Assembly (NCBI GenBank): GCA_036784855.1
Contig: JAZDSV010000038.1
Coordinates: 62,001-126,000 of the forward strand
Source: Aphelidium insulamus
Taxonomy: Eukaryota; Aphelidiomycota; Aphelidea; Aphelidiaceae
Length of the DNA: 64,000 nt
Reading direction: 5' to 3'
Each line of letters begins with the position of its first letter. Within the stretch, counting starts at the first letter, position 1. Both the position numbers and the translations under genes were made by a program. Shown piece by piece: positions 1-64,000 of this stretch. Under the pieces are notes generated by a model that was given only the letters and a program-made list of their open reading frames with translations, had not been told where the DNA came from and did not search any database.

Positions 1-1251
1 GGCAGACTACAGGTGCGCATATTGCAGCGCGCATGCCAGCTGGTCAAGGTGGGCGGGCGGATCGTGTACTCGACATGCACCTTCAACCCGCTGGAGAATG
101 AGGCGGTGCTGGCCACGGTGCTGCAGCAGTACGCCGGCTCCATCGAACTGGTGCCGGTGGATGCGGCGGCGCAGTTGCCGGGGCTGGTGCGTCGACCCGG
201 TCTCTCCACCTGGACCGTCATGAACAAGAAGATGGAGCGGTACGAGTCGTTTGCCGCGGTGCCGCACGACCACCAGTCCATTCGTGAGAGCATGTTCCCG
301 CCCACTGCGGCACAGGCATCTGCGCTCCACCTGGAGCGTGCGATGCGCATTGTGCCGCACGACCAGGACACGGGCGGCTTCTTTGTCGCCGTGCTGGTCA
401 AGACGGCGCCCCTGTCGGCAACGGAACAGTCGCGGCATGACAATGTGATTGCAAACACAACCGATGTGCCGGCCTTCACCGCCGATGTAGATTCCACACC
501 GCGGCGCATGCACGCCCACAAGGAGGAGCCGTATCTGCTGCTGCCGGCCGACGATCAAGTGATTGAGGAAGTGGGCGAATTTTACAAGCTGGCACCGCAG
601 TTTCCCCGCTCGCAGTTCCTGGTGCGCTCCACCGCCGAACTGAAGCGCATAATCTACTTTGTGTCGCGCGGTGTGGCTTCCGTGCTGCGTGCCGGTGCCG
701 TGCAAGACACCGCCGCCGCGCCGCCGCCGCCACTCAAGATCATCAACGCGGGCATCAAGGCGTTCGCGCGCACCGAACTGGCGCAGTGTGACAAGGCGCG
801 CGAGGCAGACATTTTTCTCTACCGCTTCCACCAGGAGATCGTGCCGCTCATACACCCGTTCCTCGGTGAGCACTGTTTTGTGGATGTGCCCGATGGGGAC
901 ATGCGGTTCTGTCTGCAGACCGAGTTCCCCATGCTGGACGGGTTCAGCGGCCAGGTCGGCGCCCGAATCACTCGGCTTCCCATGGGCGGGTTCATGTTCC
1001 GGCATACAAGTACTGGTGGCAAGGTGACGCTGATGCCGGCGTGGCGGGCGCGCAACAGTGTCAACGTGCTGCTGGCCAAGAAGGAGCGGCTGAATGTGCT
1101 GGTGCGGGTGTTTGGAACGGATGCGGCACACGCCATCATTGGTGGCTTTGTGGCGGGGCATCTGCGTGATGCCGTCGCCGACAATGCCGCCGTCGAGACT
1201 GCTGTGGACACTGAGAAGGAGGTGGCATCGTCAACAGCCGTGGAACGATAG
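1..1251 (+). CDS. NSUN2: tRNA (cytosine-5) methyltransferase NSUN2-like, C-terminal part
   Basis: The frame is open from base 1, so the 5' part of the gene lies outside the window; it ends at TAG 1249-1251. The first residues read LQVRILQRAC, followed by GGRIVYSTC with a TFNPLENEAV continuation. This is motif VI of the RsmB/NSUN family, where the Cys of the TC pair is the catalytic nucleophile. The PC motif (motif IV) and SAM-binding residues are upstream and not visible. A long C-terminal extension follows, as in NSUN2/Trm4, which methylate C5 of cytosines in tRNA in the nucleus and nucleolus. About 412 residues are present in one uninterrupted exon. Identity as NSUN2/Trm4 rather than another NSUN rests on the long C-terminus and the LQLRI-like context. 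Confidence 0.85.
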   Translation, partial: GRLQVRILQRACQLVKVGGRIVYSTCTFNPLENEAVLATVLQQYAGSIELVPVDAAAQLPGLVRRPGLSTWTVMNKKMERYESFAAVPHDHQSIRESMFPPTAAQASALHLERAMRIVPHDQDTGGFFVAVLVKTAPLSATEQSRHDNVIANTTDVPAFTADVDSTPRRMHAHKEEPYLLLPADDQVIEEVGEFYKLAPQFPRSQFLVRSTAELKRIIYFVSRGVASVLRAGAVQDTAAAPPPPLKIINAGIKAFARTELAQCDKAREADIFLYRFHQEIVPLIHPFLGEHCFVDVPDGDMRFCLQTEFPMLDGFSGQVGARITRLPMGGFMFRHTSTGGKVTLMPAWRARNSVNVLLAKKERLNVLVRVFGTDAAHAIIGGFVAGHLRDAVADNAAVETAVDTEKEVASSTAVER

Positions 1252-1708
1252 ATTACAGTGACGGTAGTGGATAAAGAGAGCAATTACAGTCATAGAATAG
1301 AGTGCGAGTCCCGGTGCTAAATATTTATTATCAAACTTGATATTATTAAGACCAGAGCATAAAAGGGATGAATGGCTGTCAGAGCGTAAGTGTAGCCGTT
1401 CTTGTCGATCTTTCAGTTTCAGCGCACACACATTACGAACATGATTACATCAAATCTGGACTCACGGCTTTTACGCAGCGGCTTCAGTTTGTGTCAGGTT
1501 TTAGCAGTGTGAAGGTTCAGTTTTTGTTCGCTCGCTTAAGCGATCGCAGCTCCTATGTACTGTGGCGCCGCCGCATTTGCTGCAGTTGTCACTGTATTAA
1601 ATACTTCAGAGCTGCAAGAGGGGAGCGGCAGAGTATTAACAGCTGTAGTGGTATGTTCAGCGGCCAAATCCATCATTCCCATCAAGGGGGGAGGGACGAC
1701 ATGAGAAA
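1252..1708. other. Intergenic region without recognisable gene
   Basis: Only short, overlapping open frames with no protein-like composition are seen. The stretch separates the NSUN2 stop from the next small secreted gene and probably holds the NSUN2 3' end and the promoter of the next gene. Confidence 0.4.
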
Positions 1709-2116
1709 ATGGTGCAAATGAAAACGTTGGCCGTGGCGTTGTTCTCTGCGCTATGCCTTGCCGTTGCCGTCGCCGCACAGCCTGATCAGCCAAAAGCCGA
1801 CGAAGCACATCAGCCGCCATCTGCAGCAGAGGAAAATGAAGCGATTGACGCGGCAGATGCCACGCGAATTTGCGCCGCAGCCGCAAACGAGATAAACCAA
1901 GATCCGGTCACGCACGGCATTCTGTGCTCTCCGGCAATAGCCTCTCATGTTTGCGTATTCTTGCGCGGCCATTACTTGTTTGTAGCACCGGTGTCAAAGG
2001 ACATGCACAAGGCGTACCGGTGCGCCCACAAGGGTGCCACGACGACCAGTGCCGCAGTGGCGCTCGACGTTTCTGCCAACACTGCGCCCGAATCAATGTT
2101 CGCCTCACGAGAATAA
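1709..2116 (+). CDS. Small secreted protein of unknown function
   Basis: Single-exon frame of 135 codons ending TAA. Met at 1709 or the in-frame Met at 1718 starts a typical signal peptide (KTLAVALFSALCLAVAVAAQ), followed by an acidic, Ala/Pro-rich spacer and a Cys-containing domain. I recognise no family. The 3' end runs directly into the broken ankyrin-type repeat gene in another frame, so it could itself be a fragment. Confidence is limited because only the signal peptide and length support it. Confidence 0.45.
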   Translation: MVQMKTLAVALFSALCLAVAVAAQPDQPKADEAHQPPSAAEENEAIDAADATRICAAAANEINQDPVTHGILCSPAIASHVCVFLRGHYLFVAPVSKDMHKAYRCAHKGATTTSAAVALDVSANTAPESMFASRE

Positions 2117-2119
2117 CGG

Positions 2120-3314
2120 ACTTTGCCACGCCCTATATCTCCTTGGGATACCGACACGTGTGTTGGCCGGTTCCATCATCAAGTCCAATATGGAGGGGAA
2201 ATTTTCGGTGTTGACTGCGTTGGAAAAAGAGCGTGCTGAGCAGTTTCCCGGCTGGGACTGGTGCGTCAACTTGGCGGCGCTGCACGGCAAACTCGATGTC
2301 GTAACGGAGCTTCATGGTCAACACTGCAATGAATGGTATTCCATGCGTAAATATTCAAACGTATATAAGGATATTGCCAAGGATCGAGATATCTGCTACT
2401 GTGCTTCAGTGGGCGAAAAAAGCGGGCTATCGGTGGGGAGATTCGGTAGGCGAAGGAGCCGTGGACGGCTAGCAGCAAGAGTTACTGGAAGCCTTACGAT
2501 TCAACCACTATGAATTCACTGGCGCGAGTTGTGGTGCTGCCGCGGACGCTGGAAACTTTGCATTGCTCGAGTGGCTGCGCCATACTGCCAATTGTCCTTG
2601 GCACACGGAGACAATTGCAAAAGTTGCTGCAAATGGACATTTACCTATTATGCAGTGGGCGCGTGAAAACGGGTGTGAGTGGGGGCAAGATGCGTTCCCC
2701 AGCGCTGTTAAGAGTGGAATTCGCGAGGTTTTTCTTTGGTTGCGTGAAAACGGCTGTCCCATGCGATACGAATTTGATTGCGTGACTAATGCTGCGGAAA
2801 ACGGTGACATGGAAATGCTGCGACTTTTGCATAGCGAAGGGCTCTTGTATTATAACCGCGAGACAATCAACGCTGCACGGCGCGCAGAAGTACTGGAATT
2901 TCTTTACACTCATATGCGACCATCAACGTGGTTAAATGGCCAGCCTATTCAATTTAATGAGGAGTGGGAAGGTGCTTGCACATCTGCTGCAGCATCAGGA
3001 AGGTTGGAGGCGCTCGATGGCTCCATAAACGAAAATTTCCCTGGGGTACAGAAACGCGTCTAGCGGCCGCCAGAAACCTCCAATTGAGAACACTACAATT
3101 TGCCCATGCCAGAGGCTGTCATGGAGATCTCGGGGACGAACTCAAGGAAGCGACGGATTTATTTGAGGGCGGAATAGACCAAGACGATTATCTTGAGCTT
3201 CAGCAGTGGATAGGAACACCTAGTATCCCGCCTGAATTCCGGCGCAAGACTAGATGGAATAAACTGCGCGGATTGTTGGCGAAGAGAAGAAGGAACCTGA
3301 CACCGTTAGGTTAA
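2120..3314 (+). pseudogene. Degenerate ankyrin-type repeat gene
   Basis: Ankyrin-like units of the kind found in large ankyrin arrays of protists and giant viruses (LEWLRHTANCPW, IMQWARENGCEWG, VFLWLRENGCP, EMLRLLHSEG) are spread over two frames. One frame carries about 2120-2393. A second runs about 2395-3015 but contains an in-frame TAG at 2470-2472. The first frame resumes from about 3015 to the stop at 3312-3314, with LQFAHARGCHGDLGDEL. No splice sites explain the frame changes. The unit AATVLQWAKKAGYRWGD just before the TAG confirms homology across the lesion. Two frameshifts plus a nonsense codon make a pseudogene the simplest reading. Confidence 0.65.
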
Positions 3315-3688
3315 GTATAATGTGACATGCTCATTGTTATCCCGTAAATAAACACTTGTAACGCAAATAATTTGTGAGTGTGACGAGAGCCCATGCTCAT
3401 CGGCGGAATGTAAAGCGCCTCGCCGTCCTCGTCATCGATCAATTGCAGCGCCGAAACGTCGAATATCTTCTCCACCACCAAGCCAGGCAATTTTCCAACG
3501 GCCGCCAAGTCAGCCCGTGACGACTCTCGGGATATCTGTGCAAGCGGCAGAGTCGTAAAAGTAAACGGTGATATGTTGTTCATTAGATAAGATTATCCGT
3601 GGGATTATCTCAGTGGACGGTGGATAATACATGCTGAGGAACAATATATCAACAGCGTTAATGGAAACTATTCAAGTATCCCCCGATG
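3315..3688. other. Intergenic region
   Basis: A 90-codon minus-strand frame (3311-3583) is present, but it has no recognisable domain, signal or neighbour support. Otherwise nothing identifiable is seen. It contains the 3' flanks of the ankyrin pseudogene and of PSAT1. Confidence 0.35.
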
Positions 3689-5331
3689 TTAAATAGCTGG
3701 TTGGTTGAAGAGTTGGCTGAAGGTTGAAGAGTGCCGCTGCTGAAAGTCGGCCATGAATTGTAGCAACTCCCGCACGCCATCCATTGTCATGGCATTGTAC
3801 AAGCTGACTCGCAGACCTCCCACACTGCAACCACATTCAGCTACAAGGTTAAAACGTGATTAACTTACCTGCGATGCCCGGCCAGCTGAACAAGGTGCAG
3901 TTTGGCGGCTTCAGCGAGGAACTGCGCCTCCAGACCCGCATTACCACCGGCTATTCTAATGGGAATATTCATACGTGAGCGCATCCTTGCTTCCGCCACT
4001 GGCAGTGTGTAGAATCCATTAGAACTAGCATAGTCAAGCTTTAGATACAGGGACAATCATTTACTCACTTGGCCACCAGGTCATAGACGGCTGATGACTT
4101 CTCGGCATTCAAGCGCTCCATCGCATCCAAGCCGCCCAACTCCAGCAGCCACTGAAACACCAGGCCGGCCATATATATTGCATATGTGGGCGGTGTGTTG
4201 TACACTACAGCACATAAGATAATGTGACGCGCACAGGTAAATGTATCCACGCACTACTATTGTTGTCTGCGGCCACCTTGTAGTCGAGCATGGGCGGAAT
4301 GTGATGGCGATGCGCCTTCTGTTTGTGCAGCGCCAGCAAATCGTCACGCACAATCACCACCGTCACCCCGGCCGGTCCAATGTTCTTTTGTGCGCCCGCA
4401 AATATCAACCCGTATCTAGACAGATAAATAAAGTACTCTTTAAGATTCAAATACACTCTAGCATACCGCTTGATGTCGACGGGACGAGAGAGAATGTTGC
4501 TGGACATGTCACACACAATGGGCACGTCCAGATCGGTGTAGGGCGCTTGGCCCGCCACCGTCGGCAGCTCGTTCCACTCCACGCCGTGCACAGTCTCATT
4601 GGCGCAGTAGTAGAGGTAGGCGGGTGGTTTGTTGTCACGCGGCGACCAGCACCACTCGTCTGCGGGCGGCAGTTGGCCGTTGTGCTTGGTGGCCTCGCTG
4701 CTCACCACCAAGTTCACCCGACCGCCGGGCAGCAACTTCAGCGCCTCCTGATGGGCCTTTTGGGACCATACACCTGCATATGAGAAAGATATTATTATAT
4801 ATATATATATATGCAGTCAAACTACCAGTGACAATGTAGTCGACGCACGGTCCATCGGCGGCTGACATGTCCGCCAGCAGGTTGTACACCACTTGCGTAA
4901 ACTGCAATGACGCGCCTCCCTACATACATTTATATATCACAGCACTTGCAGAGGAATACAGTATACAGAGTGTATTGCAGATACATACTTGCAGAAAGAG
5001 GACGCGATAGTTGTCGGGAATGGTGAGGAGGCGGCGCAGATCCGTCTCGGCACGACTCAGTATGGCCTCAAACTCGGGCGAGCGGTGCGACATCTCCATC
5101 ACAGACACCCCGCTCTCGCCATACGTGATCAGCTCGGCCTGAATGAGTGTGGGCTTTGTGGAATGGTAGATGCACGTCCATTACCTGGGCCCTGCGCAAG
5201 ACGGCCGCCGGCAGGACACCTACCCGTGGAACGCCAGGTCAGGAGAAGCATAGATGTAGCTGGCACAGCCACAGGCTTGCAGGCACACGGCACGCACCGG
5301 GACCCGCCGAGAAGTTGCGCGTGATTGCCAT
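3689..5331 (-). CDS. PSAT1: Phosphoserine aminotransferase (9 exons)
   Basis: PLP-dependent enzyme converting 3-phosphohydroxypyruvate and glutamate to phosphoserine and 2-oxoglutarate, the second step of serine synthesis. Exons on the minus strand: 5331-5298, 5219-5185, 5138-4989, 4919-4826, 4773-4467, 4415-4258, 4204-4069, 4024-3869, 3824-3689. All junctions are GT-AG and keep frame. Landmarks in order are [24 protein letters not shown], the region DKR-like [16 protein letters not shown] containing the PLP lysine, [30 protein letters not shown], and the C-terminal [17 protein letters not shown]. Length about 400 residues, normal for the family. The intron between exons 4 and 5 carries an (AT)n run near 4795-4812. 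Confidence 0.95.
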
Positions 5332-5629
5332 TGAATAGCGATTGTCGTTGACACTCTTGCTGGAACTGTTGCCATCACGTAATACATATTAAACATGTAC
5401 TCATGCCATCAAGTGAACAATATGTGCATGCAGCTTGTGCATAGAACAAGTTGCATGACGTAATAATCGCTCCATTTAGCAAACTATCCGTGTAACGCCA
5501 GTGGCGTTATACGGATAACATGAAACACCGACTCGTGTAACCATGAGATTGTGACCAAGCCAACGTCGTTCGCTCACATTCCAATTCAATACTTTAAAGA
5601 AAAAGTGAAAACTATACTTTTGCGTTGCA
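5332..5629. other. Divergent intergenic region
   Basis: Separates the PSAT1 start (minus) from the first secreted-family copy (plus), so it probably holds both promoters. No RNA gene or repeat recognised. Confidence 0.35.
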
Positions 5630-6196
5630 ATGCAGTCTACACTACTACCGGTATTCATCGCTGCTCTGCTGTATGCTGTTGTGCTGGTTGCGGTGCCCTG
5701 AGTGTCTGCAGCTGCAGCCACGCCGCGCGTGTTTTGCCAGCTGGAAGTGACGTCAGAAATCAGCAACTATGCTGTGAACCGGTACAAGTCAGTAACGCAC
5801 GCCCTCCAGCGGCTTAAGCATACAGTGCCCAAGAACGGACAGCGCAAGTATCTGGCGTGGTTCGAGCAAGGAGATTTCATCCAAATTAAACAGCAAAAGA
5901 ATACTCCGATAAAGGTAATGACAAAGTGTTGGGATGACGACGGTCTGCACTTGGATGTCACCGGTCACTATCTGAGCCAGTGGCAAGGTAGCGACACCAA
6001 ACATCCCAGCGGTAATAATTGCAACCGTCTTCCTCCGGGCAAGAATGTGGCTTATCCACAGTGGGTGTGCGGCGGTGAGACTTCAGCGGCACTAACACTC
6101 TCTCCCGGCATCATGACGGCACTAAGCAGTAACATTGCCATCTGCAATGTGAAAAATGGTGACTGCGCCACTCTCCCCGACGACTATGGACGATGA
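5630..6196 (+). pseudogene. Secreted family A, copy 1, with in-frame TGA
   Basis: ATG at 5630 begins a clear signal peptide (MQSTLLPVFIAALLYAVVLV). TGA at 5699-5701 interrupts the same frame at codon 24, after which the mature domain continues uninterrupted to TGA at 6194-6196. Family landmarks are VFCQLEVTS, MTKCWDDDGLHLDVTGHYLSQW, PQWVCGG and the C-terminal DDYGR. It aligns along its length with the copies at 6445 and 7189. Removing the stop by splicing would need a 19-nt intron, shorter than any resolved here. It is therefore a nonsense allele or pseudogene, unless TGA is read through. Confidence 0.65.
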
Positions 6197-6444
6197 ACAA
6201 GCGGTCTTGCAGTCGTATAAATCCTTGCAATAAACATATCAACGTGCTACAGCTAGCTGCGGTATATTCACTTTCACTTCACCGTCACGTGATGAATGAG
6301 CAATGCAATTCAAGTCCACATTGTACCACCGCACGTTTCATCTCTGATCCACCTGAAACGCGGCCGTGTAACGTCGTAATTGCGGTTATAAAATCCATCT
6401 TTACTCGCCGACATTTCTGCAATTCATTCTACATAAACAGAAAT

Positions 6445-7074
6445 ATGCGCAATACTGCAGTACTGGCAGCCTGTGCGGCCTGCATGGTTGCCGGAGCTGT
6501 TGCACTGGACAAGCCAAATGTATTCTGCCAGATTGAAGTGTCGTCCTCGGGTGATTTCGCCATCTCTCTGGTCGACTCGAACTCCAAGAGCACGGCGCTG
6601 ACAGCAGTCAAAGGCAGAACACCCGTGGCGCATGTGCACGCGAGCAAAATGTTCAAGAAGTGGTTCGGCTACACTGATCGCTTGCAAATCCACCAGAAAT
6701 CTGCCGCACCAGTCATGATTATGACCAAGTGCTGGGATGGGTTCGGCAATCTGCACCTGGACATCACCGGCAACCACGTCAGCCAGTGGGACAAGAAGGA
6801 GCTGAATGTGCAAGCGTGCCAGAACATGAATGTTCCACTGGCCGGCTATCCGAAGAAAGAGGTCCGATATCGCCCCGAGTGGGTGTGCCCTACAGGAGCC
6901 ACCGTGGAAGGAATTAAATTCTCGCTGCTTCCACGAGCCGTGACATCCATTGACAGGAACATTGTTGCATGCGGCCCTTACCCAATGTTTTGCAACATGC
7001 CTGCAAGGTACGGAGGTGCCGGTGCAAAGAAGAAGCCCAGTAAGAGAATGAAGAAGAGGCACGGCGGCCACTAG
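6445..7074 (+). CDS. Secreted family A, copy 2 (intact)
   Basis: A 209-residue protein in one exon. ATG 6445 starts a signal peptide (MRNTAVLAACAACMVAGAVA). Conserved family motifs follow: VFCQIEVSSSG, MTKCWDGFGNLHLDITGNHVSQW, RPEWVC, RNIVACG and CNMPARYG, with four or more conserved Cys suggesting disulfides. It ends in a basic tail rich in Lys/Arg that the other copies lack. A TATA-like stretch (TTATAAAATCC) lies about 60 bp upstream and AATAAA follows the stop near 7100. No known domain is recognised. Two broken paralogs flank it head-to-tail. Confidence 0.8.
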   Translation: MRNTAVLAACAACMVAGAVALDKPNVFCQIEVSSSGDFAISLVDSNSKSTALTAVKGRTPVAHVHASKMFKKWFGYTDRLQIHQKSAAPVMIMTKCWDGFGNLHLDITGNHVSQWDKKELNVQACQNMNVPLAGYPKKEVRYRPEWVCPTGATVEGIKFSLLPRAVTSIDRNIVACGPYPMFCNMPARYGGAGAKKKPSKRMKKRHGGH

Positions 7075-7188
7075 TGATAAAAATGTGAGGGCAGAGTGCA
7101 ATAAATGCTTGCTTGCACGTGATTGCTCCGATGTGACTATTGGTTACACCAGTCACATTCATTCAACATTGCTCTTACCGCTATCAAG

Positions 7189-7751
7189 ATGAATCTCCTG
7201 ATACTGCTTCAAATATTCGCATTTATTGGCGCCTGTGTGGCCAGACGTGTCATGTCTGAGGCCTACTATTGCCGCATTGAAGTTTCATCCGACAACGGGT
7301 TCAAAGTCCATGTGGAGTAGGCACGAAAAAAACAGTGGAAGGTGTTAAGCATAGCCAAGTATTCGTATATACATTCCTGAGAGGCCAGTTCATCGACATT
7401 AGACAGAAAAAGCCGTCACCCCTGTTGATCGTGACCAGTTGCAAGGACACGTATGGCAACGTTCATCGCGACATCAGCGGCAACGACATAAGCCAGTGGC
7501 GAGCAATGACACCGCAAACTGTCAGCTCGGACAATTGCAAAAAATATAAGAAAGAGAAAAAGAAAAAGGTTCCCGCAGCGCACTACCACGGAATGCAGCC
7601 AAGCCCCGAGTGGATTTGTGTGGGCGATGAGTCCAACAGCAACACCATCACATTGTCGCCGGGCATTGTCGCAACACTGGACCGCAACATTGTCAGTTGC
7701 GGCAAGCCAGACAAGAAGCATTGCAACAAGCCCGACACTTATGGGCATTGA
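7189..7751 (+). pseudogene. Secreted family A, copy 3, frameshifted
   Basis: ATG 7189 starts a signal peptide (MNLLILLQIFAFIGACVA) and the family motif YYCRIEVSSDNGF, but the frame stops at TAG 7318-7320. The rest of the domain continues in another frame from about 7320 to TGA 7749-7751 (DISGNDISQW, SPEWICVGDE, RNIVSCG, CNKPDTYGH). The shift falls beside a run of seven A at 7326-7332. No intron of acceptable size restores the frame. It is a single-base lesion in an otherwise well-preserved copy, or a homopolymer sequencing error. Confidence 0.65.
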
Positions 7752-7847
7752 AGTCTCTGTATTGGTCAAGTGGAGTTATTTAACGGAATGGTTTAAATAC
7801 GCAAAACAGAATAGAATAAGTATTAAGTATTAAAACTTCCACCTGCA

Positions 7848-8638
7848 ATGCCACGCGCTCCGTCTGTGCTGCTGGCCGCGCCGGCTCTCTCCGTGCTGCT
7901 GCCTGCGCTACTAGTACTTCTGCTGGCCGCCAGCATTGACCAGGTGTCGGCATTCACGGTGGAGGTGCTGCCGTCGGAGAACCTGTGCTTCTTTGAGGAG
8001 CTGAAGGCCGGCGAGCGATTGCTGGTGGGGTTCCAGGTGCAGGACGGTCCCGAGTACGAGGTGGACTTTGAGGTGTGTGGTGGTGGTCGCACTGAGTTGT
8101 CATGCATATATAAGCTGCATACTACTCACACTACTCATACTAATGCACCCTGGCGGCATAGATGAAGGACTCGCGCGGCAAGCAGCTGGTCAAGGTGGAC
8201 AAGAGCAGCGGGTTCGAGCACACGGCGGACGCCCTGACCGACGGCCGTATCCACTACTGCTTCCTCAACCAGAACCCGCGCCCGCCCAGCAAACTGCTGT
8301 CGTTCTACACGTTTCGCGACGATCTGGAGGACGTGAACAGGCAGCGCGCCATGACCGATCCGCTGGAGAAGGAGTTGCAGAACCTGAAGGATGGCCTGCG
8401 CTCCGTCAAGGAGGAGCAGCAGTACATTGTGGTCCGCGAGCAGATCCATCGCAACAGTACGAGATGATAATCTTGTATATCCTGATGGATGTACACCGCT
8501 AATGTACACACAGCTGCCGAGAGCACCAACTCGCGAGTGGTCTGGTGGTCCGTGTTCCAGATAGCCATGCTCATTGGGGTATGCATGTGGCAAGTGTGGT
8601 ACCTGAAGCGCTTCTTCGAGGTGAAGCGTCTGGTGTGA
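7848..8638 (+). CDS. TMED2: p24 family cargo receptor, beta type (3 exons)
   Basis: Type I membrane protein cycling between ER and Golgi in COPI/COPII vesicles. Exons 7848-8072, 8162-8456, 8514-8638; total 214 residues, typical for p24. Signal peptide at residues 1-35, GOLD domain after it (ENLCFFEELKAGERL and IHYCFLNQNP with paired Cys), then a coiled region, a transmembrane helix (VVWWSVFQIAMLIGVCMW), and the cytosolic tail YLKRFFEVKRLV. The NSRVVWW and YLKRFFEV motifs match p24-beta/TMED2. Tail-to-tail with the next gene, stops 98 bp apart. Confidence 0.93.
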
Positions 8639-8735
8639 GTGACAGACACACGGTGCGCGCTCTGTGTGGATGTGTGGCATACACACCGTGTGGCAATATA
8701 ACATCAACAACCACCGGCACTCATTGATCTATGTA

Positions 8736-9276
8736 TTAGGAACAGCTGTTGCCCCAAATGCGCTCATCATAGTCCACAATGAGGTGCGGTGACTGGCGGC
8801 CACACTGTGACAGCCACCCGCTGAACCCGCCAGTCAGCACGTACACCTTCTGCTGCTGTGTGGCCTGCTTGCTCTCCTGCAGTGCGCGTGCATACTTTCT
8901 CGCCGCCGCCGGTCCGCGTACCTGTGACAGCCTGCACCAGTGATTATGTATATAAGTACGACATTATATATATATATGGACGTGCATGCAGTGGAATATT
9001 ATACGCGGCACGGCAGAGTGCTCGGCCAGCAGGTGTGGCAGGCCGCGCTGAGTAAACTCTGCAGATGGAGAGTGCAGGGATCCTCGAACGCGTCCCCCTG
9101 CCACGTCAGCGTCCCGCACGTCCACCACCAGGTAGTCCTGTCTAAGTGTATTAAACAGTGTGTACATGTGTATGATAAAAGCGCGCACACACAGCATAAT
9201 AGACCCACCCCGGGGTCATGGTGGGGTCCATGAGCCAGCTGGTCAGCTCGTGGGCGCTTATACGTTCAACATCCAT
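8736..9276 (-). CDS. Small Cdc25/Acr2-like rhodanese-fold phosphatase (3 exons)
   Basis: A 139-residue protein. Exons 9276-9209, 9141-8986, 8931-8736. Intron 2 uses a GC donor (gcacgt), which is the only junction giving the family reading FHCMLSQVRGP. The active site HC(X5)R is intact. It is preceded by DYLVVDVRDADVAGG and followed by VYVLTGGFSGW, the order of rhodanese-fold dual-specificity phosphatases related to yeast Ych1/Arr2 and plant Cdc25-like arsenate reductases. Whether it acts on phosphotyrosine/threonine or arsenate cannot be told from sequence. It shares a short divergent promoter with the gene starting at 9591. Confidence 0.88.
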
Positions 9277-9590
9277 TATTGTGTGTGCAGCGTGTTTACA
9301 ATGGTTGAACAATGAACATGCAGCTGATTGTGGCTCCACGGTGTGTATGCCACCAGTTAGGTGTCAAGCCAGACAGCCAGTTGCGAGGGTGCGCGCTCAC
9401 TAAGGCATCTATTCATTCGCGTCCATGGATACACAGCTGATTGGCGGGGCGGGGCTGTGGATGCCGTGCATGGCTGCCGTGTTGCCTGCCCACTACAGCG
9501 TACATATATCGAGAGTGAGTGATATGTACACACACTTACCCTACACTAGATACTATACACAACGTACACATACTACATACTACATATACC
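9277..9590. promoter_or_regulatory. Divergent intergenic/promoter region
   Basis: About 310 bp lie between the starts of the phosphatase (minus) and the GPI-type protein (plus). No gene-like frame is seen. It presumably holds both promoters; no specific element is resolved. Confidence 0.3.
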
Positions 9591-10268
9591 ATGATGAGCT
9601 CGGTGATCATGATCTTGATGGCTGTGATGGGCAATGCCCGGGCAGACACGCGCGTGCAGTGGGGCGGCAGTGCCACGGCAGCCACCACGTCTCAGGTTCC
9701 GCTGGCCACCACTCCCATCACTCTATTTGCGGCGGGTGGCGGCGTGTCCAGCACCCAATTCCTATACACTAAACTGCCAGCGGCTAAAACTGTGCCGGCC
9801 CCGCTGGTCACCGTGTCGCTGATTAATACGGCGCTGGGTGTGGACATTGAGCTGCAGACGGGGTTCGATGTGGTGGCGCAGACGTGCTCCTGCTACTGGA
9901 TCGACATGGCGGCACTGGCCAAAGAGTATAGTGCCGCCGCTCTTCCCGATGACAGTCGGTATCAGCTGCGATTCCGTGGACCGGCCACCGAGTTGGCCGA
10001 TGCCATGGACACCAGCAGTGGCCTGTTTGGCTTGAAGCGTCAGTATGATGGTACGCCTCTGCCGCGGGTGAGCGCGCCCGCACCCGCGTCGGTGTCATCA
10101 TCGACTTCTACCGGGAAGGCCTCCACGAACAATGGCAACAACAACAGCAACAATGACGGCACTGTCACCACCACCGAGTACACTTCCAGTTCCTCCACAG
10201 TGGCCATTGATATGGGCAGCGTCATGCGGGCGCTCTTCTGTGCTCTGGTCGCTTCTGCTCTGATCTAG
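9591..10268 (+). CDS. GPI-type surface protein, paralog 1
   Basis: One exon, 225 residues. N-terminal signal peptide (MMSSVIMILMAVMGNARA), then a domain with GFDVVAQTCSCYWIDMAALA and RYQLRFRG, then a Ser/Thr/Asn-rich low-complexity stalk (about residues 155-205). It ends in a hydrophobic tail (MRALFCALVASALI) without a cytosolic segment, the pattern of a GPI-attachment signal. The core recalls the fungal Kre9/Knh1 Ser-Thr-rich GPI family (Y.L.F after a W/Y-rich strand), but this is only a weak resemblance. A paralog lies on the other strand at 11233-11892, across RanBP1. Confidence 0.75.
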   Translation: MMSSVIMILMAVMGNARADTRVQWGGSATAATTSQVPLATTPITLFAAGGGVSSTQFLYTKLPAAKTVPAPLVTVSLINTALGVDIELQTGFDVVAQTCSCYWIDMAALAKEYSAAALPDDSRYQLRFRGPATELADAMDTSSGLFGLKRQYDGTPLPRVSAPAPASVSSSTSTGKASTNNGNNNSNNDGTVTTTEYTSSSSTVAIDMGSVMRALFCALVASALI

Positions 10269-10320
10269 ACCCCAATATATATAATATATAATATAATACA
10301 TATATATATATATATATATG
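10268..10320. repeat. AT-rich simple repeat
   Basis: A (TA)n tract directly after the stop of the GPI-type protein, between it and the RanBP1 3' end. Confidence 0.7.
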
Positions 10321-10381
10321 TTCACTCATCCACAGAGAATTTATTCAATGCCACTATGGACTACAATGTGCAGTGGTTCCG

Positions 10382-11053
10382 TCACTGCTCTGCCGGGGCA
10401 TCAGTGGTGGATTTGTCGGCAGATGCAGCAGCAGCAGCAGAAGCAGCCGCGGCCTCCTCCTTTATAGACTCCATCAGTTCGACGGTCTTGCCATCCGCCA
10501 CAGACTGGTTCACGGCCTGGCACTCGCTGAACTTGGCCTTGAACTTGCCGGCATTGTCGGCGTTGGCGAACCGGATGGCCAGCGTTTCGGCACGCGGCTC
10601 TCCCTCCGACACATCCGCCGCCACCGAGTACACCCACGACCGGTCGCTGCCCAGGTTGGGGCTGAGCGTGATGTCGGCGGTGACGGCGTGGTTGGCGCAC
10701 ACTTTGTGCGTCTTGTCGCGGCGCATCACCAGCCGCACCTTGCGCGTCTCACGGTGCTGCAGGAACTTGACGTCCCCCGTGCCGCGCTCCTTCCACTCGG
10801 ACAGCGCGCTGTCGTAGCGGAATAGTTTGGCGCGCATCTTGAACACGGGGACCTCGTCCTCCTCGTTGGTCTTGACCTCGACCTGTTTCTCCAGCTTGAT
10901 CACCGGCTCAAAGTGCACGTCGGGGCTGGCCTCCACCTCGTCTGCATCATTGTTGTCTGCTGCTGCGTTGTCGGCGGCCTTGGGCTCGGCGGTCGTTTCC
11001 TCTGGCTTGTCGGCGGGGGTGGTCTTGGCTGCGTCTGCGGTCTCGGCCGTCAT
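10382..11053 (-). CDS. RANBP1: Ran-binding protein 1
   Basis: A 223-residue intronless protein. The start ATG at 11053 begins the acidic/Ala-rich N-terminus; the Ran-binding domain spans about residues 50-185 (FEPVIKLEKQVEVKTNEEDE, MRAKLFRY, EWKERGTGDVKFL, RLVMRRDKTHKVCANH, SWVYSVAADV, LAIRFAN). It ends in an Ala-rich tail. RanBP1 binds Ran-GTP and assists RanGAP in dissociating export complexes in the cytoplasm. An open frame extends upstream of 11053, but the first codons there are not protein-like, and 11053 matches the usual short acidic N-terminus. Confidence 0.93.
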   Translation of the reverse strand: MTAETADAAKTTPADKPEETTAEPKAADNAAADNNDADEVEASPDVHFEPVIKLEKQVEVKTNEEDEVPVFKMRAKLFRYDSALSEWKERGTGDVKFLQHRETRKVRLVMRRDKTHKVCANHAVTADITLSPNLGSDRSWVYSVAADVSEGEPRAETLAIRFANADNAGKFKAKFSECQAVNQSVADGKTVELMESIKEEAAAASAAAAASADKSTTDAPAEQ

Positions 11054-11232
11054 GCTGGTTATGCTAATGGTGTTGTGTGCGGAGTGTATTAACGGCAATG
11101 CCACTTCCAACCGTGACCCTGACCTTACGTTTATGCTTGCATTATTTACATCGCCTGTTAATAGATAAATACAAGCTTGAATGCATGTTCTTGTTGTATT
11201 AAATACACACTCTAAAACATCCCCAGCTGCTA

Positions 11233-11892
11233 CTAGACCACCAGCGCGACGAACCATAGCGCAGACAGTGCAGACATCTGGAACAGTATGGAAGTGGCGG
11301 AACTGGTGGCACTTTCGGGCGTGTTGCTGGGCGTGTCAATCACCTGCGGCGTGACGACCATAATGTTCTTGGGGTCGATGGTGGGCGTGCCAGATGACGT
11401 GGTGCCATTACCGGCGCCAGACGTACCCGGATTAGTCAGCGGCCCCGTAGCTTCCACCAACCCCGTGGTGTTGGCGCCGCGAACAATACCGAGCCACCCG
11501 CTGCCCGTCTCAAACGACTGTCCCTTGAACACGATTCGGTACTGCAGCGAACTGGGCAGCTGCGCGTCAGAGTAGGTGGTGGCCAGCGCGCCGGCGTCCA
11601 GGAAGTAGCACGAGCACGCCTGCCCCACAATGTCGAAATTCGACTGCAGCAGCAGGTCGGAGCCGCTCTGTGCGTTGCGCAGGTACACGCCGACCAGTGG
11701 CAGCGGGTCCGATGTTTTCGTGTATGAGAACTGGGCGCTGGTCGTTCCGCCGTCGGTGGAAATTGTGGAACTGGGCGCCGTGCTGGCCGCCTTGGTGCCG
11801 CTGACCACGGACCATTCCATTGTGGCGCTCGCATGCGGTGAGTAGCTGAGTAGTAGCACTGCAATAGTTGCTGACAATGATGTAAAGTGCAT
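11233..11892 (-). CDS. GPI-type surface protein, paralog 2
   Basis: One exon, 219 residues, paralogous to 9591-10268. Shared core NFDIVGQACSCYFLDAGALA, then YRIVFKG, in the same order and spacing. Signal peptide MHFTSLSATIAVLLLSYSPHASA, Gly/Thr/Ser-rich stalk, and C-terminal hydrophobic tail (LSALWFVALVV) typical of a GPI signal. A CCAAT box on the plus strand (GCCAATCAGATC, 11965-11976) lies about 75 bp upstream of the start. Function unknown, probably a cell-surface or wall component. Confidence 0.75.
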   Translation of the reverse strand: MHFTSLSATIAVLLLSYSPHASATMEWSVVSGTKAASTAPSSTISTDGGTTSAQFSYTKTSDPLPLVGVYLRNAQSGSDLLLQSNFDIVGQACSCYFLDAGALATTYSDAQLPSSLQYRIVFKGQSFETGSGWLGIVRGANTTGLVEATGPLTNPGTSGAGNGTTSSGTPTIDPKNIMVVTPQVIDTPSNTPESATSSATSILFQMSALSALWFVALVV

Positions 11893-12267
11893 TTCGAGGT
11901 CTGTTTTGAGAGCCGCGCGACGCGCTGTTACATTGCACGGTCACAATTTCCAACATCGCGCCCAGCCAATCAGATCCTTTGTAATATCAGAAGCTATCGA
12001 GGAAACGCCGACTCACCTATACACTTGATGGTTCATACCAGTCCTGATATATGTACAAGGCTAGGCCGGAACGCCTTGCACAAGTGGCGCCGATGAACAC
12101 CACAACAACGCGCGTACCCCAGACACAGAATTAACGTCAACGCGATAATGGGCGTTCAGGAGTGCGCAAGCAGCCAATCGTCATAAAGGTGGCGCGACCT
12201 CAACCGAAAGGCGCCCGATTTATAGTTGAGAAAGGCTATTGCATCACTTTCAATTTGTACTGCATAC
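11893..12267. promoter_or_regulatory. Divergent intergenic region with CCAAT boxes
   Basis: Separates the start of the GPI-type paralog (minus) from the proline-rich gene (plus). CCAAT sequences occur near 11966 and 12173, close to each start, consistent with NF-Y-type promoter elements. This is inference from sequence only. Confidence 0.35.
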
Positions 12268-13220
12268 ATGAAGTCTTTGGCTTTGGCGCTTGGCCTCACG
12301 GCCACCGTCGTATTCCACGCCGCCGATGCCATTCCCGGTGCCGGCAATAATGGCAATTTCATGAACCTGCCGACCCAGGCAGCGCCGTGGATTGCGAATC
12401 GCCCGTGCCAGTTCCGGTTCAAGCCCTCGCAGAATGTTAATGTGTGGATGAATGATACCACGCGTATGATCGTGACGGTAGAGGCGCACTGGGATCTACA
12501 CTTCTCCAAGCACATGTCGGCCCTAGACCAGACCTCGCAGCTGGTCGTGGCTGACACGACGCGCCCGGGTGAGTTCATTGTGCATGGCCTCGTGCCGGGT
12601 TTCGAGCACAGCCTGGACAGGTACTACGTTAAAATCGAGATTCCGTTGATTCGTCTGCCCTTCTTGGAGTCCAAGCTTGCACCCACCCTCATGTCGTCAA
12701 GCATATTTCCCATTGTAACGTTGGAAGACGCCAAGAAACGCGGGTTGCCCGACCCGTGGGGTCCCAACTACAAGCCGCCCGTGCCGGTCCCACCGGGAAG
12801 CATGCCCGTTACGCCTTCTTATCCGTGCCCGCCCCCGGGATCCACGCCGCAGATTCCATCTGGGCCGGCACCGTACCCCGCCGTGCCGGTACCGCCACCC
12901 GGCCACCACCCGGCGGTCAGCCGTACGGAACTACGCCTGCCCCGGGTACACCGCCGACATACCTCCCGGTTCCCGCATCGCCCCCGCCCTCCGCGCCAAC
13001 GCCTCCTCCTACACCGCCGCCCGCGCCAACACCTCTCCCGCCAGCTCCGACTCCGCCGCCAACAACTGTTCCACCACCGAACACGGGCTACGGCCCCGTG
13101 CCGGGCGCGCCGCAGCCGGCCGCACCACCCAAGCCCCCTACACCTCCAAACATGAACTACGTGGCTAATGTGCCGGCGAATCATACTGCGAAGATAATGC
13201 CAGTCGCTGCGGCAGCTTAG
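12268..13220 (+). CDS. Secreted proline-rich protein (frame break near 12890-12925)
   Basis: ATG 12268 begins a signal peptide (MKSLALALGLTATVVFHAADA). A globular part of about 150 residues follows (CQFRFKPSQNVNVWMND, HWDLHFSKHMSALD), then a long Pro/Thr-rich region. The frame changes near 12900: upstream it reads PVPVPPPG, downstream PYGTTPAPGTPPTYLP to TAG 13218-13220. Either a 1-base indel occurred or a 32-nt intron (12888-12919, GT..AG) is removed, which keeps frame but would be the shortest here. The proline repeats suggest a wall or matrix protein and possible hydroxylation by the window's prolyl hydroxylase, which is speculation. Confidence 0.6.
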
Positions 13221-13352
13221 ACATGCACGCGCTTATACGGCAGTCTCAATAAATTATTCTGCATGCATAATATGAATAGCGACTATATGGATTTATTACT
13301 TAAAAAATAATTGAAAACGATATTATTTGTCAAGCGCGCCACCTGAGAAGAT

Positions 13353-15956
13353 TTAGTATTTGCGGGACAGCTTGACACTCCATGCATCTGCCTTGTTCTG
13401 TAGCAAATACAGCAGCATGGCAGTGGAGTATATGTCACCGTAGAAAGCATCTTCCATGCCACAATTATAATCCCGTGCACGGAAGCGGCGGATGATCTCT
13501 GGTGCCGAGTAATGGATGGTCAACCCGTTCAAATTCACTACTTGAAATCCGTCAACCAGCTGTGCTTGTCGCGAGAATATGTTGGCAATACCAAAGTCGC
13601 CCAGCACACAAACAGCAGCACCATCATTGTCCAAGTCGATAAACACATTGTCGGCCTTGATGTCACGGTGAGCCACGCCCTTGCCGTGCATATACTGCAC
13701 CGCCTTGCAAATGTCGAGGGCAAACAGAACAATTTGACCCTTGTCCGACGTATTGGCCGAGCCCTGGCAGACGTGGACAACCTTGCGGCTTCTGTCAGCA
13801 TTCAGCGAGTGTGGCAACGACTTTCTTTTATTGTGGCGCATGAGACGGCTATGGCACTGGCCGCGCGGCAGTAATTGACTCACTTTAATAAACTCCGATT
13901 TCATTAAAAAAAAAAAAAAAAAAAATTTGACCCTTGGTCTCCAGAAATCCCGACTTGATAAAAGTGGTTAGTGTTCCCAGCTGATAGAGTTTCATGACGA
14001 TTGCCAGTGGCTCCTCACACCAGCCAAGCAGCTGGGCAATGTTACGATGTCGGCCCAGATAGTACATCACGGCAATTTCCTGGTCAAATGCTTGCGAGGG
14101 CTTGCGCGACACAGCGGAACGGGATGATGCTATAATCTTGACCACAAGCGCACCCCGTTTTGCTGGCATAAGCTCTGCGTGAAGCCGCGACCAGAAAACA
14201 CTTCACCACCACCGCCCTTGGCCAGTGGCGTTTCACACCTAAAGTCCACATTGCACGCATGACTGTCCATCCGCTGACACAGTGTATCCCGCACTGCCAG
14301 TGAATGTTGTGGCGGTACACGATGCGTAGGCCGCGGTCAAGCAGGATGTGCACGTTGAATTGGAGTTTGACACTTTGAAGGTGTTGACCGTGCACGCACT
14401 GCATACCGAACTATTCCAACCGTGGCCAGGTGGACAGGTGCAAGTTGTTGAACCGGTGGTGTTGGTGTGCATTGTGGCCGGGCAGTTGGTGCACGCTTCA
14501 TTGCCAACGTTGTACTTGTACGTGTACGAGGACAGTCAGCACAGAACCTGTTGCTGATTGCATACTTTCCCGCGGAACAGCTGGTGACCGTTGTATTTTG
14601 GCACAGTGTTCGCGGTTTGGGCGCAAAGCTCGCCGAATCAAATGTGTACCGATAGTAGGTCCGTAGAGCTGCAGACGACGAGCAATTTGGATAGGCGACC
14701 AATTGCGCGCACACGCCTAACTCGGCTACGTAAGGCTGCACATAGCCAAGAGGAAATGTTTGATCTGCACACACCATTCCTGACAGTAGTATTAGCAATT
14801 TTTGAGCACCATGTCTTATGATGATAATATATACCTGCAACCGCATTGTCCCAGCCAGTAGTATCATAGTTGTAGTCCCAATTCCAACCAGGTCGCACAA
14901 GAGAAGTATTACTTGTCACCTTCCATCCAGTCAGATCTCCCGTGGACGCCACCAGCTGGTTATCGTACATAATCGTGGCCACAAATCCGCGGCTAGTAGA
15001 AGTAATATACTCATTAAGCGCAGCGGCAAATACTTGAGGTGCCGTATCCACCTGGACCTTGTAGTCTGTAGTTCGCGTTGCGACGTACGGAATGAGGTTC
15101 GCTGCAATAGTTAACAACTGATGTATGTTACATCTAAAAACTTGCAACTTACAGGCCTCGCTGACGCCGTGTAATTGCCAATGTAGGCGACGTAATTCGC
15201 ATCACCAGATGTTCGCACTTGCAATGTTTTTGGCCCACTTTGAGTGCCTAGGCGATATTCAACCCACGGAAACCACATATTGATACTAAGCAGATATGGA
15301 TCGGTGAACGAGTATGGGCACGTGGGCAGCACAGTGGTCAGGTTGTATGTGAACCGTACGTAATAGGTGAGTGGAGCCGTGGCGTTGTTGCAGTTACCAC
15401 TAGGTGCAATCCATTGAGGCTGAGGTGCAGACGCGTTGGACTTTGTCATAAAGTCCATATACGTTTGATTAAATACGTTGACTGTGGCTGGCGGCACGCT
15501 GCATGACACGGCCGGTGTCCAGTCAGGCGTTGGCACATAGCTGTACGTGCTGGCAGGGCCTTTAATAGAAGGATCGACAAAAGTAATGTTCCAGCCAGGC
15601 TGTCCCGTCTGCGTGACCAGCTGGCCGTTGTAATAAAATGATGCTATAAATCCAGTGGTGTTGCCAGAGTAATTGACGATCTTGAATATCGCCGCAGAAG
15701 ACATTGCCGGTGCCATCAGGGTAAAGTTCATCATACGGTCCGCGGCCGTGCTAACAATCTTGTCACTGGCAAGCAGATTGTTACGCGAATCTTGGTGGCC
15801 CATCATGTTGATGTCACTGACCAGGCCAACCCAGTCGTCGAACGCGGCAATGCGCACTTCGAGGGGAAGGACAGGACATGCTGCGTGCACTTGCTGCAGA
15901 ACAAGTACACACAGTATCACGGCGATTATATTAGCCATAGTGAAAAGCGTTTGCAC
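13353..15956 (-). pseudogene. Receptor-like kinase pseudogene (Cys-rich ectodomain + kinase)
   Basis: Starts with a signal peptide (IIAVILCVLVLQQVHA). Two related ectodomain modules follow on exons 15956-15153, 15118-14835 and from 14764. GCC2/GCC3-type Cys-rich repeats come next (CADCP, then YTYKYNVGNEACTNCPA, CTCPPGHGWNSSVC). The kinase half has a Gly loop (LAKGGGGEVFSG), VVKII, HRDIKADNVF, LGDFGIAN and APE. Lesions: a frameshift near 14535; stop codons and frame changes at 14175-14240, where a transmembrane segment should be but is absent; a 180-bp insertion at 13744-13923 splitting the kinase; and truncation of the C-lobe at 13353. HRDIKADN argues for a Ser/Thr or TKL-type kinase, not a classical tyrosine kinase. 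Confidence 0.75.
13731..13936 (+). mobile_element. Processed-mRNA (retrocopy) insertion with TSD and poly(A)
   Basis: The 13-bp direct repeats AATTTGACCCTTG at 13731-13743 and 13924-13936 flank an insert. On the plus strand the insert holds the last about 44 codons of an unknown protein (ending HETAMALAARQ then TAA), a short 3' UTR with AATAAA at 13887-13892, and a run of about 20 A. Removing the insert plus one repeat restores the host kinase frame exactly (ETKGQ joined to IVLFALDIC). These are the hallmarks of LINE-mediated, 5'-truncated mRNA retroposition. The parent gene is not in this window. Confidence 0.88.
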
Positions 15957-16225
15957 TACCTTGGCTGGCTTAGTACGGTATAATCATGTCGTGATTGGTT
16001 TGAATGACGAGGAATGACGCGGCAACAGGCGACAACAGTTCATGTTCCTTTTGTGCCAAATTTCATGCGGAGCTAACTATTGTAACACGTGGAAGGTAGT
16101 GCACCAATTTAGAGGCACATGAATAAGCACCGATAACCGACAGGCATTATATCTTATATATTTATTGCCTCTCACTTGTAGCAGACAGACAGAGTGCGCC
16201 AACTAGCCGCGCACACTGTTCTCAC
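15957..16225. other. Short intergenic region
   Basis: Upstream of the receptor-like pseudogene and downstream of the next gene; an ATTGG (inverted CCAAT) lies near 15994. Nothing else recognised. Confidence 0.3.
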
Positions 16226-18585
16226 TCACTGATACTTGCGCCCGTTGACCAGCGGTCGCACCAGCTTCTTCTTGTCCATGGTGATGTGGCCCACTTCATC
16301 CTCCACACTCTCCACGGACTCGCCCACACGCACCGTCACATCCAGTCCCTGCCAGATGGCATAGGTGGGCGCGTTACACAGTCCGCGAATGTTGTCACTG
16401 AACGACGAGTCGGCCAGCATCGTGGTGAAGTAGGCGCTCTCCTTGACCACGCGGATCGCAGGCCCCGCCGGCGCCTCATTGCGCAGCCACGGGTAGAACG
16501 CGATCGCGCCCAGCACCGACAGAATCAGTTGAATGATGAGCGCGGTGTAGGCGAACTGCGCGCCGTACAGCTCAATCGACAGCAGCGACACGTCTGGTAT
16601 GGTGATACGGCGGATGCAGGTGCCACCAGTATGGCCGTAGGTGCGCTGTACGGCCGCGCGCATCAGAATGCCAAACATTGTTTCCAGGCCGACTTCAAAG
16701 TAGGACGGGTTGATGGCCAGCAAATCGGTCGAGGTCCAGTACAGCAGCGGATTAAGCATGCCGGGCACGGTGGGCGGCAGATTGAAGTAGGTTATGTTAC
16801 CCTCAAACAGGTTTACGAACGCTTTGTGCATCCAGTCCAGATCGGCGGGATCAAGCTGTTCGCGCAGTACCGCGCGCTCCGGGGCGATCGACGCTGGTGT
16901 GCCGTCAGTCATGTACTGGCACTCGATCAGAGCGTAGTAGTGCTCGCTGATAACTGTCTGGCACACCGGGTACATCTCCACGCCGTAGCCACCGCACGAC
17001 GACGAGTTCAGAATGACCGTGGTGATGTTAATTTGGTTGGCTGCTTCGTCGTGCGTGATCCCGTGATCATGGCCATCTGGTTCAGCGACTGCGACAGGTT
17101 GCTGGACATTGCAGATATCTGCGCCGAGTAATCGACCGGCACGCCAACGTCCACAAAGTCCGCACTAGAGGCTCCGGCCGTGCACAGACAGTTTGTGACT
17201 ATGTTGGTCATAAATCCCTGGCCGGAGATGGTGTCACCGTCGTTCACGGCGCCAACCAGTTGCGGTGAGATGTAGATGGTGGTGGCGTCTAGTGGCTCAC
17301 TAGACTCGGAGCGCAGAACACCCAGCGCCGATCCAAATACCAACTCGCCAATTCCAGCCTCGACACTCAGTGTTGGCCACAGTCGGTCGACCGGCACGCC
17401 TTCCTGGTTGTACACAATACAATCCGAAGTTCCCGAGTCGATGGACATGACTCCGCTGTTTAGTGCGGTGGCAGGAAACGGCGTGGTCAACTTTAGCAAC
17501 TCCACTAGGATCCAGCCGTAAGAGAGGCGCACCAGATTCTTGCGCACACTACTGTTTAGCGACAGATCGCTCGAGTAACTCAGTTTGAACAGGGAAGAAG
17601 TCTGCGAGAAGCCGCACAACGCCATACTGCCACCTCGCGTTGCAATCTTGTTACCATAGTACGCTTGAAAGCCGTCGTCCATGGCCTTGATGGAGATGAT
17701 GTTGGACAGTAGGAGGATAATCTCCACCACCACGGCACCGTAGTGAGTCAGCACGTCGCGCGGCAACTTGATCTCGATTGTGTGGCGCAGATTATCAAAC
17801 AGAATCAACAGGCCGCCGTTGATCAGAATAGACAGGAAACACCACTTCATCTCGTAGAGTTTGCCGGTGAATGTCTCGCTGATCTCGCGCGCACCTCGGC
17901 CACCCATCTGACTGGCGGTGGACCCGACCGACTGTTTGCTGCGGTACTTTTCCGCCTTCTGCTGCGCCTCTGTAGTGTCTCCGTCCGCCAATGCCGCCCG
18001 TTCCTCGGCACTAGGCGGGGCGGCGGCAACTACAGGCAACTGTTCTCCGGACTCCTCAACACTGCGTACTACGGACCCTTGCTTGAGGGCATACTTTTCT
18101 CCGGCGCCTTTCTCGTGCGACTCGTCGTCATCATCTTCCTTTTTTCGAGTCAGCATGGCCGGCAACTTGATGTCGGGCGCGGCGAACGATGCACGGCGCC
18201 CCTGCACGCGCAATTAGAATCGCATATAAATTATGGCACATGTGACAATATCATAGAGTGTGTGACAGTTAGAGACAGTCGGCTAAATTCGGCCAAACTT
18301 TTCTTCATTCTTTTTTCAAGCAATGTTCAAACACAGACAGACAGAAAGACAGACAGAAAGACAGACACACAAGACTCACACAGAGCCATCAATAAAACAC
18401 ACAATATCATAATGGGCACCCACCCGCGTGGCAGGGTCCTTCTTGACGCTGAGTGCAGAGGCCAGGATGGACCTCGGTTGCAGGCCAGAGCTGTGGCTGC
18501 GGTTGATATGGTCTGTCGGTGGGTTGACGGCCAGGGTGTCTGGACGGTCCATTGCTGCTGCTTCCTACACAGAGTGGTTAGAGTG

Positions 18586-18616
<31 letters not shown>

Positions 18617-18749
18617 GACAGTGTGATGACACTGACACCCACGAACCTCGTCATGACGGGCGTATACCAGATCCTGCACGGAGAACGGTGTCAGAGACGG
18701 CACGGTTGCGCTACGCACATACACTGACCTCATCCATGCTGCCTTCCAT
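16226..18749 (-). CDS. Multi-pass membrane protein of unknown function (4 exons, one frame break)
   Basis: Exons 18749-18729, 18673-18647, 18564-18424, then 18201 onward; all junctions are GT-AG and in phase 0. The N-terminal ~170 residues are charged and cytosolic-looking. Two transmembrane helices follow (WCFLSILINGGLLILF and VVVEIILLLSNIISI), a large luminal/extracellular region with several Cys and N-glycosylation sequons, a third helix (TALIIQLILSVLGAIAFYPW) and a cytosolic C-terminus. The frame breaks by one base near 17066, after LSQSLNQMA, and resumes as HGITHDEAANQINITTV. No intron solves this, so it is a recent lesion or assembly error. No family recognised. The start at 18749 shares a 213-bp divergent promoter with the NMRK-type gene. 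Confidence 0.65.
18589..18616. repeat. (GT)n microsatellite inside an intron
   Basis: About 13 GT units lie within intron 2 of the multi-pass membrane gene. Confidence 0.85.
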
Positions 18750-18961
18750 TGACGGATACGATGTGCGAGTGGACGCTGTCTACGCAAGCTTCCAGAGATG
18801 AGGCGTAGCGCGGCGCAAGTAAACAGACGTGCAGACAGACAAGCAAACACTGTTGCGGTTGGCCTGACTACGGCGCCATCAGTTTGCTGCGGCGGTCTTG
18901 GTTGGCACGGCAACGCGATAAGATTTGGCACACACCCTGATACACTCTGTCTGGTGGGCCA

Positions 18962-19836
18962 ATGCCGCGCGTGATCGTGCTTGGGCTGAGTGGCGCGTCG
19001 TGCAGGCAAGCTTGTGCTATTCTCGGTGTGTGACACCTAGCCTCCCGCTAACCTGTGCAGCGGGAAGACCACCGTGGCGGCTGCCCTACATGCTTTAGCC
19101 ACCGACCTTGCGTGCCGCTTGTCACCTGTGACGCGATGCACCGTCCTGCATCAGGACAACTTTTTCGTGGTGCGTCCATTATGGGTACAAGGTCTCTTGA
19201 CACGTACCTGTGCGGCAGACTACTGACCGGGTGCCGCTTGCTGCTGACGGCACGCCCAACTGGGACTGCGCTCAGGCGATTGATGCCGACGCATTCCTGG
19301 CAGAGGTGCGGCGAGTACGCGCCTGTCTGCTAGACGATACGCCTGTCTATGCGCACCAGCGGCAGTATTGCATGCACACCCAAGTGGACTCGGCGCTGGT
19401 GGATGTGGTGACGCGGGAGGCAGCCACACTGCTGGCATCATTGCGTGATGACACGGGCGCTGTAATCCCTGTATCCCTGCTCATCATTGAGGGCTTCTTG
19501 CTCTTCTCGGACCGGCACATTATGGACGAGTGCGATATTAAGCACCTGCTCCACGTGGACCTGGACACGTTGGTGGAGCGACGCGCCGGCCGTGTCTACA
19601 CCGTGCAGCAGGCACATGACGATCAAGAGGTGCCGTGGTCCGACCCGCCATACTATGTGCAGCGCGTGGTGTGGCCCGCGTACATGGAGCACCACCGGCG
19701 CTGGCTGGATACGGCAAACAGCGAAGACAGAGTGGCAGAAGACGGCGTTATTGTGCATCCGGCCACTGTCTCTCTAACGCAGGTTGTGCACCGCTGTGCC
19801 GAGGACATTTTGCGCTGCTGTCACACGATACCGTAA
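18962..19836 (+). CDS. NMRK1: Nicotinamide riboside kinase-like (3 exons)
   Basis: Exons 18962-19005, 19061-19169, 19219-19836; 256 residues. Intron 1 uses a GC donor (gcaagc) and its removal completes the P-loop GASCSGKTT. Further landmarks are HQDNFFV (catalytic Asp), VPLAADGTPNWDCAQAID, LLIIEGFLLFSD and the lid-region Arg residues. The DG..NWD..aID signature separates nicotinamide riboside kinases from uridine kinases. The enzyme phosphorylates nicotinamide riboside to NMN in NAD salvage. Confidence 0.87.
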
Positions 19837-19963
19837 TATACAACTCGGTGAAAGTCTATTTGGTGTCATACGCTGCCCCCATACACACTTATTGTCCGTT
19901 GGGGCGACACGTGTTTTGAATATCGTACATTTAAATATTTTCAATTCTTGTTCGTATCTAATC

Positions 19964-20045
19964 GTCGGCATGGCCGAGTGGTTAAGGCGATAGCCTCGAA
20001 AGCTATTGTGCATTGCACGCGCAGGTTCAAGTCCTGCTGCCGACG
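19964..20045 (+). tRNA. tRNA-Ser(CGA)
   Basis: 82 nt with a 7-bp acceptor stem (GTCGGCA/TGCCGAC), anticodon stem ATAGC/GCTAT around loop CTCGAAA (anticodon CGA, reading UCG), a long class II variable arm, and T arm GCAGG-TTCAAGT-CCTGC. It carries A and B boxes (TGGCCGAGTGG, GGTTCAAGTCC). A T-rich stretch follows as a Pol III terminator. An identical gene lies on the other strand at 62327-62408. Confidence 0.97.
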
Positions 20046-20167
20046 CATTCTTTTGCTGCCTTTTTACCTTAAGCGACGCTATATATCACGTTCGCATAAA
20101 AGTAAATGTTCTCAATTGTGAATTTTATTATTGTTGACACAACACTAATATAATTAAGTACCCAGCA

Positions 20168-23100
20168 TTATGAGGTCGTGGCAAAGAGTAGCTGTAGCTG
20201 TTCAGTCATGTGCTGCCCACGCGCTTCCTGGATCAGCTTGTCGTCACTGGGTTCCAGGCCAAACATTCGCAGATCGTCCAGTTCAGGCACGCTGGATACA
20301 ATCAGCGATACGTAGTCGGCCTTGGTGCCGTTTGCAGGTATGACTAGAAGGTGTCAGCAATAGTTTGCCAGTTAATAACATACCGACAGACTTCCACAGT
20401 TTGCGCATGGGAGCGCGCCCAGCCACCGGCAAAAGTTCTGAGATAAATTGAACTCATTTTAATACAGGGATATTCTTTCTGTTTTACCTGGCGTGAAGTA
20501 TGTTGCCACCAACGCTGCCAGCGAGTGGCGATCGGCGGCAACGTCAACTTTTCCGCCGTATATGGTGGTCAGCACCAGTCCGCGGACAGCGAGCCAGTCC
20601 AGCGCTTGTCCCGCACACCTTTCAACCGTTTTCTGCGTATTGTGTAGATCAGAAACAATTGCAGTCGGATCAGCGCATCTGCACAGTTACCATCAACACT
20701 GACGCTGCCAGCCGGAGATCCTCGGTGGAAAATTCATAAAATTTGGTCCATCCGTGTGGAACATAGTGACGCCGTTCTTGGACGACGGCATGGAACCACG
20801 ATAGCAAAAACAAAAGGTGTCCATGGGTGGCAGATTTCGAAATTAGCGAGTCGTCCCAGAGTTCGTACGACCGAAGCAGATTGTTTCTCATGCCCGGTGC
20901 AGTCTCAACTACCATTTTCTCGCACTCTTGCGCAATGTAGGCTGGCAACTGACGACCAGGTAGCGTCGTCATGAAGAGTCGGAACGAGGAGTTAGCGCCT
21001 GCAACTAATACTGATCGTGCCCCGCGGAGCCATTCCACAGCCAAGTGGACATTCTTTAATGCCAACCACTTGCCGGCCTCCTGGCACTGTCGAAGCAATT
21101 CGCTTGCGGCCTCAAACTGTCCTTGTCCCAGAGCAATCTTCAAGTTGGTTAGAATCATTCAACTCTGTTGAGAACTAACCTCACAATAATTGTCTGCACC
21201 GACAGTTCCGTTCGCTACTTTTGCTATTTCCAGAGATGGATCTGCACCGGCGCCGGCGATAAATAGAAGCGGCCCTTTCGATTCCGTAATCATTTGCTGA
21301 ATGGATAATTCTCGTTGCTCGCTCGACGACTCGGCCAGCATCTTTATCGATTGACTCAGGACTACATCGTAGTTAGTACGCAAAATAATTATAGTATCGG
21401 CGGGGTACCAAAGTGGCATAAGTCCGCAGGCCGTAGCGCGCTCAAAAGGCACACTTGGAGGCCGAATGTGAGCTGAGTGGCTACAGCTGGGAGCTCCGCC
21501 AGAGACAGTGAACGCATCCATGCACTCCACATTGCTTCATTGTCGAGTGAAGCAGATTGGGCCAGTTCGGGAAACAAAGACTACAATGTGAGACTACATG
21601 TGGTCAGTAAACGTGTTTACATGCCAGAAGGTACGACAAGTCACGTCGAGCTTGTTCCTCCTTGACCCACACAGGGGCTTTCGATGCACCAGATCTCGCT
21701 CCGTCTCCGGGTACCTGTGTCAGGAATAACGCGCACTGATGGTTAAAGGAGTGTGGCAACGATTTGGCAATGAATAAGAGAGCGAATGCAGCGCGGTGTC
21801 GCTCAAAGAGCCCTTGTCGGATTTTCTTGAATGCCATGCTTGTCAAACGGCTGGTGAGCTCGCTACATCGCTGTGCTGATTCCGCCGCCGATATGCTCCC
21901 TCGTGTTAGCAAAGCGCGATCAATGAGAGTGTCAAGGAATCGCAGTCCAAACTGATACGTCTTGTCAATGGCGGACAGGGACCCGAGTACAGCAAATATT
22001 GATCCGGCTCGCGCACCAAACTCGGTATACTGGTTTCGTTCAACGTCCAGAGAATTCTGCAGTTCGATGCTCTCCTGAAGTGCTTCCGAAACAGCAATGC
22101 ACTTTCCTTTCAAGTCAGCCAACGAATTCATGAGTTCCGCATTCTCGAGAATGTTTCCAGTGGCGCTCGAAAGCTGTAGCAGGATAGAATCCTCCAATTC
22201 AACAAGATTCTGGCGAAGCTTGTCTCGGCGCGCAAACACTTCCTTGGTCTTTTGTTCCAGATCTGGTCTTTCACGGTCCAGCACCAGTCCAAGAGCGCGC
22301 GAGGATACCGCTTCAACTGTGACGGAGCAATTAATAAGAGTAAGCACACCTTCGAGGTATGGAGGCAGCGCCGACATTGTCTCGCCGCTAAACAGTATCA
22401 ACTTGAAATTCGGGTCCGCGTCGACAAATTTGTCGGATCCTAACGGGAGGGCGGAGCGACTTCCCGACTGGATGAAATCCCGCTTGATCAGTGGAATTAG
22501 AATTGGTGCGATGCTAGATGTCGACACGTTGGTTATCACGAGTGTCTTGCCAAATCTGATTGTCAATTCCAGTGTCTTGACAATGTTTGGGTCCATTGCC
22601 ATTATAACTTGTGGTTTGCTGTCGTGCGGTCGGGCCAGATACCACTGCAAGCACTGGCCTGCCGGATCAATTACGAGTGGCGTACTTGCACAATTCAAAA
22701 GCATCGCGGCCGCTTCCAGTGATCCTTGATCTTGCCACAGACCCTGCTCCTTGAATGCGAGCAGGTCGACATCGCTGCACAAGAAAGGGACCAGTTGGAC
22801 TGGAAGCTTCGACTGCACCGATTTCTCGGGATATTGGCTTCGCAAGGAATACGGGATTTTGCTCAGGTATACAATATATGACGCGACAGCCAGAGAATCG
22901 AGTGGCAAATGTTCGAGTTGAGAATCGATTTTGCTTACCGCGGCTGCCCAACGACTCTCCTCGTCTGCCAGTCGATTAAGTAGTGTCTCAGCGGCAATGA
23001 CCGATTTCTTTGCTTTTTCGAGCGCATCCGCCAAGACACCGACTTCACCCGTCTTTTTCGAAAATACATCACGCAGGTGAACAAATTTGTCTTCCAGTCT

Positions 23101-26100
23101 GCGCAGATCATCGACCAAGCTCTGTGCCTGTGCAGACGAATTTGCAAGAGACTCACTGAAAGCAGCAAGCTCTCGTTCCAACGGTTCAATACGCTCCAAC
23201 ACAACACAGTACTCCAAGTTGGCCTTGGTCCAGAGCGCAAGTGGAGCAGCAGCAGCCGAGACTCTCTTCACGTTGTTCTCGTCAAACGATTCGGCGTGGT
23301 CTGCAATAAACTGCCTGACAGATTCTCGAATTGACTTTGAGATCCTGCGTGCATCAAAGTTGACGATTTCGTCCTTGATCGTGCGCTTGCCGAGAAAAAT
23401 CTTCATCGAGTTCCACGATACATCATAGATCCCCATCAATCTTAATACGGCTTCCAGAACATCTCTGATGACTGCTGGTGGAGCACGTAGCGATCGGATC
23501 TCACTGAGCGTCTCGGATCGAAGCTGACCAACTGAATCTCGAGCAGCCGAAATAATCGGTTCGACTTCAAGCAGCTGAGCTTCCACCAACTTTTTTTGTC
23601 GCACAATTTCAGCCTCCTCCGCCTGAACCTTGATAGCGAGCTGGCTGCTCTCGACTTTCTGCTGCTCCATCAGGGCCATATTTTTCGTTATTTCGCTCAG
23701 GGCATCATCGGCATCTCTCTGCTTTTGAGCCAACTCTACTGTTTGAGAGGCTGCAAACTCCTGCATCTGCTGCACAGTCTCAGCAGTATCGCGTAGCTTT
23801 TTTAACCCGGCGCCGTATCGACGTTGATCTTTCTTAAGCTTTGCTTCTTTAGCTTTGAATACATTCGAAAAAGTTTCCAACAGATTCTTGAAATATTGGG
23901 GCGTACAACCAGAAACTTCGCGACAAGCACTAGCATGTGCTTGGGACGCCATCTGTGCGACGTTCTCCACCATGGACGACGAGAGTGACAGCTGATTTCG
24001 TTTCATGGCAGCTGTGGCGATATCAGCCATAGATTCGGCAGCAATGTCTCGAAAGTAGTGCACAGTAACGCTGCGCAACAGATTTGGATACCTGACCGTC
24101 AATTTTTCAAATTGGGTTGTTTCTGTGATTAGAACGATTCGCAAATGGTCTAGGACTCGATTGCCAATGATAACTGACGGATGCGCATCATGCAAATCTT
24201 GTGCCTTCATGACGCTGTCAACTTCCGCAGGCGAAAGAAGATCTGGAACAAATCCAGTGGAAAGTATTTGAAGCAAGATATCCCATATAAAGCCGGCAGT
24301 AATGGAGGCATCGTCAAGAACTAGTACACACGACTCGCAGCTTATTGCAGCCAAAGTGTACGCAGACTTGATATCACTCAAGAACTGTTTCAACGTATAA
24401 GCCGGAGTGGGGACAATATTCCAAACCCGGTATTGCAGTGCATGACAGACAAAATCTACCACTTTCCGCCGACCTGACCCGCTCCTGCCCACTAAAAACA
24501 TCTGGCTCCCACGTTTTGCAAGGCCGTAAACGACATCTCCAACTCTTTGCATCGATTCGGGTACGGCAACAATTGATCGCACAGAGCGCTCCGCAGAGTA
24601 CTTGACAGCCCAACTATCAAAGATTCCACTAAAATCCTGGGCCGAGACACTGGCTAGCGCGTGCTGATTTAGCGGACAAAAATATGTCTTGACACGCAGC
24701 TGATCGTTAGCTATAATTTTTGAAAACGATGACGAAAGCAAACCAATTATCTTGTCATTGTCCGCAGTAGTTACTGCGAGATTACCAAATCGCGCGCATC
24801 CATCCAAAAAGGCGATCTTGAACAGAGCCAGGCCAAAATCCTTTTCGGCGGGCGCCGGAAGAGCAACTTGGAAAAGCGATTTCGCCCAGTTAATCAGATC
24901 CTGCAAATTGCATCGATAGTGGCTGAAAGTTGTGGTGGCAAAAAATTGGCGCACAGCCGAAAAAGTAGCCACCATAACTTCTGACAGTTGAGCAAAGTGT
25001 TTGTCATATTTACCCACTGCTTTTGGCTCAAACTTGTCAGCGAAGCGTAGGCCGATCGCGCTTTCAACGATATGCTTCATCTCGTCGGAATTAGGTTGCG
25101 GCACAAATATGGCCAACATTCTCCCGAGAAGACGCGGATGGACAAACGACTGCAAGTTTGCCGAAGCAGCGCCGGAGACTGTTATAACAAACGTGATATT
25201 CGAGGCAATCGACGTAAATTCACGTTGTTCATTGTAATATCCGCCGTAATTCAAAACATGATGTAGCCATGATGCCAGCCGAGAGGACCCATACTTATCC
25301 AGCGCCGCCAAATCAAAGTTCTTCAACACGACAACTAGGCGAGAAGTTTTAGGGCGAATTAACGGACCAGCTGATGTGCTCGAAATTACGCATCGAGAGT
25401 GCAAATGTTCTAGGACCTGGGTTTCCGATGTAGCTGGATTGCACTGTACCGACAGAATAGTGCAGTTCCTAGAAGAGCATGCAATCCTGACGATAACGGA
25501 TTTTCCAGATGACTCTGGCCCGTAAAGCAGCACCGATACCCCTTCGTCGATACAACTACGAACAAGCCAGACTGCACGACGCATCGATCCAAATTCCAAG
25601 TCACCAGTATTAGTTGAAATTTGTTGTGTCTGAGGATTTTCCAACGTTCCACTTGCTTCGCACCAATAGTAGGTTGACAACTTATCAATGGAGTAGCTCG
25701 TGGAAAGACCGCCGAGAATTCCAGACTTGGCAACATCAGCCGCAAATGCAAGCTTGGCAGTATGTTGAAGCGGGGCGGCCAAAACGTTGATAAGCATGGC
25801 GACAAAGTGATTAAAATCGGAGCAGCGATGCAAAAGCGCAATTCCAGACTTCATTGCAGTGGCCAGCGACAGCCCAGCAGGATAATCAAATTTCCCCTGG
25901 CCCAAAAGGGTAACAAGTTTGCTGCAATTCGCGCAAAACCACTCTCGTCGTACAGCATCTAGCTGCGAAATCTGGCGCTTAATGCCGCCGATAATAGTGG
26001 ATAGCGGCTCGGCGACAAGTATTGCGCCCATTCTGCTGACGGTGGCTGGGGACGCATATTTCAGATCATGGGTTTCAAAAACGAATCGTACATTGTTTCC

Positions 26101-29100
26101 GAATTTGATACGTTCTCCATTTGGTAACGTCATCAAATGATTGTCGTCCAACACCGAGTTCAACGCCTCAATCCATTCGGGATCGATATCACCATCGAAC
26201 AAGATCCAGTGTTTTCCGCCACTACGATCGGCTTGCACCGTTCGTGCGACTTTGGTAAGGACACCATCGTGCCACTCGCGTGTATCAAGGTCCATGTTTC
26301 CCAAGAGAGTTTCCCTACATCAATGTAAACAACATAGTCACAGGCACACTTGCCTGGAAATAGCCTTCGGACCGATAGCATGTACAGTTACTTTCACCGG
26401 TGGATCCATGGCTCCAAGCGCCAAACGCAGTGATTGCCACAATGTAGATTTTCCGCAGCCAGCTGCACCAAATATAACCACGCCCATGCGCTGAGAAAGT
26501 GACATGTACAATTGTTGGACTTTCATCTCGAAATTAGGTGCCAATTCAATGTTTGAGTCATCAGAAACTGCCATTAAGGCTTTAGAAATCGCTGCGTTTC
26601 CGTCGCTTGTAGCAGGAAGCTTTGGAAATATGCTCGACAGAAGTTTGTCATACACCGCTAAATCCTCCTTCACAAGCTTCGGCAGCAACGAACTTCTCAG
26701 AGCATTAACAATAGCAAGGGATTCGTTGCGTCCCACTGCGGACTTGAAATTGATGCCAGCAATTTCAAGTGTGCTCTTGAAAGCGCGCAGACCCTAGAGT
26801 GTACATATTAAGTTTTAAAGTTCTAAAAAACAAACCTAGTCATACCCAGTCATAATGCTGCATTTTCGACATCTGAGCCTTGCAGTCACGATAGAACTGA
26901 ACTGTTGATTCGGCAAGTACCGCCGCTTCCGTGAAACCTTCGCTTGTCAGAATAACTTTGGCGATATCGACTACATCCGGCGCGGTCATAGCCATCGGTC
27001 GAAAGAGCTGCTTCAAATTGTCGGGCAATTCCTGGCGGCCACCGTAGTCCTTTGTCGGAGGATTAAGCGTCACAAAAACACCAGAATTAGGATCGAGCGA
27101 AACCGTAGTGCCATTGAGCAAAATAGCATCTGCTTTTTTGCCGAGTCCATGCTGAATCGCTTGAATTTGTATAGAAACAGCTGACAAAACGCCTTCTTCC
27201 AGTCGATTGAATTCGTCGAAACAACCCCAGGCCCCCGTTTTGATGATTCCGGTGAACAGTCTCCCCATGCTTTGGTAGTCCAGACCTTCGTCGCAATTGA
27301 ACACCAGGACTTGCCGACCAAACAAGCTACCAAGGGCTTTGACGCTCTCCGTTTTACCAGTTCCCTATCTGGTCAAATTTAATCTAGAACAATGTATTCA
27401 GCTTTACCGCAGGGCCAAACGGGTTTCCTCCAAACCCATTTGCGATCGCTTGCGTAAGCGTCAAGAAACAATTGTCGATGAGTTTTGTGTGAACGAGCTT
27501 TGGTGCGTTTCCTTGATACTCGAACGAATATGAAAATGATCCAGCACACACTCGAATAATTGGCGCTGATTTGGTATCGGGCCAGTAAAATCTGATCTGT
27601 CGAAACCATTCCCAATGATCAATCGAGGATACTTTAGCTTCGCTTAGGATTCTCACAATATCAAGTAATCGGACCACTTCGAACGTCAAATTTCTCCTGC
27701 AAGCTTCTGAGATAATCGATGCGGAGCCGTTGATTTTGTTGACGGAATCTAAACGCGATAGCAATAATGATTTGACTGATGAAAAATCTCCTCGATCCTT
27801 CAAAATGCATTCTTCGACTTTCGCAGTAAACTCGATTGCCAGAGAGAGACAAAGCACTTGTTGTGGAAAGCGACGCAAGTCAAAAGAGGCGAGACAGGGG
27901 CCAATCATATTCAACAAAGTTGAGCCGAGAGTTCGATCCAAATCGCCCAGCCATACTTCAACATTACCGCTTATTTTGACCGGATTATTCAACAGCACTA
28001 CTTCTCCGTCCCCGCTGATAACCGCTGATATATCCCCGTTTGAGTTAAACTGAACGGACTCTACGCCGGAGAATAATTTTTGAGGTGAGACTGGACCACT
28101 TCCGGATTTTGTGCCTGACCCAGCACTTCCAACAGATCATCATCGCCCAGGAAATAAAATCTGGCGAACTTGCTACGGGTCGATTCCAAATATTCAGAAA
28201 GCGCCTTCTGAGACTTTTCCAGCTGCTCTGTCAAGGATGGAAGCAGTTGATCGATGTTCGGATATTGCAGTAGCCGTGAAAGACGACAATCGGCTCGTAA
28301 ATATTCCATGATTCCACAAAACTCGGCACTAGCACGCTTAAATGCCGAGTAAATGGTAGTCAGTCCTTGCACGCTAGTGTTGGCAAAGACTGGCTGTAGA
28401 TATACCCATCGTCGTTGAATGTCTTGAAAACTATGCAATGCGCCGTCAAGATTTGTTAATTTCGCCTCCCACATTCGAAGGACGTCCACGAAATCTGGAG
28501 ACTTGGACGAATCTAGTTCCTTAGTAGAAAAATTATCAGAGTGACTATACCTATAATGCTCTGCAGGAGTGACTGATTCTCGCCGAGCTCTGCAAGCGTA
28601 GCGTTCCAGTTCGTTACAATGTGGAGGTCCAATGCTTGGTTCTTTAATGATCGATCAAACTTCACCAGGCTAAATACCGCCTTGGCCGACCAAAGCTCCA
28701 GTTCCTGAATGCCTTGTCGAACAGTGAATTCCGCTTTGGCTCGCGAGTTTAATGATTGTATATCGGAGAGCTTTTGCACAATCGTGCTAGTGCGATCAAG
28801 CACTTGCTCGACAGTTAAATCCTTCACCGCAATGCGTCCATCAATCCCGACTAGCGAATAGAAGGCGGCCCAGTGCTCGGGTGCCCATTGATCTCCAAGG
28901 ACATGGCGCAACGCAGGCAGAATGCCTTCGAGAAAATCCAGACGCTTCAGTACGCAGTTGGTCATGGCATTTGCGCCACTTTCGGTATACTGTCGATGAT
29001 TCGAGCGCCATTTGTTCAGGAAGTCTTTTAGCTTACTTTCAACCTTCAGCCGATGCCCGAGCCAATCATGAGAGCAGAACTCGTGATACTCGCCGATAAA

Positions 29101-32100
29101 TTGGCCATAAGATTCCCATAGCTTATTTTCACCCTTTACAAATACATCAACTCGCTTCATAAGCGTATTTTCGATCTCCGGTAATCCAAAGTAAGCCGAT
29201 TGCTGACGGTACGATTCAAAGTTCTCTTGCAGACGGCGCCACTCGTTATACAAAGCTGCCATATCGGCCATCTTTTTGCGAGCCGCGTCCACATTATCGG
29301 CATCCGACCAAATGGGCTTCAACTGGACCCATCGGCTCTCGAACGCCTCTACCTTGTCTCGATGTGCGGCGATTTGCTTTCCCAGGTCCAGTTTAAGTGC
29401 AGCAACCTGCTCTTGAATCGCTTCATGATTGCTGGCGAGGGATTGTTCAAATCTTTGCAATCGAGTCAGAGTAGCAGTAATGTCAAGCCCAACAGTGGTG
29501 CCGATCATTGATCGCATTATCTTAGCAAGCTCTTTTGCACGATCCATTGTCAATGATATTGATGCCAACTCTGACGAAAGTTCTTGATGCAGAGAATTTG
29601 CTTTTCCTATTTCGTCTACGCTATTCAACTTGATCGCCAGTGCCGCGGTTCCTTTCGCGACAAATTTGTCCACACTGGCCAGGATCTGTTCAGTGTGCTG
29701 ACGAAGGGCGGACGCCAGCGTTTCAAACAAACGGTTGAGGGCATCATCGAGATCGCGGCGCAGCGAAATTGTCGACACTTTGATGCAACCGATAAGAACC
29801 TCCATGGGCAGAGAATCCAACTCCTTTAGCTTTTGTTTCACGGAGCGAAACCCATTTTCCCACTGCTCAGCGCTACCCATCGAATTTAGCAAATCGTTCT
29901 CAAAATCAGCTGGCACAGTGCACCATGCCAGCCAGTCAGAAAACTGTTCGTGGGCAGCCGCCAGTCGCAGAAAAAGTTTTTCAGCAGAGTTGTACACTCC
30001 GGCCAGGATCGATGCATTGGCTGTCAGCAGCCGGGGGAAAGGCAATGAAATGTTGTTGTTAGCGGAAGCGCTAATGGATAAACCGCGGAACTGCAGTGGA
30101 ATTTGAATGAAACGCTTTACATCAGTGTAGTACTTTGCACGAATCTCCTCGACTGTTGGCCGCAAATGAATCGCCCCTACAGTTGTGAAATGATTAACAA
30201 TATGTCGAGCAAGTCTATGCACCCACCATTTTTGACACAGAGCTCAGCTTCAATGTCGATCGCTAGTCTTTTATCGTCGTATAAATCCCGCAACTGCTTA
30301 TCATCTTCGGATGCTTCACTGCCCTGCTGTTGCTCTTCCAGCGACAACGTGGACAGCGCAATCACGCCCTCTTTCCACTGAATCTCCAAAGCTTTGTAGA
30401 TCTGACACTCCCAGTGCTTGATCCACGGTGCCATCATTTCATCTGAAAAGCCGAATTCGTTCTTGACATCAGCGACAACCTGTCGCATCTGGCCCAGCGT
30501 CTGCTTCCACTTGGCCTGCTCGTGAAGAAGGCTGGACTCCATTAGCCGCAGCACCAGAGTCTTTAGAGCGAGATGTTGCTGGCGCAACAAACTGTTTGTT
30601 TTCAACAGTGCTTGCATCGCCTGCTGCATGCGGGCGATATAGGCGTCAATGTCGCGCTCATTTAGACCTCAGTTCCGGACACGGCGGCTGGAGGCTGCTT
30701 GACAAGACTCTCGAAATTCATGGCCAAGCCCAGCAGCATTGGTTGCTGTGATGGAATCATCTGAGAGTCCATAGTGTTGTAGACGTGGGCAATCTGTTTG
30801 AGCACGATGCCGTAACGACTGAACTGACGGGCATGCTCGGCAAACTTTTTAATTGCCGGCGGGATAGTGAACCCGCTCATGGACGATATTTGACGCACGT
30901 CGCGCAGCAGCGTGACCAGCTGATCGCTGAAGCGCACGTCCAGACGCCCCGTCTCAGAATCGAGTTCCATCCATTGGCGAACGGTGGCTAGGGTGAACCC
31001 TTTCTCGCCGCCACTGACCAGCGAGCGAGCATCACCAAGCCAGCTCGTGAACTCTTCCTTCTCCGTTGCGGACACAGCCGCCACTAGGTCTTTGAATTGT
31101 GATTCGATCTGTTCCCATCGCGGCATGTCACCCAACGATTTTCTGAATGAAGTGACAGCAGCATCCAGTTTAGGTTTAACAGCAAAACACCAGCGCAAAA
31201 CTTCGACACACGGCGAACAGTCCATCATGGACGGGGCCTCCTGCAGGTGTTACATGTTTGTGTTGAATGAACTGAACACACCTCTCGAGCCAATTTGCGG
31301 TCCAGCTGCGACTTGTAGCGCTGAATCATCTGAGTGACGTTTAGCAGTGCTGTCTCTCGCTCCGCAGCTGCATAACAATTAAACTAGCTTTTCATAGGAT
31401 CGCTTGAACGTACCCAGTGATTGCAGAACCAGCGGACAGGAAGTAATTGCTGAAAACTGTTCCCACTCACTGATCCAGGCCAACGGGGTGTCGCGAACAG
31501 CCGACAAGCGTCCGCGCAACTTGTCCGCCTGTCCCAGAGCAAGCACTTGCAATTGACGCATGCACTTTTCGTGTGCCACCTGCGGCGGTTATCAATATCG
31601 CTGTTAACACGGCTCAGATGATGATCCTACCAGCCAGGACGGGTCACGGTAGCCATGGTGCACGGCGAAAGGGTCCACATTGTTGAAATGTAGAAAATAT
31701 GTGCTATCCTCGTCACCGCCATTCAGTAGTGCAATTTCATGGCTCAGCGAGCGCAGTTCCAATATCTGCACGCAATTTAGAAAGTACACTTGCGCTCTCA
31801 ACGAGAAACTCACATCTGCAATACGTTGGCGCCACTGTTCCAACAGATCCGCGGTGATGGACACAGTTTGGTTCTTTGGCCATGCGCGATTATTCGGTGC
31901 AGATGGAAATGTCCAGTAATTGTCTGTCAACTCGTGCAGAGCGAGGCCCCAATTCTGCATCTGCCTCGCGCACGGTACGAGCACTTGGCGCACCTGAACA
32001 GAAGGAATTGGTAATATGACTAGTAGATAAAATATGAAACATACCGCCGCATCCGTGGCTGTCCATACGGGATGAAGTGTCGGCGCAGCGGTCTTGTCAA

Positions 32101-32996
32101 AGCCGGCACGCACGCTAGCTGACACTGCAGCAATAACGGCGCTGTCCATTGCGCAAATTGTCTGCTGTATTCGTGCCGGCTTCACCAACCTATCGCTCTG
32201 CCACAGCTGGTCCAGCACATCGGCCCACACACCGCTCGTCACATCATTCAGCGCCTCAACGTCGCGAATTCTGTGTTGCATTGATTAACACTGGAGACTT
32301 TTAACGAACTTGACATACCCCGCAGTTTCTGCAAGAGGCTGAGCGATTTCACCGAGACTTGCGTGCTCGGCAGCGTAGCGTCGGACCTCATCAACTAGAC
32401 TGCACACCATCAGGCCGTCAGTACCGGACAGCGCATCCTTCCCCGGGGCGATCCACGCCGACAGTACACCAATCAGCGGCGCATTGTTCTCCTTGTCGCC
32501 GCCAAGCGCCGGCAGATACACGTGATGAGCGTCCGTGCGGAGATCATCAGTGACGGCAGTGGGTTCCACCACAGTCCAGTGAACAGCATCGGCAAAGGTG
32601 TGCCGGGTGATGGGCGCAGCAGCGGCTGTCAGTGTACGCTTCGAGAAGAGCACCAGGCGCCCGGGTGCAATCACAGCATCGTGACCATCATCGCCCAGCC
32701 ACGACACTCGGACTAGGTTACCGTCTCGACTCAGCTGCGCGGCAACAGTTTAATGTGTGTGTGTGTGTGCAATACCCAGCGGTCGTGCGCACGGACCAGC
32801 TTCACGCAGAGACATCGCGGCGTATTGGCACTATTGTCCAAGAACTGTGACACCATCGGACTAGCCGAGATGGCCGCGCGGGCAGCGTCAGCGTCTGTGG
32901 CAGTGTGGGTGCATGCGTGTGAGACATGCTGTAGTAGCTGGACGCACCGGCGGGCGGAACCAGCGCCGACAATGCCACGGCCAGCAGTGCTTCCAT
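20168..32996 (-). CDS. DYNC2H1: Cytoplasmic dynein-2 heavy chain (about 20 exons)
   Basis: Retrograde intraflagellar-transport motor. Exons (minus): 32996-32948, 32894-32776, 32734-32319, 32270-32045, 31993-31814, 31765-31631, 31579-31414, 31367-31282, 31240-30227 (with a splice ambiguity near 30663), 30176-28551, 28512-27408, 27364-26846, 26793-26354, 26314-21625, 21580-21409, 21361-21180, 21137-20700, 20632-20488, 20437-20384, 20343-20168. Tail, linker (RFYFLGDDDLLEVLGQ), and P-loops AAA1 GPAGTGKTE, AAA2 GAAGCGKST, AAA3 GPESSGKS and AAA4 GRSGSGRRK (a degenerate loop, as in other DYNC2H1) are present, with stalk coiled coil and AAA5/6 (FYEFS, IYGGKVD). Two introns have GC donors. One A is missing in an A-run near 28083 (HLKKLF motif). 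About 3,980 residues; the ~300-residue C-terminal domain of animal DYNC2H1 is absent. Confidence 0.93.
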
Positions 32997-34368
32997 ATTT
33001 GTGTTAAATACACTGGATCGTTAAATATGCAAACGGTTGCTGCACATTAAGCTGCCGTGAATACTTAAGCTTGCATTATATGTGACAACGCGCACAACAT
33101 TGCAGTGCTCGTTGAGTTATTGTTCTGCTTTAGTCCGTCTCCGGTAGTTGTAATGTTTTTGTAGCCATAAACTTGCAGTAGGCTTCCACCCGCCTATTGA
33201 TAGTGGTTAATAGTTGTTATGTACCACCATGAAAGCTGTGCATGTCATACATAGGTAACCCATCCATATAACGTAAATATAGTGCATATTATGCGCACTA
33301 AATCTCCTGCCACCACAGGTTATCCTACATCAAATCGAACTATGACAAAGCTAGCACAGTGATAGCACAGTTAAGCAAAGAAATCAAGTACACTGCGAGG
33401 CTGAAAAGGTAGCTGTTCGCAAACCCAGCTAGCAATCTCTCCATGAAGCAGAATTCATGGATATTTGTAATTGCATTTTTTATCTTTAAGTTTATGTGGC
33501 CTTCCAATATGCTGATTCCTACAAGCGGCGAATTCGCCCATCTTCCAACGAGAAACTTCCATAACCAGTTGCAGTCAACTCGCGCCCGCTATAACAGCCC
33601 ACTGTAATATTAGCGCCAATATTAAAGGCATTTTCATATATGTATGTATATATATATTTTGTCGGAGCAGAGTTGGAGTACGTACAGCCGGTTTACTCCT
33701 CTCTCTGTCCTTGGTCCAATCAGCCTGCTGTAAGCTGTCTGTTGTAAGAAAATACAATAATAAGAAAAAAACACAACATGTTCTCTAGAGACGCCCCGAT
33801 TGCTGGATGTTGCGTGGATAGCCGAGGTAGTGATACATGTTAGAAATATGTCAATAGTTCGCTGCGACACGATCCGCGTAATAATACACATGCTGGTATG
33901 ATGCTGCGACCTAGCCACTGATCCAGACTACACGGACGGTCGCTGCACACGTCCCTTCAACCAGATTTTACCCGATTTGGCGTGCCTACGTCAGAGACTT
34001 TTCCGTGATTATGGTAGAATGTTTGCTTGTCAACATCATTACTCACTCCCAGATGGATGATCATGTTGGCAAGCACTACTTGAGCATCGCAATATGCCCA
34101 GGCCTTACAGGTTGAACATATTTTTGAGACCAGCAGTCTTGTTCCCTTTACATAGCACATTAAGCTAATCTGGGCCTGAATGTCACCATGTATGTAGCCA
34201 CGGGATACGCGCTAAGGATAACCGTTGCATATGTACTTTCGAAATATTGACATGGTGGTTTCTCTATATGAAGTTGTGGCATCAGTTCGATACAACGCAT
34301 GCGTGCACCGGAAGGCGCTTATGTATAACAGACTAGTGTTCTAACTCTACAAAGCCGCCACTATTACA
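32997..34368. other. Longest gene-free stretch (1.37 kb)
   Basis: Lies between the divergent starts of DYNC2H1 and the prolidase gene. Open frames are short, overlapping and AT-rich with no protein-like features. No tRNA, tandem array or terminal repeat was seen. A short TA-rich run occurs near 33639-33658. Confidence 0.4.
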
Positions 34369-36313
34369 ATGCAGCTGCAACACCGCGAGTACCGCGCCGC
34401 CCAACATCGCCAGAATGTCATGGATGCTCTACCAGCAGATGCCATAGTCGTCCTGGCCGGTATGTCCTTCTCATAATATATATGTCTGCGTATGCCTGAC
34501 TCAATGGTTAGGTGAGCGCGTGCACACCCGCCCCGGCACAGACGTGGAGTTGCCCTTCCGGCAGTCGTCCGACTTTTTGTACGCTAGCGCACTTACGGCA
34601 CACTGCTGCTTATCTAATACACCTTGACGCGCAGCTATCTCACCGGCATTGACACGCTGCCCGACTGCGCTGTGGTGCTGGACGTGGCCGCGCGACACAC
34701 CCACCTGTTTGTCTCGCAGCTGTCGGCCGAGGACCGCGTCTGGATGGATAATGGAGTGCCGGGTGATAGCTTGCCGAGTGCTGACGACTTTTCCGTGGAC
34801 AGCATGCACGTGTGGAGATGGCGTGCAAACATGTACGCTTATCTCTATGTAGCCATGCCATCGGTGACTTGGTGGCGGTTGTTCGGGGCTTGATGATGGG
34901 TGGCGGCGGCGGCGGCGGTTCACGGCGTACCACTGTCTACACTCTGGCCACGTCGTCGCTATCTCCGGAGCGCTTGGCGGAGTTGGGCAACGATATCGTT
35001 GTCAATGTGGATGAGTTGCCCAAGGCGTTGGCCACTGCCCGCATCATCAAGGACGAGGTGGAAATTGAGTGGATGCGCCGGGCAAACGATTTCAGTTCGC
35101 GTGTATGTGACTTGGAATATTGTACTACATACTTGGAATATTTTACTTATGTATTTATATAATACAAATTGCAGGCCCACTTTGATGTCATGAAAGCTGC
35201 GGCTGCCGGGGCCATGCTGAAGCACGGCACGAGTGAACGGCTTTTGCAGGCCGTGTGGTACGGCCAGGTCATGAAAAATGGGCAAGGTTTTCTATTTGTC
35301 CATTGAATGTAATATGCGTATTAATTCCAAGTTTTTTAGCTGTACCGGCCAGGCATACTTGCCCATCATTGCTTATGGGAGAAATGCCGCCGTGTTGCAC
35401 TACGGCCGAAACAGTGCCGACATTCCCGGTCATGGTGATTCTTTTCTCCTTGTAGACGCTGGCAAGTTCATGTTGATTGTTGTTTGTTCTTCATTTGAAC
35501 TACCAAGGTGGCGAATACAATTGTTATGCGGCCGACATCACACGGACATATCCCGTTGGCGGCAAGTTTACGGCAGATCAGCGCGCCATCTATCAGATCG
35601 TGCTCGATGCACAAAAGGCCGTCATCGGTCGTATTCGAGCTGGTGTGCAGTGGGAGGAGCTACATCGGCTGGCCACCCGCATAATATGTGAAGGGTGTGC
35701 AATTATAATCGGCTTCAATAGCTAACAATTGACAATTCAGACTGGTCCAGGTCGGGCTGCTGAAGCTGCACAATGGCCATGAACAGTGCAGCATAGACGA
35801 GCTGTGCTGGAAAAAGTTTGCTCCGCAACTATTCTTCCCCCACGGCCTTGGTCACTTAATTGGGTTTGTATTCTGTATTCTGTATTCCTGATGCACATTT
35901 TTCTATTCTCAATTCACATACATACTACAGGCTGGATGTGCACGATGTTGGCGGGTATCCAGATGGAGTGACGAGAATCGACGAGCCTGGTAGTCGGTAT
36001 CTGAGACTGCGCCGCACACTTGAAAAGGGTTTGTCGGTAGCATATGTACATTTGCCAAACTATACATAGGAGCTGATATCTAACAGGCTTCGTGGTGACA
36101 GTGGAGCCGGGACTCTACTTCATTGAACCATTGCTATTCCCTGCTACGCCCAGTGCGGCACACAGTCACGTGGACATGGACATGGTTAAGCGGTTCATGC
36201 CACTCGGCGGTGTGCGCATTGAGGACTGTGTGGTGGTGGAAGCTGAGAGCTGCCTCAACCTCACCACCGTCGTCAAAGAGATTGCCGACATTGAGCAGGC
36301 AATGCGCCGCTGA
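34369..36313 (+). CDS. PEPD: Xaa-Pro dipeptidase (prolidase), 10 exons
   Basis: Exons 34369-34459, 34512-34578, 34635-34811, 34853-35102, 35175-35281, 35340-35461, 35508-35694, 35741-35863, 35931-36028, 36087-36313; 482 residues, the normal length. Introns 5 and 6 have GC donors (gcaagg, gcaagt). The M24 metallopeptidase fold is complete: [27 protein letters not shown], the metal-binding Asp pair in LLVDAG and [27 protein letters not shown] (His), TVEPGLYF (Glu) and [10 protein letters not shown] (Glu). It cleaves dipeptides with C-terminal Pro/Hyp in the cytosol using Mn(II). Confidence 0.96.
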
Positions 36314-36653
36314 TCATTGCTGACAAATACATACTTACGTGATACTTACATCATAGTATTGCAACACTGTTCCTTAAATACATTAGAGGGTTAGCGAGGA
36401 ACCCCGCAAACCCTCGATCACGATTTAGGGTTTGTGGAGACGACAACGAGTTAAATATTTGGCTGAGCATTTTCGCACACATTTAATTTGTTTGGCGTGT
36501 CACGCAAATTTAATGTGCGCAGTGAGTCGACGCGGTGTGCGAGTGAGTTAACGCGGCGTGTAACAAATTCAAATAAATGTGCGCAAAGCATTTTTGCCTA
36601 AATATTTACACAGACTTCCATCATACATATTACCCATTAAGCTCAATACTGCA
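36314..36653. repeat. Intergenic hairpin and short direct repeats
   Basis: A GAGGGTT/AACCCTC inverted repeat with inner GCG/CGC pairing spans 36386-36415. A 19-bp direct repeat, AGTGAGTnnACGCGGnGTG, occurs at 36521-36539 and 36542-36560. It separates the prolidase stop from the FG-GAP gene start. Role unknown. Confidence 0.5.
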
Positions 36654-39183
36654 ATGATACAACAAGGAATACGGCAGAGAGCGGCCACGACCACCACGGC
36701 TGCACTGGCTGTACTCTGGCTGTGGGCGCAATGCGTGGGCGGACTGGTGCAGCAGCCTCCCGCCACCGATCCCGTATGTCACAGTGACAAGGGTGCCATG
36801 TTTGGCTATAGTGTGGCGCTGTCGGAACCCGTCTCCGCAGACTCACTGGGCTTGGCTACTGTCGATGGCGCCGATGCCTCGGTAAATCAGAGTGGCGTGG
36901 CTGGCCTGGACGTCACCTGGATGGCGGTGGGCAAGCCATGGGACTGTTCAGTGTACTTGTATGTGGCTGTGGCGCAGCAGGCGGCCCCGGCAAGCGGCTC
37001 CACCAATGGCAGCACCACCACCACAGCCACGGCACCCCAATGGCAGCCGGCGGGTATGGTGGCCGATACCAAAAACGGCACATGGCCTCGCCAGGGTCTC
37101 TCACTGTTTGGCTACTCGGTGTCGCTGAGTGTCGACGGGAGCCACCTGGCTGTCGGCATACCCGGCCGCACCACCGTGCCCACCGCGAAACCCGGCCAGC
37201 GTCTGGAGGACCACCAGTACAGCGGCAGCGTGCGCGTGTACGAGCGCCGAGACACTGGCTGGCGTGATAACAATCGGGGTCCCGCCAGCCAGTGGACACT
37301 GGTGGAGGAGGTGTGGAATCCAAACACGGCGCCCGACGATGACGGCGGCATGTGGGACAAATTCGGTGCCAAGGTGCACCTGCAGAGCGGAATGCAGCCC
37401 GCGGTGCTGATGCCCGGTGCCTCCGTCAGTAATGCATCGGCCACTTCGGTGGAGCCGCTGATGCTGTTTGTTGGGACAAGCGGGGGCTGGGACGGCGCGT
37501 CGGTAAAGTTCCGCCAGGCCGGTCCCGATTCGCCGCAGTGGCCCATCGGTCCCACCACGCAGGTGTCGCGCTGTGGTGTCTACATCTATCGGCTCTCTGG
37601 TGCGTGCGTGTTGTGCCCTCTGCGTAAATTTTCCCGAGACTTACAACCATCTGTGGCAGGCAGCGGCGATACCGCCAGCGCCGAGTACTTGCAGTTTGTC
37701 AGGCAGCGTTCGACGATGCCACTCGGGACCCTTGGCACCGAGTTTAGCGTGCTGCCCATCTACACGGCGGTGGGCGGTGCGGCATCGGCGTGGACACTGG
37801 CGCTGCTGGTACGCGATGCTCTGCGCCCGTCCATCGCAGACAGCGCCGACTTTTCCGAGTGCTTGGAGTCAGAATGCGACACCTCGTTCCTCACATTTGC
37901 CGATGTGCAAACGGGCCGCCAGGTGCAGGTGAACGCTACCGGAGTGGTCATTGAGTACGTGTACTCTGCGGCGGATGACGCCTTCAAACAGTCGGGAACG
38001 GTTTTGTCGGTCGCCTCCTTTGCCACTACTGGCAATCCTCTCAGTGCTGGCGGCGGCGGCTGGGAGCACACTGACTGGTTTGGCGCCGGTATTGGCGTTG
38101 GCTGGGACTACAAGTTTGGGCGTTATGTCGCGGCGGTTGGCGCGCCTCGGTCCAGTGCAGGGGCGTACACTTTTTACCGCCCGCACGACATTCCCGCGGC
38201 GTTGGAGGGTCTTCCTTACGGTGAGTGTGATTTCACTGGTTACTTACAGCACAAGCTTATCAACATTTGTGCATTCAAAGACGATTTCCCGGTGCTGGTG
38301 TCGCCTGTTCAAGAGCCTTGGCAGCCCGGACAGTTTGTCACGAATGGTCACGCCGACAAAAGGTCATTTTTCGGCCATCGGATCGCAGTGTCGGCAGATG
38401 CGCGGTTCATGCTGATTGCTGACACGGCTGGCGGTACCCTGAACAATGGCCGGGGAGCCGTGCAGCTCTACTGGCGGCGCACTGACTCGGAACAGCTGTC
38501 CCCGAGCGAGTACGCCCGAGTTCCCCTGGGTCCTCTCACTGGGTAGTATTGTTTGTTGTATATTATATCCTATTATTACTGGTCATTTACGGAACTTTTC
38601 TAGCACGGACCGGTCTGTGCCGTACCACTACGAGATGATGGCACAGCTGGTGCAAGATGACGGCGATTCCCTGGCTGCTAATCTGAGCTCGCTCCCCTTT
38701 GAGCAGGACCATTTCGGCGTGGGCATGGCCATGAATCGGCGCTGGGCTGCGGTGTCTGCCCCACTGAAACAATGCGTCTACACCTACATCGTGCCCATGT
38801 CGGTCAGTGTTCCCGCAATTCGCCCGACACGGCCGCCCACCACCACCTACACCATAGTGCCGCAGCCCACGCCGGATTCGGGACTGGCGCGCAAACAGTC
38901 ACCCGACTCAGGGATGCCCGGCTGGCAGATCGCCATGATCGCTGCCATCGTCGCCATATTGCTGGTAGCGCCCATCACCTGGAAACTGGTGCAGCGCCGA
39001 CACAAACAACTGGTGCTACGGGCACTGGTGCAAGATGGTCATGCTGCCGTGCTGTCCGATGGTGCCGGTGGAAGTCCAGCAACTGGTCAGCCGCCAATGA
39101 AACAGCTGCAGTCGGCCGAGTCGTCCGAGGGACTAACTGCCACCTCCACCGAGCACCTCGCGCCGCAATCGTCGCGCCTATAA
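36654..39183 (+). CDS. Integrin-alpha-like FG-GAP repeat type I membrane protein (4 exons)
   Basis: Exons 36654-37599, 37660-38220, 38281-38542, 38604-39183; 782 residues. Signal peptide at residues 1-33 of the product. FG-GAP type beta-propeller repeats across the ectodomain: GAMFGYSVALS, LSLFGYSVSLSVDG with VGIPG, DKFGAKVHL, FGRYVAAVGAPRSSAGAYTF, SFFGHRIAVSADARF with NGRGAVQLY, DHFGVGMAMNRRWAAVSAP. A Pro/Thr stalk precedes one transmembrane helix (IAMIAAIVAILLVAPITW) and a ~60-residue cytosolic tail starting KLVQRRHKQ. This is the architecture of integrin alpha chains, but a GFFKR motif is not obvious, so it may be a different FG-GAP receptor. Introns 1 and 2 are each 60 nt and open, so unspliced reading would hide them. 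Confidence 0.85.
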
Positions 39184-39199
39184 TTCAATGAAATACAAT

Positions 39200-41979
39200 T
39201 TATATACGTATCAAATCTAAAAGTACGGATGCTTGCTGTAAGTTTGCAAAATAGGTGAACAACGCTCGGACCGCGGTTTTATCCCCAACTTTATTACAAA
39301 GAAGAAGCTTGTACTTTGAAAGAAGCCACTGTTTGAGTTCAGCGCCAACCTATCGAAACTCGTAAAAGATCTGGCCAGCGGCAAACACATCCTTTGTCTG
39401 CGCGGCTGGCAGCTTTTCGTCATTATTCCAATAGTTGATCTGTGCCATTAGTTCTGGCGCAACATATTGCGAAGGTTTGGCGCAATGGGCACCGAGCGGG
39501 GCGAGCAGCCGCTGATTGCTCAAGAATACCCGTGACATGGAAAAGTTGGCCAGCACGCAAATGTAGCGACCACTTGGGTCGGCGCCGACACAAATGTTTG
39601 CCGGACTCAGATCAGCATGCACTACCCCATTGTTGTGTAGCATCTGCACACCGCACGCTATGTCGAGTGCGAATTGAATTAGGAACCATTTCGTATTGCA
39701 GTGTGCTCCATGCAGCCAGTCCAGCAAAGTCCCATACTGCAAGCGCTGAAGGACAATTGTCCATGGACTGCTTGACCAGCCCAACAGCTCAACTTGGAAC
39801 GGCGATCTCCACTTGCGACACATGTCTAAAACGCTGAGCTCATGCTCGAATGCGTCTACTGCTGCCCGGCTTTCCACCAAGTTGGTCTTGACATGCACTA
39901 CATTGCCGTAAACAGACAATGCACGAATAAGCGGCATGGCCTCACGCAGTTCATAGTGGTCCGTGCGGATGAATGTATCCCCAGTGCAAAAATCGATCAT
40001 TTCAGTGACGTGCATGGATTGCCGCGGCATGGAGTAACCGTTATAGTCTGGCATGATGCAGCGCATTTGCAGTGGTTTCCAGCTTGCCGATGGTTCCAAC
40101 AGTATTACTCGACCGAATAATGGATCTCTGTGTCATCATTGGGACATGTTCGATTTTTGGTTTGCTGACACACTTGCCCGGGTCCGCACAGCAAAACATG
40201 ATTACCGTTAACATCGCCAGTAAAATTATCAGTGACGCGAACAAAATGAGCCTCTGCGTTGACTGCGCCATTGAAACATCAGTTGATACAGACTAAATCT
40301 GAAGTAGCCATGGTGCTCGACGATGCCGCCACAGCTGTTGAAGAGCTGCTTGTCAGTAGAAATGACGTTTTCATGGACGATAATTCTGCTCTAGATATGT
40401 TCACAGACTTTTTGACGACGTTCGTTCACTGGACGTTGTTGTGGAAGTGGGAGGTTGAAAGGGTAGATTACCAGCATTCGTAAATGAAAAATCCATCTCC
40501 CACATGTCTGCGAGATTGCCACCGGCTGTATACCCGCCAAATAGCAACAATGTGGTATTGTACTTTGTAACAACCCCAGAAGAATAGCGTCGGCCAGGAA
40601 TGGAATTTGAAAACGATGTGAAGCCAATTGTAGCCAATCCACGACCACATGTTACTTGATATATCGTAAAGCCACACTTCGTTAATATCCGCGGAAAAGG
40701 AAGTGGTCCCTCCAAACATTACGAGATAGTTTGTGCCAGACAAGTACCAAAAATTTGCCGTTGAACGGGAGGAGGGCGATGATGAGGACGAGAATATTCC
40801 TGGCGTAGCTCCTTTTTGGGTCGGAGATATTCCAAGCACTCCATTAAGCCACGTCCAGAGTCCCGTGTAAATGTTCAATGACCAAAGCAAGTTTGACCGC
40901 GCTTTGTAGATTTAGTACAACAATGTCTTGTGTACATTACACGTAAGGCTTACCATTGTTATAAAAACCGCGAAAACGTAAATTGTCCCATTTGGCAGCA
41001 TTGTCATGCCGAATAGATAAACGGATCCAATTTCGTTTCCGTTACCTGGAACTGCTTTCGTGCCAAAGGCTGTGGCAATATTGCTTGAATTTATTCGACC
41101 GTATAGCCAACTCCACGAATTAGAAGAGATATTGAAACGCCAGACGTCATTTAAGTCTCCTGTTCAGGTCAACGAAAGCAACTGGGAACAACGAGAGTCT
41201 TTACCAACGACGGTCGAGCCAGTCGTCTCTCCATTGCCGCCAAACAGATAAATAGCGCTAGTTCCCGGATGTTCCACGAAGCCAAAAGCCTTCGTTTCAT
41301 AGGAAATATTCCACTACTTTCGCTGCCTTGATTAGGGACTACTGCATTAGCGCCCCCGCCGAGCCAGGCCCAGTAGCCATTTGTTGGGTTATAGCTCCAC
41401 ATATCGTTGTAGATAACTGCATTTGTTACAGGCTGCAAGATATATATACCAAGTGGATTGCCTCCAATGTTATACATTCCGCCAAAGAGATACAGCTTCT
41501 GGTTCAAGCCACTGATGAGGCAGCCGCCCTGACGCAAGGCGCCCGGAAATGTGGTCGAAGTTTCCACACCGACGGTCCCGTATGTTGGGGTGGATAGAGG
41601 GTTTTCCGGAAGTAGGGTCCATTCTCGCGTCGTAACGCTATAACGCCAAAAGTCTTTTAACGGACCAGGTCCGCCTGTATGGTAATGTTTGCAACAATCA
41701 CAATGTACACAATCGGTGCGTACTGCCAGCGTAACCAAGTCCGCCGTAAATGTATACTTGGTAGTTGAAGCCACCAGAGGTGATAGCTAAACAGTGCGCA
41801 TTTCTAGACCCGGGATACGCCTGAACAGCTGGCACACCCACGCCGGCCGCTTGTCGTGGGACATTAAGCGCAGTTGTACCGGACGTAAAGGTGAACGTGG
41901 AGTTGATGTACTGGCTCTGGGTTACAGACGGAGCGCAGAGAGCCATCGACGCGACAGAGAGCGCCACAAGAACTAACAT
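39200..41979 (-). pseudogene. Kelch-ectodomain transmembrane kinase, decayed
   Basis: Signal peptide (MLVLVALSVASMALC) at 41979, then Kelch repeats (VYIYGGLGYAGS, LYLFGGMYN, NDMWSYNPTNGYWAWLGG, IYLFGGNGETTG, NDVWRFNISSNSWSWLYG, NEVWLYDISSNMWSWIG, LLLFGGYTAGGNLADMWEMD). A Ser/Thr stalk, a transmembrane helix (LILFASLIILLAMLTVIMF) and a kinase domain follow (ALDIACGVQMLHNNGVVHADLSPANICV, VLANFSMSRVF, APE-like VAPEL). Three introns are recognisable (starting near 41723, 41215 and 40945). Frameshifts occur near 41295, 40970, 40630, 40260-40390 and 40100, and a TAG at 39350-39352 ends the kinase before the C-lobe is complete. HADLSPAN and ANFS replace HRDL and DFG, so the kinase was probably inactive before decay. 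Confidence 0.75.
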
Positions 41980-42273
41980 CTTGTAACGCAGGAAAGGATA
42001 TATGAATAGATTTAGACAATGACTCCACCTATTAGTCTGTGCACTAATTTTGGTGCAGCGGACAAAGGCTGCACAGTGAGTAACGATGTAGTTGTGCATT
42101 AATTACTTCAGTTCAATATTTGATGTTCATGCAAGAGAGTACCCGCACCGATTGAGATAGTGTACAGTTTCACGACATCGACCGTAACAACTGGATATTG
42201 TGAAGACACGTGCATTGAATGTATGCATAGCCGTCACGTGTAGAAAATCGCTGCAGAGATGTATTCACTTAAA
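41980..42273. other. Short intergenic region
   Basis: Lies between the Kelch-kinase start and the FERM-protein stop, both on the minus strand. No gene or repeat recognised. Confidence 0.3.
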
Positions 42274-44014
42274 TTACTTGACGGGCTTTCGCACTTCTTT
42301 CATGGCCTTCAGGTACTCGGACGGGTCCTCCTTGTCATCGTGCACGATCATTGTTGTTTCGGGCCGGGCATCAGTGCTGATGCGCTTACTATTTCCACTG
42401 GTGGCCGGAGGTGTACCCTGCAGATGACCGGCACTCGTGGGCGTGGTCGGTGAGGCAGGCGAGGACGACTGCTTGCTGCCGGCATCAACGGGAGACCCGT
42501 CACTGGTCATGGTGGCGGATTTAAACACTTCGCCCATGGTGATGATGGACGGGGGCTGTGACTGTTTGCGCTCCCGGGCCGCCAGAGTTGCGCCACCCCT
42601 GATCGTCGACCCGTTGCTTCCCTCTTTGTGGTGCCGGACAGTGTTTCCAGCGGCACCACCGCTTGCAGCTAGGCGTGCAGCGTGCCGTTCCTGCTTCTCA
42701 ATGTTGTAGATGGCGCGCGAGGCCAACGAGTCAATCAGGTGTGACTGCGGCGTGATCAGCGTGGAGCCCATCTTCTTTGGGGGCGGCTGGTCGGCCGGAC
42801 CCCGAGGTGGAGTGTACTCGATAGTGATGGAGTCTGGTGTGCACTCCCACTCGATGCCCTGGAAGTTGCCGTGCCACGACGCCTTATGCTTGTCCTCGTC
42901 GACAATTGTCAGACCCTCGGCATTGACCGCTACCCACAAATGATCCGTGCGCAGTTCAAAGTAGCCAGAGGGCGGGATGTTCTTGCAGGCGGGAAAGAAT
43001 GTGGAGCCATACACGGGCCAGTTCCGAACGTGGTCCAGGAACTCGGCATACGGCTGCAGGTCCCGACGCCCAGCCAGCTTGGACCAGAAGTTGCAGATGC
43101 GCTGCTCCCACTCGATGGTGCGTCCGCGCGGCAAAAAATACTTGGGGATCAGCGCGTTCAGGCTCTGTGCCAGGAACGATGTCCCGGGCCCGTGTTTGGA
43201 CGGCGAGTAGTCCCCGTGCAGGATGTGCGTCTGGAAGGCCGCCAGCTCGGCCGCCTCGTCCACCGACTGCCACAAAGTTAATATATATTTATATATATAT
43301 ATATATATATATATCCATGTCTATATGTACCCATTATACAATTTGAACTTACAGCTAGGGGATATCGACCGGCCATGACGGCGCTACGAGCCTCTCCATA
43401 GAGCAGTTTTATGGCGGCAGGATCCGTCAGACGCGTCTCCATCTGGCGCGTGACCATCGCCTCCCGTTTGAACACCAGCTTGTATGTGGCGGCGACAGGG
43501 TGATTGTCAGAGTTTTGTGCGTGCGTGTATTTCTCCACCCATCGTGGCCACTTTTTCACCATGTCAAACACCTCCATCTTTGGTCGGATCTGCAACTCTG
43601 CATGGAAATGCGCACGTGGTAAGTGAAAGTCTATACTGGACAACCACACAGCACAATGAACTCACCCAGATCGGGGATGGCAATCCACAGACTAAACAGA
43701 GCGACTGATTCCGGCTGCAGACTCAACTTGGAGGCAATCATCTCGCACACCTGTCTCGCCGTCGGACTGGCGTTATCCTAATACTACGTGTTAATCTCAA
43801 TTATGTCAGCTAGCGTCAAACGACCACTCACCTTGAAGAAGAGAACGCGTTCTCGATCGTCAAACAGTCGGATTCGGACCAGAGTTCCGTCCACAGTGTC
43901 GGCTATCGGTTTGCCATTCGCGTCCTTCTTTGGCACTAAGCTGATGTTGGGCTGTGCCGACATCATGTTCTCTGTCCGGCCATTCTGCGCCGACTGTCTG
44001 TCCAATGTTGACAT
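42274..44014 (-). CDS. KRIT1/FRMD8-like FERM-domain protein (4 exons)
   Basis: Exons 44014-43832, 43777-43666, 43597-43353, 43266-42274; 510 residues. A ubiquitin-like F1 lobe (GTLVRIRLFDDRERVLFF), an acyl-CoA-binding-like F2 lobe (DPAAIKLLYGEARSAVMAGRYPL, LAAFQTHILHGDYSPSKH) and a PH/PTB-like F3 lobe (WPVYGSTFFPA, YFELRTDHLWVAVNAEGL) are in canonical order. The C-terminal ~150 residues are low complexity. The run LFSLWIA, then IKLLYGEAR, then WPVYG with an inserted hydrophobic strand most resembles the FERM of KRIT1. KRIT1's N-terminal Nudix and ankyrin regions are absent. Probable role: membrane or Rap/receptor-linked scaffold (inference). An AT microsatellite sits in intron 3 (43285-43312). 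Confidence 0.78.
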
Positions 44015-44204
44015 TTTATGAATGGTAGAGTTTATTGAAGTGATAACAACCAAGAGTGACGCGCTCCTGGCAACGCCCAATCAGCTCCGTTTTAACCACC
44101 TACACCCGACTTTCCCTGGTTCAGGCATTTCTACGCGCCGCAATCACACATCCCAGGCATGTTTTAGCCTCGGACTACTAAATAATAGCCCGGTCAACTA
44201 TGAA
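44015..44204. promoter_or_regulatory. Divergent promoter with CCAAT box
   Basis: 190 bp between the FERM gene (minus) and the HRQ1 gene (plus). It holds CCCAATCAG at 44077-44085, a CCAAT box placed to serve one or both genes. Confidence 0.4.
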
Positions 44205-47200
44205 ATGAAACGGCGTCGGGCACGCCGGGATGCAGGTGCAGATTCTGCTGGCAGCGGCAAAGAGAACATGAGCGCGGCGTTACCGGCAGAGCTGGCCTCT
44301 CTGGTTAGCCTGCACAGCCAGGTGGCCGGGGTGTTTGGCTTCATGCTGAGCACCGCGACACGCAGATCCGATGGACGCGCTGGTGGAGACTCTGACTTGG
44401 CTCTGGCGCTGGACTCGCTGGTACGGATGATAAAGTGGCAGCCACTAGATGGGAATGGGCTCGCACAACACATGGCAATGGTATGTGGCATTGCGCCCTC
44501 CAACAGCCTTTGCCTGGAGTGGCGGCCTACAAGGCTTTCAATTCACCCTGGTGGAGCCACGGACGACGTGTTTCATCTGCCGGCAGAGGTTGGTTACGGT
44601 ACTGGGGGACAAGATGCGGAACCGCAGCAGCAACTGTTTCTTGTATTCAAAATACCCGGCGGGGATGCTGCACATAGACGCGCTCGGCAAGCAAGTCGAA
44701 GCAGCCAGCAGACACTTAAAGTTATAAATGAGTGGCGAACGGGTTTCGTGGCTGCCTGCACCGATCTTGTCTCTGTCAATAGCAACGTAAGACTAGTATA
44801 TCGTAACATAGATGCCATGCCGTAATGCGCAAGGTGACTGACTGGAAGACCTATTTGGCACATGTGGCAAAAAGACACATGCCTGTCCTCGTCGATGTCC
44901 CGAGACCGCCTCCACAACACGATTTAGCGGACAATGAGGTCATCCAACTTCCCGTGGACGAGTCGATTATCCGGTTGAGGAATCAGCTCTGGTGCCAGGA
45001 GGGACAAATATCATGCGAGAAAACAATTGAAGCCCGACAAGCCGTGTTTGGACAGCTGAGTGCTGCGTGCACTGATGCTATATCACCTGTGCTCATTGCG
45101 GCGCTTGAGAGCCGACTTAATGTGCAACTGTCCACGCTGTATCATCATCAGACTGAGGGACTGGAAGTACTGCTGGCAAATAGCGACGCAGAACCTCGCC
45201 GGCATGTCGTAATCAACACTTCCACCAGCAGTGGCAAGTCCCTGGTCTTTTCAATACCGGTAGTAAACGCCTTGCTCCACGACGACTCCACTTGTGCTCT
45301 GTTCATATTTCCCACCGTACGTTGTAGAGGATTAATCAAAGTGCAAATAATTCACCCGGTCAGAAAGCCCTGGCGCAAGATCAGATGAAGAAGCTGCGCG
45401 CTCTGCTGGACGCCTGCGAACTCGGCAACGTCGCCGTAGACTGCTATGACGGCGATACGGTGATGGAGCAGCGATTGTCTGTTCGGAAGCGCGCCCAGAT
45501 AATATTCACCAACCCCGACATGCTTCACTGTTCCATACTGCCATATCACCGCGGATGGTGCCACTTTCTGACGCGGCTGCGATTTATCGTTCTGGATGAG
45601 GTCCATGTATATTCCGGAGTGTTTGGCGGCCATATGGCACTAGTGATGCGTCGCCTCCAACGGCTCCTTGCCAATGAGTACCGGCTGCCAGAGATGCCAC
45701 GCGCGGTGTGCTGCTCCGCCAGCATTGACAACCCGCTGGAACATTGTGCAAACCTACTCAATCTTGACGCGGATTCCATTTGCGCCATCGATGAGGACTG
45801 TTCGCCGCGAACCGTGAAGCGATTTTTGCTCTTCAATTCAGCTCCCACTAAGATAGTTGCCACTGCAGACCGTGCTTTAGGCGACCAAGATGGTCCTGCC
45901 AAAAGTTTTACTGTGTCTCCGACCGCCGTCGATGCCGCCAGACTGCTCCGACACTTTGCCGGCGAGTGCGGGTTGCGCACACTGGTGTTTTGTCAAACGC
46001 GAAGAATGTGTGAATCCGTGCTGCAGCAAGTGCAGTGCTTGGATGCCGCATTTCGGCCACATGTGAAGCTTCGAGTGCGGGCATATCGAGGCGGCTACCA
46101 GCCGGAATTACGACGGTATCACTGTGATGTTCTTGTATCTATAGTGTATTAATCGGGACAGCGAAATCGAGGCACAGTTGTTTGCTGGACAGTTGGACGG
46201 CGTGGTGTGCACAAATGCCTTGGAGCTGGGCATCGATGTCGGCAACATTGACGTCACGGTGCACGTCGGTCTGCCACCAAGCATGGCTTCATTGTGGCAG
46301 CAGGCCGGGAGAGGTCAGCCACCATATTTTGGTCGATAATATATTGAGAAAATTTTCGTTGCAGCCGGGAGACGCAAAAACGAGTCGGTTTGTGTGGTGC
46401 TGGCGGACGTGGGAAGCAGGCGTGATCAATACTACCGTCGCAATCCGGAACAGCTGTTTGCCGGGCTGCGAGAAAGCGCGGTTCTTGACTGCGAATCGCC
46501 GCAGCTACTGATTCCACACCTGAATGTCTGTCTTATTGAACACATTCAACTTTACATGATTAAATAGTGCGCCGCATTCGAACGTCCCATACAGCCAACG
46601 GAAGACCAGCAGTGGTTTGGAAGTAGTTTGACACACGCATGCCAGAGCAGCCTGACACGTGTCAATGACCAGTTATACACACTGTCACCGGCTTATGAGC
46701 CCAACCCGGCAATGCTGGTGCAGCTGCGTGCGATTGAAGCGGAAACTAATATCCAAATTGTGGACAACCAGACCCGACAGTTGCTGGAGGAGATGGACGC
46801 AGTGCGAGCTCTATTTGAAGTCCATGAAGGTTCTTTGAACAAGACATTGTAATAATAGTTGTCTAACCTATCATTCAGGCGCCATCTATCTTCACGAGGG
46901 TCACCGTTTTTTCGTGCTGTGTGCGAATTTCGATGCAGGTCTTGCCGTCGTCCAACGGCAGAGCAATACCGCGCTCACATACCTCACGCGACCACGGGAC
47001 CTGACAGATGTGGACCATGTGGAATCGCACTCGTCAAAAACACTTGGCCGCGATATCATTTGCAATTACGGCAAGATTCGAGGTGGGATTTTGATAACTG
47101 TCGGAATACTCTAATAATTTGCAGTCCGATATACTGTTTTTGGCGTGGTCAAATACGATCCCAAAAGTGACAAGGTGCTGGAAACTACCGTCAACTCGGC

Positions 47201-47722
47201 ATCGGCCAGCGTGGAACGAGATTCCCTCGGCGTGTGGATTCGATGCAAGTACATATATTGTTGCTATTCACCATGTCCTCACTGTGGGCAGTGCCGGATA
47301 CACTGCTGGAGGAACTGACAGGGGGTGGTGGTAGTCTTGATGGTGGCCTGAACGCTGCGGGCAACGCATTGGTCTTGCTGGCGCACAACCATATCCTTGG
47401 TGCCAGTGACGACCTGTGCACTGAGCATCGATACGGAACTCGTAGCCGACCGCCTGTGCTGTATCTGTATGGCAAATTCTATTCCGGAGCTGGCGGATAT
47501 GTTGGAAAAGTTTACGCAATGATGAATGAGCTGCTGCGCCTTGCACTGGATGCCATCTTATACTGTGGTTGCGATGAAGGTTGCCTGGCGTGTACGTTTG
47601 AACCATGATGATGTTAGTTACACACTAACCACCGTGCAGGCTGCTCTGGTCGCCGCGGCTCTCTACACAATGTAGACAAGCAATCTGGTGTACTGATTTT
47701 AAAGTATTTAAGCGTAAGTTGA
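44205..47722 (+). CDS. HRQ1: Hrq1-type DEAD/H helicase with DUF1998 (10 exons)
   Basis: Exons 44205-44786, 44834-45316, 45364-46115, 46162-46313, 46365-46525, 46568-46829, 46879-47082, 47125-47244, 47292-47591, 47640-47722; 1,032 residues. The intron after exon 8 has a GC donor (gcaagt). Motifs: YHHQTEG (Q), TSTSSGKS (I), FPTKALAQDQ (Ia), FTNPDML, LDEVHVY (II), CCSASIDNP (III), VFCQTRRM (IV), CTNALELGIDVG (V), QQAGRAGR (VI). The C-terminal DUF1998 region has a four-Cys cluster (CGCDEGCLACC). Hrq1 is a 3'-5' RecQ4-like helicase of fungi, plants and protists involved in crosslink repair; animals generally lack it. AATAAA overlaps the region just after the stop. Confidence 0.93.
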
Positions 47723-47823
47723 GAAATAAAGGAGACGTGTCACCGCAATATTATTTCGGTCAGTTGCACTGCTGTGCAATGGTTGACCTCACTTTTCTTG
47801 CGTTGGCGCGCGTACATCTCCAA

Positions 47824-48107
47824 ATGCACGCATTTCCCGCAGTAATCGCGCTAGCGTTGGCTCTGGTGGCCACGGTCTCTGCCCAGTCGCCTGGCAGCTC
47901 TGATTTGGTTGGCAGTGAAGATGGGCGTGTGTTGTCGCTTTGAACAACAATGTGAACTTTGACAACATTGATTATGCAGCCAAAGTAAACAGTATGATCG
48001 CGGAGTTCAAATCGTTTGACCAAAGCTACACGTTCGAGGAGACGCTAGAGTATTACAAGTCTTACATGATCTGGGCCGCGAGAAACCTGATGATCGGTGA
48101 AGTGTGA
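47824..48107 (+). CDS. Small secreted protein (2 exons)
   Basis: Exons 47824-47926 and 47980-48107 joined by a GT-AG intron in phase 1; 76 residues. Signal peptide MHAFPAVIALALALVATVSA, then a short acidic linker and an amphipathic helical segment (MIAEFKSFDQSYTFEETLEY) ending GEV. An upstream in-frame Met (47779) would lengthen the signal region. Without the intron the frame stops at codon 38. No family recognised. Confidence 0.55.
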
Positions 48108-48716
48108 CATCATGCCAAAATTCTTCACGACAGAGACTCCGACACAGACCCTAACACACTCATCAATCTCATTCACATCAATGCCAGAATAGAAATGAAA
48201 TATCAAGAATAATCAAGATTATAATTGAAATGTTCAGCCGAATAATAAGCGAACCTCATCAATCGCTATGCTGGGTACTAAATACATAGTATCTAGAGTG
48301 TATAAGACTAAATGCTTGCGCTAAGAGCATTAATCTCACTTATGATAAAAGTATGAGCTGATATATCTACCCAAAATTAGCACAGAAAAACGCTTGTACT
48401 ACTTGCCTGTTTTAGATATCCAAGATGCAGGCGGGGTTGTCGCCGTGATTATGGGCTGTTGAAGGCCTTGGACAGTCCAATGAAGGCTTGGAGTGGCTGG
48501 AGTACAGTTGTTAACGGTTCAGCTCGGTTCGTGATCGGTTTGCTCACGGCCTCGAGCGGAACCGGTTGCTCGGCTCGGCTGCCCTGAACTGAACCGAGTT
48601 GAACCGAGCTGAACCGAGCTGAACCGAGCGGCCGCCCGAACCAGATTTCTGTTCGCTCTTAACAACACTAGCCTGGAGTGTCCAGTCAATCAATCAGTCA
48701 ATCAAGCAATCAGACC
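48108..48716. repeat. Intergenic region with 10-bp tandem repeats and a 15-bp inverted repeat
   Basis: Four tandem copies of GAACCGAGYK lie at 48591-48630. The 15-mer GGTTCAGCTCGGTTC at 48516-48530 is the exact reverse complement of 48601-48615, so a hairpin with a ~70-nt loop is possible. The rest is AT-rich and gene-free. It sits just upstream of the symplekin start. Confidence 0.6.
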
Positions 48717-51700
48717 ATGCAATCAGACCCTGCAATGGACGCCGCGCAGAATGCACAGCAACTGCAGCAACAGCAACAGCAGCGTGAAACGTGGCTGTGG
48801 CAGAGCTGGATGGCGCTTGCAGATGCGCCTACTGGTGAGCTGAACTGGTCGGCTGTGGACACGGCTCTCCGGTCGGCCGGAGGGGTGCTGAGCGTGGAGT
48901 GGCTCACGGGTGTTGTCCATTGGCTGCACGGCCGCTTCCTCGCCGCGCCGCATGAACTGCGCGCCCATGCCGGTACAAATCGCAGTCTATACAGTCTCCT
49001 CTCTTACTCTGCTGCACATAATAGATGTTGCCGGCAGAGTGGCGGACAGCGCGGTCGCGACACGCACCTCACCCAAGCTCACCAAGGCCCTGTTTCTGTA
49101 TTGGGCGTGCACGTATGCCGACTGGCTGCACGTGAACGCCGAGTGGGCCACCCGCACGAACCTGGTGCTGCTTGCACGCATGTGTGACAAGGATTTTGCC
49201 GCGCACAACGGCGTCCACGCGGCGCATGTCAAATACTTGCAGCTGATGCTGGCATTGCATCCCAATGCCACATTCACGCTGGCCGATGGGCGGTGCGTAT
49301 TACATACTATATGAGCGTTAATTATAATTGCTATGCCATATGACGTATATACATATAAGCACTGTACTTATCACTGTGTATGTAGACAAGTATCGGTGTC
49401 TCAGCTGTGGCAGAGTGCACGCGACACCATTCAGGCCGGCGTGACAAGTTCCACGCTGTCGATAAGTGTGCTCACGGCCTACATCAACATCCTGGTGCCG
49501 CTCTGTGCCACGCAGCGTGATGTCTATCTGAATGATTGTGCCGCATTGTTGGCGGGGATCTGTCGCGTCTCTGCCAGCAGCCGGTCAGCATTCGAGTTGC
49601 GGGTGCTGAAGAAGTGTGCCAAGAATTCTATCTGTGCTCTTCTGCGGTGCGTTATATATGTTCTTATGGAACTCTTTCTTTACTGTAACTTTTGTAGATC
49701 ACAGGCCGCTCTGTCGCATGGCACTGCCAAAGAGTTGTTGGACTTGCTGGCTACGGAATTCGAGGCCAAGAACGATGTGGCTCAGCTGGCTAATTTGTGG
49801 ACATCTCGCGGACTGCAGTATACGGCGCCGTCGCGACGCAGTGATCGCCGAGCGGCCACACAGCCGCACTACACGCAGCCGGTGACTGTGACCTACATCT
49901 ACTCGCCTGAGCAGCACACCGAATCAGTGCTGGCCGCTCTCAACGCCTACAGCAACACCATCACGCATCTGCCGGCCGTGGTGCTTCCGCCCGGCTTCAA
50001 CATGTCGCTGATGCCCGTGCCGCTGCTGGCCGAGATGATCGTCACCAGTATCAGCACGTTTGGCGTGGGTCAGTCCACGGATGGCGGTGTCACCGAGTGG
50101 CAGCATGCAATGAGCGTAAGTTGAATTATTCATGTTAGCTGGATGTGTATGAATGCATGCGAACACTCATGAACATGTGCACTTGAAGATTTATTAATTA
50201 TATTACAGTTTCTGAGAATGAGCTGCGACCAGTATCTGGCACAGCAGACGCCATTCCAGACGATTACTCGCACCGAGGCGGAGAAGCAGCAGCAGAAAAA
50301 GGAAGTCGGCGGCGAAGGTGATGATGCCGCCAAAGCAGACGATGATGATCAGCCGGTGCAAGGCGACGGGGACTTTGCGGTGCCAGATGGAGCCATGATG
50401 GCACCGCTGACCGGGCGCAAAGCCGAGGTCAAGATTGCCGAGCGCGAAGAGTACAAGCTGCGTGCCGGGGAGCCGTATTCACTGCCACAGGCCACCGACG
50501 CCATCTGGGCGTGTCTGGAGCGACTGTTTGACATCTGGATGGTGGATGGAGCGGCCGGGGCTGCCGGTGGCGAGGACAGCGCCATGCCTGATCGCGGCGA
50601 TGAAATTGAGGCTGCGGCCCGGTCCGTGGAGCGCTTGGTCAAGGAGCTGGATGGCGGAGCACGGTGGATCTACTCGGCCGTAGCCGACAGCGCCGACTGG
50701 CTCGTACGTGAAGAGGTGTCGCTATACGGCCGTCAGCGGAGTAAGCGGCACCGCGATGATGGTGAAGATGATAATATTGTTAAGCCGGCTGACACCGAGG
50801 AACAATCTGCCGCCATGGAAGTGGACAGCAGCACTCTCACGGAAGATGCTGTCGAAACTGAAGCTGATACAGCGGCGAAATCCCCACAACAGCCACAATC
50901 ATCAGCGCCGATCGAAAATGACGAAGACGCCATGCTGGTGGACTATGGTGAGGGGCCCATCACGCCGGTGGAGAGAACGCCGGCAGCTCAGTTGCCATCG
51001 ACTCAATCCGCGATAGTTCCAGCAGCTGCCACTGCTGAAAAAGCGTCCCCGGTGCCAAAGTGGACACTGGAGGACGGGTTAAAGCGCCTGCACACCAGCT
51101 ACAAGGGAGCTCGGGCTTTTTGGGGCGTCTTTTGCGCCCGGCTCATTTGCCACCTGGCCGAGGTGCTCTTGCGTGACACTGCCGACAATGCTAGTGACGC
51201 CAACACGGAGCTGGATACGGAGCGCTCCGAACTGAAATGTGCAGCATACGACCTGAAGATGAACCGACTGCTGCCGTTCATTGCCGAGGACTTTGCAGCT
51301 CGCTGGGACTTTTGCGTGCGCTGGCTGTGGGAAGAGTTTTATTCGGATTCCCGGCAGAGTAGAGGGATAGATCAAGATATGGATGGCGGCCAAGATCGCA
51401 CAGTTTCCAACTACGAATTCTTCCTGTGCCACGTGGTGGACGCCGTATTCATCAAGGCGCGCACTTCTCGACTCTCGGCCGCTGCCTACACGCCCTGGCT
51501 GGTGCAGAGTGGTCAGAGCACGCTGTTTAGGCGCTTCATTGAAGCGCTGCCCTCACTACCGCCATTTCTGTTTGTCTTGACGGGAGAGTTACCAGCCCCG
51601 CCATGCCCATGGCCACTGGCACAAGAACCTCTTCCATCGGCCGCAGGTGGCCCCGATGATGAAATGGCTGTGACAAGCACCGACATCAACGATGTTGAAC

Positions 51701-53748
51701 ACGCGTGGACATTGCCCGCCGCCGGAACCCTGGCTCAACTGGTGTCGGTGGAGCTCTCCACTCCACTTGCAACCCCGCTGCAACTGCTGCAGTTGCAGCT
51801 CGGCGTGGAATTGCTGTATGACGCCGTCACACACCGTCCAGCTGAGCGTCGCCGCCACAAGGCGCAGCTACTGGATCTATTGCTACGGCAGTGTTTCAGC
51901 CAGGAGCGTCCACGCCGTCTGGAGGCTGTGCATGCCGTGTGCCGGTGGTGGAGCGTCGAGACGCCACGCCCTAGCATCACCTCTGCCCCGCTGATACTTC
52001 CTGGCGCTAGCAGTGCCAGTGCAAATACTGCCGCTGCGTCCAGCGCGGGCCCCAGCGCACAAGCACCCACCAAATCGGCACTGGATGAAATGGACGAGAC
52101 ATTTGCCGCCATGGTTGCCGCCACTGGCACCCCCAGTGACGGCGGCACAGTCCATCAGCAAGCGGTGCAGCAGCACCACAACAAATCGGCCGGCTTCATT
52201 GACGGCGTACATGTGCGTCTGACGCAACGGGTGGCGGCATTTTGCACGGCGCAGTTGGAACAATTGCTGCCGCCACTAAACGCCGATTCCAGCAGCTCTG
52301 ACGCCGATACGCAGCAGCTCCACCTGATTGCACAGCTACACATGTACTTGCTGGCGTGTCTGCGGGATGGCGCCCTGCTTCAGCCACTGCTCGGCACGCT
52401 GGATGACCGCACGGCCGCCGCTGTCCTGCCACTGTTTGAGAGGTTTGCGCGACATGTTGGCATGCCCAGCGCCGACAACCATTTGGCCGCGCAAATCATG
52501 TTTTGCTTCCGGGGAAATGTTGGCGGCGCCGCTGATGTGTTGCTTCTGGCTTGGCTCCGGCAATTGGTGCCCGAAATCGAGGCTTCTGCGTCCGTGGACG
52601 ATGTCGCCGTGGCTGGTGCTACCTCGACCACTGTCACAGACCAAGCCGTGGCACCACAACAGCAAACAACACCAGCAGCACCAGCCCGCCTGAGCGCCAT
52701 GTTTGCCAGATTTCTGTATGAACGCCTGGTGGCTGTGCAAGCGGACATCAGCAGCAGCAGTCTGAGCAACACGATGTGGCTGTATCTGGCTGGCGCTCAT
52801 GGGCTGGCCAAACGAGAGATACAGCAAGTATTACTGCGTGTGGCGCTTGCCTACCCCGTCACCACTGCCGTCAATGACCCGCTCACTGCGGCAATCCTGC
52901 GCGCCGTGACCCTGGCTGGTTCCACCAGTGCGGCCGACAACCTGACCCCGGTGGAGACGTACACTCTGTTCCATACTCTTGTATTAACCGCGGACACTAC
53001 TGGCGGCGGCAAGCCACTGCCATCGGCACAACAACAACAACAACTGCTACCACTGCGCCGCCAGATTGAAGTGACCCAGCTGTTTGTCACTGCACCGACA
53101 CTGAGCCGCCACTTTTCCTACCACACAGTGTGCGTGGCCTTGCAGGCAATGCTGGACAGCTGTGCCGGCGCCGGAGGTGCGCAGCGCCTACCCACGCTCT
53201 ATCTGCGCTCCGTGCTGCTGGCCGTCGTGCGCTTTGGCGAGGCGATGAAGCAGTTCTTGTGCGACGGCGACAAGGCCATCCTGCGCCGCCTCATGACATT
53301 CAAGGCGCTGTGGGACGGTGCCGCGCAGGCCACTGGCGCTGGCGGCGGCACGAAAGTAATTGACAACGACGATGAGGATCGGAAACGGAGCCGGGCGCTG
53401 TGGGAGGGCTGGGCGCGCTGCGTGGTAAAGTGTGTGCCGTACAGCTACGCGATGCTGGTGGGCATCAGCAAGTCCTATTTCACGCTGGTCATGGCGCGGC
53501 TGGACGAGCAGCAGCATGAGTTCCGAGCCGGCTTTGAAAAGTGGCTGCAGCAGCGTATCAAGCAGTCGACGTCGTCCGAGTCTGCACGGCAACCAGGCGC
53601 TCCAACTCGACACCAGTTGAAGAAGGCGTTGCAGATGCTTCAGCAGCTACGGGAGGCCCCGTCCACCAGCAAGGGCGGCTCTGTAGCTGGAGGCAGCAGC
53701 GATGGCAAGTTGGTGACACAGAAACCTGGAAAGAGCGGCAATACATAG
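48717..53748 (+). CDS. SYMPK: Symplekin / Pta1 (5 exons)
   Basis: Exons 48717-48972, 49025-49292, 49386-49646, 49698-50115, 50209-53748; 1,580 residues. The N-terminal HEAT-repeat domain covers about residues 60-420 (ALFLYWACTYADWLHV, VLTAYINILVPLCATQRD, LAALNAYSNTITHLPAVVLPP). An acidic, Gln/Ala-rich linker carries a basic KRHRDDGEDD stretch. The C-terminal symplekin domain has the diagnostic LPTLYLRSVLLAVVRFGEA and LWEGWARCVVKCVPYSYAML. Symplekin scaffolds the mRNA cleavage/polyadenylation complex (CPSF/CstF) and histone pre-mRNA processing in the nucleus. The last exon is one uninterrupted 3.5-kb frame. The first exon has a poly-Gln run after residue 14. Confidence 0.88.
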
Positions 53749-53847
53749 CTGTTTGCGTGATTGCTGCTGCTGCTGTGTCCTAAATGCAGGTGTTTTAAGA
53801 AGTTGGAAGTTATATATTACTGCTGCTTATGGTTGAGAGAAACTATT

Positions 53848-54565
53848 TCACATGAAGTGGAGGAGCAGCCCAGCGCACTCGGGCTTCTCCTTGTCTGGCA
53901 CATAACACTCAAAGCCGCGAATAGTCTCCTGGTCAATGTCGAGTGTGGCATTTTTCGCATCTTTCGGCGGACGATCCGGGTATGAAGCCACCATCAGGTC
54001 CTTTTCGTCGGCATACTCCATACCGTACACCTGGTCGTCGCCATAGAAGACGACCATATTGTGAATACCGTTGGGGTTGACAGCCATTTTAAGCTCTTTA
54101 TAATTCGTCTCGTCGGCGGGGAAGCTGTCGGGTTTTTCATCCGCACCGGTCTGCAAGCTTCGAGTACCGTCCGACGGTGGCAGTCCCCAGTGGGCGTGCT
54201 TATCATCGTCGGAGCACACACTGCCCACCATCACCACACGCTCATCTTTGTAGTTGATGACGCGCAAACGTGTGACATAGGCATCACCCACGCAAATGAA
54301 CCCGAAAACATTGGCCGTGTCGCTGGTGTTCTTGCCCAGCCAGTCCGTGGGAAAGGGGGACGTGATTGTGACTGTAGCAGTGGTTGGTGCTGCTGCCGTC
54401 GCGGCGGTTGGCGCTGTGGCTTTGTGGCGCGTTGACTACAGATGGTGTAGCGGCGGTCGGCGCTGCAGCCGGGCGTTGACTAGATGGTGTAGCGGCTGGA
54501 GCCGGGGCACTCGCATAACAGTGGCCAAACAGAGCGGCAACAGTGATGGTAAACGCGGTCTTCAT
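53848..54565 (-). pseudogene. Secreted family B, copy 1, frameshifted
   Basis: ATG at 54565 starts a signal peptide (MKTAFTITVAALFGHCYA) and an Ala/Pro/Thr-rich spacer. The frame shifts by one base near 54425 and continues as TDWLGKNTSDTANVFGFICVGDAYVTRLRVIN to the stop at 53848-53850. The core (CxxDAYVTRLR, VCSDDDKHAHWG, FYGDDQVYGMEY, RGFECYVPDKEKPECAG) aligns with copies at 57200, 58462 and 61445. The single indel lies in a repetitive Ala/Thr codon stretch, so an assembly error is possible; if so, the gene is functional. Confidence 0.6.
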
Positions 54566-54861
54566 ATGATCGCTTCGGCAGAGAGAAAATAATAGATGAA
54601 GAGTGATGACACTTGCAAGACTGAGAGAGAAAAAATATTAATATCAAGAAGCGGAAGAGAAGACGCGTGCGCGATGCAGATCCATGCGGCCATCGCTGCA
54701 GCCTGTCACGATCGGCCAATCAGATCGCAGGTCCGAGCGATCAAGGTGCGCTGAATGATATTCTCGCTTGCACTACATAAACAGTCGCTTTGTGCATAGA
54801 CATCATTAATTTCTGCACATAATAAATGATAAATCGTGCTTATTTTATCGAATTGATGTGC

Positions 54862-55906
54862 TCAGTGAAAGTTCTTGGCAATGCCAGACTGCCAGTGGGC
54901 CGCGCTCTCAAACCCATTCTGCCCGTGCTGATAGTCGCTGAACGCCTGCTGAATCTCTTGCTGGCTGCTCATGACAAACGGACCGTGCTGCACAATCGGC
55001 TCGCTGTTTGGTCGGCCGGCAATTAGTACAAAGTGCGCACTCTGGTCGGCGGGTGTCGAGATTGAGACGTGGTCGGCACCAGAGTCACGGCCCAGCACCA
55101 GTGTGTGGTGCGCCTGCTGCACTGCACTGCCATCTGGTCCAAAGACGGCAGCACCGTTCAGTATGTAGGCAAAGGCGTTCCAGTCGGCGGGCAGAGTTTG
55201 TTTGACCGCGGTTCCCGGCGCCATGTGAAAGTCAAGATAGAGCGTCGGCGCCTTGGTAAACACGGGGCTCTTGACACCGTGCGATTCCCCGGCAATGACC
55301 TTGATCTCCACGCCGTCCGAGGGGTGTGCACGTGGAATGTCCTTGTCCACCAGTTCCTGATACCGGGGCTCGCTGAGTTTTTCGGCGCGCGGCAAGTTGA
55401 TCCACAGTTGCAGACCGTGCGCGACCTGGTCTCCCAGCGGCATCTCGGCGTGCACAATTCCCTACGATAGAATGAATTTCCTTGTACTTCATGAATAGAG
55501 ATCCCTTATAGAGACATACCTTGCCGGCGGTCATCCATTGCAGATCGCCGGGACCAATGACGCCCTTGTGGCCGGCAAAGTCTTCATGCTGCACCTTCCC
55601 GTCAAGCATGTAGGTGACCGTTTCAAAGCCACGGTGACTGCACGGTGAGCCGCGATAAACTAGCAGCACACTATTCCACATACGGATGGTCGGGGAAGCC
55701 AGCCGGCGCCTTGACCGAGAATTCGTCCAGCATCAGGAACGGGTCCAGGTTGTGCAGCTGTGAAGAGCCGATACTGCGCCGCACCCGGGCACCCACTCCC
55801 TCTGCTTGCTCCTGCCAGTAAAAAAGGGGGTTCATAGTGGATAATCCAACTGCGCACGTACACGACTAAGAATGGCTTGGACGACACGACGGCTCACGGA
55901 AGACAT
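54862..55906 (-). CDS. PIR: Pirin-family cupin (4 exons)
   Basis: Exons 55906-55862, 55811-55684, 55637-55520, 55461-54862; 296 residues, standard for pirins. N-terminal cupin metal site: [14 protein letters not shown] (His pair), [27 protein letters not shown] (His and Glu). The C-terminal cupin ([22 protein letters not shown]) lacks metal ligands, as usual. The start [13 protein letters not shown] matches other pirins. An in-frame upstream Met (from 56074) would add a hydrophobic leader, so an organelle-targeted form is possible. Nuclear cofactor or quercetinase activities are known for the family. Confidence 0.92.
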
Positions 55907-56169
55907 TTGTGGCGGCGGAGTGGCAGACGGCAGCGAAGCGTGCAGCGTCAAGGCAGTCAGCGCCGTGAGTGCCAGCAAATTCAGGGGTGACTCTTGCAAC
56001 ATTGCGGCGCATTGTTCGACACATTTTTGTTTTTTTGGCGCGTTTGTTTTTTCCTGTTTGGCGCTCGCGTTCACTCTCTCACACAGCCTTGGCTTACTTG
56101 ATCTCCCTCTCTCTCTACGCCTATCTCTCTGTCTCTCGCTGTCTCTCTACAACTCCATTATTGTCCGCC

Positions 56170-57103
56170 ATGCCCGTCCAAACTAGACACGGTATGCATG
56201 CACAGCAGATGATTACAGTATCCTACTAACACACATTGTAACAGCCCCTTCCAAGTCGCCGAAAAAGGCCGCAGTCGACATGGCCTCGCCGACCAAGAAG
56301 GCCTCGCCTAAACAGCAGACCACAGACAGTCCCGCCAAGAAGGTTGGTGGTAAGAAGCGCACCGCGCAGTCCAGTGCCACCAGCGACTCACAATCTGCCG
56401 CCACTGCCACCACTCCGTACAAGAAGGTGGTGTCACAAATCGAGCGCCTGGGCCCGAAGCGCATCCGCCAGGAAGCCCTGAAAGCCTCCACTCGCCAGCG
56501 TCTGCTCGCCAAACAGGACCCGATCAAGGCGCAGAAGCGTCAGAAGATTGTGTCGGAGCTGCGCCGCGTGAGCGCCAGCAACCTGCTGACGGCCGCCAGC
56601 GACACCATGCAACCCACCAATGTCAAGTCGGACATTCAGCAGGCGGTGCAGCACGATGTCGAACTGGCCAAAACCACGCAGAAGGCCGTTGTCAGTGAGA
56701 TTGACCAGCTGGGTGCCAAGGGTGTGCACGCCCTGTTGAAGCAGCCCGCGGCGGCCGGCAAACAAAAGAAGGCGACACACGCTGGCGTCAAGAAAAGTGC
56801 TGCCACTGCCACCCCGGTCGATATTTCGAAAGTGGCCAACATGACCATCACGGAACTGTCGTCCATGGTCAGTGTTTACAATCAGTCATGAACTCTGGCC
56901 AAAACCCTCACGTGTCACAGGTCACACCGACCACAGCACACCGCCCGTCTCTCGTCAAGGGCAAGATTGCCACCAAGAAGGCCAAGTCGGTTGCGCAGAT
57001 CGGCGCGATCAAAGGAGCGACTGTGCGCGAGATCAAACACCTCGGCCCCGCCGGTGTGATGGACAAGGTTGGCGCCGATGGGCAGCCACACGGCCACAAG
57101 TAG
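56170..57103 (+). CDS. Basic nuclear-type protein with three internal repeats (3 exons)
   Basis: Exons 56170-56191, 56245-56867, 56921-57103; 275 residues. The N-terminus is Lys/Pro/Ser-rich (SPKKAAVDMASPTKKASPKQ), like histone H1 tails. Three copies of a ~17-residue unit follow: VVSQIERLGPKRIRQEAL, VVSEIDQLGAKGVHALL and TVREIKHLGPAGVMDKV, with conserved I-x-x-LG-[PA]-x-[GR]-[VI]. Basic linkers rich in KK separate them. It resembles a chromatin- or RNA-binding protein by composition, but I recognise no named domain. Confidence 0.75.
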
Positions 57104-57199
57104 AGTAGTATGAAGTGTGCCTTGCAGATAATGACGTGCACAACTGAATAAAGTATTTGGAATGAATGAATTTGTTATATATTACAACATGCGTGCTCA

Positions 57200-57949
57200 C
57201 TATGCGTACAGCAGCGTAATTCCCGTGCACTCCTTCTTTTCCAAGTCGGGATAGTAGCACTGAAAGCCATAAACACGACTAGGCGGGGGAGCTGCGTTGC
57301 CTGAGTTGCCACCCTTAACGTTTCCGGCCACCGAATTCTCGGTTTTCTCGTTCAGATACTCCACACCATACACGTATTTGTCATCACTGTGAAGAATGAC
57401 ATTAGTGACACCGTTGTTGGGGTTATGGGCCAAGTTTTGCTCCGCGTAATCACCGCCCATGTACTCCTGCGGATATCCGGCCGGGTCATCGTGCGCCCCA
57501 GTGATTGAGGGTGTGACATTGTCCGCCGCGTAGCCCCAGTACGCGTACTTGTCATTGTCAGAGCACATGGCGCCAATCATCACCAAGTGGTCGTCCTTCC
57601 AGAAAATGGTGCGCAGGCGAGTCACATATGTCGCGGTTGGACACTGAAACGTGACGGTCGCACCTTTACCTGACTGTGGTTGTTGGCCAAACCACGGGGA
57701 TGGCGTGGCTGTAACTGTTGTTGTTGTTGCTGCTGGAGTTGGAGTTGGCGTTGTAGTTGCAGGTGGCTGACTTGGTACCGCCGGCGGGGTAGTAACAGGG
57801 GGAATAGCAGCGTTAGCAGCATCGGTAGCAGCAAACGTAGGCAACGGCTGGCATGCTCCATTAATCGGGACACATCCCTGAGCGTGGCACACGGCCACCA
57901 ATGCAACCAGCATCATGGCCACACTACGTACAGCATTCATCGCACACAT
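57200..57949 (-). CDS. Secreted family B, copy 2
   Basis: One exon of up to 249 residues (Met at 57949 or the in-frame Met at 57937). Signal peptide (SVAMMLVALVAVCHAQ), CVPINGACQPLPTF Cys motif, a Pro/Thr-rich spacer of about 60 residues, then the family core CPTATYVTRLRTIFWKDD, GAMCSDNDKYAYWGYA, ILHSDDKYVYGVEYLNE, and YGFQCYYPDLEKKECTGITLLYA. The last Cys pair and aromatic C-terminus recur in all copies. It may be a lectin-like beta-fold by its V-T-R-L-R/I-G-x-x-C pattern, but this is unproven. A GATCGCGCCAAT element lies at 58054-58065, about 105 bp upstream. Confidence 0.8.
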   Translation of the reverse strand: MCAMNAVRSVAMMLVALVAVCHAQGCVPINGACQPLPTFAATDAANAAIPPVTTPPAVPSQPPATTTPTPTPAATTTTVTATPSPWFGQQPQSGKGATVTFQCPTATYVTRLRTIFWKDDHLVMIGAMCSDNDKYAYWGYAADNVTPSITGAHDDPAGYPQEYMGGDYAEQNLAHNPNNGVTNVILHSDDKYVYGVEYLNEKTENSVAGNVKGGNSGNAAPPPSRVYGFQCYYPDLEKKECTGITLLYA

Positions 57950-58180
57950 ATGTCAACGCAGACTGTTATGAACAAGTTTCAAAGTGTGATTAAGCGTCAG
58001 CGAGCCAGTCAGCCCGCTATTTATGGCCGATTGATCAATGTCGATCTCGGCAAGATCGCGCCAATGAGCGCGAAGCGTTCGATCCAGCTGCGCTGATTGG
58101 TTGATGATTGCCAAATAGATCTGGCTGATTATTAGTGCCTGCTAATTGAGCCACAATTAACTAGGTAAAACGAAGTTTAT

Positions 58181-58350
58181 AATATATTATTAGTATAAGT
58201 GTATTTATGTTGTATCTATGTAACTTTAGTATAAGTCTATTTATGTTGTATCTAGCTATAGCTAGATACAACATAAATAGATCTATCATATCATCATCAT
58301 CTATCATATCATATCATAAATTTACATCTAGCTATAGCTAGATGTAAACT
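58181..58350. repeat. Palindromic AT-rich repeat cluster
   Basis: A 44-bp perfect palindrome at 58237-58280 and a 28-bp perfect palindrome at 58321-58348 share the core CTAGCTATAGCTAG. A direct repeat of TATTTATGTTGTATCTA lies just upstream (58202 and 58238 regions), and TCATATCAT repeats lie between the palindromes. The cluster sits in the intergenic space between family B copies 2 and 3. The rest of 57950-58461 has no gene. Confidence 0.8.
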
Positions 58351-58461
58351 TCGTATATGTAGGGTTGAACAAAATGTGATGTACCAACTTTGCAAACTTT
58401 CGAAATACATTTTTAAAACGCGTTCACAGAGTATGTATATATATTGCAATTGAGAGAGTGA

Positions 58462-59139
58462 CTAGGCGACGTAGAATCGCATGCCGACGCACTGGGCCGT
58501 ACTCAGGTCCGGTACATAGCATTCGAAACCGCGGACCAAGTACGGAGAGCCGGGCGTTGTTATACTGCTGGCACCATGGGGATCAGGTCCAGAAATGGAC
58601 GGGGAACCAGCTTCATTGTTGTACGTCATTCGGTACATCTTCTTATCATCATAGTAGAGAGTTACGCCACTGACACCTGTGGTGGGATTGTTTGCAAGCC
58701 AGGTCTCGGAGTAGTCGCCTTCCGGAAAATTCCCCGGCACATCATGACCGCCGGTAGTGTAGTACGTGGCACCTGATGTGCTTGCGAAACCCCACTGCGT
58801 GTGATCCACGTCAGTTGCACACGACACACCGATGGACTGGAAGTGATCATTCTTGAATAAGATTGTGCGGATACGTGACACGAAATCATTGCCCGGGCAA
58901 ATATAGCCAAATATGTTGGCCGGGTTGTTGTCGGGACTTCCGCTGCCAAACCATGTACTGTTGGACCATCCGTTTCCTAGTGGCGGCGCAGATGCCGGTG
59001 CAGTAGTCGGTCCTCCAGTGTAAAGTGGCAGTTGAATGCACAGTCCTGTCGCGTCCGTCTGACATTGGGCGCGACATTGTTGCGACAGGAGTACAGTGGC
59101 CACAATGGCCGGCAGCAGAAGAGAAGTCCAGGAATTCAT
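58462..59139 (-). CDS. Secreted family B, copy 3
   Basis: One exon, 225 residues from ATG 59139. Signal peptide (SLLLPAIVATVLLSQQCRA), CQTDATGLCIQLPLY, short linker, WFGSGSPDNNPANIFGYICPGNDFVSRIR (shared with copies 1 and 4), VSCATDVDHTQWGFA, LYYDDKKMYRMTYNNE and the terminal RGFECYVPDLSTAQCVGMRFYVA. A longer open frame upstream lacks a sensible signal peptide. A GATCGGGCCAAT element is at 59309-59320, about 170 bp upstream. Function unknown. Confidence 0.8.
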   Translation of the reverse strand: MNSWTSLLLPAIVATVLLSQQCRAQCQTDATGLCIQLPLYTGGPTTAPASAPPLGNGWSNSTWFGSGSPDNNPANIFGYICPGNDFVSRIRTILFKNDHFQSIGVSCATDVDHTQWGFASTSGATYYTTGGHDVPGNFPEGDYSETWLANNPTTGVSGVTLYYDDKKMYRMTYNNEAGSPSISGPDPHGASSITTPGSPYLVRGFECYVPDLSTAQCVGMRFYVA

Positions 59140-59485
59140 ACGGCGGACTCTGTTGGCAGGGAATAGATAGTTGGGAACTACAATAAATAAAACGCTATTG
59201 ACAATGAAAGAGTAACGAAGAGTACAGAGAAGAGCAGAGTGGAAAGCAACACTTGTAGGCGTCTTTATACGCCGCGCCCAGCATCCCGATACGATCAATG
59301 ATCGCCGTGATCGGGCCAATGGAAGCGCTGGTCAAGATCGCCAGCATCCATTGGTCAATTGGGGATCCTTCAGGTACATATCTTAATGTGTGCATATATA
59401 CCTGTATGAAGTGTGTTTTTTATATACTTGTAATTGCAATGCCTGCATGTCTAGTCAGACAAATCTTCTGCAATACAAATCCACT
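59140..59485. promoter_or_regulatory. Divergent promoter region
   Basis: Lies between family B copy 3 (minus) and TSG101 (plus). It contains the CCAAT element described for copy 3; no other feature is resolved. Confidence 0.3.
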
Positions 59486-61314
59486 ATGGATCAGCAACGC
59501 CGCCAGCAGCTAAAGACGTTTTTGTCCGGGGCAAGTGCCCACTTCTCCTACATACACATATACATACCATACACTCACACTGTGTGCATGCAGTACACAC
59601 ACTCGTCCAAGGCGGCGCGGGACGCCGAGAAACTGTTGGCTGCGCATGGCACCCTGCAGCCGCGGCAAGAGACCTACAGTATGCCTCTCACTGCTTTGTA
59701 CACCCATCCACAGGCCACACAGTGCCTAACTGCACCTCCCACGGCAGCATTCGATGATGGCAAGACCATGCTGGCACTCTGTCTGCGAGGCACTCTGCCG
59801 TGTCCATACCGCGGCACCGTCTACAACATACCGGTGGCGATTTGGGTGCCGCCGCAATTTCCGCACTCAGCCCCCATCCCATACGTGACGCCCACGCCAC
59901 AAATGGTCATCAAGGTGTCTCAGCATGTAGACGGTGCCGGGCGCTTCTATCACCCGTACCTGGCTGGGTGGCGCAAGGATGTATGCGATCTGCATACATT
60001 GATACTATGTGTACATAGTGATATTGCTCTGTACTGCCGCTTACAATGCATATGCACGTCAATACTTTATAATACTTTATAATACTAGTCTATGTATGAA
60101 CTAGATGCTAATAATTCTAGGCGAGCTCGCTGGTGCAAGTGGCGGTCACAATGCAGCAAGTGTTCTCTGCCGATCCACCAGTCTACTCGAAGCCTGTGAA
60201 TCAACAGTCTCCGCCGCCGGCGCCGCCATACTCTACACCACAGTCAGCCAATGCGTTCTCCTCCACACAGCAGACATCGCTGTACGGACCGCTGCCTAGT
60301 AGTTATGGTGGCACCTCGTCCTATACACCCGCCAACAGCGTCTCCACCGGCACCACCAACTACAGTGGCACTGCAGGAAGTAATGGCGCATACGGCGGCT
60401 CTGCGTACAACAACAACAACAAAAACAACTCCACTTATGGCCCCAATAATAGCGCCTATTCATCCGGATATTCTCCTGCCCTGCCTGAACTGTATCGCAC
60501 CCCGAACACTCAAGCGACATCTACCTACAGCTCTTACACATCTCCATCATCATCCTCCCTGTCATATGGCGCCCTGGCAATGCCCACGCCCTCTTCCATG
60601 GTATGCACCACCTGTTATATGCAACTACTAGATTAACTTAAATTGGTGTGAAGTTACCGAAGCAACAATCATCCGGGACCACTACCGCCGCTAATCAGCC
60701 ACAGCAGCAAGACAACTGGCGCCAGGCGGAGAAGGAGTCGCTGGTTTACGCGGCGTCCCGAGCACTGTCTGAGCGGTATCAGCTTTTTCACCAGACACTG
60801 TCATACGAGATGCAACAAGAGCTGGACATCAATAGGCAGCTGGTGGACAGCGGCATGGCCCTAGATGAGGGTATGGCGGTTTTGCGGCGGCACAGGGTTC
60901 GTTCGTTCGCTGTCTAGTTTGTATACACTACATTCTGTAATATATGTCCAGGAACGGTGCAAACAGGCAGCCACTGTGTTGAGGGACGCAGCTGCCAGCG
61001 CACAACGGCAAATCGACGAGGTGGAGCGGTGTCAGTCCGCGGTTAATAGCCTCGCAGTAGATGAGCTCATTGTGGCGACCCGGTCACTCTATCGCCAGCT
61101 GCTGGACGCCAAGAGCGACGATCACGCCATAGAGGACACACTGTACTACATGGGCAAGCGGTTCCAAGGCCAGAGTGCCGCACGGCATAGTGGGGGTGAT
61201 GCAGTGGACGCCGTGCTGGCCACGTACTTGAAACAGGTGCGGTCGCTGGCCGCAGAGCAGTTCTTTCGCCGCGCCCTGGTCAATGAGATTCAGTCGCGCC
61301 TGCGAGGGACGTGA
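59486..61314 (+). CDS. TSG101: ESCRT-I subunit TSG101/Vps23 (5 exons)
   Basis: Exons 59486-59530, 59594-59980, 60121-60600, 60654-60896, 60952-61314; 505 residues. Intron 1 has a GC donor (gcaagt). The N-terminal UEV domain (CPYRGTVYNIPVAIWVP, APIPYVTPTPQM, HVDGAGRFYHPYLAGWRKD, QQVFSADPPVY) lacks the catalytic Cys, as in ubiquitin-binding UEVs. A long Pro/Ser/Thr/Tyr-rich linker and coiled coil follow, then the C-terminal steadiness box (AIEDTLYYMGKRF, TYLKQVRSLAAEQFFRRALVNEI). It sorts ubiquitinated cargo at multivesicular bodies and acts in abscission. Confidence 0.94.
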
Positions 61315-61444
61315 TACATATACAGTCGCTTTTCATTGTTGCGTGAAAGTTATTTCTTGCTAGTTAAATAGTTACAATGTATAAACTGCAAAAAGATCAA
61401 TGATGATCAAAAAGTATCACTTCAAGCACCATTTACTGAGGCAA

Positions 61445-62128
61445 CTATGATATATACAACTTTAAGCCGGTGCACGAGGATGTTCCTGACAGTACGTAAC
61501 AAATGAACCCGCGCAGAAGTAGCGGCGCATCCGGCGTGGACACATTTGAAGCACCATCTGCGGCTGTCACGGAGCTAACTTTCTGTCCGTCGCCGCCCGC
61601 ATACTGAATGCCGAGTATCTCCGTGTCGTCGTAAAAAATCTGCGCCGCGGATATACCTTTTGGGTTGCTCGGCAGTGCGGCCGCCTCGGTGAACGTGTCG
61701 GGGAAATTGGGTAACGGGTCATCGGCGCCGGTGGTCGTGTACCGACTTGTCCGCATGGTGCCGCCAGGACCTGAGGAATACGAACCGAAGCTCCACTGCG
61801 CCAGGCCCGGACTAGTTGAGCATATGATGCCAATAACGCCCAAATGATTTTCATAGTTGAGAACTCGAATGCGAGTCACAAACCCATTTCCGGGACACTT
61901 GTACCTGAAGATGTTTGCCGGGTTACTGTCGGGCGCGGCCGTACCTAGCCATGTCGTGCCGCTCCAAGTGTCGGCATTTGTGGTTGCTGGGGCCACTGGC
62001 GCCACGGGATCAGTGCCGGGATAGGTTGGCAGTGGAACGCAACGTCCGTCTGTATCCGTGATACATTGTGCATGGCACTGTTGCAGTAACGTAGCGATTG
62101 CAAAAAGTGCTAGTGTCCAACAAGACAT
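61445..62128 (-). CDS. Secreted family B, copy 4
   Basis: One exon, 227 residues from ATG 62128. Signal peptide (LALFAIATLLQQCHA), CITDTDGRCVPLPTY, then WLGTAAPDSNPANIFRYKCPGNGFVTRIR, GIICSTSPGLAQWSF, QIFYDDTEILGIQY and GFICYVLSGTSSCTGLKLYIS. It shares the PDxNPANIF signature with copy 3. The promoter side (62129-62326) carries no obvious copy of the GATCGnGCCAAT element. Confidence 0.8.
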   Translation of the reverse strand: MSCWTLALFAIATLLQQCHAQCITDTDGRCVPLPTYPGTDPVAPVAPATTNADTWSGTTWLGTAAPDSNPANIFRYKCPGNGFVTRIRVLNYENHLGVIGIICSTSPGLAQWSFGSYSSGPGGTMRTSRYTTTGADDPLPNFPDTFTEAAALPSNPKGISAAQIFYDDTEILGIQYAGGDGQKVSSVTAADGASNVSTPDAPLLLRGFICYVLSGTSSCTGLKLYIS

Positions 62129-62326
62129 AGATGCGATTCTAGAGTAGAGTTAAGAAATCAGATCACGCGTTGAACTAATCTGCCCCCAGCATCCTACTTG
62201 AAACGTCCAGCACCCGCGCATACAATATGATTGAACCAGGTGCGTGCAGACTAGTCAAAGGAGGCGAGTACATGCACAAAGTAATCATCTGACATAACAG
62301 CAAGCAAAAAATACACCAAAAGAATG

Positions 62327-62408
62327 CGTCGGCAGCAGGACTTGAACCTGCGCGTGCAATGCACAATAGCTTTCGAGGCTATCGCCTTAACCACTCGGCC
62401 ATGCCGAC
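62327..62408 (-). tRNA. tRNA-Ser(CGA), second copy
   Basis: Identical over all 82 nt to 19964-20045 but on the opposite strand. The first bases of the trailer (CATTCTTTTG) and leader (CTAATC) are also shared. It lies between family B copy 4 and the prolyl hydroxylase gene. Confidence 0.97.
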
Positions 62409-62540
62409 GATTAGACATATTGAGTTTAGCATAAATATACCCTGCAAACTGCTGCCATGGAAACACCCATTACCTCACTGAGTCTCTTGCCCACACACCA
62501 GCACACGCACACACAAAGTGTCTAGACACCGCCGCCACAG

Positions 62541-63611
62541 ATGGCACCGATGGACGCGCCAACGGCACACAGTGGTACAGCTGGTACTCAGCACTGCCGC
62601 CACCGCGACTGCCAGCAGTCTGCTGGACTGCGTAACATCGTGTACGCCATGTCACTGCTGACGATCCTGGTGGCCGGGTACGCCGAGTACCTGCGTGTGC
62701 CCGAGTGGATTGCCGTCAACATTGCCTACACGCGACACGCACTCTCCGGCAAAGTAGTGCCGGCACCGTACGCACACGGCGTCAAGACTGATCTCTCCAC
62801 AGCGACGTCGCAGGCCGTGACGTCGCAGTGGGACGAGAGCAGCTACGGCGACGACTTGGCGGCGTTCGATGACCGCGCCTTCATGCGCCAGTACAAGTGT
62901 GACAAGAAGCACGGATATCGGCTGCGCATGCTTAGCCGTGACCCGCAGCTGATGTACGTGCAGGGGTTCCTGGCGCCGGGTGAGGCGGACCATTTGCGCG
63001 CGCTCGGCCTGCCCAAGATGAACCGGTCGACAGTGGTGGGCGAGGAAAGGGTGGTGCACGAGGCTCGCACCAGTCACAATGCATTCCTGAGCAAGTCCGA
63101 GGACGCCGTGGTAACCTGTGTGGAGCAGCGCGTCGCAGACTTTCTCCAGAAGCCCGTCATCAACATTGAGCCGCTGCAGGTTGTCTGGTACCGCGATGGA
63201 CAAGAGTACGTGCCGTGCTACATACATCTCTATAATCCCCGTATACATTGTGTTTATAATATTTCTTGTGGCTCTTCAATGACATGTAATGACCTTTCAT
63301 GTAGATATAAACCGCACTATGATTACTTTCCCGAGGGTGCAGCGGGCACTGAAAAGGAGCTGTTGCGTGGCGGACAGCGCTTGGCCACATTTTTCGTCTA
63401 TTTAAACACGGTGCCCGAGGAGCACGGCGGCCACACCACCTTCCCCACGCTGGCACTGGATGTGCCGGCGGTGAAGAATGACGCGGCGTTCTGGTACGAT
63501 GTCACCCCGGATGGCAAGGATGATCCGCGCACGTTCCACGGCGGCTCCCCGGTGCACGATGCCGAGAAGTGGGGCCTGAATGTGTGGATTCGTCACAATG
63601 CCTTCAAGTAG
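62541..63611 (+). CDS. Membrane-anchored prolyl 4-hydroxylase, alpha-subunit type (2 exons)
   Basis: Exons 62541-63205 and 63305-63611; 323 residues. The 99-nt intron is open in frame, but removing it joins DGQE to YKPHYDYFPEG, the family consensus. A single N-terminal signal-anchor (IVYAMSLLTILVAGYAEYL) suggests a type II ER/Golgi membrane protein. Fe(II)/2-oxoglutarate dioxygenase residues are present: H-x-D in KPHYDYF, the distal His in RTFHGGSPV, and the 2-oxoglutarate Lys in EKWGLNVWIRHN, with GGQRLATFFVYLN. It hydroxylates proline in secreted proteins; possible clients are the window's Pro-rich secreted proteins (inference). Confidence 0.93.
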   Translation: MAPMDAPTAHSGTAGTQHCRHRDCQQSAGLRNIVYAMSLLTILVAGYAEYLRVPEWIAVNIAYTRHALSGKVVPAPYAHGVKTDLSTATSQAVTSQWDESSYGDDLAAFDDRAFMRQYKCDKKHGYRLRMLSRDPQLMYVQGFLAPGEADHLRALGLPKMNRSTVVGEERVVHEARTSHNAFLSKSEDAVVTCVEQRVADFLQKPVINIEPLQVVWYRDGQEYVPCYIHLYNPRIHCVYNISCGSSMTCNDLSCRYKPHYDYFPEGAAGTEKELLRGGQRLATFFVYLNTVPEEHGGHTTFPTLALDVPAVKNDAAFWYDVTPDGKDDPRTFHGGSPVHDAEKWGLNVWIRHNAFK

Positions 63612-64000
63612 TTTGTGGTGGTGGCATTCATGGTGCTCTAGATTGTGGGCCCTATAAGTAAGAATGAATTGAATTGAATTGATGGATTATATCTCGTTCG
63701 TGCTTGTATTTATTTATGCTTAATTCAATCCATATCTCTGACAGTATCAATGAAATACGCAAGCATGATAGAGCAGTAGCGGTCGGCGTGTGAGTGTATG
63801 CAGCAAACATTGCTGGATGTTTAATAAGGGACCATATATGATTAGTACAACAAGGAGCGATAAAAAGAGCAATACATACATATAAGCGATCAAAAACACG
63901 TGTGGCCGTTGAATACGGGCAGCTGTTTAACTGTAGCTGAAACACATCACCATAACCAAATATACCGCATAATATTAGAAGCAACTAACAAAAACGCAGC
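63612..64000. other. 3' flank, no recognisable gene
   Basis: A short ATTGA/GAATT repeat (63663-63681) follows the prolyl hydroxylase stop. Remaining frames to the window edge lack coding features. Confidence 0.35.

Follow-up and report, generated by a model that had tools for sequence, protein, structure and literature searches.

Genes predicted in the window, a 64,000-nt stretch of the Aphelidium insulamus genome, include a Cdc25/rhodanese-type phosphatase, an NMRK/uridine-kinase-like gene, DYNC2H1, the prolidase gene PEPD, the HRQ1 helicase gene and a TSG101-like gene (the names NMRK and TSG101, like that of an RTEL1-like helicase, are ones we presume from the preliminary description and Pfam domains). 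The preliminary description placed GC donors in eight introns of these genes; all eight are present at the positions given, and a separately trained gene finder, in which the second intron base (+2) was left free, chose the same eight. Six of them, not five as had been counted, begin gcaag.

GC and GT splices were compared by homology. A profile test covered 32 introns in three gene models (the second DYNC2H1 gene piece, 30662-32996 with 9 exons, lay outside it), using profiles built from 45 of 120 listed dyneins, 120 PEPD relatives and 60 of 120 HRQ1 relatives, the PEPD and HRQ1 relatives having been retrieved with a GC-spliced query. Twenty introns were resolved (GT 15, GC 4, GG 1, GA 0; the GG case is intron 21408), where an intron counts as resolved once one GN donor class leads the other GN classes by at least 3 bits, in a tally by eye from score tables in which non-G classes were sometimes higher and intron 47588 stood at exactly 3.0. 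Pfam comparisons preferred the GC splice in six of ten cases, by 3.2 to 70 bits; the other four showed no GC gain above 1 bit (three ties and one against by 3.5). Pfam did not discriminate between the splices in the IAH1 esterase (L019), ACOX (L021) or HRQ1, and a PDB comparison for IAH1 ran slightly against GC (64.3 vs. 64.7). Among the matches listed, the best species-named ones were Amoeboaphelidium protococcarum for HRQ1 (39%), Mortierella for PEPD (46%) and turkey for DYNC2H1 (33%).

It had also been claimed that no GT choice keeps both the frame and the conserved protein motif at these eight introns. This was too strong, as in-frame GT alternatives exist for several, although at four introns they score worse than GC: in DYNC2H1 at 26315..26353 (minus strand, CAG/GCAAGT, 39 nt; the slash marks the splice junction; GC 258.1 vs. 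best GT 250.6 bits, a gap of 7.5) and at 21581..21624 (minus strand, CTG/GCATGT, 44 nt; best GC 63.5 vs. best GT 55.7 bits, a gap of 7.8; delta 9.2 nats), in PEPD at 35462..35507 (plus strand, CTG/GCAAGT, 46 nt; 217.3 vs. 206.2 bits, a gap of 11.1) and in HRQ1 at 47245..47291 (plus strand, GAT/GCAAGT, 47 nt; 88.7 vs. best GT 85.3 bits, a gap of 3.4), the last of which is spanned by no Pfam domain. At 21624, GA (62.8) came near GC and three non-G variants were slightly above it, to a maximum of 66.9. The exclusion of GT was not borne out at the PEPD intron 35282..35339 (plus strand, TGG/GCAAGG, 58 nt), a profile tie (GC 217.3 and GT 217.7, a TT variant reaching 222.8) whose GC-spliced peptide agrees with P0122 and with P0121, a relative 67% identical; the PEPD piece containing 35282 and 35462 scored 145.3 bits to Pfam M24 when GC spliced, against 112.6. 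Nor was it borne out at the TSG101-like intron 59531..59593 (plus strand, GGG/GCAAGT, 63 nt; delta 5.5 nats; Pfam UEV 100.3 with GC vs. 97.1), where the GC call is weaker because read-through of the intron stays open. In the NMRK-like gene, the intron at 19006..19060 (plus strand, CAG/GCAAGC, 55 nt; delta 6.3 nats) lies within the P-loop, and the GC splice scored 29.1 against 22.8 bits to Pfam PRK. The phosphatase intron at 8932..8985 (minus strand, CAT/GCACGT, 54 nt) gives the spliced peptide FHCMLSQVRGP and 56.6 bits to yeast YGR203W (3fs5), compared with 44.4 for the GT-only splice; Pfam Rhodanese prefers the GT splice (34.5 vs. 31.0, by 3.5 bits), while closer PDB relatives prefer GC by 6 to 12 bits.

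A ninth homology-backed GC donor, beyond the original eight, opens the PEPD intron at 34806..34852 (plus strand, CAT/GCACGT, 47 nt; GC 112.6, GG 108.9 and GT 106.1 bits, with a non-G variant at 110.2). The model contains 94 introns in the window (GT 78, GC 14, GG 2), or 93 once a GT intron double-counted at a chunk edge is removed. Nine of the 14 GC calls have some homology support, in a comparison that leaves out donors 5406, 12804 and 54514, and two of the nine (35282 and 59531) are weak, so that six of the original eight are homology supported. Homology-backed GC donors thus amount to 9/93 introns, or 7/93 without the two weak ones. The gene finder also overcalls GC. In HRQ1, a GC intron at 47588..47639 (plus strand) was refuted (best GT 41.0 vs. 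GC 35.9 bits), and an adjacent GT splice at 47592 fits, giving CGCDEGCLACCSG; the call at 34315 was disfavoured (72.4 vs. 80.1 for alternatives).

The gene finder was trained on about 170 kb of the genome, a nonrandom sample that takes in five snRNA loci (about 15.6 kb). Its 295 introns, a total that includes the double-counted one, comprised 243 GT, 44 GC, 7 GG and 1 GA, and block bootstraps put GC/(GC+GT) at 10-19%. The sample estimate is that GC-AG introns make up about 14-15% of predicted introns, roughly one in seven. An abundance some ten times the usual 1% is supported in the predicted introns of both window and sample; the preliminary figure was about 10%. When GC, GG and GA were given one fixed equal weight, the calls numbered 41, 19 and 11, respectively; the GC calls look the most donor-like (G at -1 in 31/41, compared with 4/19 for GG and 2/11 for GA), and the GA/GG decoys lacked donor features. 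A decoy rate of 11-19 implies that the 41-44 GC calls may include false ones; taking the mean decoy count, 15, off the 41 brings GC down to about 9%. When donors were banned singly, a cost of at least 5 nats was incurred by 71 GT and 14 GC donors and by no GG or GA donors; at 8 nats the figure for GC was only 2/21.

A genome-wide motif search, independent of gene models, counted distinct donors with AG/GNAAGT, a CTAAC branch motif and AG, and found GC 25, GT 8, GA 2 and GG 0. Of all the motif searches, only that for GC with A at +4 topped its backwards control (32 rows vs. 10; GT, 8 vs. 17). With T/C at +4, GT gave 28 vs. 31 and GC 14 vs. 12; in distinct donors (GC 14, GT 21) the contrast with A at +4 reached Fisher p=0.004, from counts no better than the backwards control and with no GA/GG decoys for comparison. 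By both the equal-weight decoys and the genome-wide motif counts, GC donors exceed chance. As judged from the DNA, frequent GC-AG introns are confirmed as a real feature of this genome. Noncanonical introns of the GA/GG-donor type are known from Eurytemora and Oikopleura; here such donors are not frequent, either among the 295 introns or in the one genome-wide context.

The preliminary description had suggested a strong extended pairing with U1, and the predicted donors bear this out: over the seven positions of CAG/..AAGT, GC donors averaged 4.57 matches and GT donors 3.49 (p=1.3e-7). The GC donors were stronger at -3, +3, +4 and +6, and AAGT followed +2 in 12/44 of them vs. 8/243 GT donors. 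The GC share rose with the number of U1 matches at the other seven positions, from 18/224 (1-4 matches) through 17/49 (5) to 9/14 (6-7). A change in the U1 5' end or in U6, which had also been suggested, was not found: four U1 genes (AUACUUACCUG) and one U6 (ACAGAGA) are canonical, the U1 copies scoring below the Rfam gathering score (42-44 vs. 69.5 bits) in a search that scored best candidates only, such that further U1 or U6 copies are possible. None of the four U1 matches with at most three mismatches was an altered form carrying a different base at position 7.

We consider it very probable that an ordinary U2-type spliceosome tolerates C at +2 in strong donors, and that the GC donors have a near-neutral origin. 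With canonical U1 and U6, such a spliceosome would accept +2 C if the remaining 5' splice site paired better with U1, and GC donors would therefore concentrate at matches to CAG/G.AAGT. They would most likely arise from GT by T-to-C mutation and persist as a nearly neutral alternative in strong contexts, with C becoming fixed at about 14% of introns. Alternatively, perfect U1 pairing might be selected against, on the ground that U1 must be released for U6, with +2 C (or T/C at +4) kept as a weakening; we regard this as unlikely, and it is similarly doubtful that the lineage selects against perfect U1 sites with the number of U1 pairs fixed and C at +2 the preferred form in AG/GNAAGT. The excess of GC over GT in that context would fit, as would the rarity of A at +4 in GT donors (49/243, with T/C preferred), the near equality of U1 matches once +2 is included (GT 4.49, GC 4.57) and a weak negative correlation (rho -0.15, p=0.02) between the left and right U1 matches of GT donors. 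However, neutral T-to-C changes that strong donor contexts tolerate would leave the same pattern, duplex energies are not equalised (-3.1 kcal/mol for GC donors vs. -4.8 for GT), GC donors show no left/right correlation (rho -0.02), and the +4 T/C contrast carries the limits given above.

The GC excess could instead be mainly false, the true junctions being GT, retained or shifted, as the in-frame GT alternatives and the calls at 47588 and 34315 might suggest. The fewer, featureless equal-weight decoys and the model-independent motif search argue against this, as do Pfam gains of 6 to 70 bits with GC in NMRK, PEPD, RTEL1-like and PP4R3 domains, and we consider it very improbable. Also very improbable is that high genomic GC pushes donors from T to C, the mechanism put forward for Aureococcus and Micromonas pusilla. 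In a 61-species survey, a link with high G+C is proposed for the three most GC-AG-rich species, the correlation is called weak beyond those three, and the authors already note that other factors must exist (PMC3033335). In the present sample, DNA is 51.4% GC, predicted introns are 38.6% (GT) and 42.0% (GC), and intergenic DNA is 44.4%, such that a genomic G+C well above 60%, expected where base composition raises GC-AG, was not found. Introner-like repeats were likewise rejected as a source: only two pairs among the 295 introns reached E<=1e-3, one being the double-counted intron and the second an inverted match of 14 nt.

The candidate introns have GC...AG ends and keep frame and protein, as expected of GC-AG U2-type introns, with the exceptions of 47588 (failed), 34315 (disfavoured), 59531 (weak) and 35282 (profile tie), and we infer that they are spliced at the junctions as read. 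Mammalian GC donors centre on AG/GCAAGT. The 61-species survey describes them as a distinct 5' splice-site class and gives GC-AG as 1.3% of 2.46 million introns (PMC3033335); ordinary GC-AG U2-type introns share this donor class, at 1.3% as opposed to about 14% here (PMC3033335, PMC7072748). Frequent GC-AG introns are already known in a few GC-rich algae, and this genome is not GC-rich: Aureococcus anophagefferens (39.6% GC-AG, genomic GC 69.5%) and Micromonas pusilla (22.2%, 65.9%) in that survey's account likewise lie far above 1% (PMC3033335), but the DNA here is 51% and the introns 39-42% GC. Among conventional introns of Euglena gracilis, 659 are GC-AG and 11,527 GT-AG (5.4% of both), and the GT consensus lacks A at +4 (GTGTG), as here; only G at +5 is prominent in its GC-AG introns, unlike the stronger positions seen here (PMC11170887). 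Among the aphelid papers listed, none was on this genome by its title.

In this genome the predicted GC-AG introns are abundant although genomic G+C, whose high level has been proposed as the factor behind the known GC-AG-rich genomes, is not high. With its compact size and canonical U1 and U6, the genome makes it measurable how the +2 base trades off against the remaining donor positions. Annotation here and in related genomes should permit GC donors, as genes would otherwise be split and conserved motifs broken. The warning that GT-only callers would break genes is partly supported, by the RTEL1-like helicase (L006) and the L017:3194 gene, both split by a GT-only model; the stops seen in the helicase and PP4R3, however, were artefacts of the finder's lack of a check for stop codons spanning a junction.

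Loss of METTL16 or SNRNP27K leads to 5' splice sites that prefer U at +4 (PMC10581693). Simple loss of either was rejected as the cause of the missing +4 A, since both genes are present: a METTL16-like protein with NPPF, and an SNRNP27 that keeps the methionine aligned to human Met141. Beyond that methionine the residues have diverged, and this diverged SNRNP27 tail remains a lead for the missing +4 A.

The eight GC donors that the preliminary description had placed in the window, at 8985 (phosphatase), 19006 (NMRK), 21624 and 26353 (DYNC2H1), 35282 and 35462 (PEPD), 47245 (HRQ1), and 59531 (TSG101), were all found at those positions, and six of them, rather than the five it had counted, begin gcaag. 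All eight were also called by a separately trained gene finder in which the donor +2 base was free. This two-strand model combined coding, intron, and intergenic Markov models with donor and acceptor matrices, and was trained from long open frames in the window and loci L001 to L021 (171,114 bases loaded, minus one all-N locus) of the 17.95-Mb, 169-contig genome; the +2 base was uniform in rounds 1 to 4 and learned afterwards. The last uniform round yielded 216 GT, 51 GC, 12 GG, and 8 GA introns in this sample. At convergence, the 295 predicted introns (median length 50; one GT intron was counted twice) comprised 243 GT, 44 GC, 7 GG, and 1 GA, with 78 GT, 14 GC, and 2 GG in the window. GC/(GC+GT) was 15.3% in this free model (block bootstrap 11.8-18.8%, 23 blocks) and 14.0% (9.7-17.9%, 23 blocks) in a model that gave GC a fixed weight.

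When a single alternative donor was allowed per run at a fixed weight of 0.15, 41 GC, 19 GG, or 11 GA introns were called in the sample. G occupied -1 in 31/41, 4/19, and 2/11 of these calls, and +5 in 34/41, 10/19, and 5/11, respectively. The total model score rose above that of GT alone (10616.8) only with GC (10688.4), falling to 10575.9 with GG and 10456.2 with GA. Donors were also forbidden one by one and the cost recorded: at ban costs of at least 0, 1, 2, 3, 5, and 8 nats, the GC share was 14.9, 16.0, 16.0, 15.2, 16.5, and 9.5%. At 5 nats or more there were 71 GT, 14 GC, and no GG or GA donors; at 8 or more, 19 GT and 2 GC; and at 12 or more, one GT and no GC.

Single introns were examined by homology. 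For 32 introns of PEPD, HRQ1, and one of the two DYNC2H1 gene pieces, every frame-keeping pair of donor and AG acceptor within 36 nt was scored with profiles of relatives. Among G-initial donors, 20 introns were resolved by at least 3 bits (15 GT, 4 GC, 1 GG, and no GA) and 12 fell below this margin. The resolved GC donors lie at 26353, 34806, 35462, and 47245. The GG donor was favoured for the DYNC2H1 intron at 21408; it lies a single base upstream and is paired with an acceptor 20 bases on, which may reflect a wrongly placed junction. At 21624, the margin of GC was 7.8 bits over GT and just 0.7 over GA, with slightly higher scores for three non-G variants; at 35282, GC and GT tied on the profile, and the GC-spliced motif is common to the nearest relative, P0121 (67% identity), and to P0122. 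A GC call at 47588 was rejected, the HRQ1 end CGCDEGCLACCSG resulting from a GT splice. Ten of 20 GC introns, picked for nearness to a known domain, were compared by Pfam score under GC and GT-only models: NMRK (29.1 versus 22.8 bits), PEPD (145.3 versus 112.6), the C-terminal (152.3 versus 82.2; the second GT-only fragment matched no Pfam family) and N-terminal (141.9 versus 102.2) parts of an RTEL1-like helicase, PP4R3 EVH1 (54.9 versus 46.4), TSG101 (100.3 versus 97.1), IAH1 (59.6 versus 59.1), HRQ1 (32.5 versus 32.5), ACOX (157.7 versus 157.7), and rhodanese (31.0 versus 34.5). Against PDB relatives, the phosphatase scored 56.6 with the GC splice and 44.4 with GT, while IAH1 (64.3 GC, 64.7 GT) did not discriminate.

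P0121 (340 aa) continues without a break where the PEPD gene of the window (35103-36313) has six introns, so intron content seems to differ strongly between Aphelidium and this relative. The longest contig given for P0121 measures 18,005 b, a length also given for the dynein match P0001; DYNC2H1 and PEPD may be neighbours both here and in that relative.

GC donors differed from GT donors in context, with more C at -3 (25/44 versus 65/243, p=1.6e-4), A at +3 (36/44 versus 129/243, p=4e-4), A at +4 (17/44 versus 49/243, p=0.011), T at +6 (35/44 versus 154/243, p=0.039), and AAGT (12/44 versus 8/243, p=2e-6); no difference was seen at -2, -1, or +5. As the shared donor matrix favours T or C at +4, the A there in GC donors is not imposed by the model. 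The GC share was 18/224 among donors with one to four U1 matches at the other seven positions, 17/49 with five, and 9/14 with six or seven. With +2 included, the two classes match U1 at about 4.5 positions each (GT 4.49, GC 4.57, p=0.5), and the GC duplex is still weaker (-3.1 versus -4.8 kcal/mol).

Near intron ends, CTAAC showed the highest enrichment of any 5-mer (9-fold). CTAAC or CTAAT occurs in only 40/243 GT and 9/44 GC introns, so a motif count covers a small part of introns. The whole genome was searched for AGGNAAGT, followed 12-42 bases on by CTAAC and 4-20 bases further by AG. With A at +4, this returned 32 GC rows (25 distinct donors), 8 GT, 2 GA, and no GG; the backwards pattern gave 10, 17, 10, and 8 rows. 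GA and GG searched with this forward pattern, for A at +4 only, are in our view a fairer control than the backwards pattern. With T or C at +4 there were 28 GT rows (21 distinct donors) and 14 GC, a few of them copies of one sequence, against 31 and 12 backwards, so that only GC with A at +4 clearly exceeds the backwards control. The GC share was 25/33 with A and 14/35 with T or C (Fisher p=0.004), the latter counts not being clearly above control. An excess of GC arising mainly from the choice of gene models, which we consider improbable, would suit this closeness to control and the low-scoring GC call at 34315 (72.4 versus 80.1 for a different splice on the profile).

We think it very probable that a normal U2-type spliceosome, together with T-to-C drift, is the source of these donors: C at +2 would be tolerated where the remaining donor positions pair well with U1, and T-to-C changes at such strong donors would have drifted to fixation. 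Selection against over-stable U1 pairing also fits; the predominance of GC over GT, 25 to 8, in the strongest context agrees with it and equally with drift.

The four U1 genes found start AUACUUACCUG and scored 42-44 bits, under the Rfam gathering score of 69.5, and a search allowing up to three mismatches found no U1 altered at position 7; the one U6 gene found has ACAGAGA. Across the sample, the +4 base of GT donors is T in 42%, C in 30%, and A in only 20%, with METTL16 and SNRNP27 homologues present. In yeasts, PMC10581693 associates +4 U with loss of METTL16, SNRNP27K, or SNRNP27K Met141. Simple loss was rejected as an explanation of the T/C preference here because the METTL16-like protein (with NPPF) and the SNRNP27 homologue (L024:1459-2256, minus strand) are present, the latter retaining KYRQYMN and the methionine aligned to human Met141. 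Past that methionine, the homologue finishes with TKKHLLNRPPPPQQQQ instead of the RKGGFNRP of the human protein, and no such end was found in the downstream bases read.

The frequent GC-AG introns here are a further case of a known phenomenon. PMC3033335 puts GC-AG at 1.3% of the full set of introns it examined; for Aureococcus the figure is 39.6% and for Micromonas pusilla 22.2%, both tied there to high G+C, whereas the Aphelidium sample has 51.4% G+C (exons 55.5%, GT introns 38.6%, GC introns 42.0%); base composition therefore does not explain their frequency here. Reported values elsewhere are 98.3, 98.7, and 97.9% canonical GT-AG in animals, fungi, and plants (PMC7072748) and 659 GC-AG to 11,527 GT-AG in Euglena (PMC11170887). 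The literature searched held no paper recognisably about this genome, which carries little weight.

The window also holds two tRNA-Ser (CGA) genes of equal Rfam score on opposite strands (19964-20045 and 62327-62408), and four similar predicted minus-strand proteins (53848-54435, 57200-57952, 58462-59331, and 61445-62149) that, by eye, have a VTRxR-like stretch in common.
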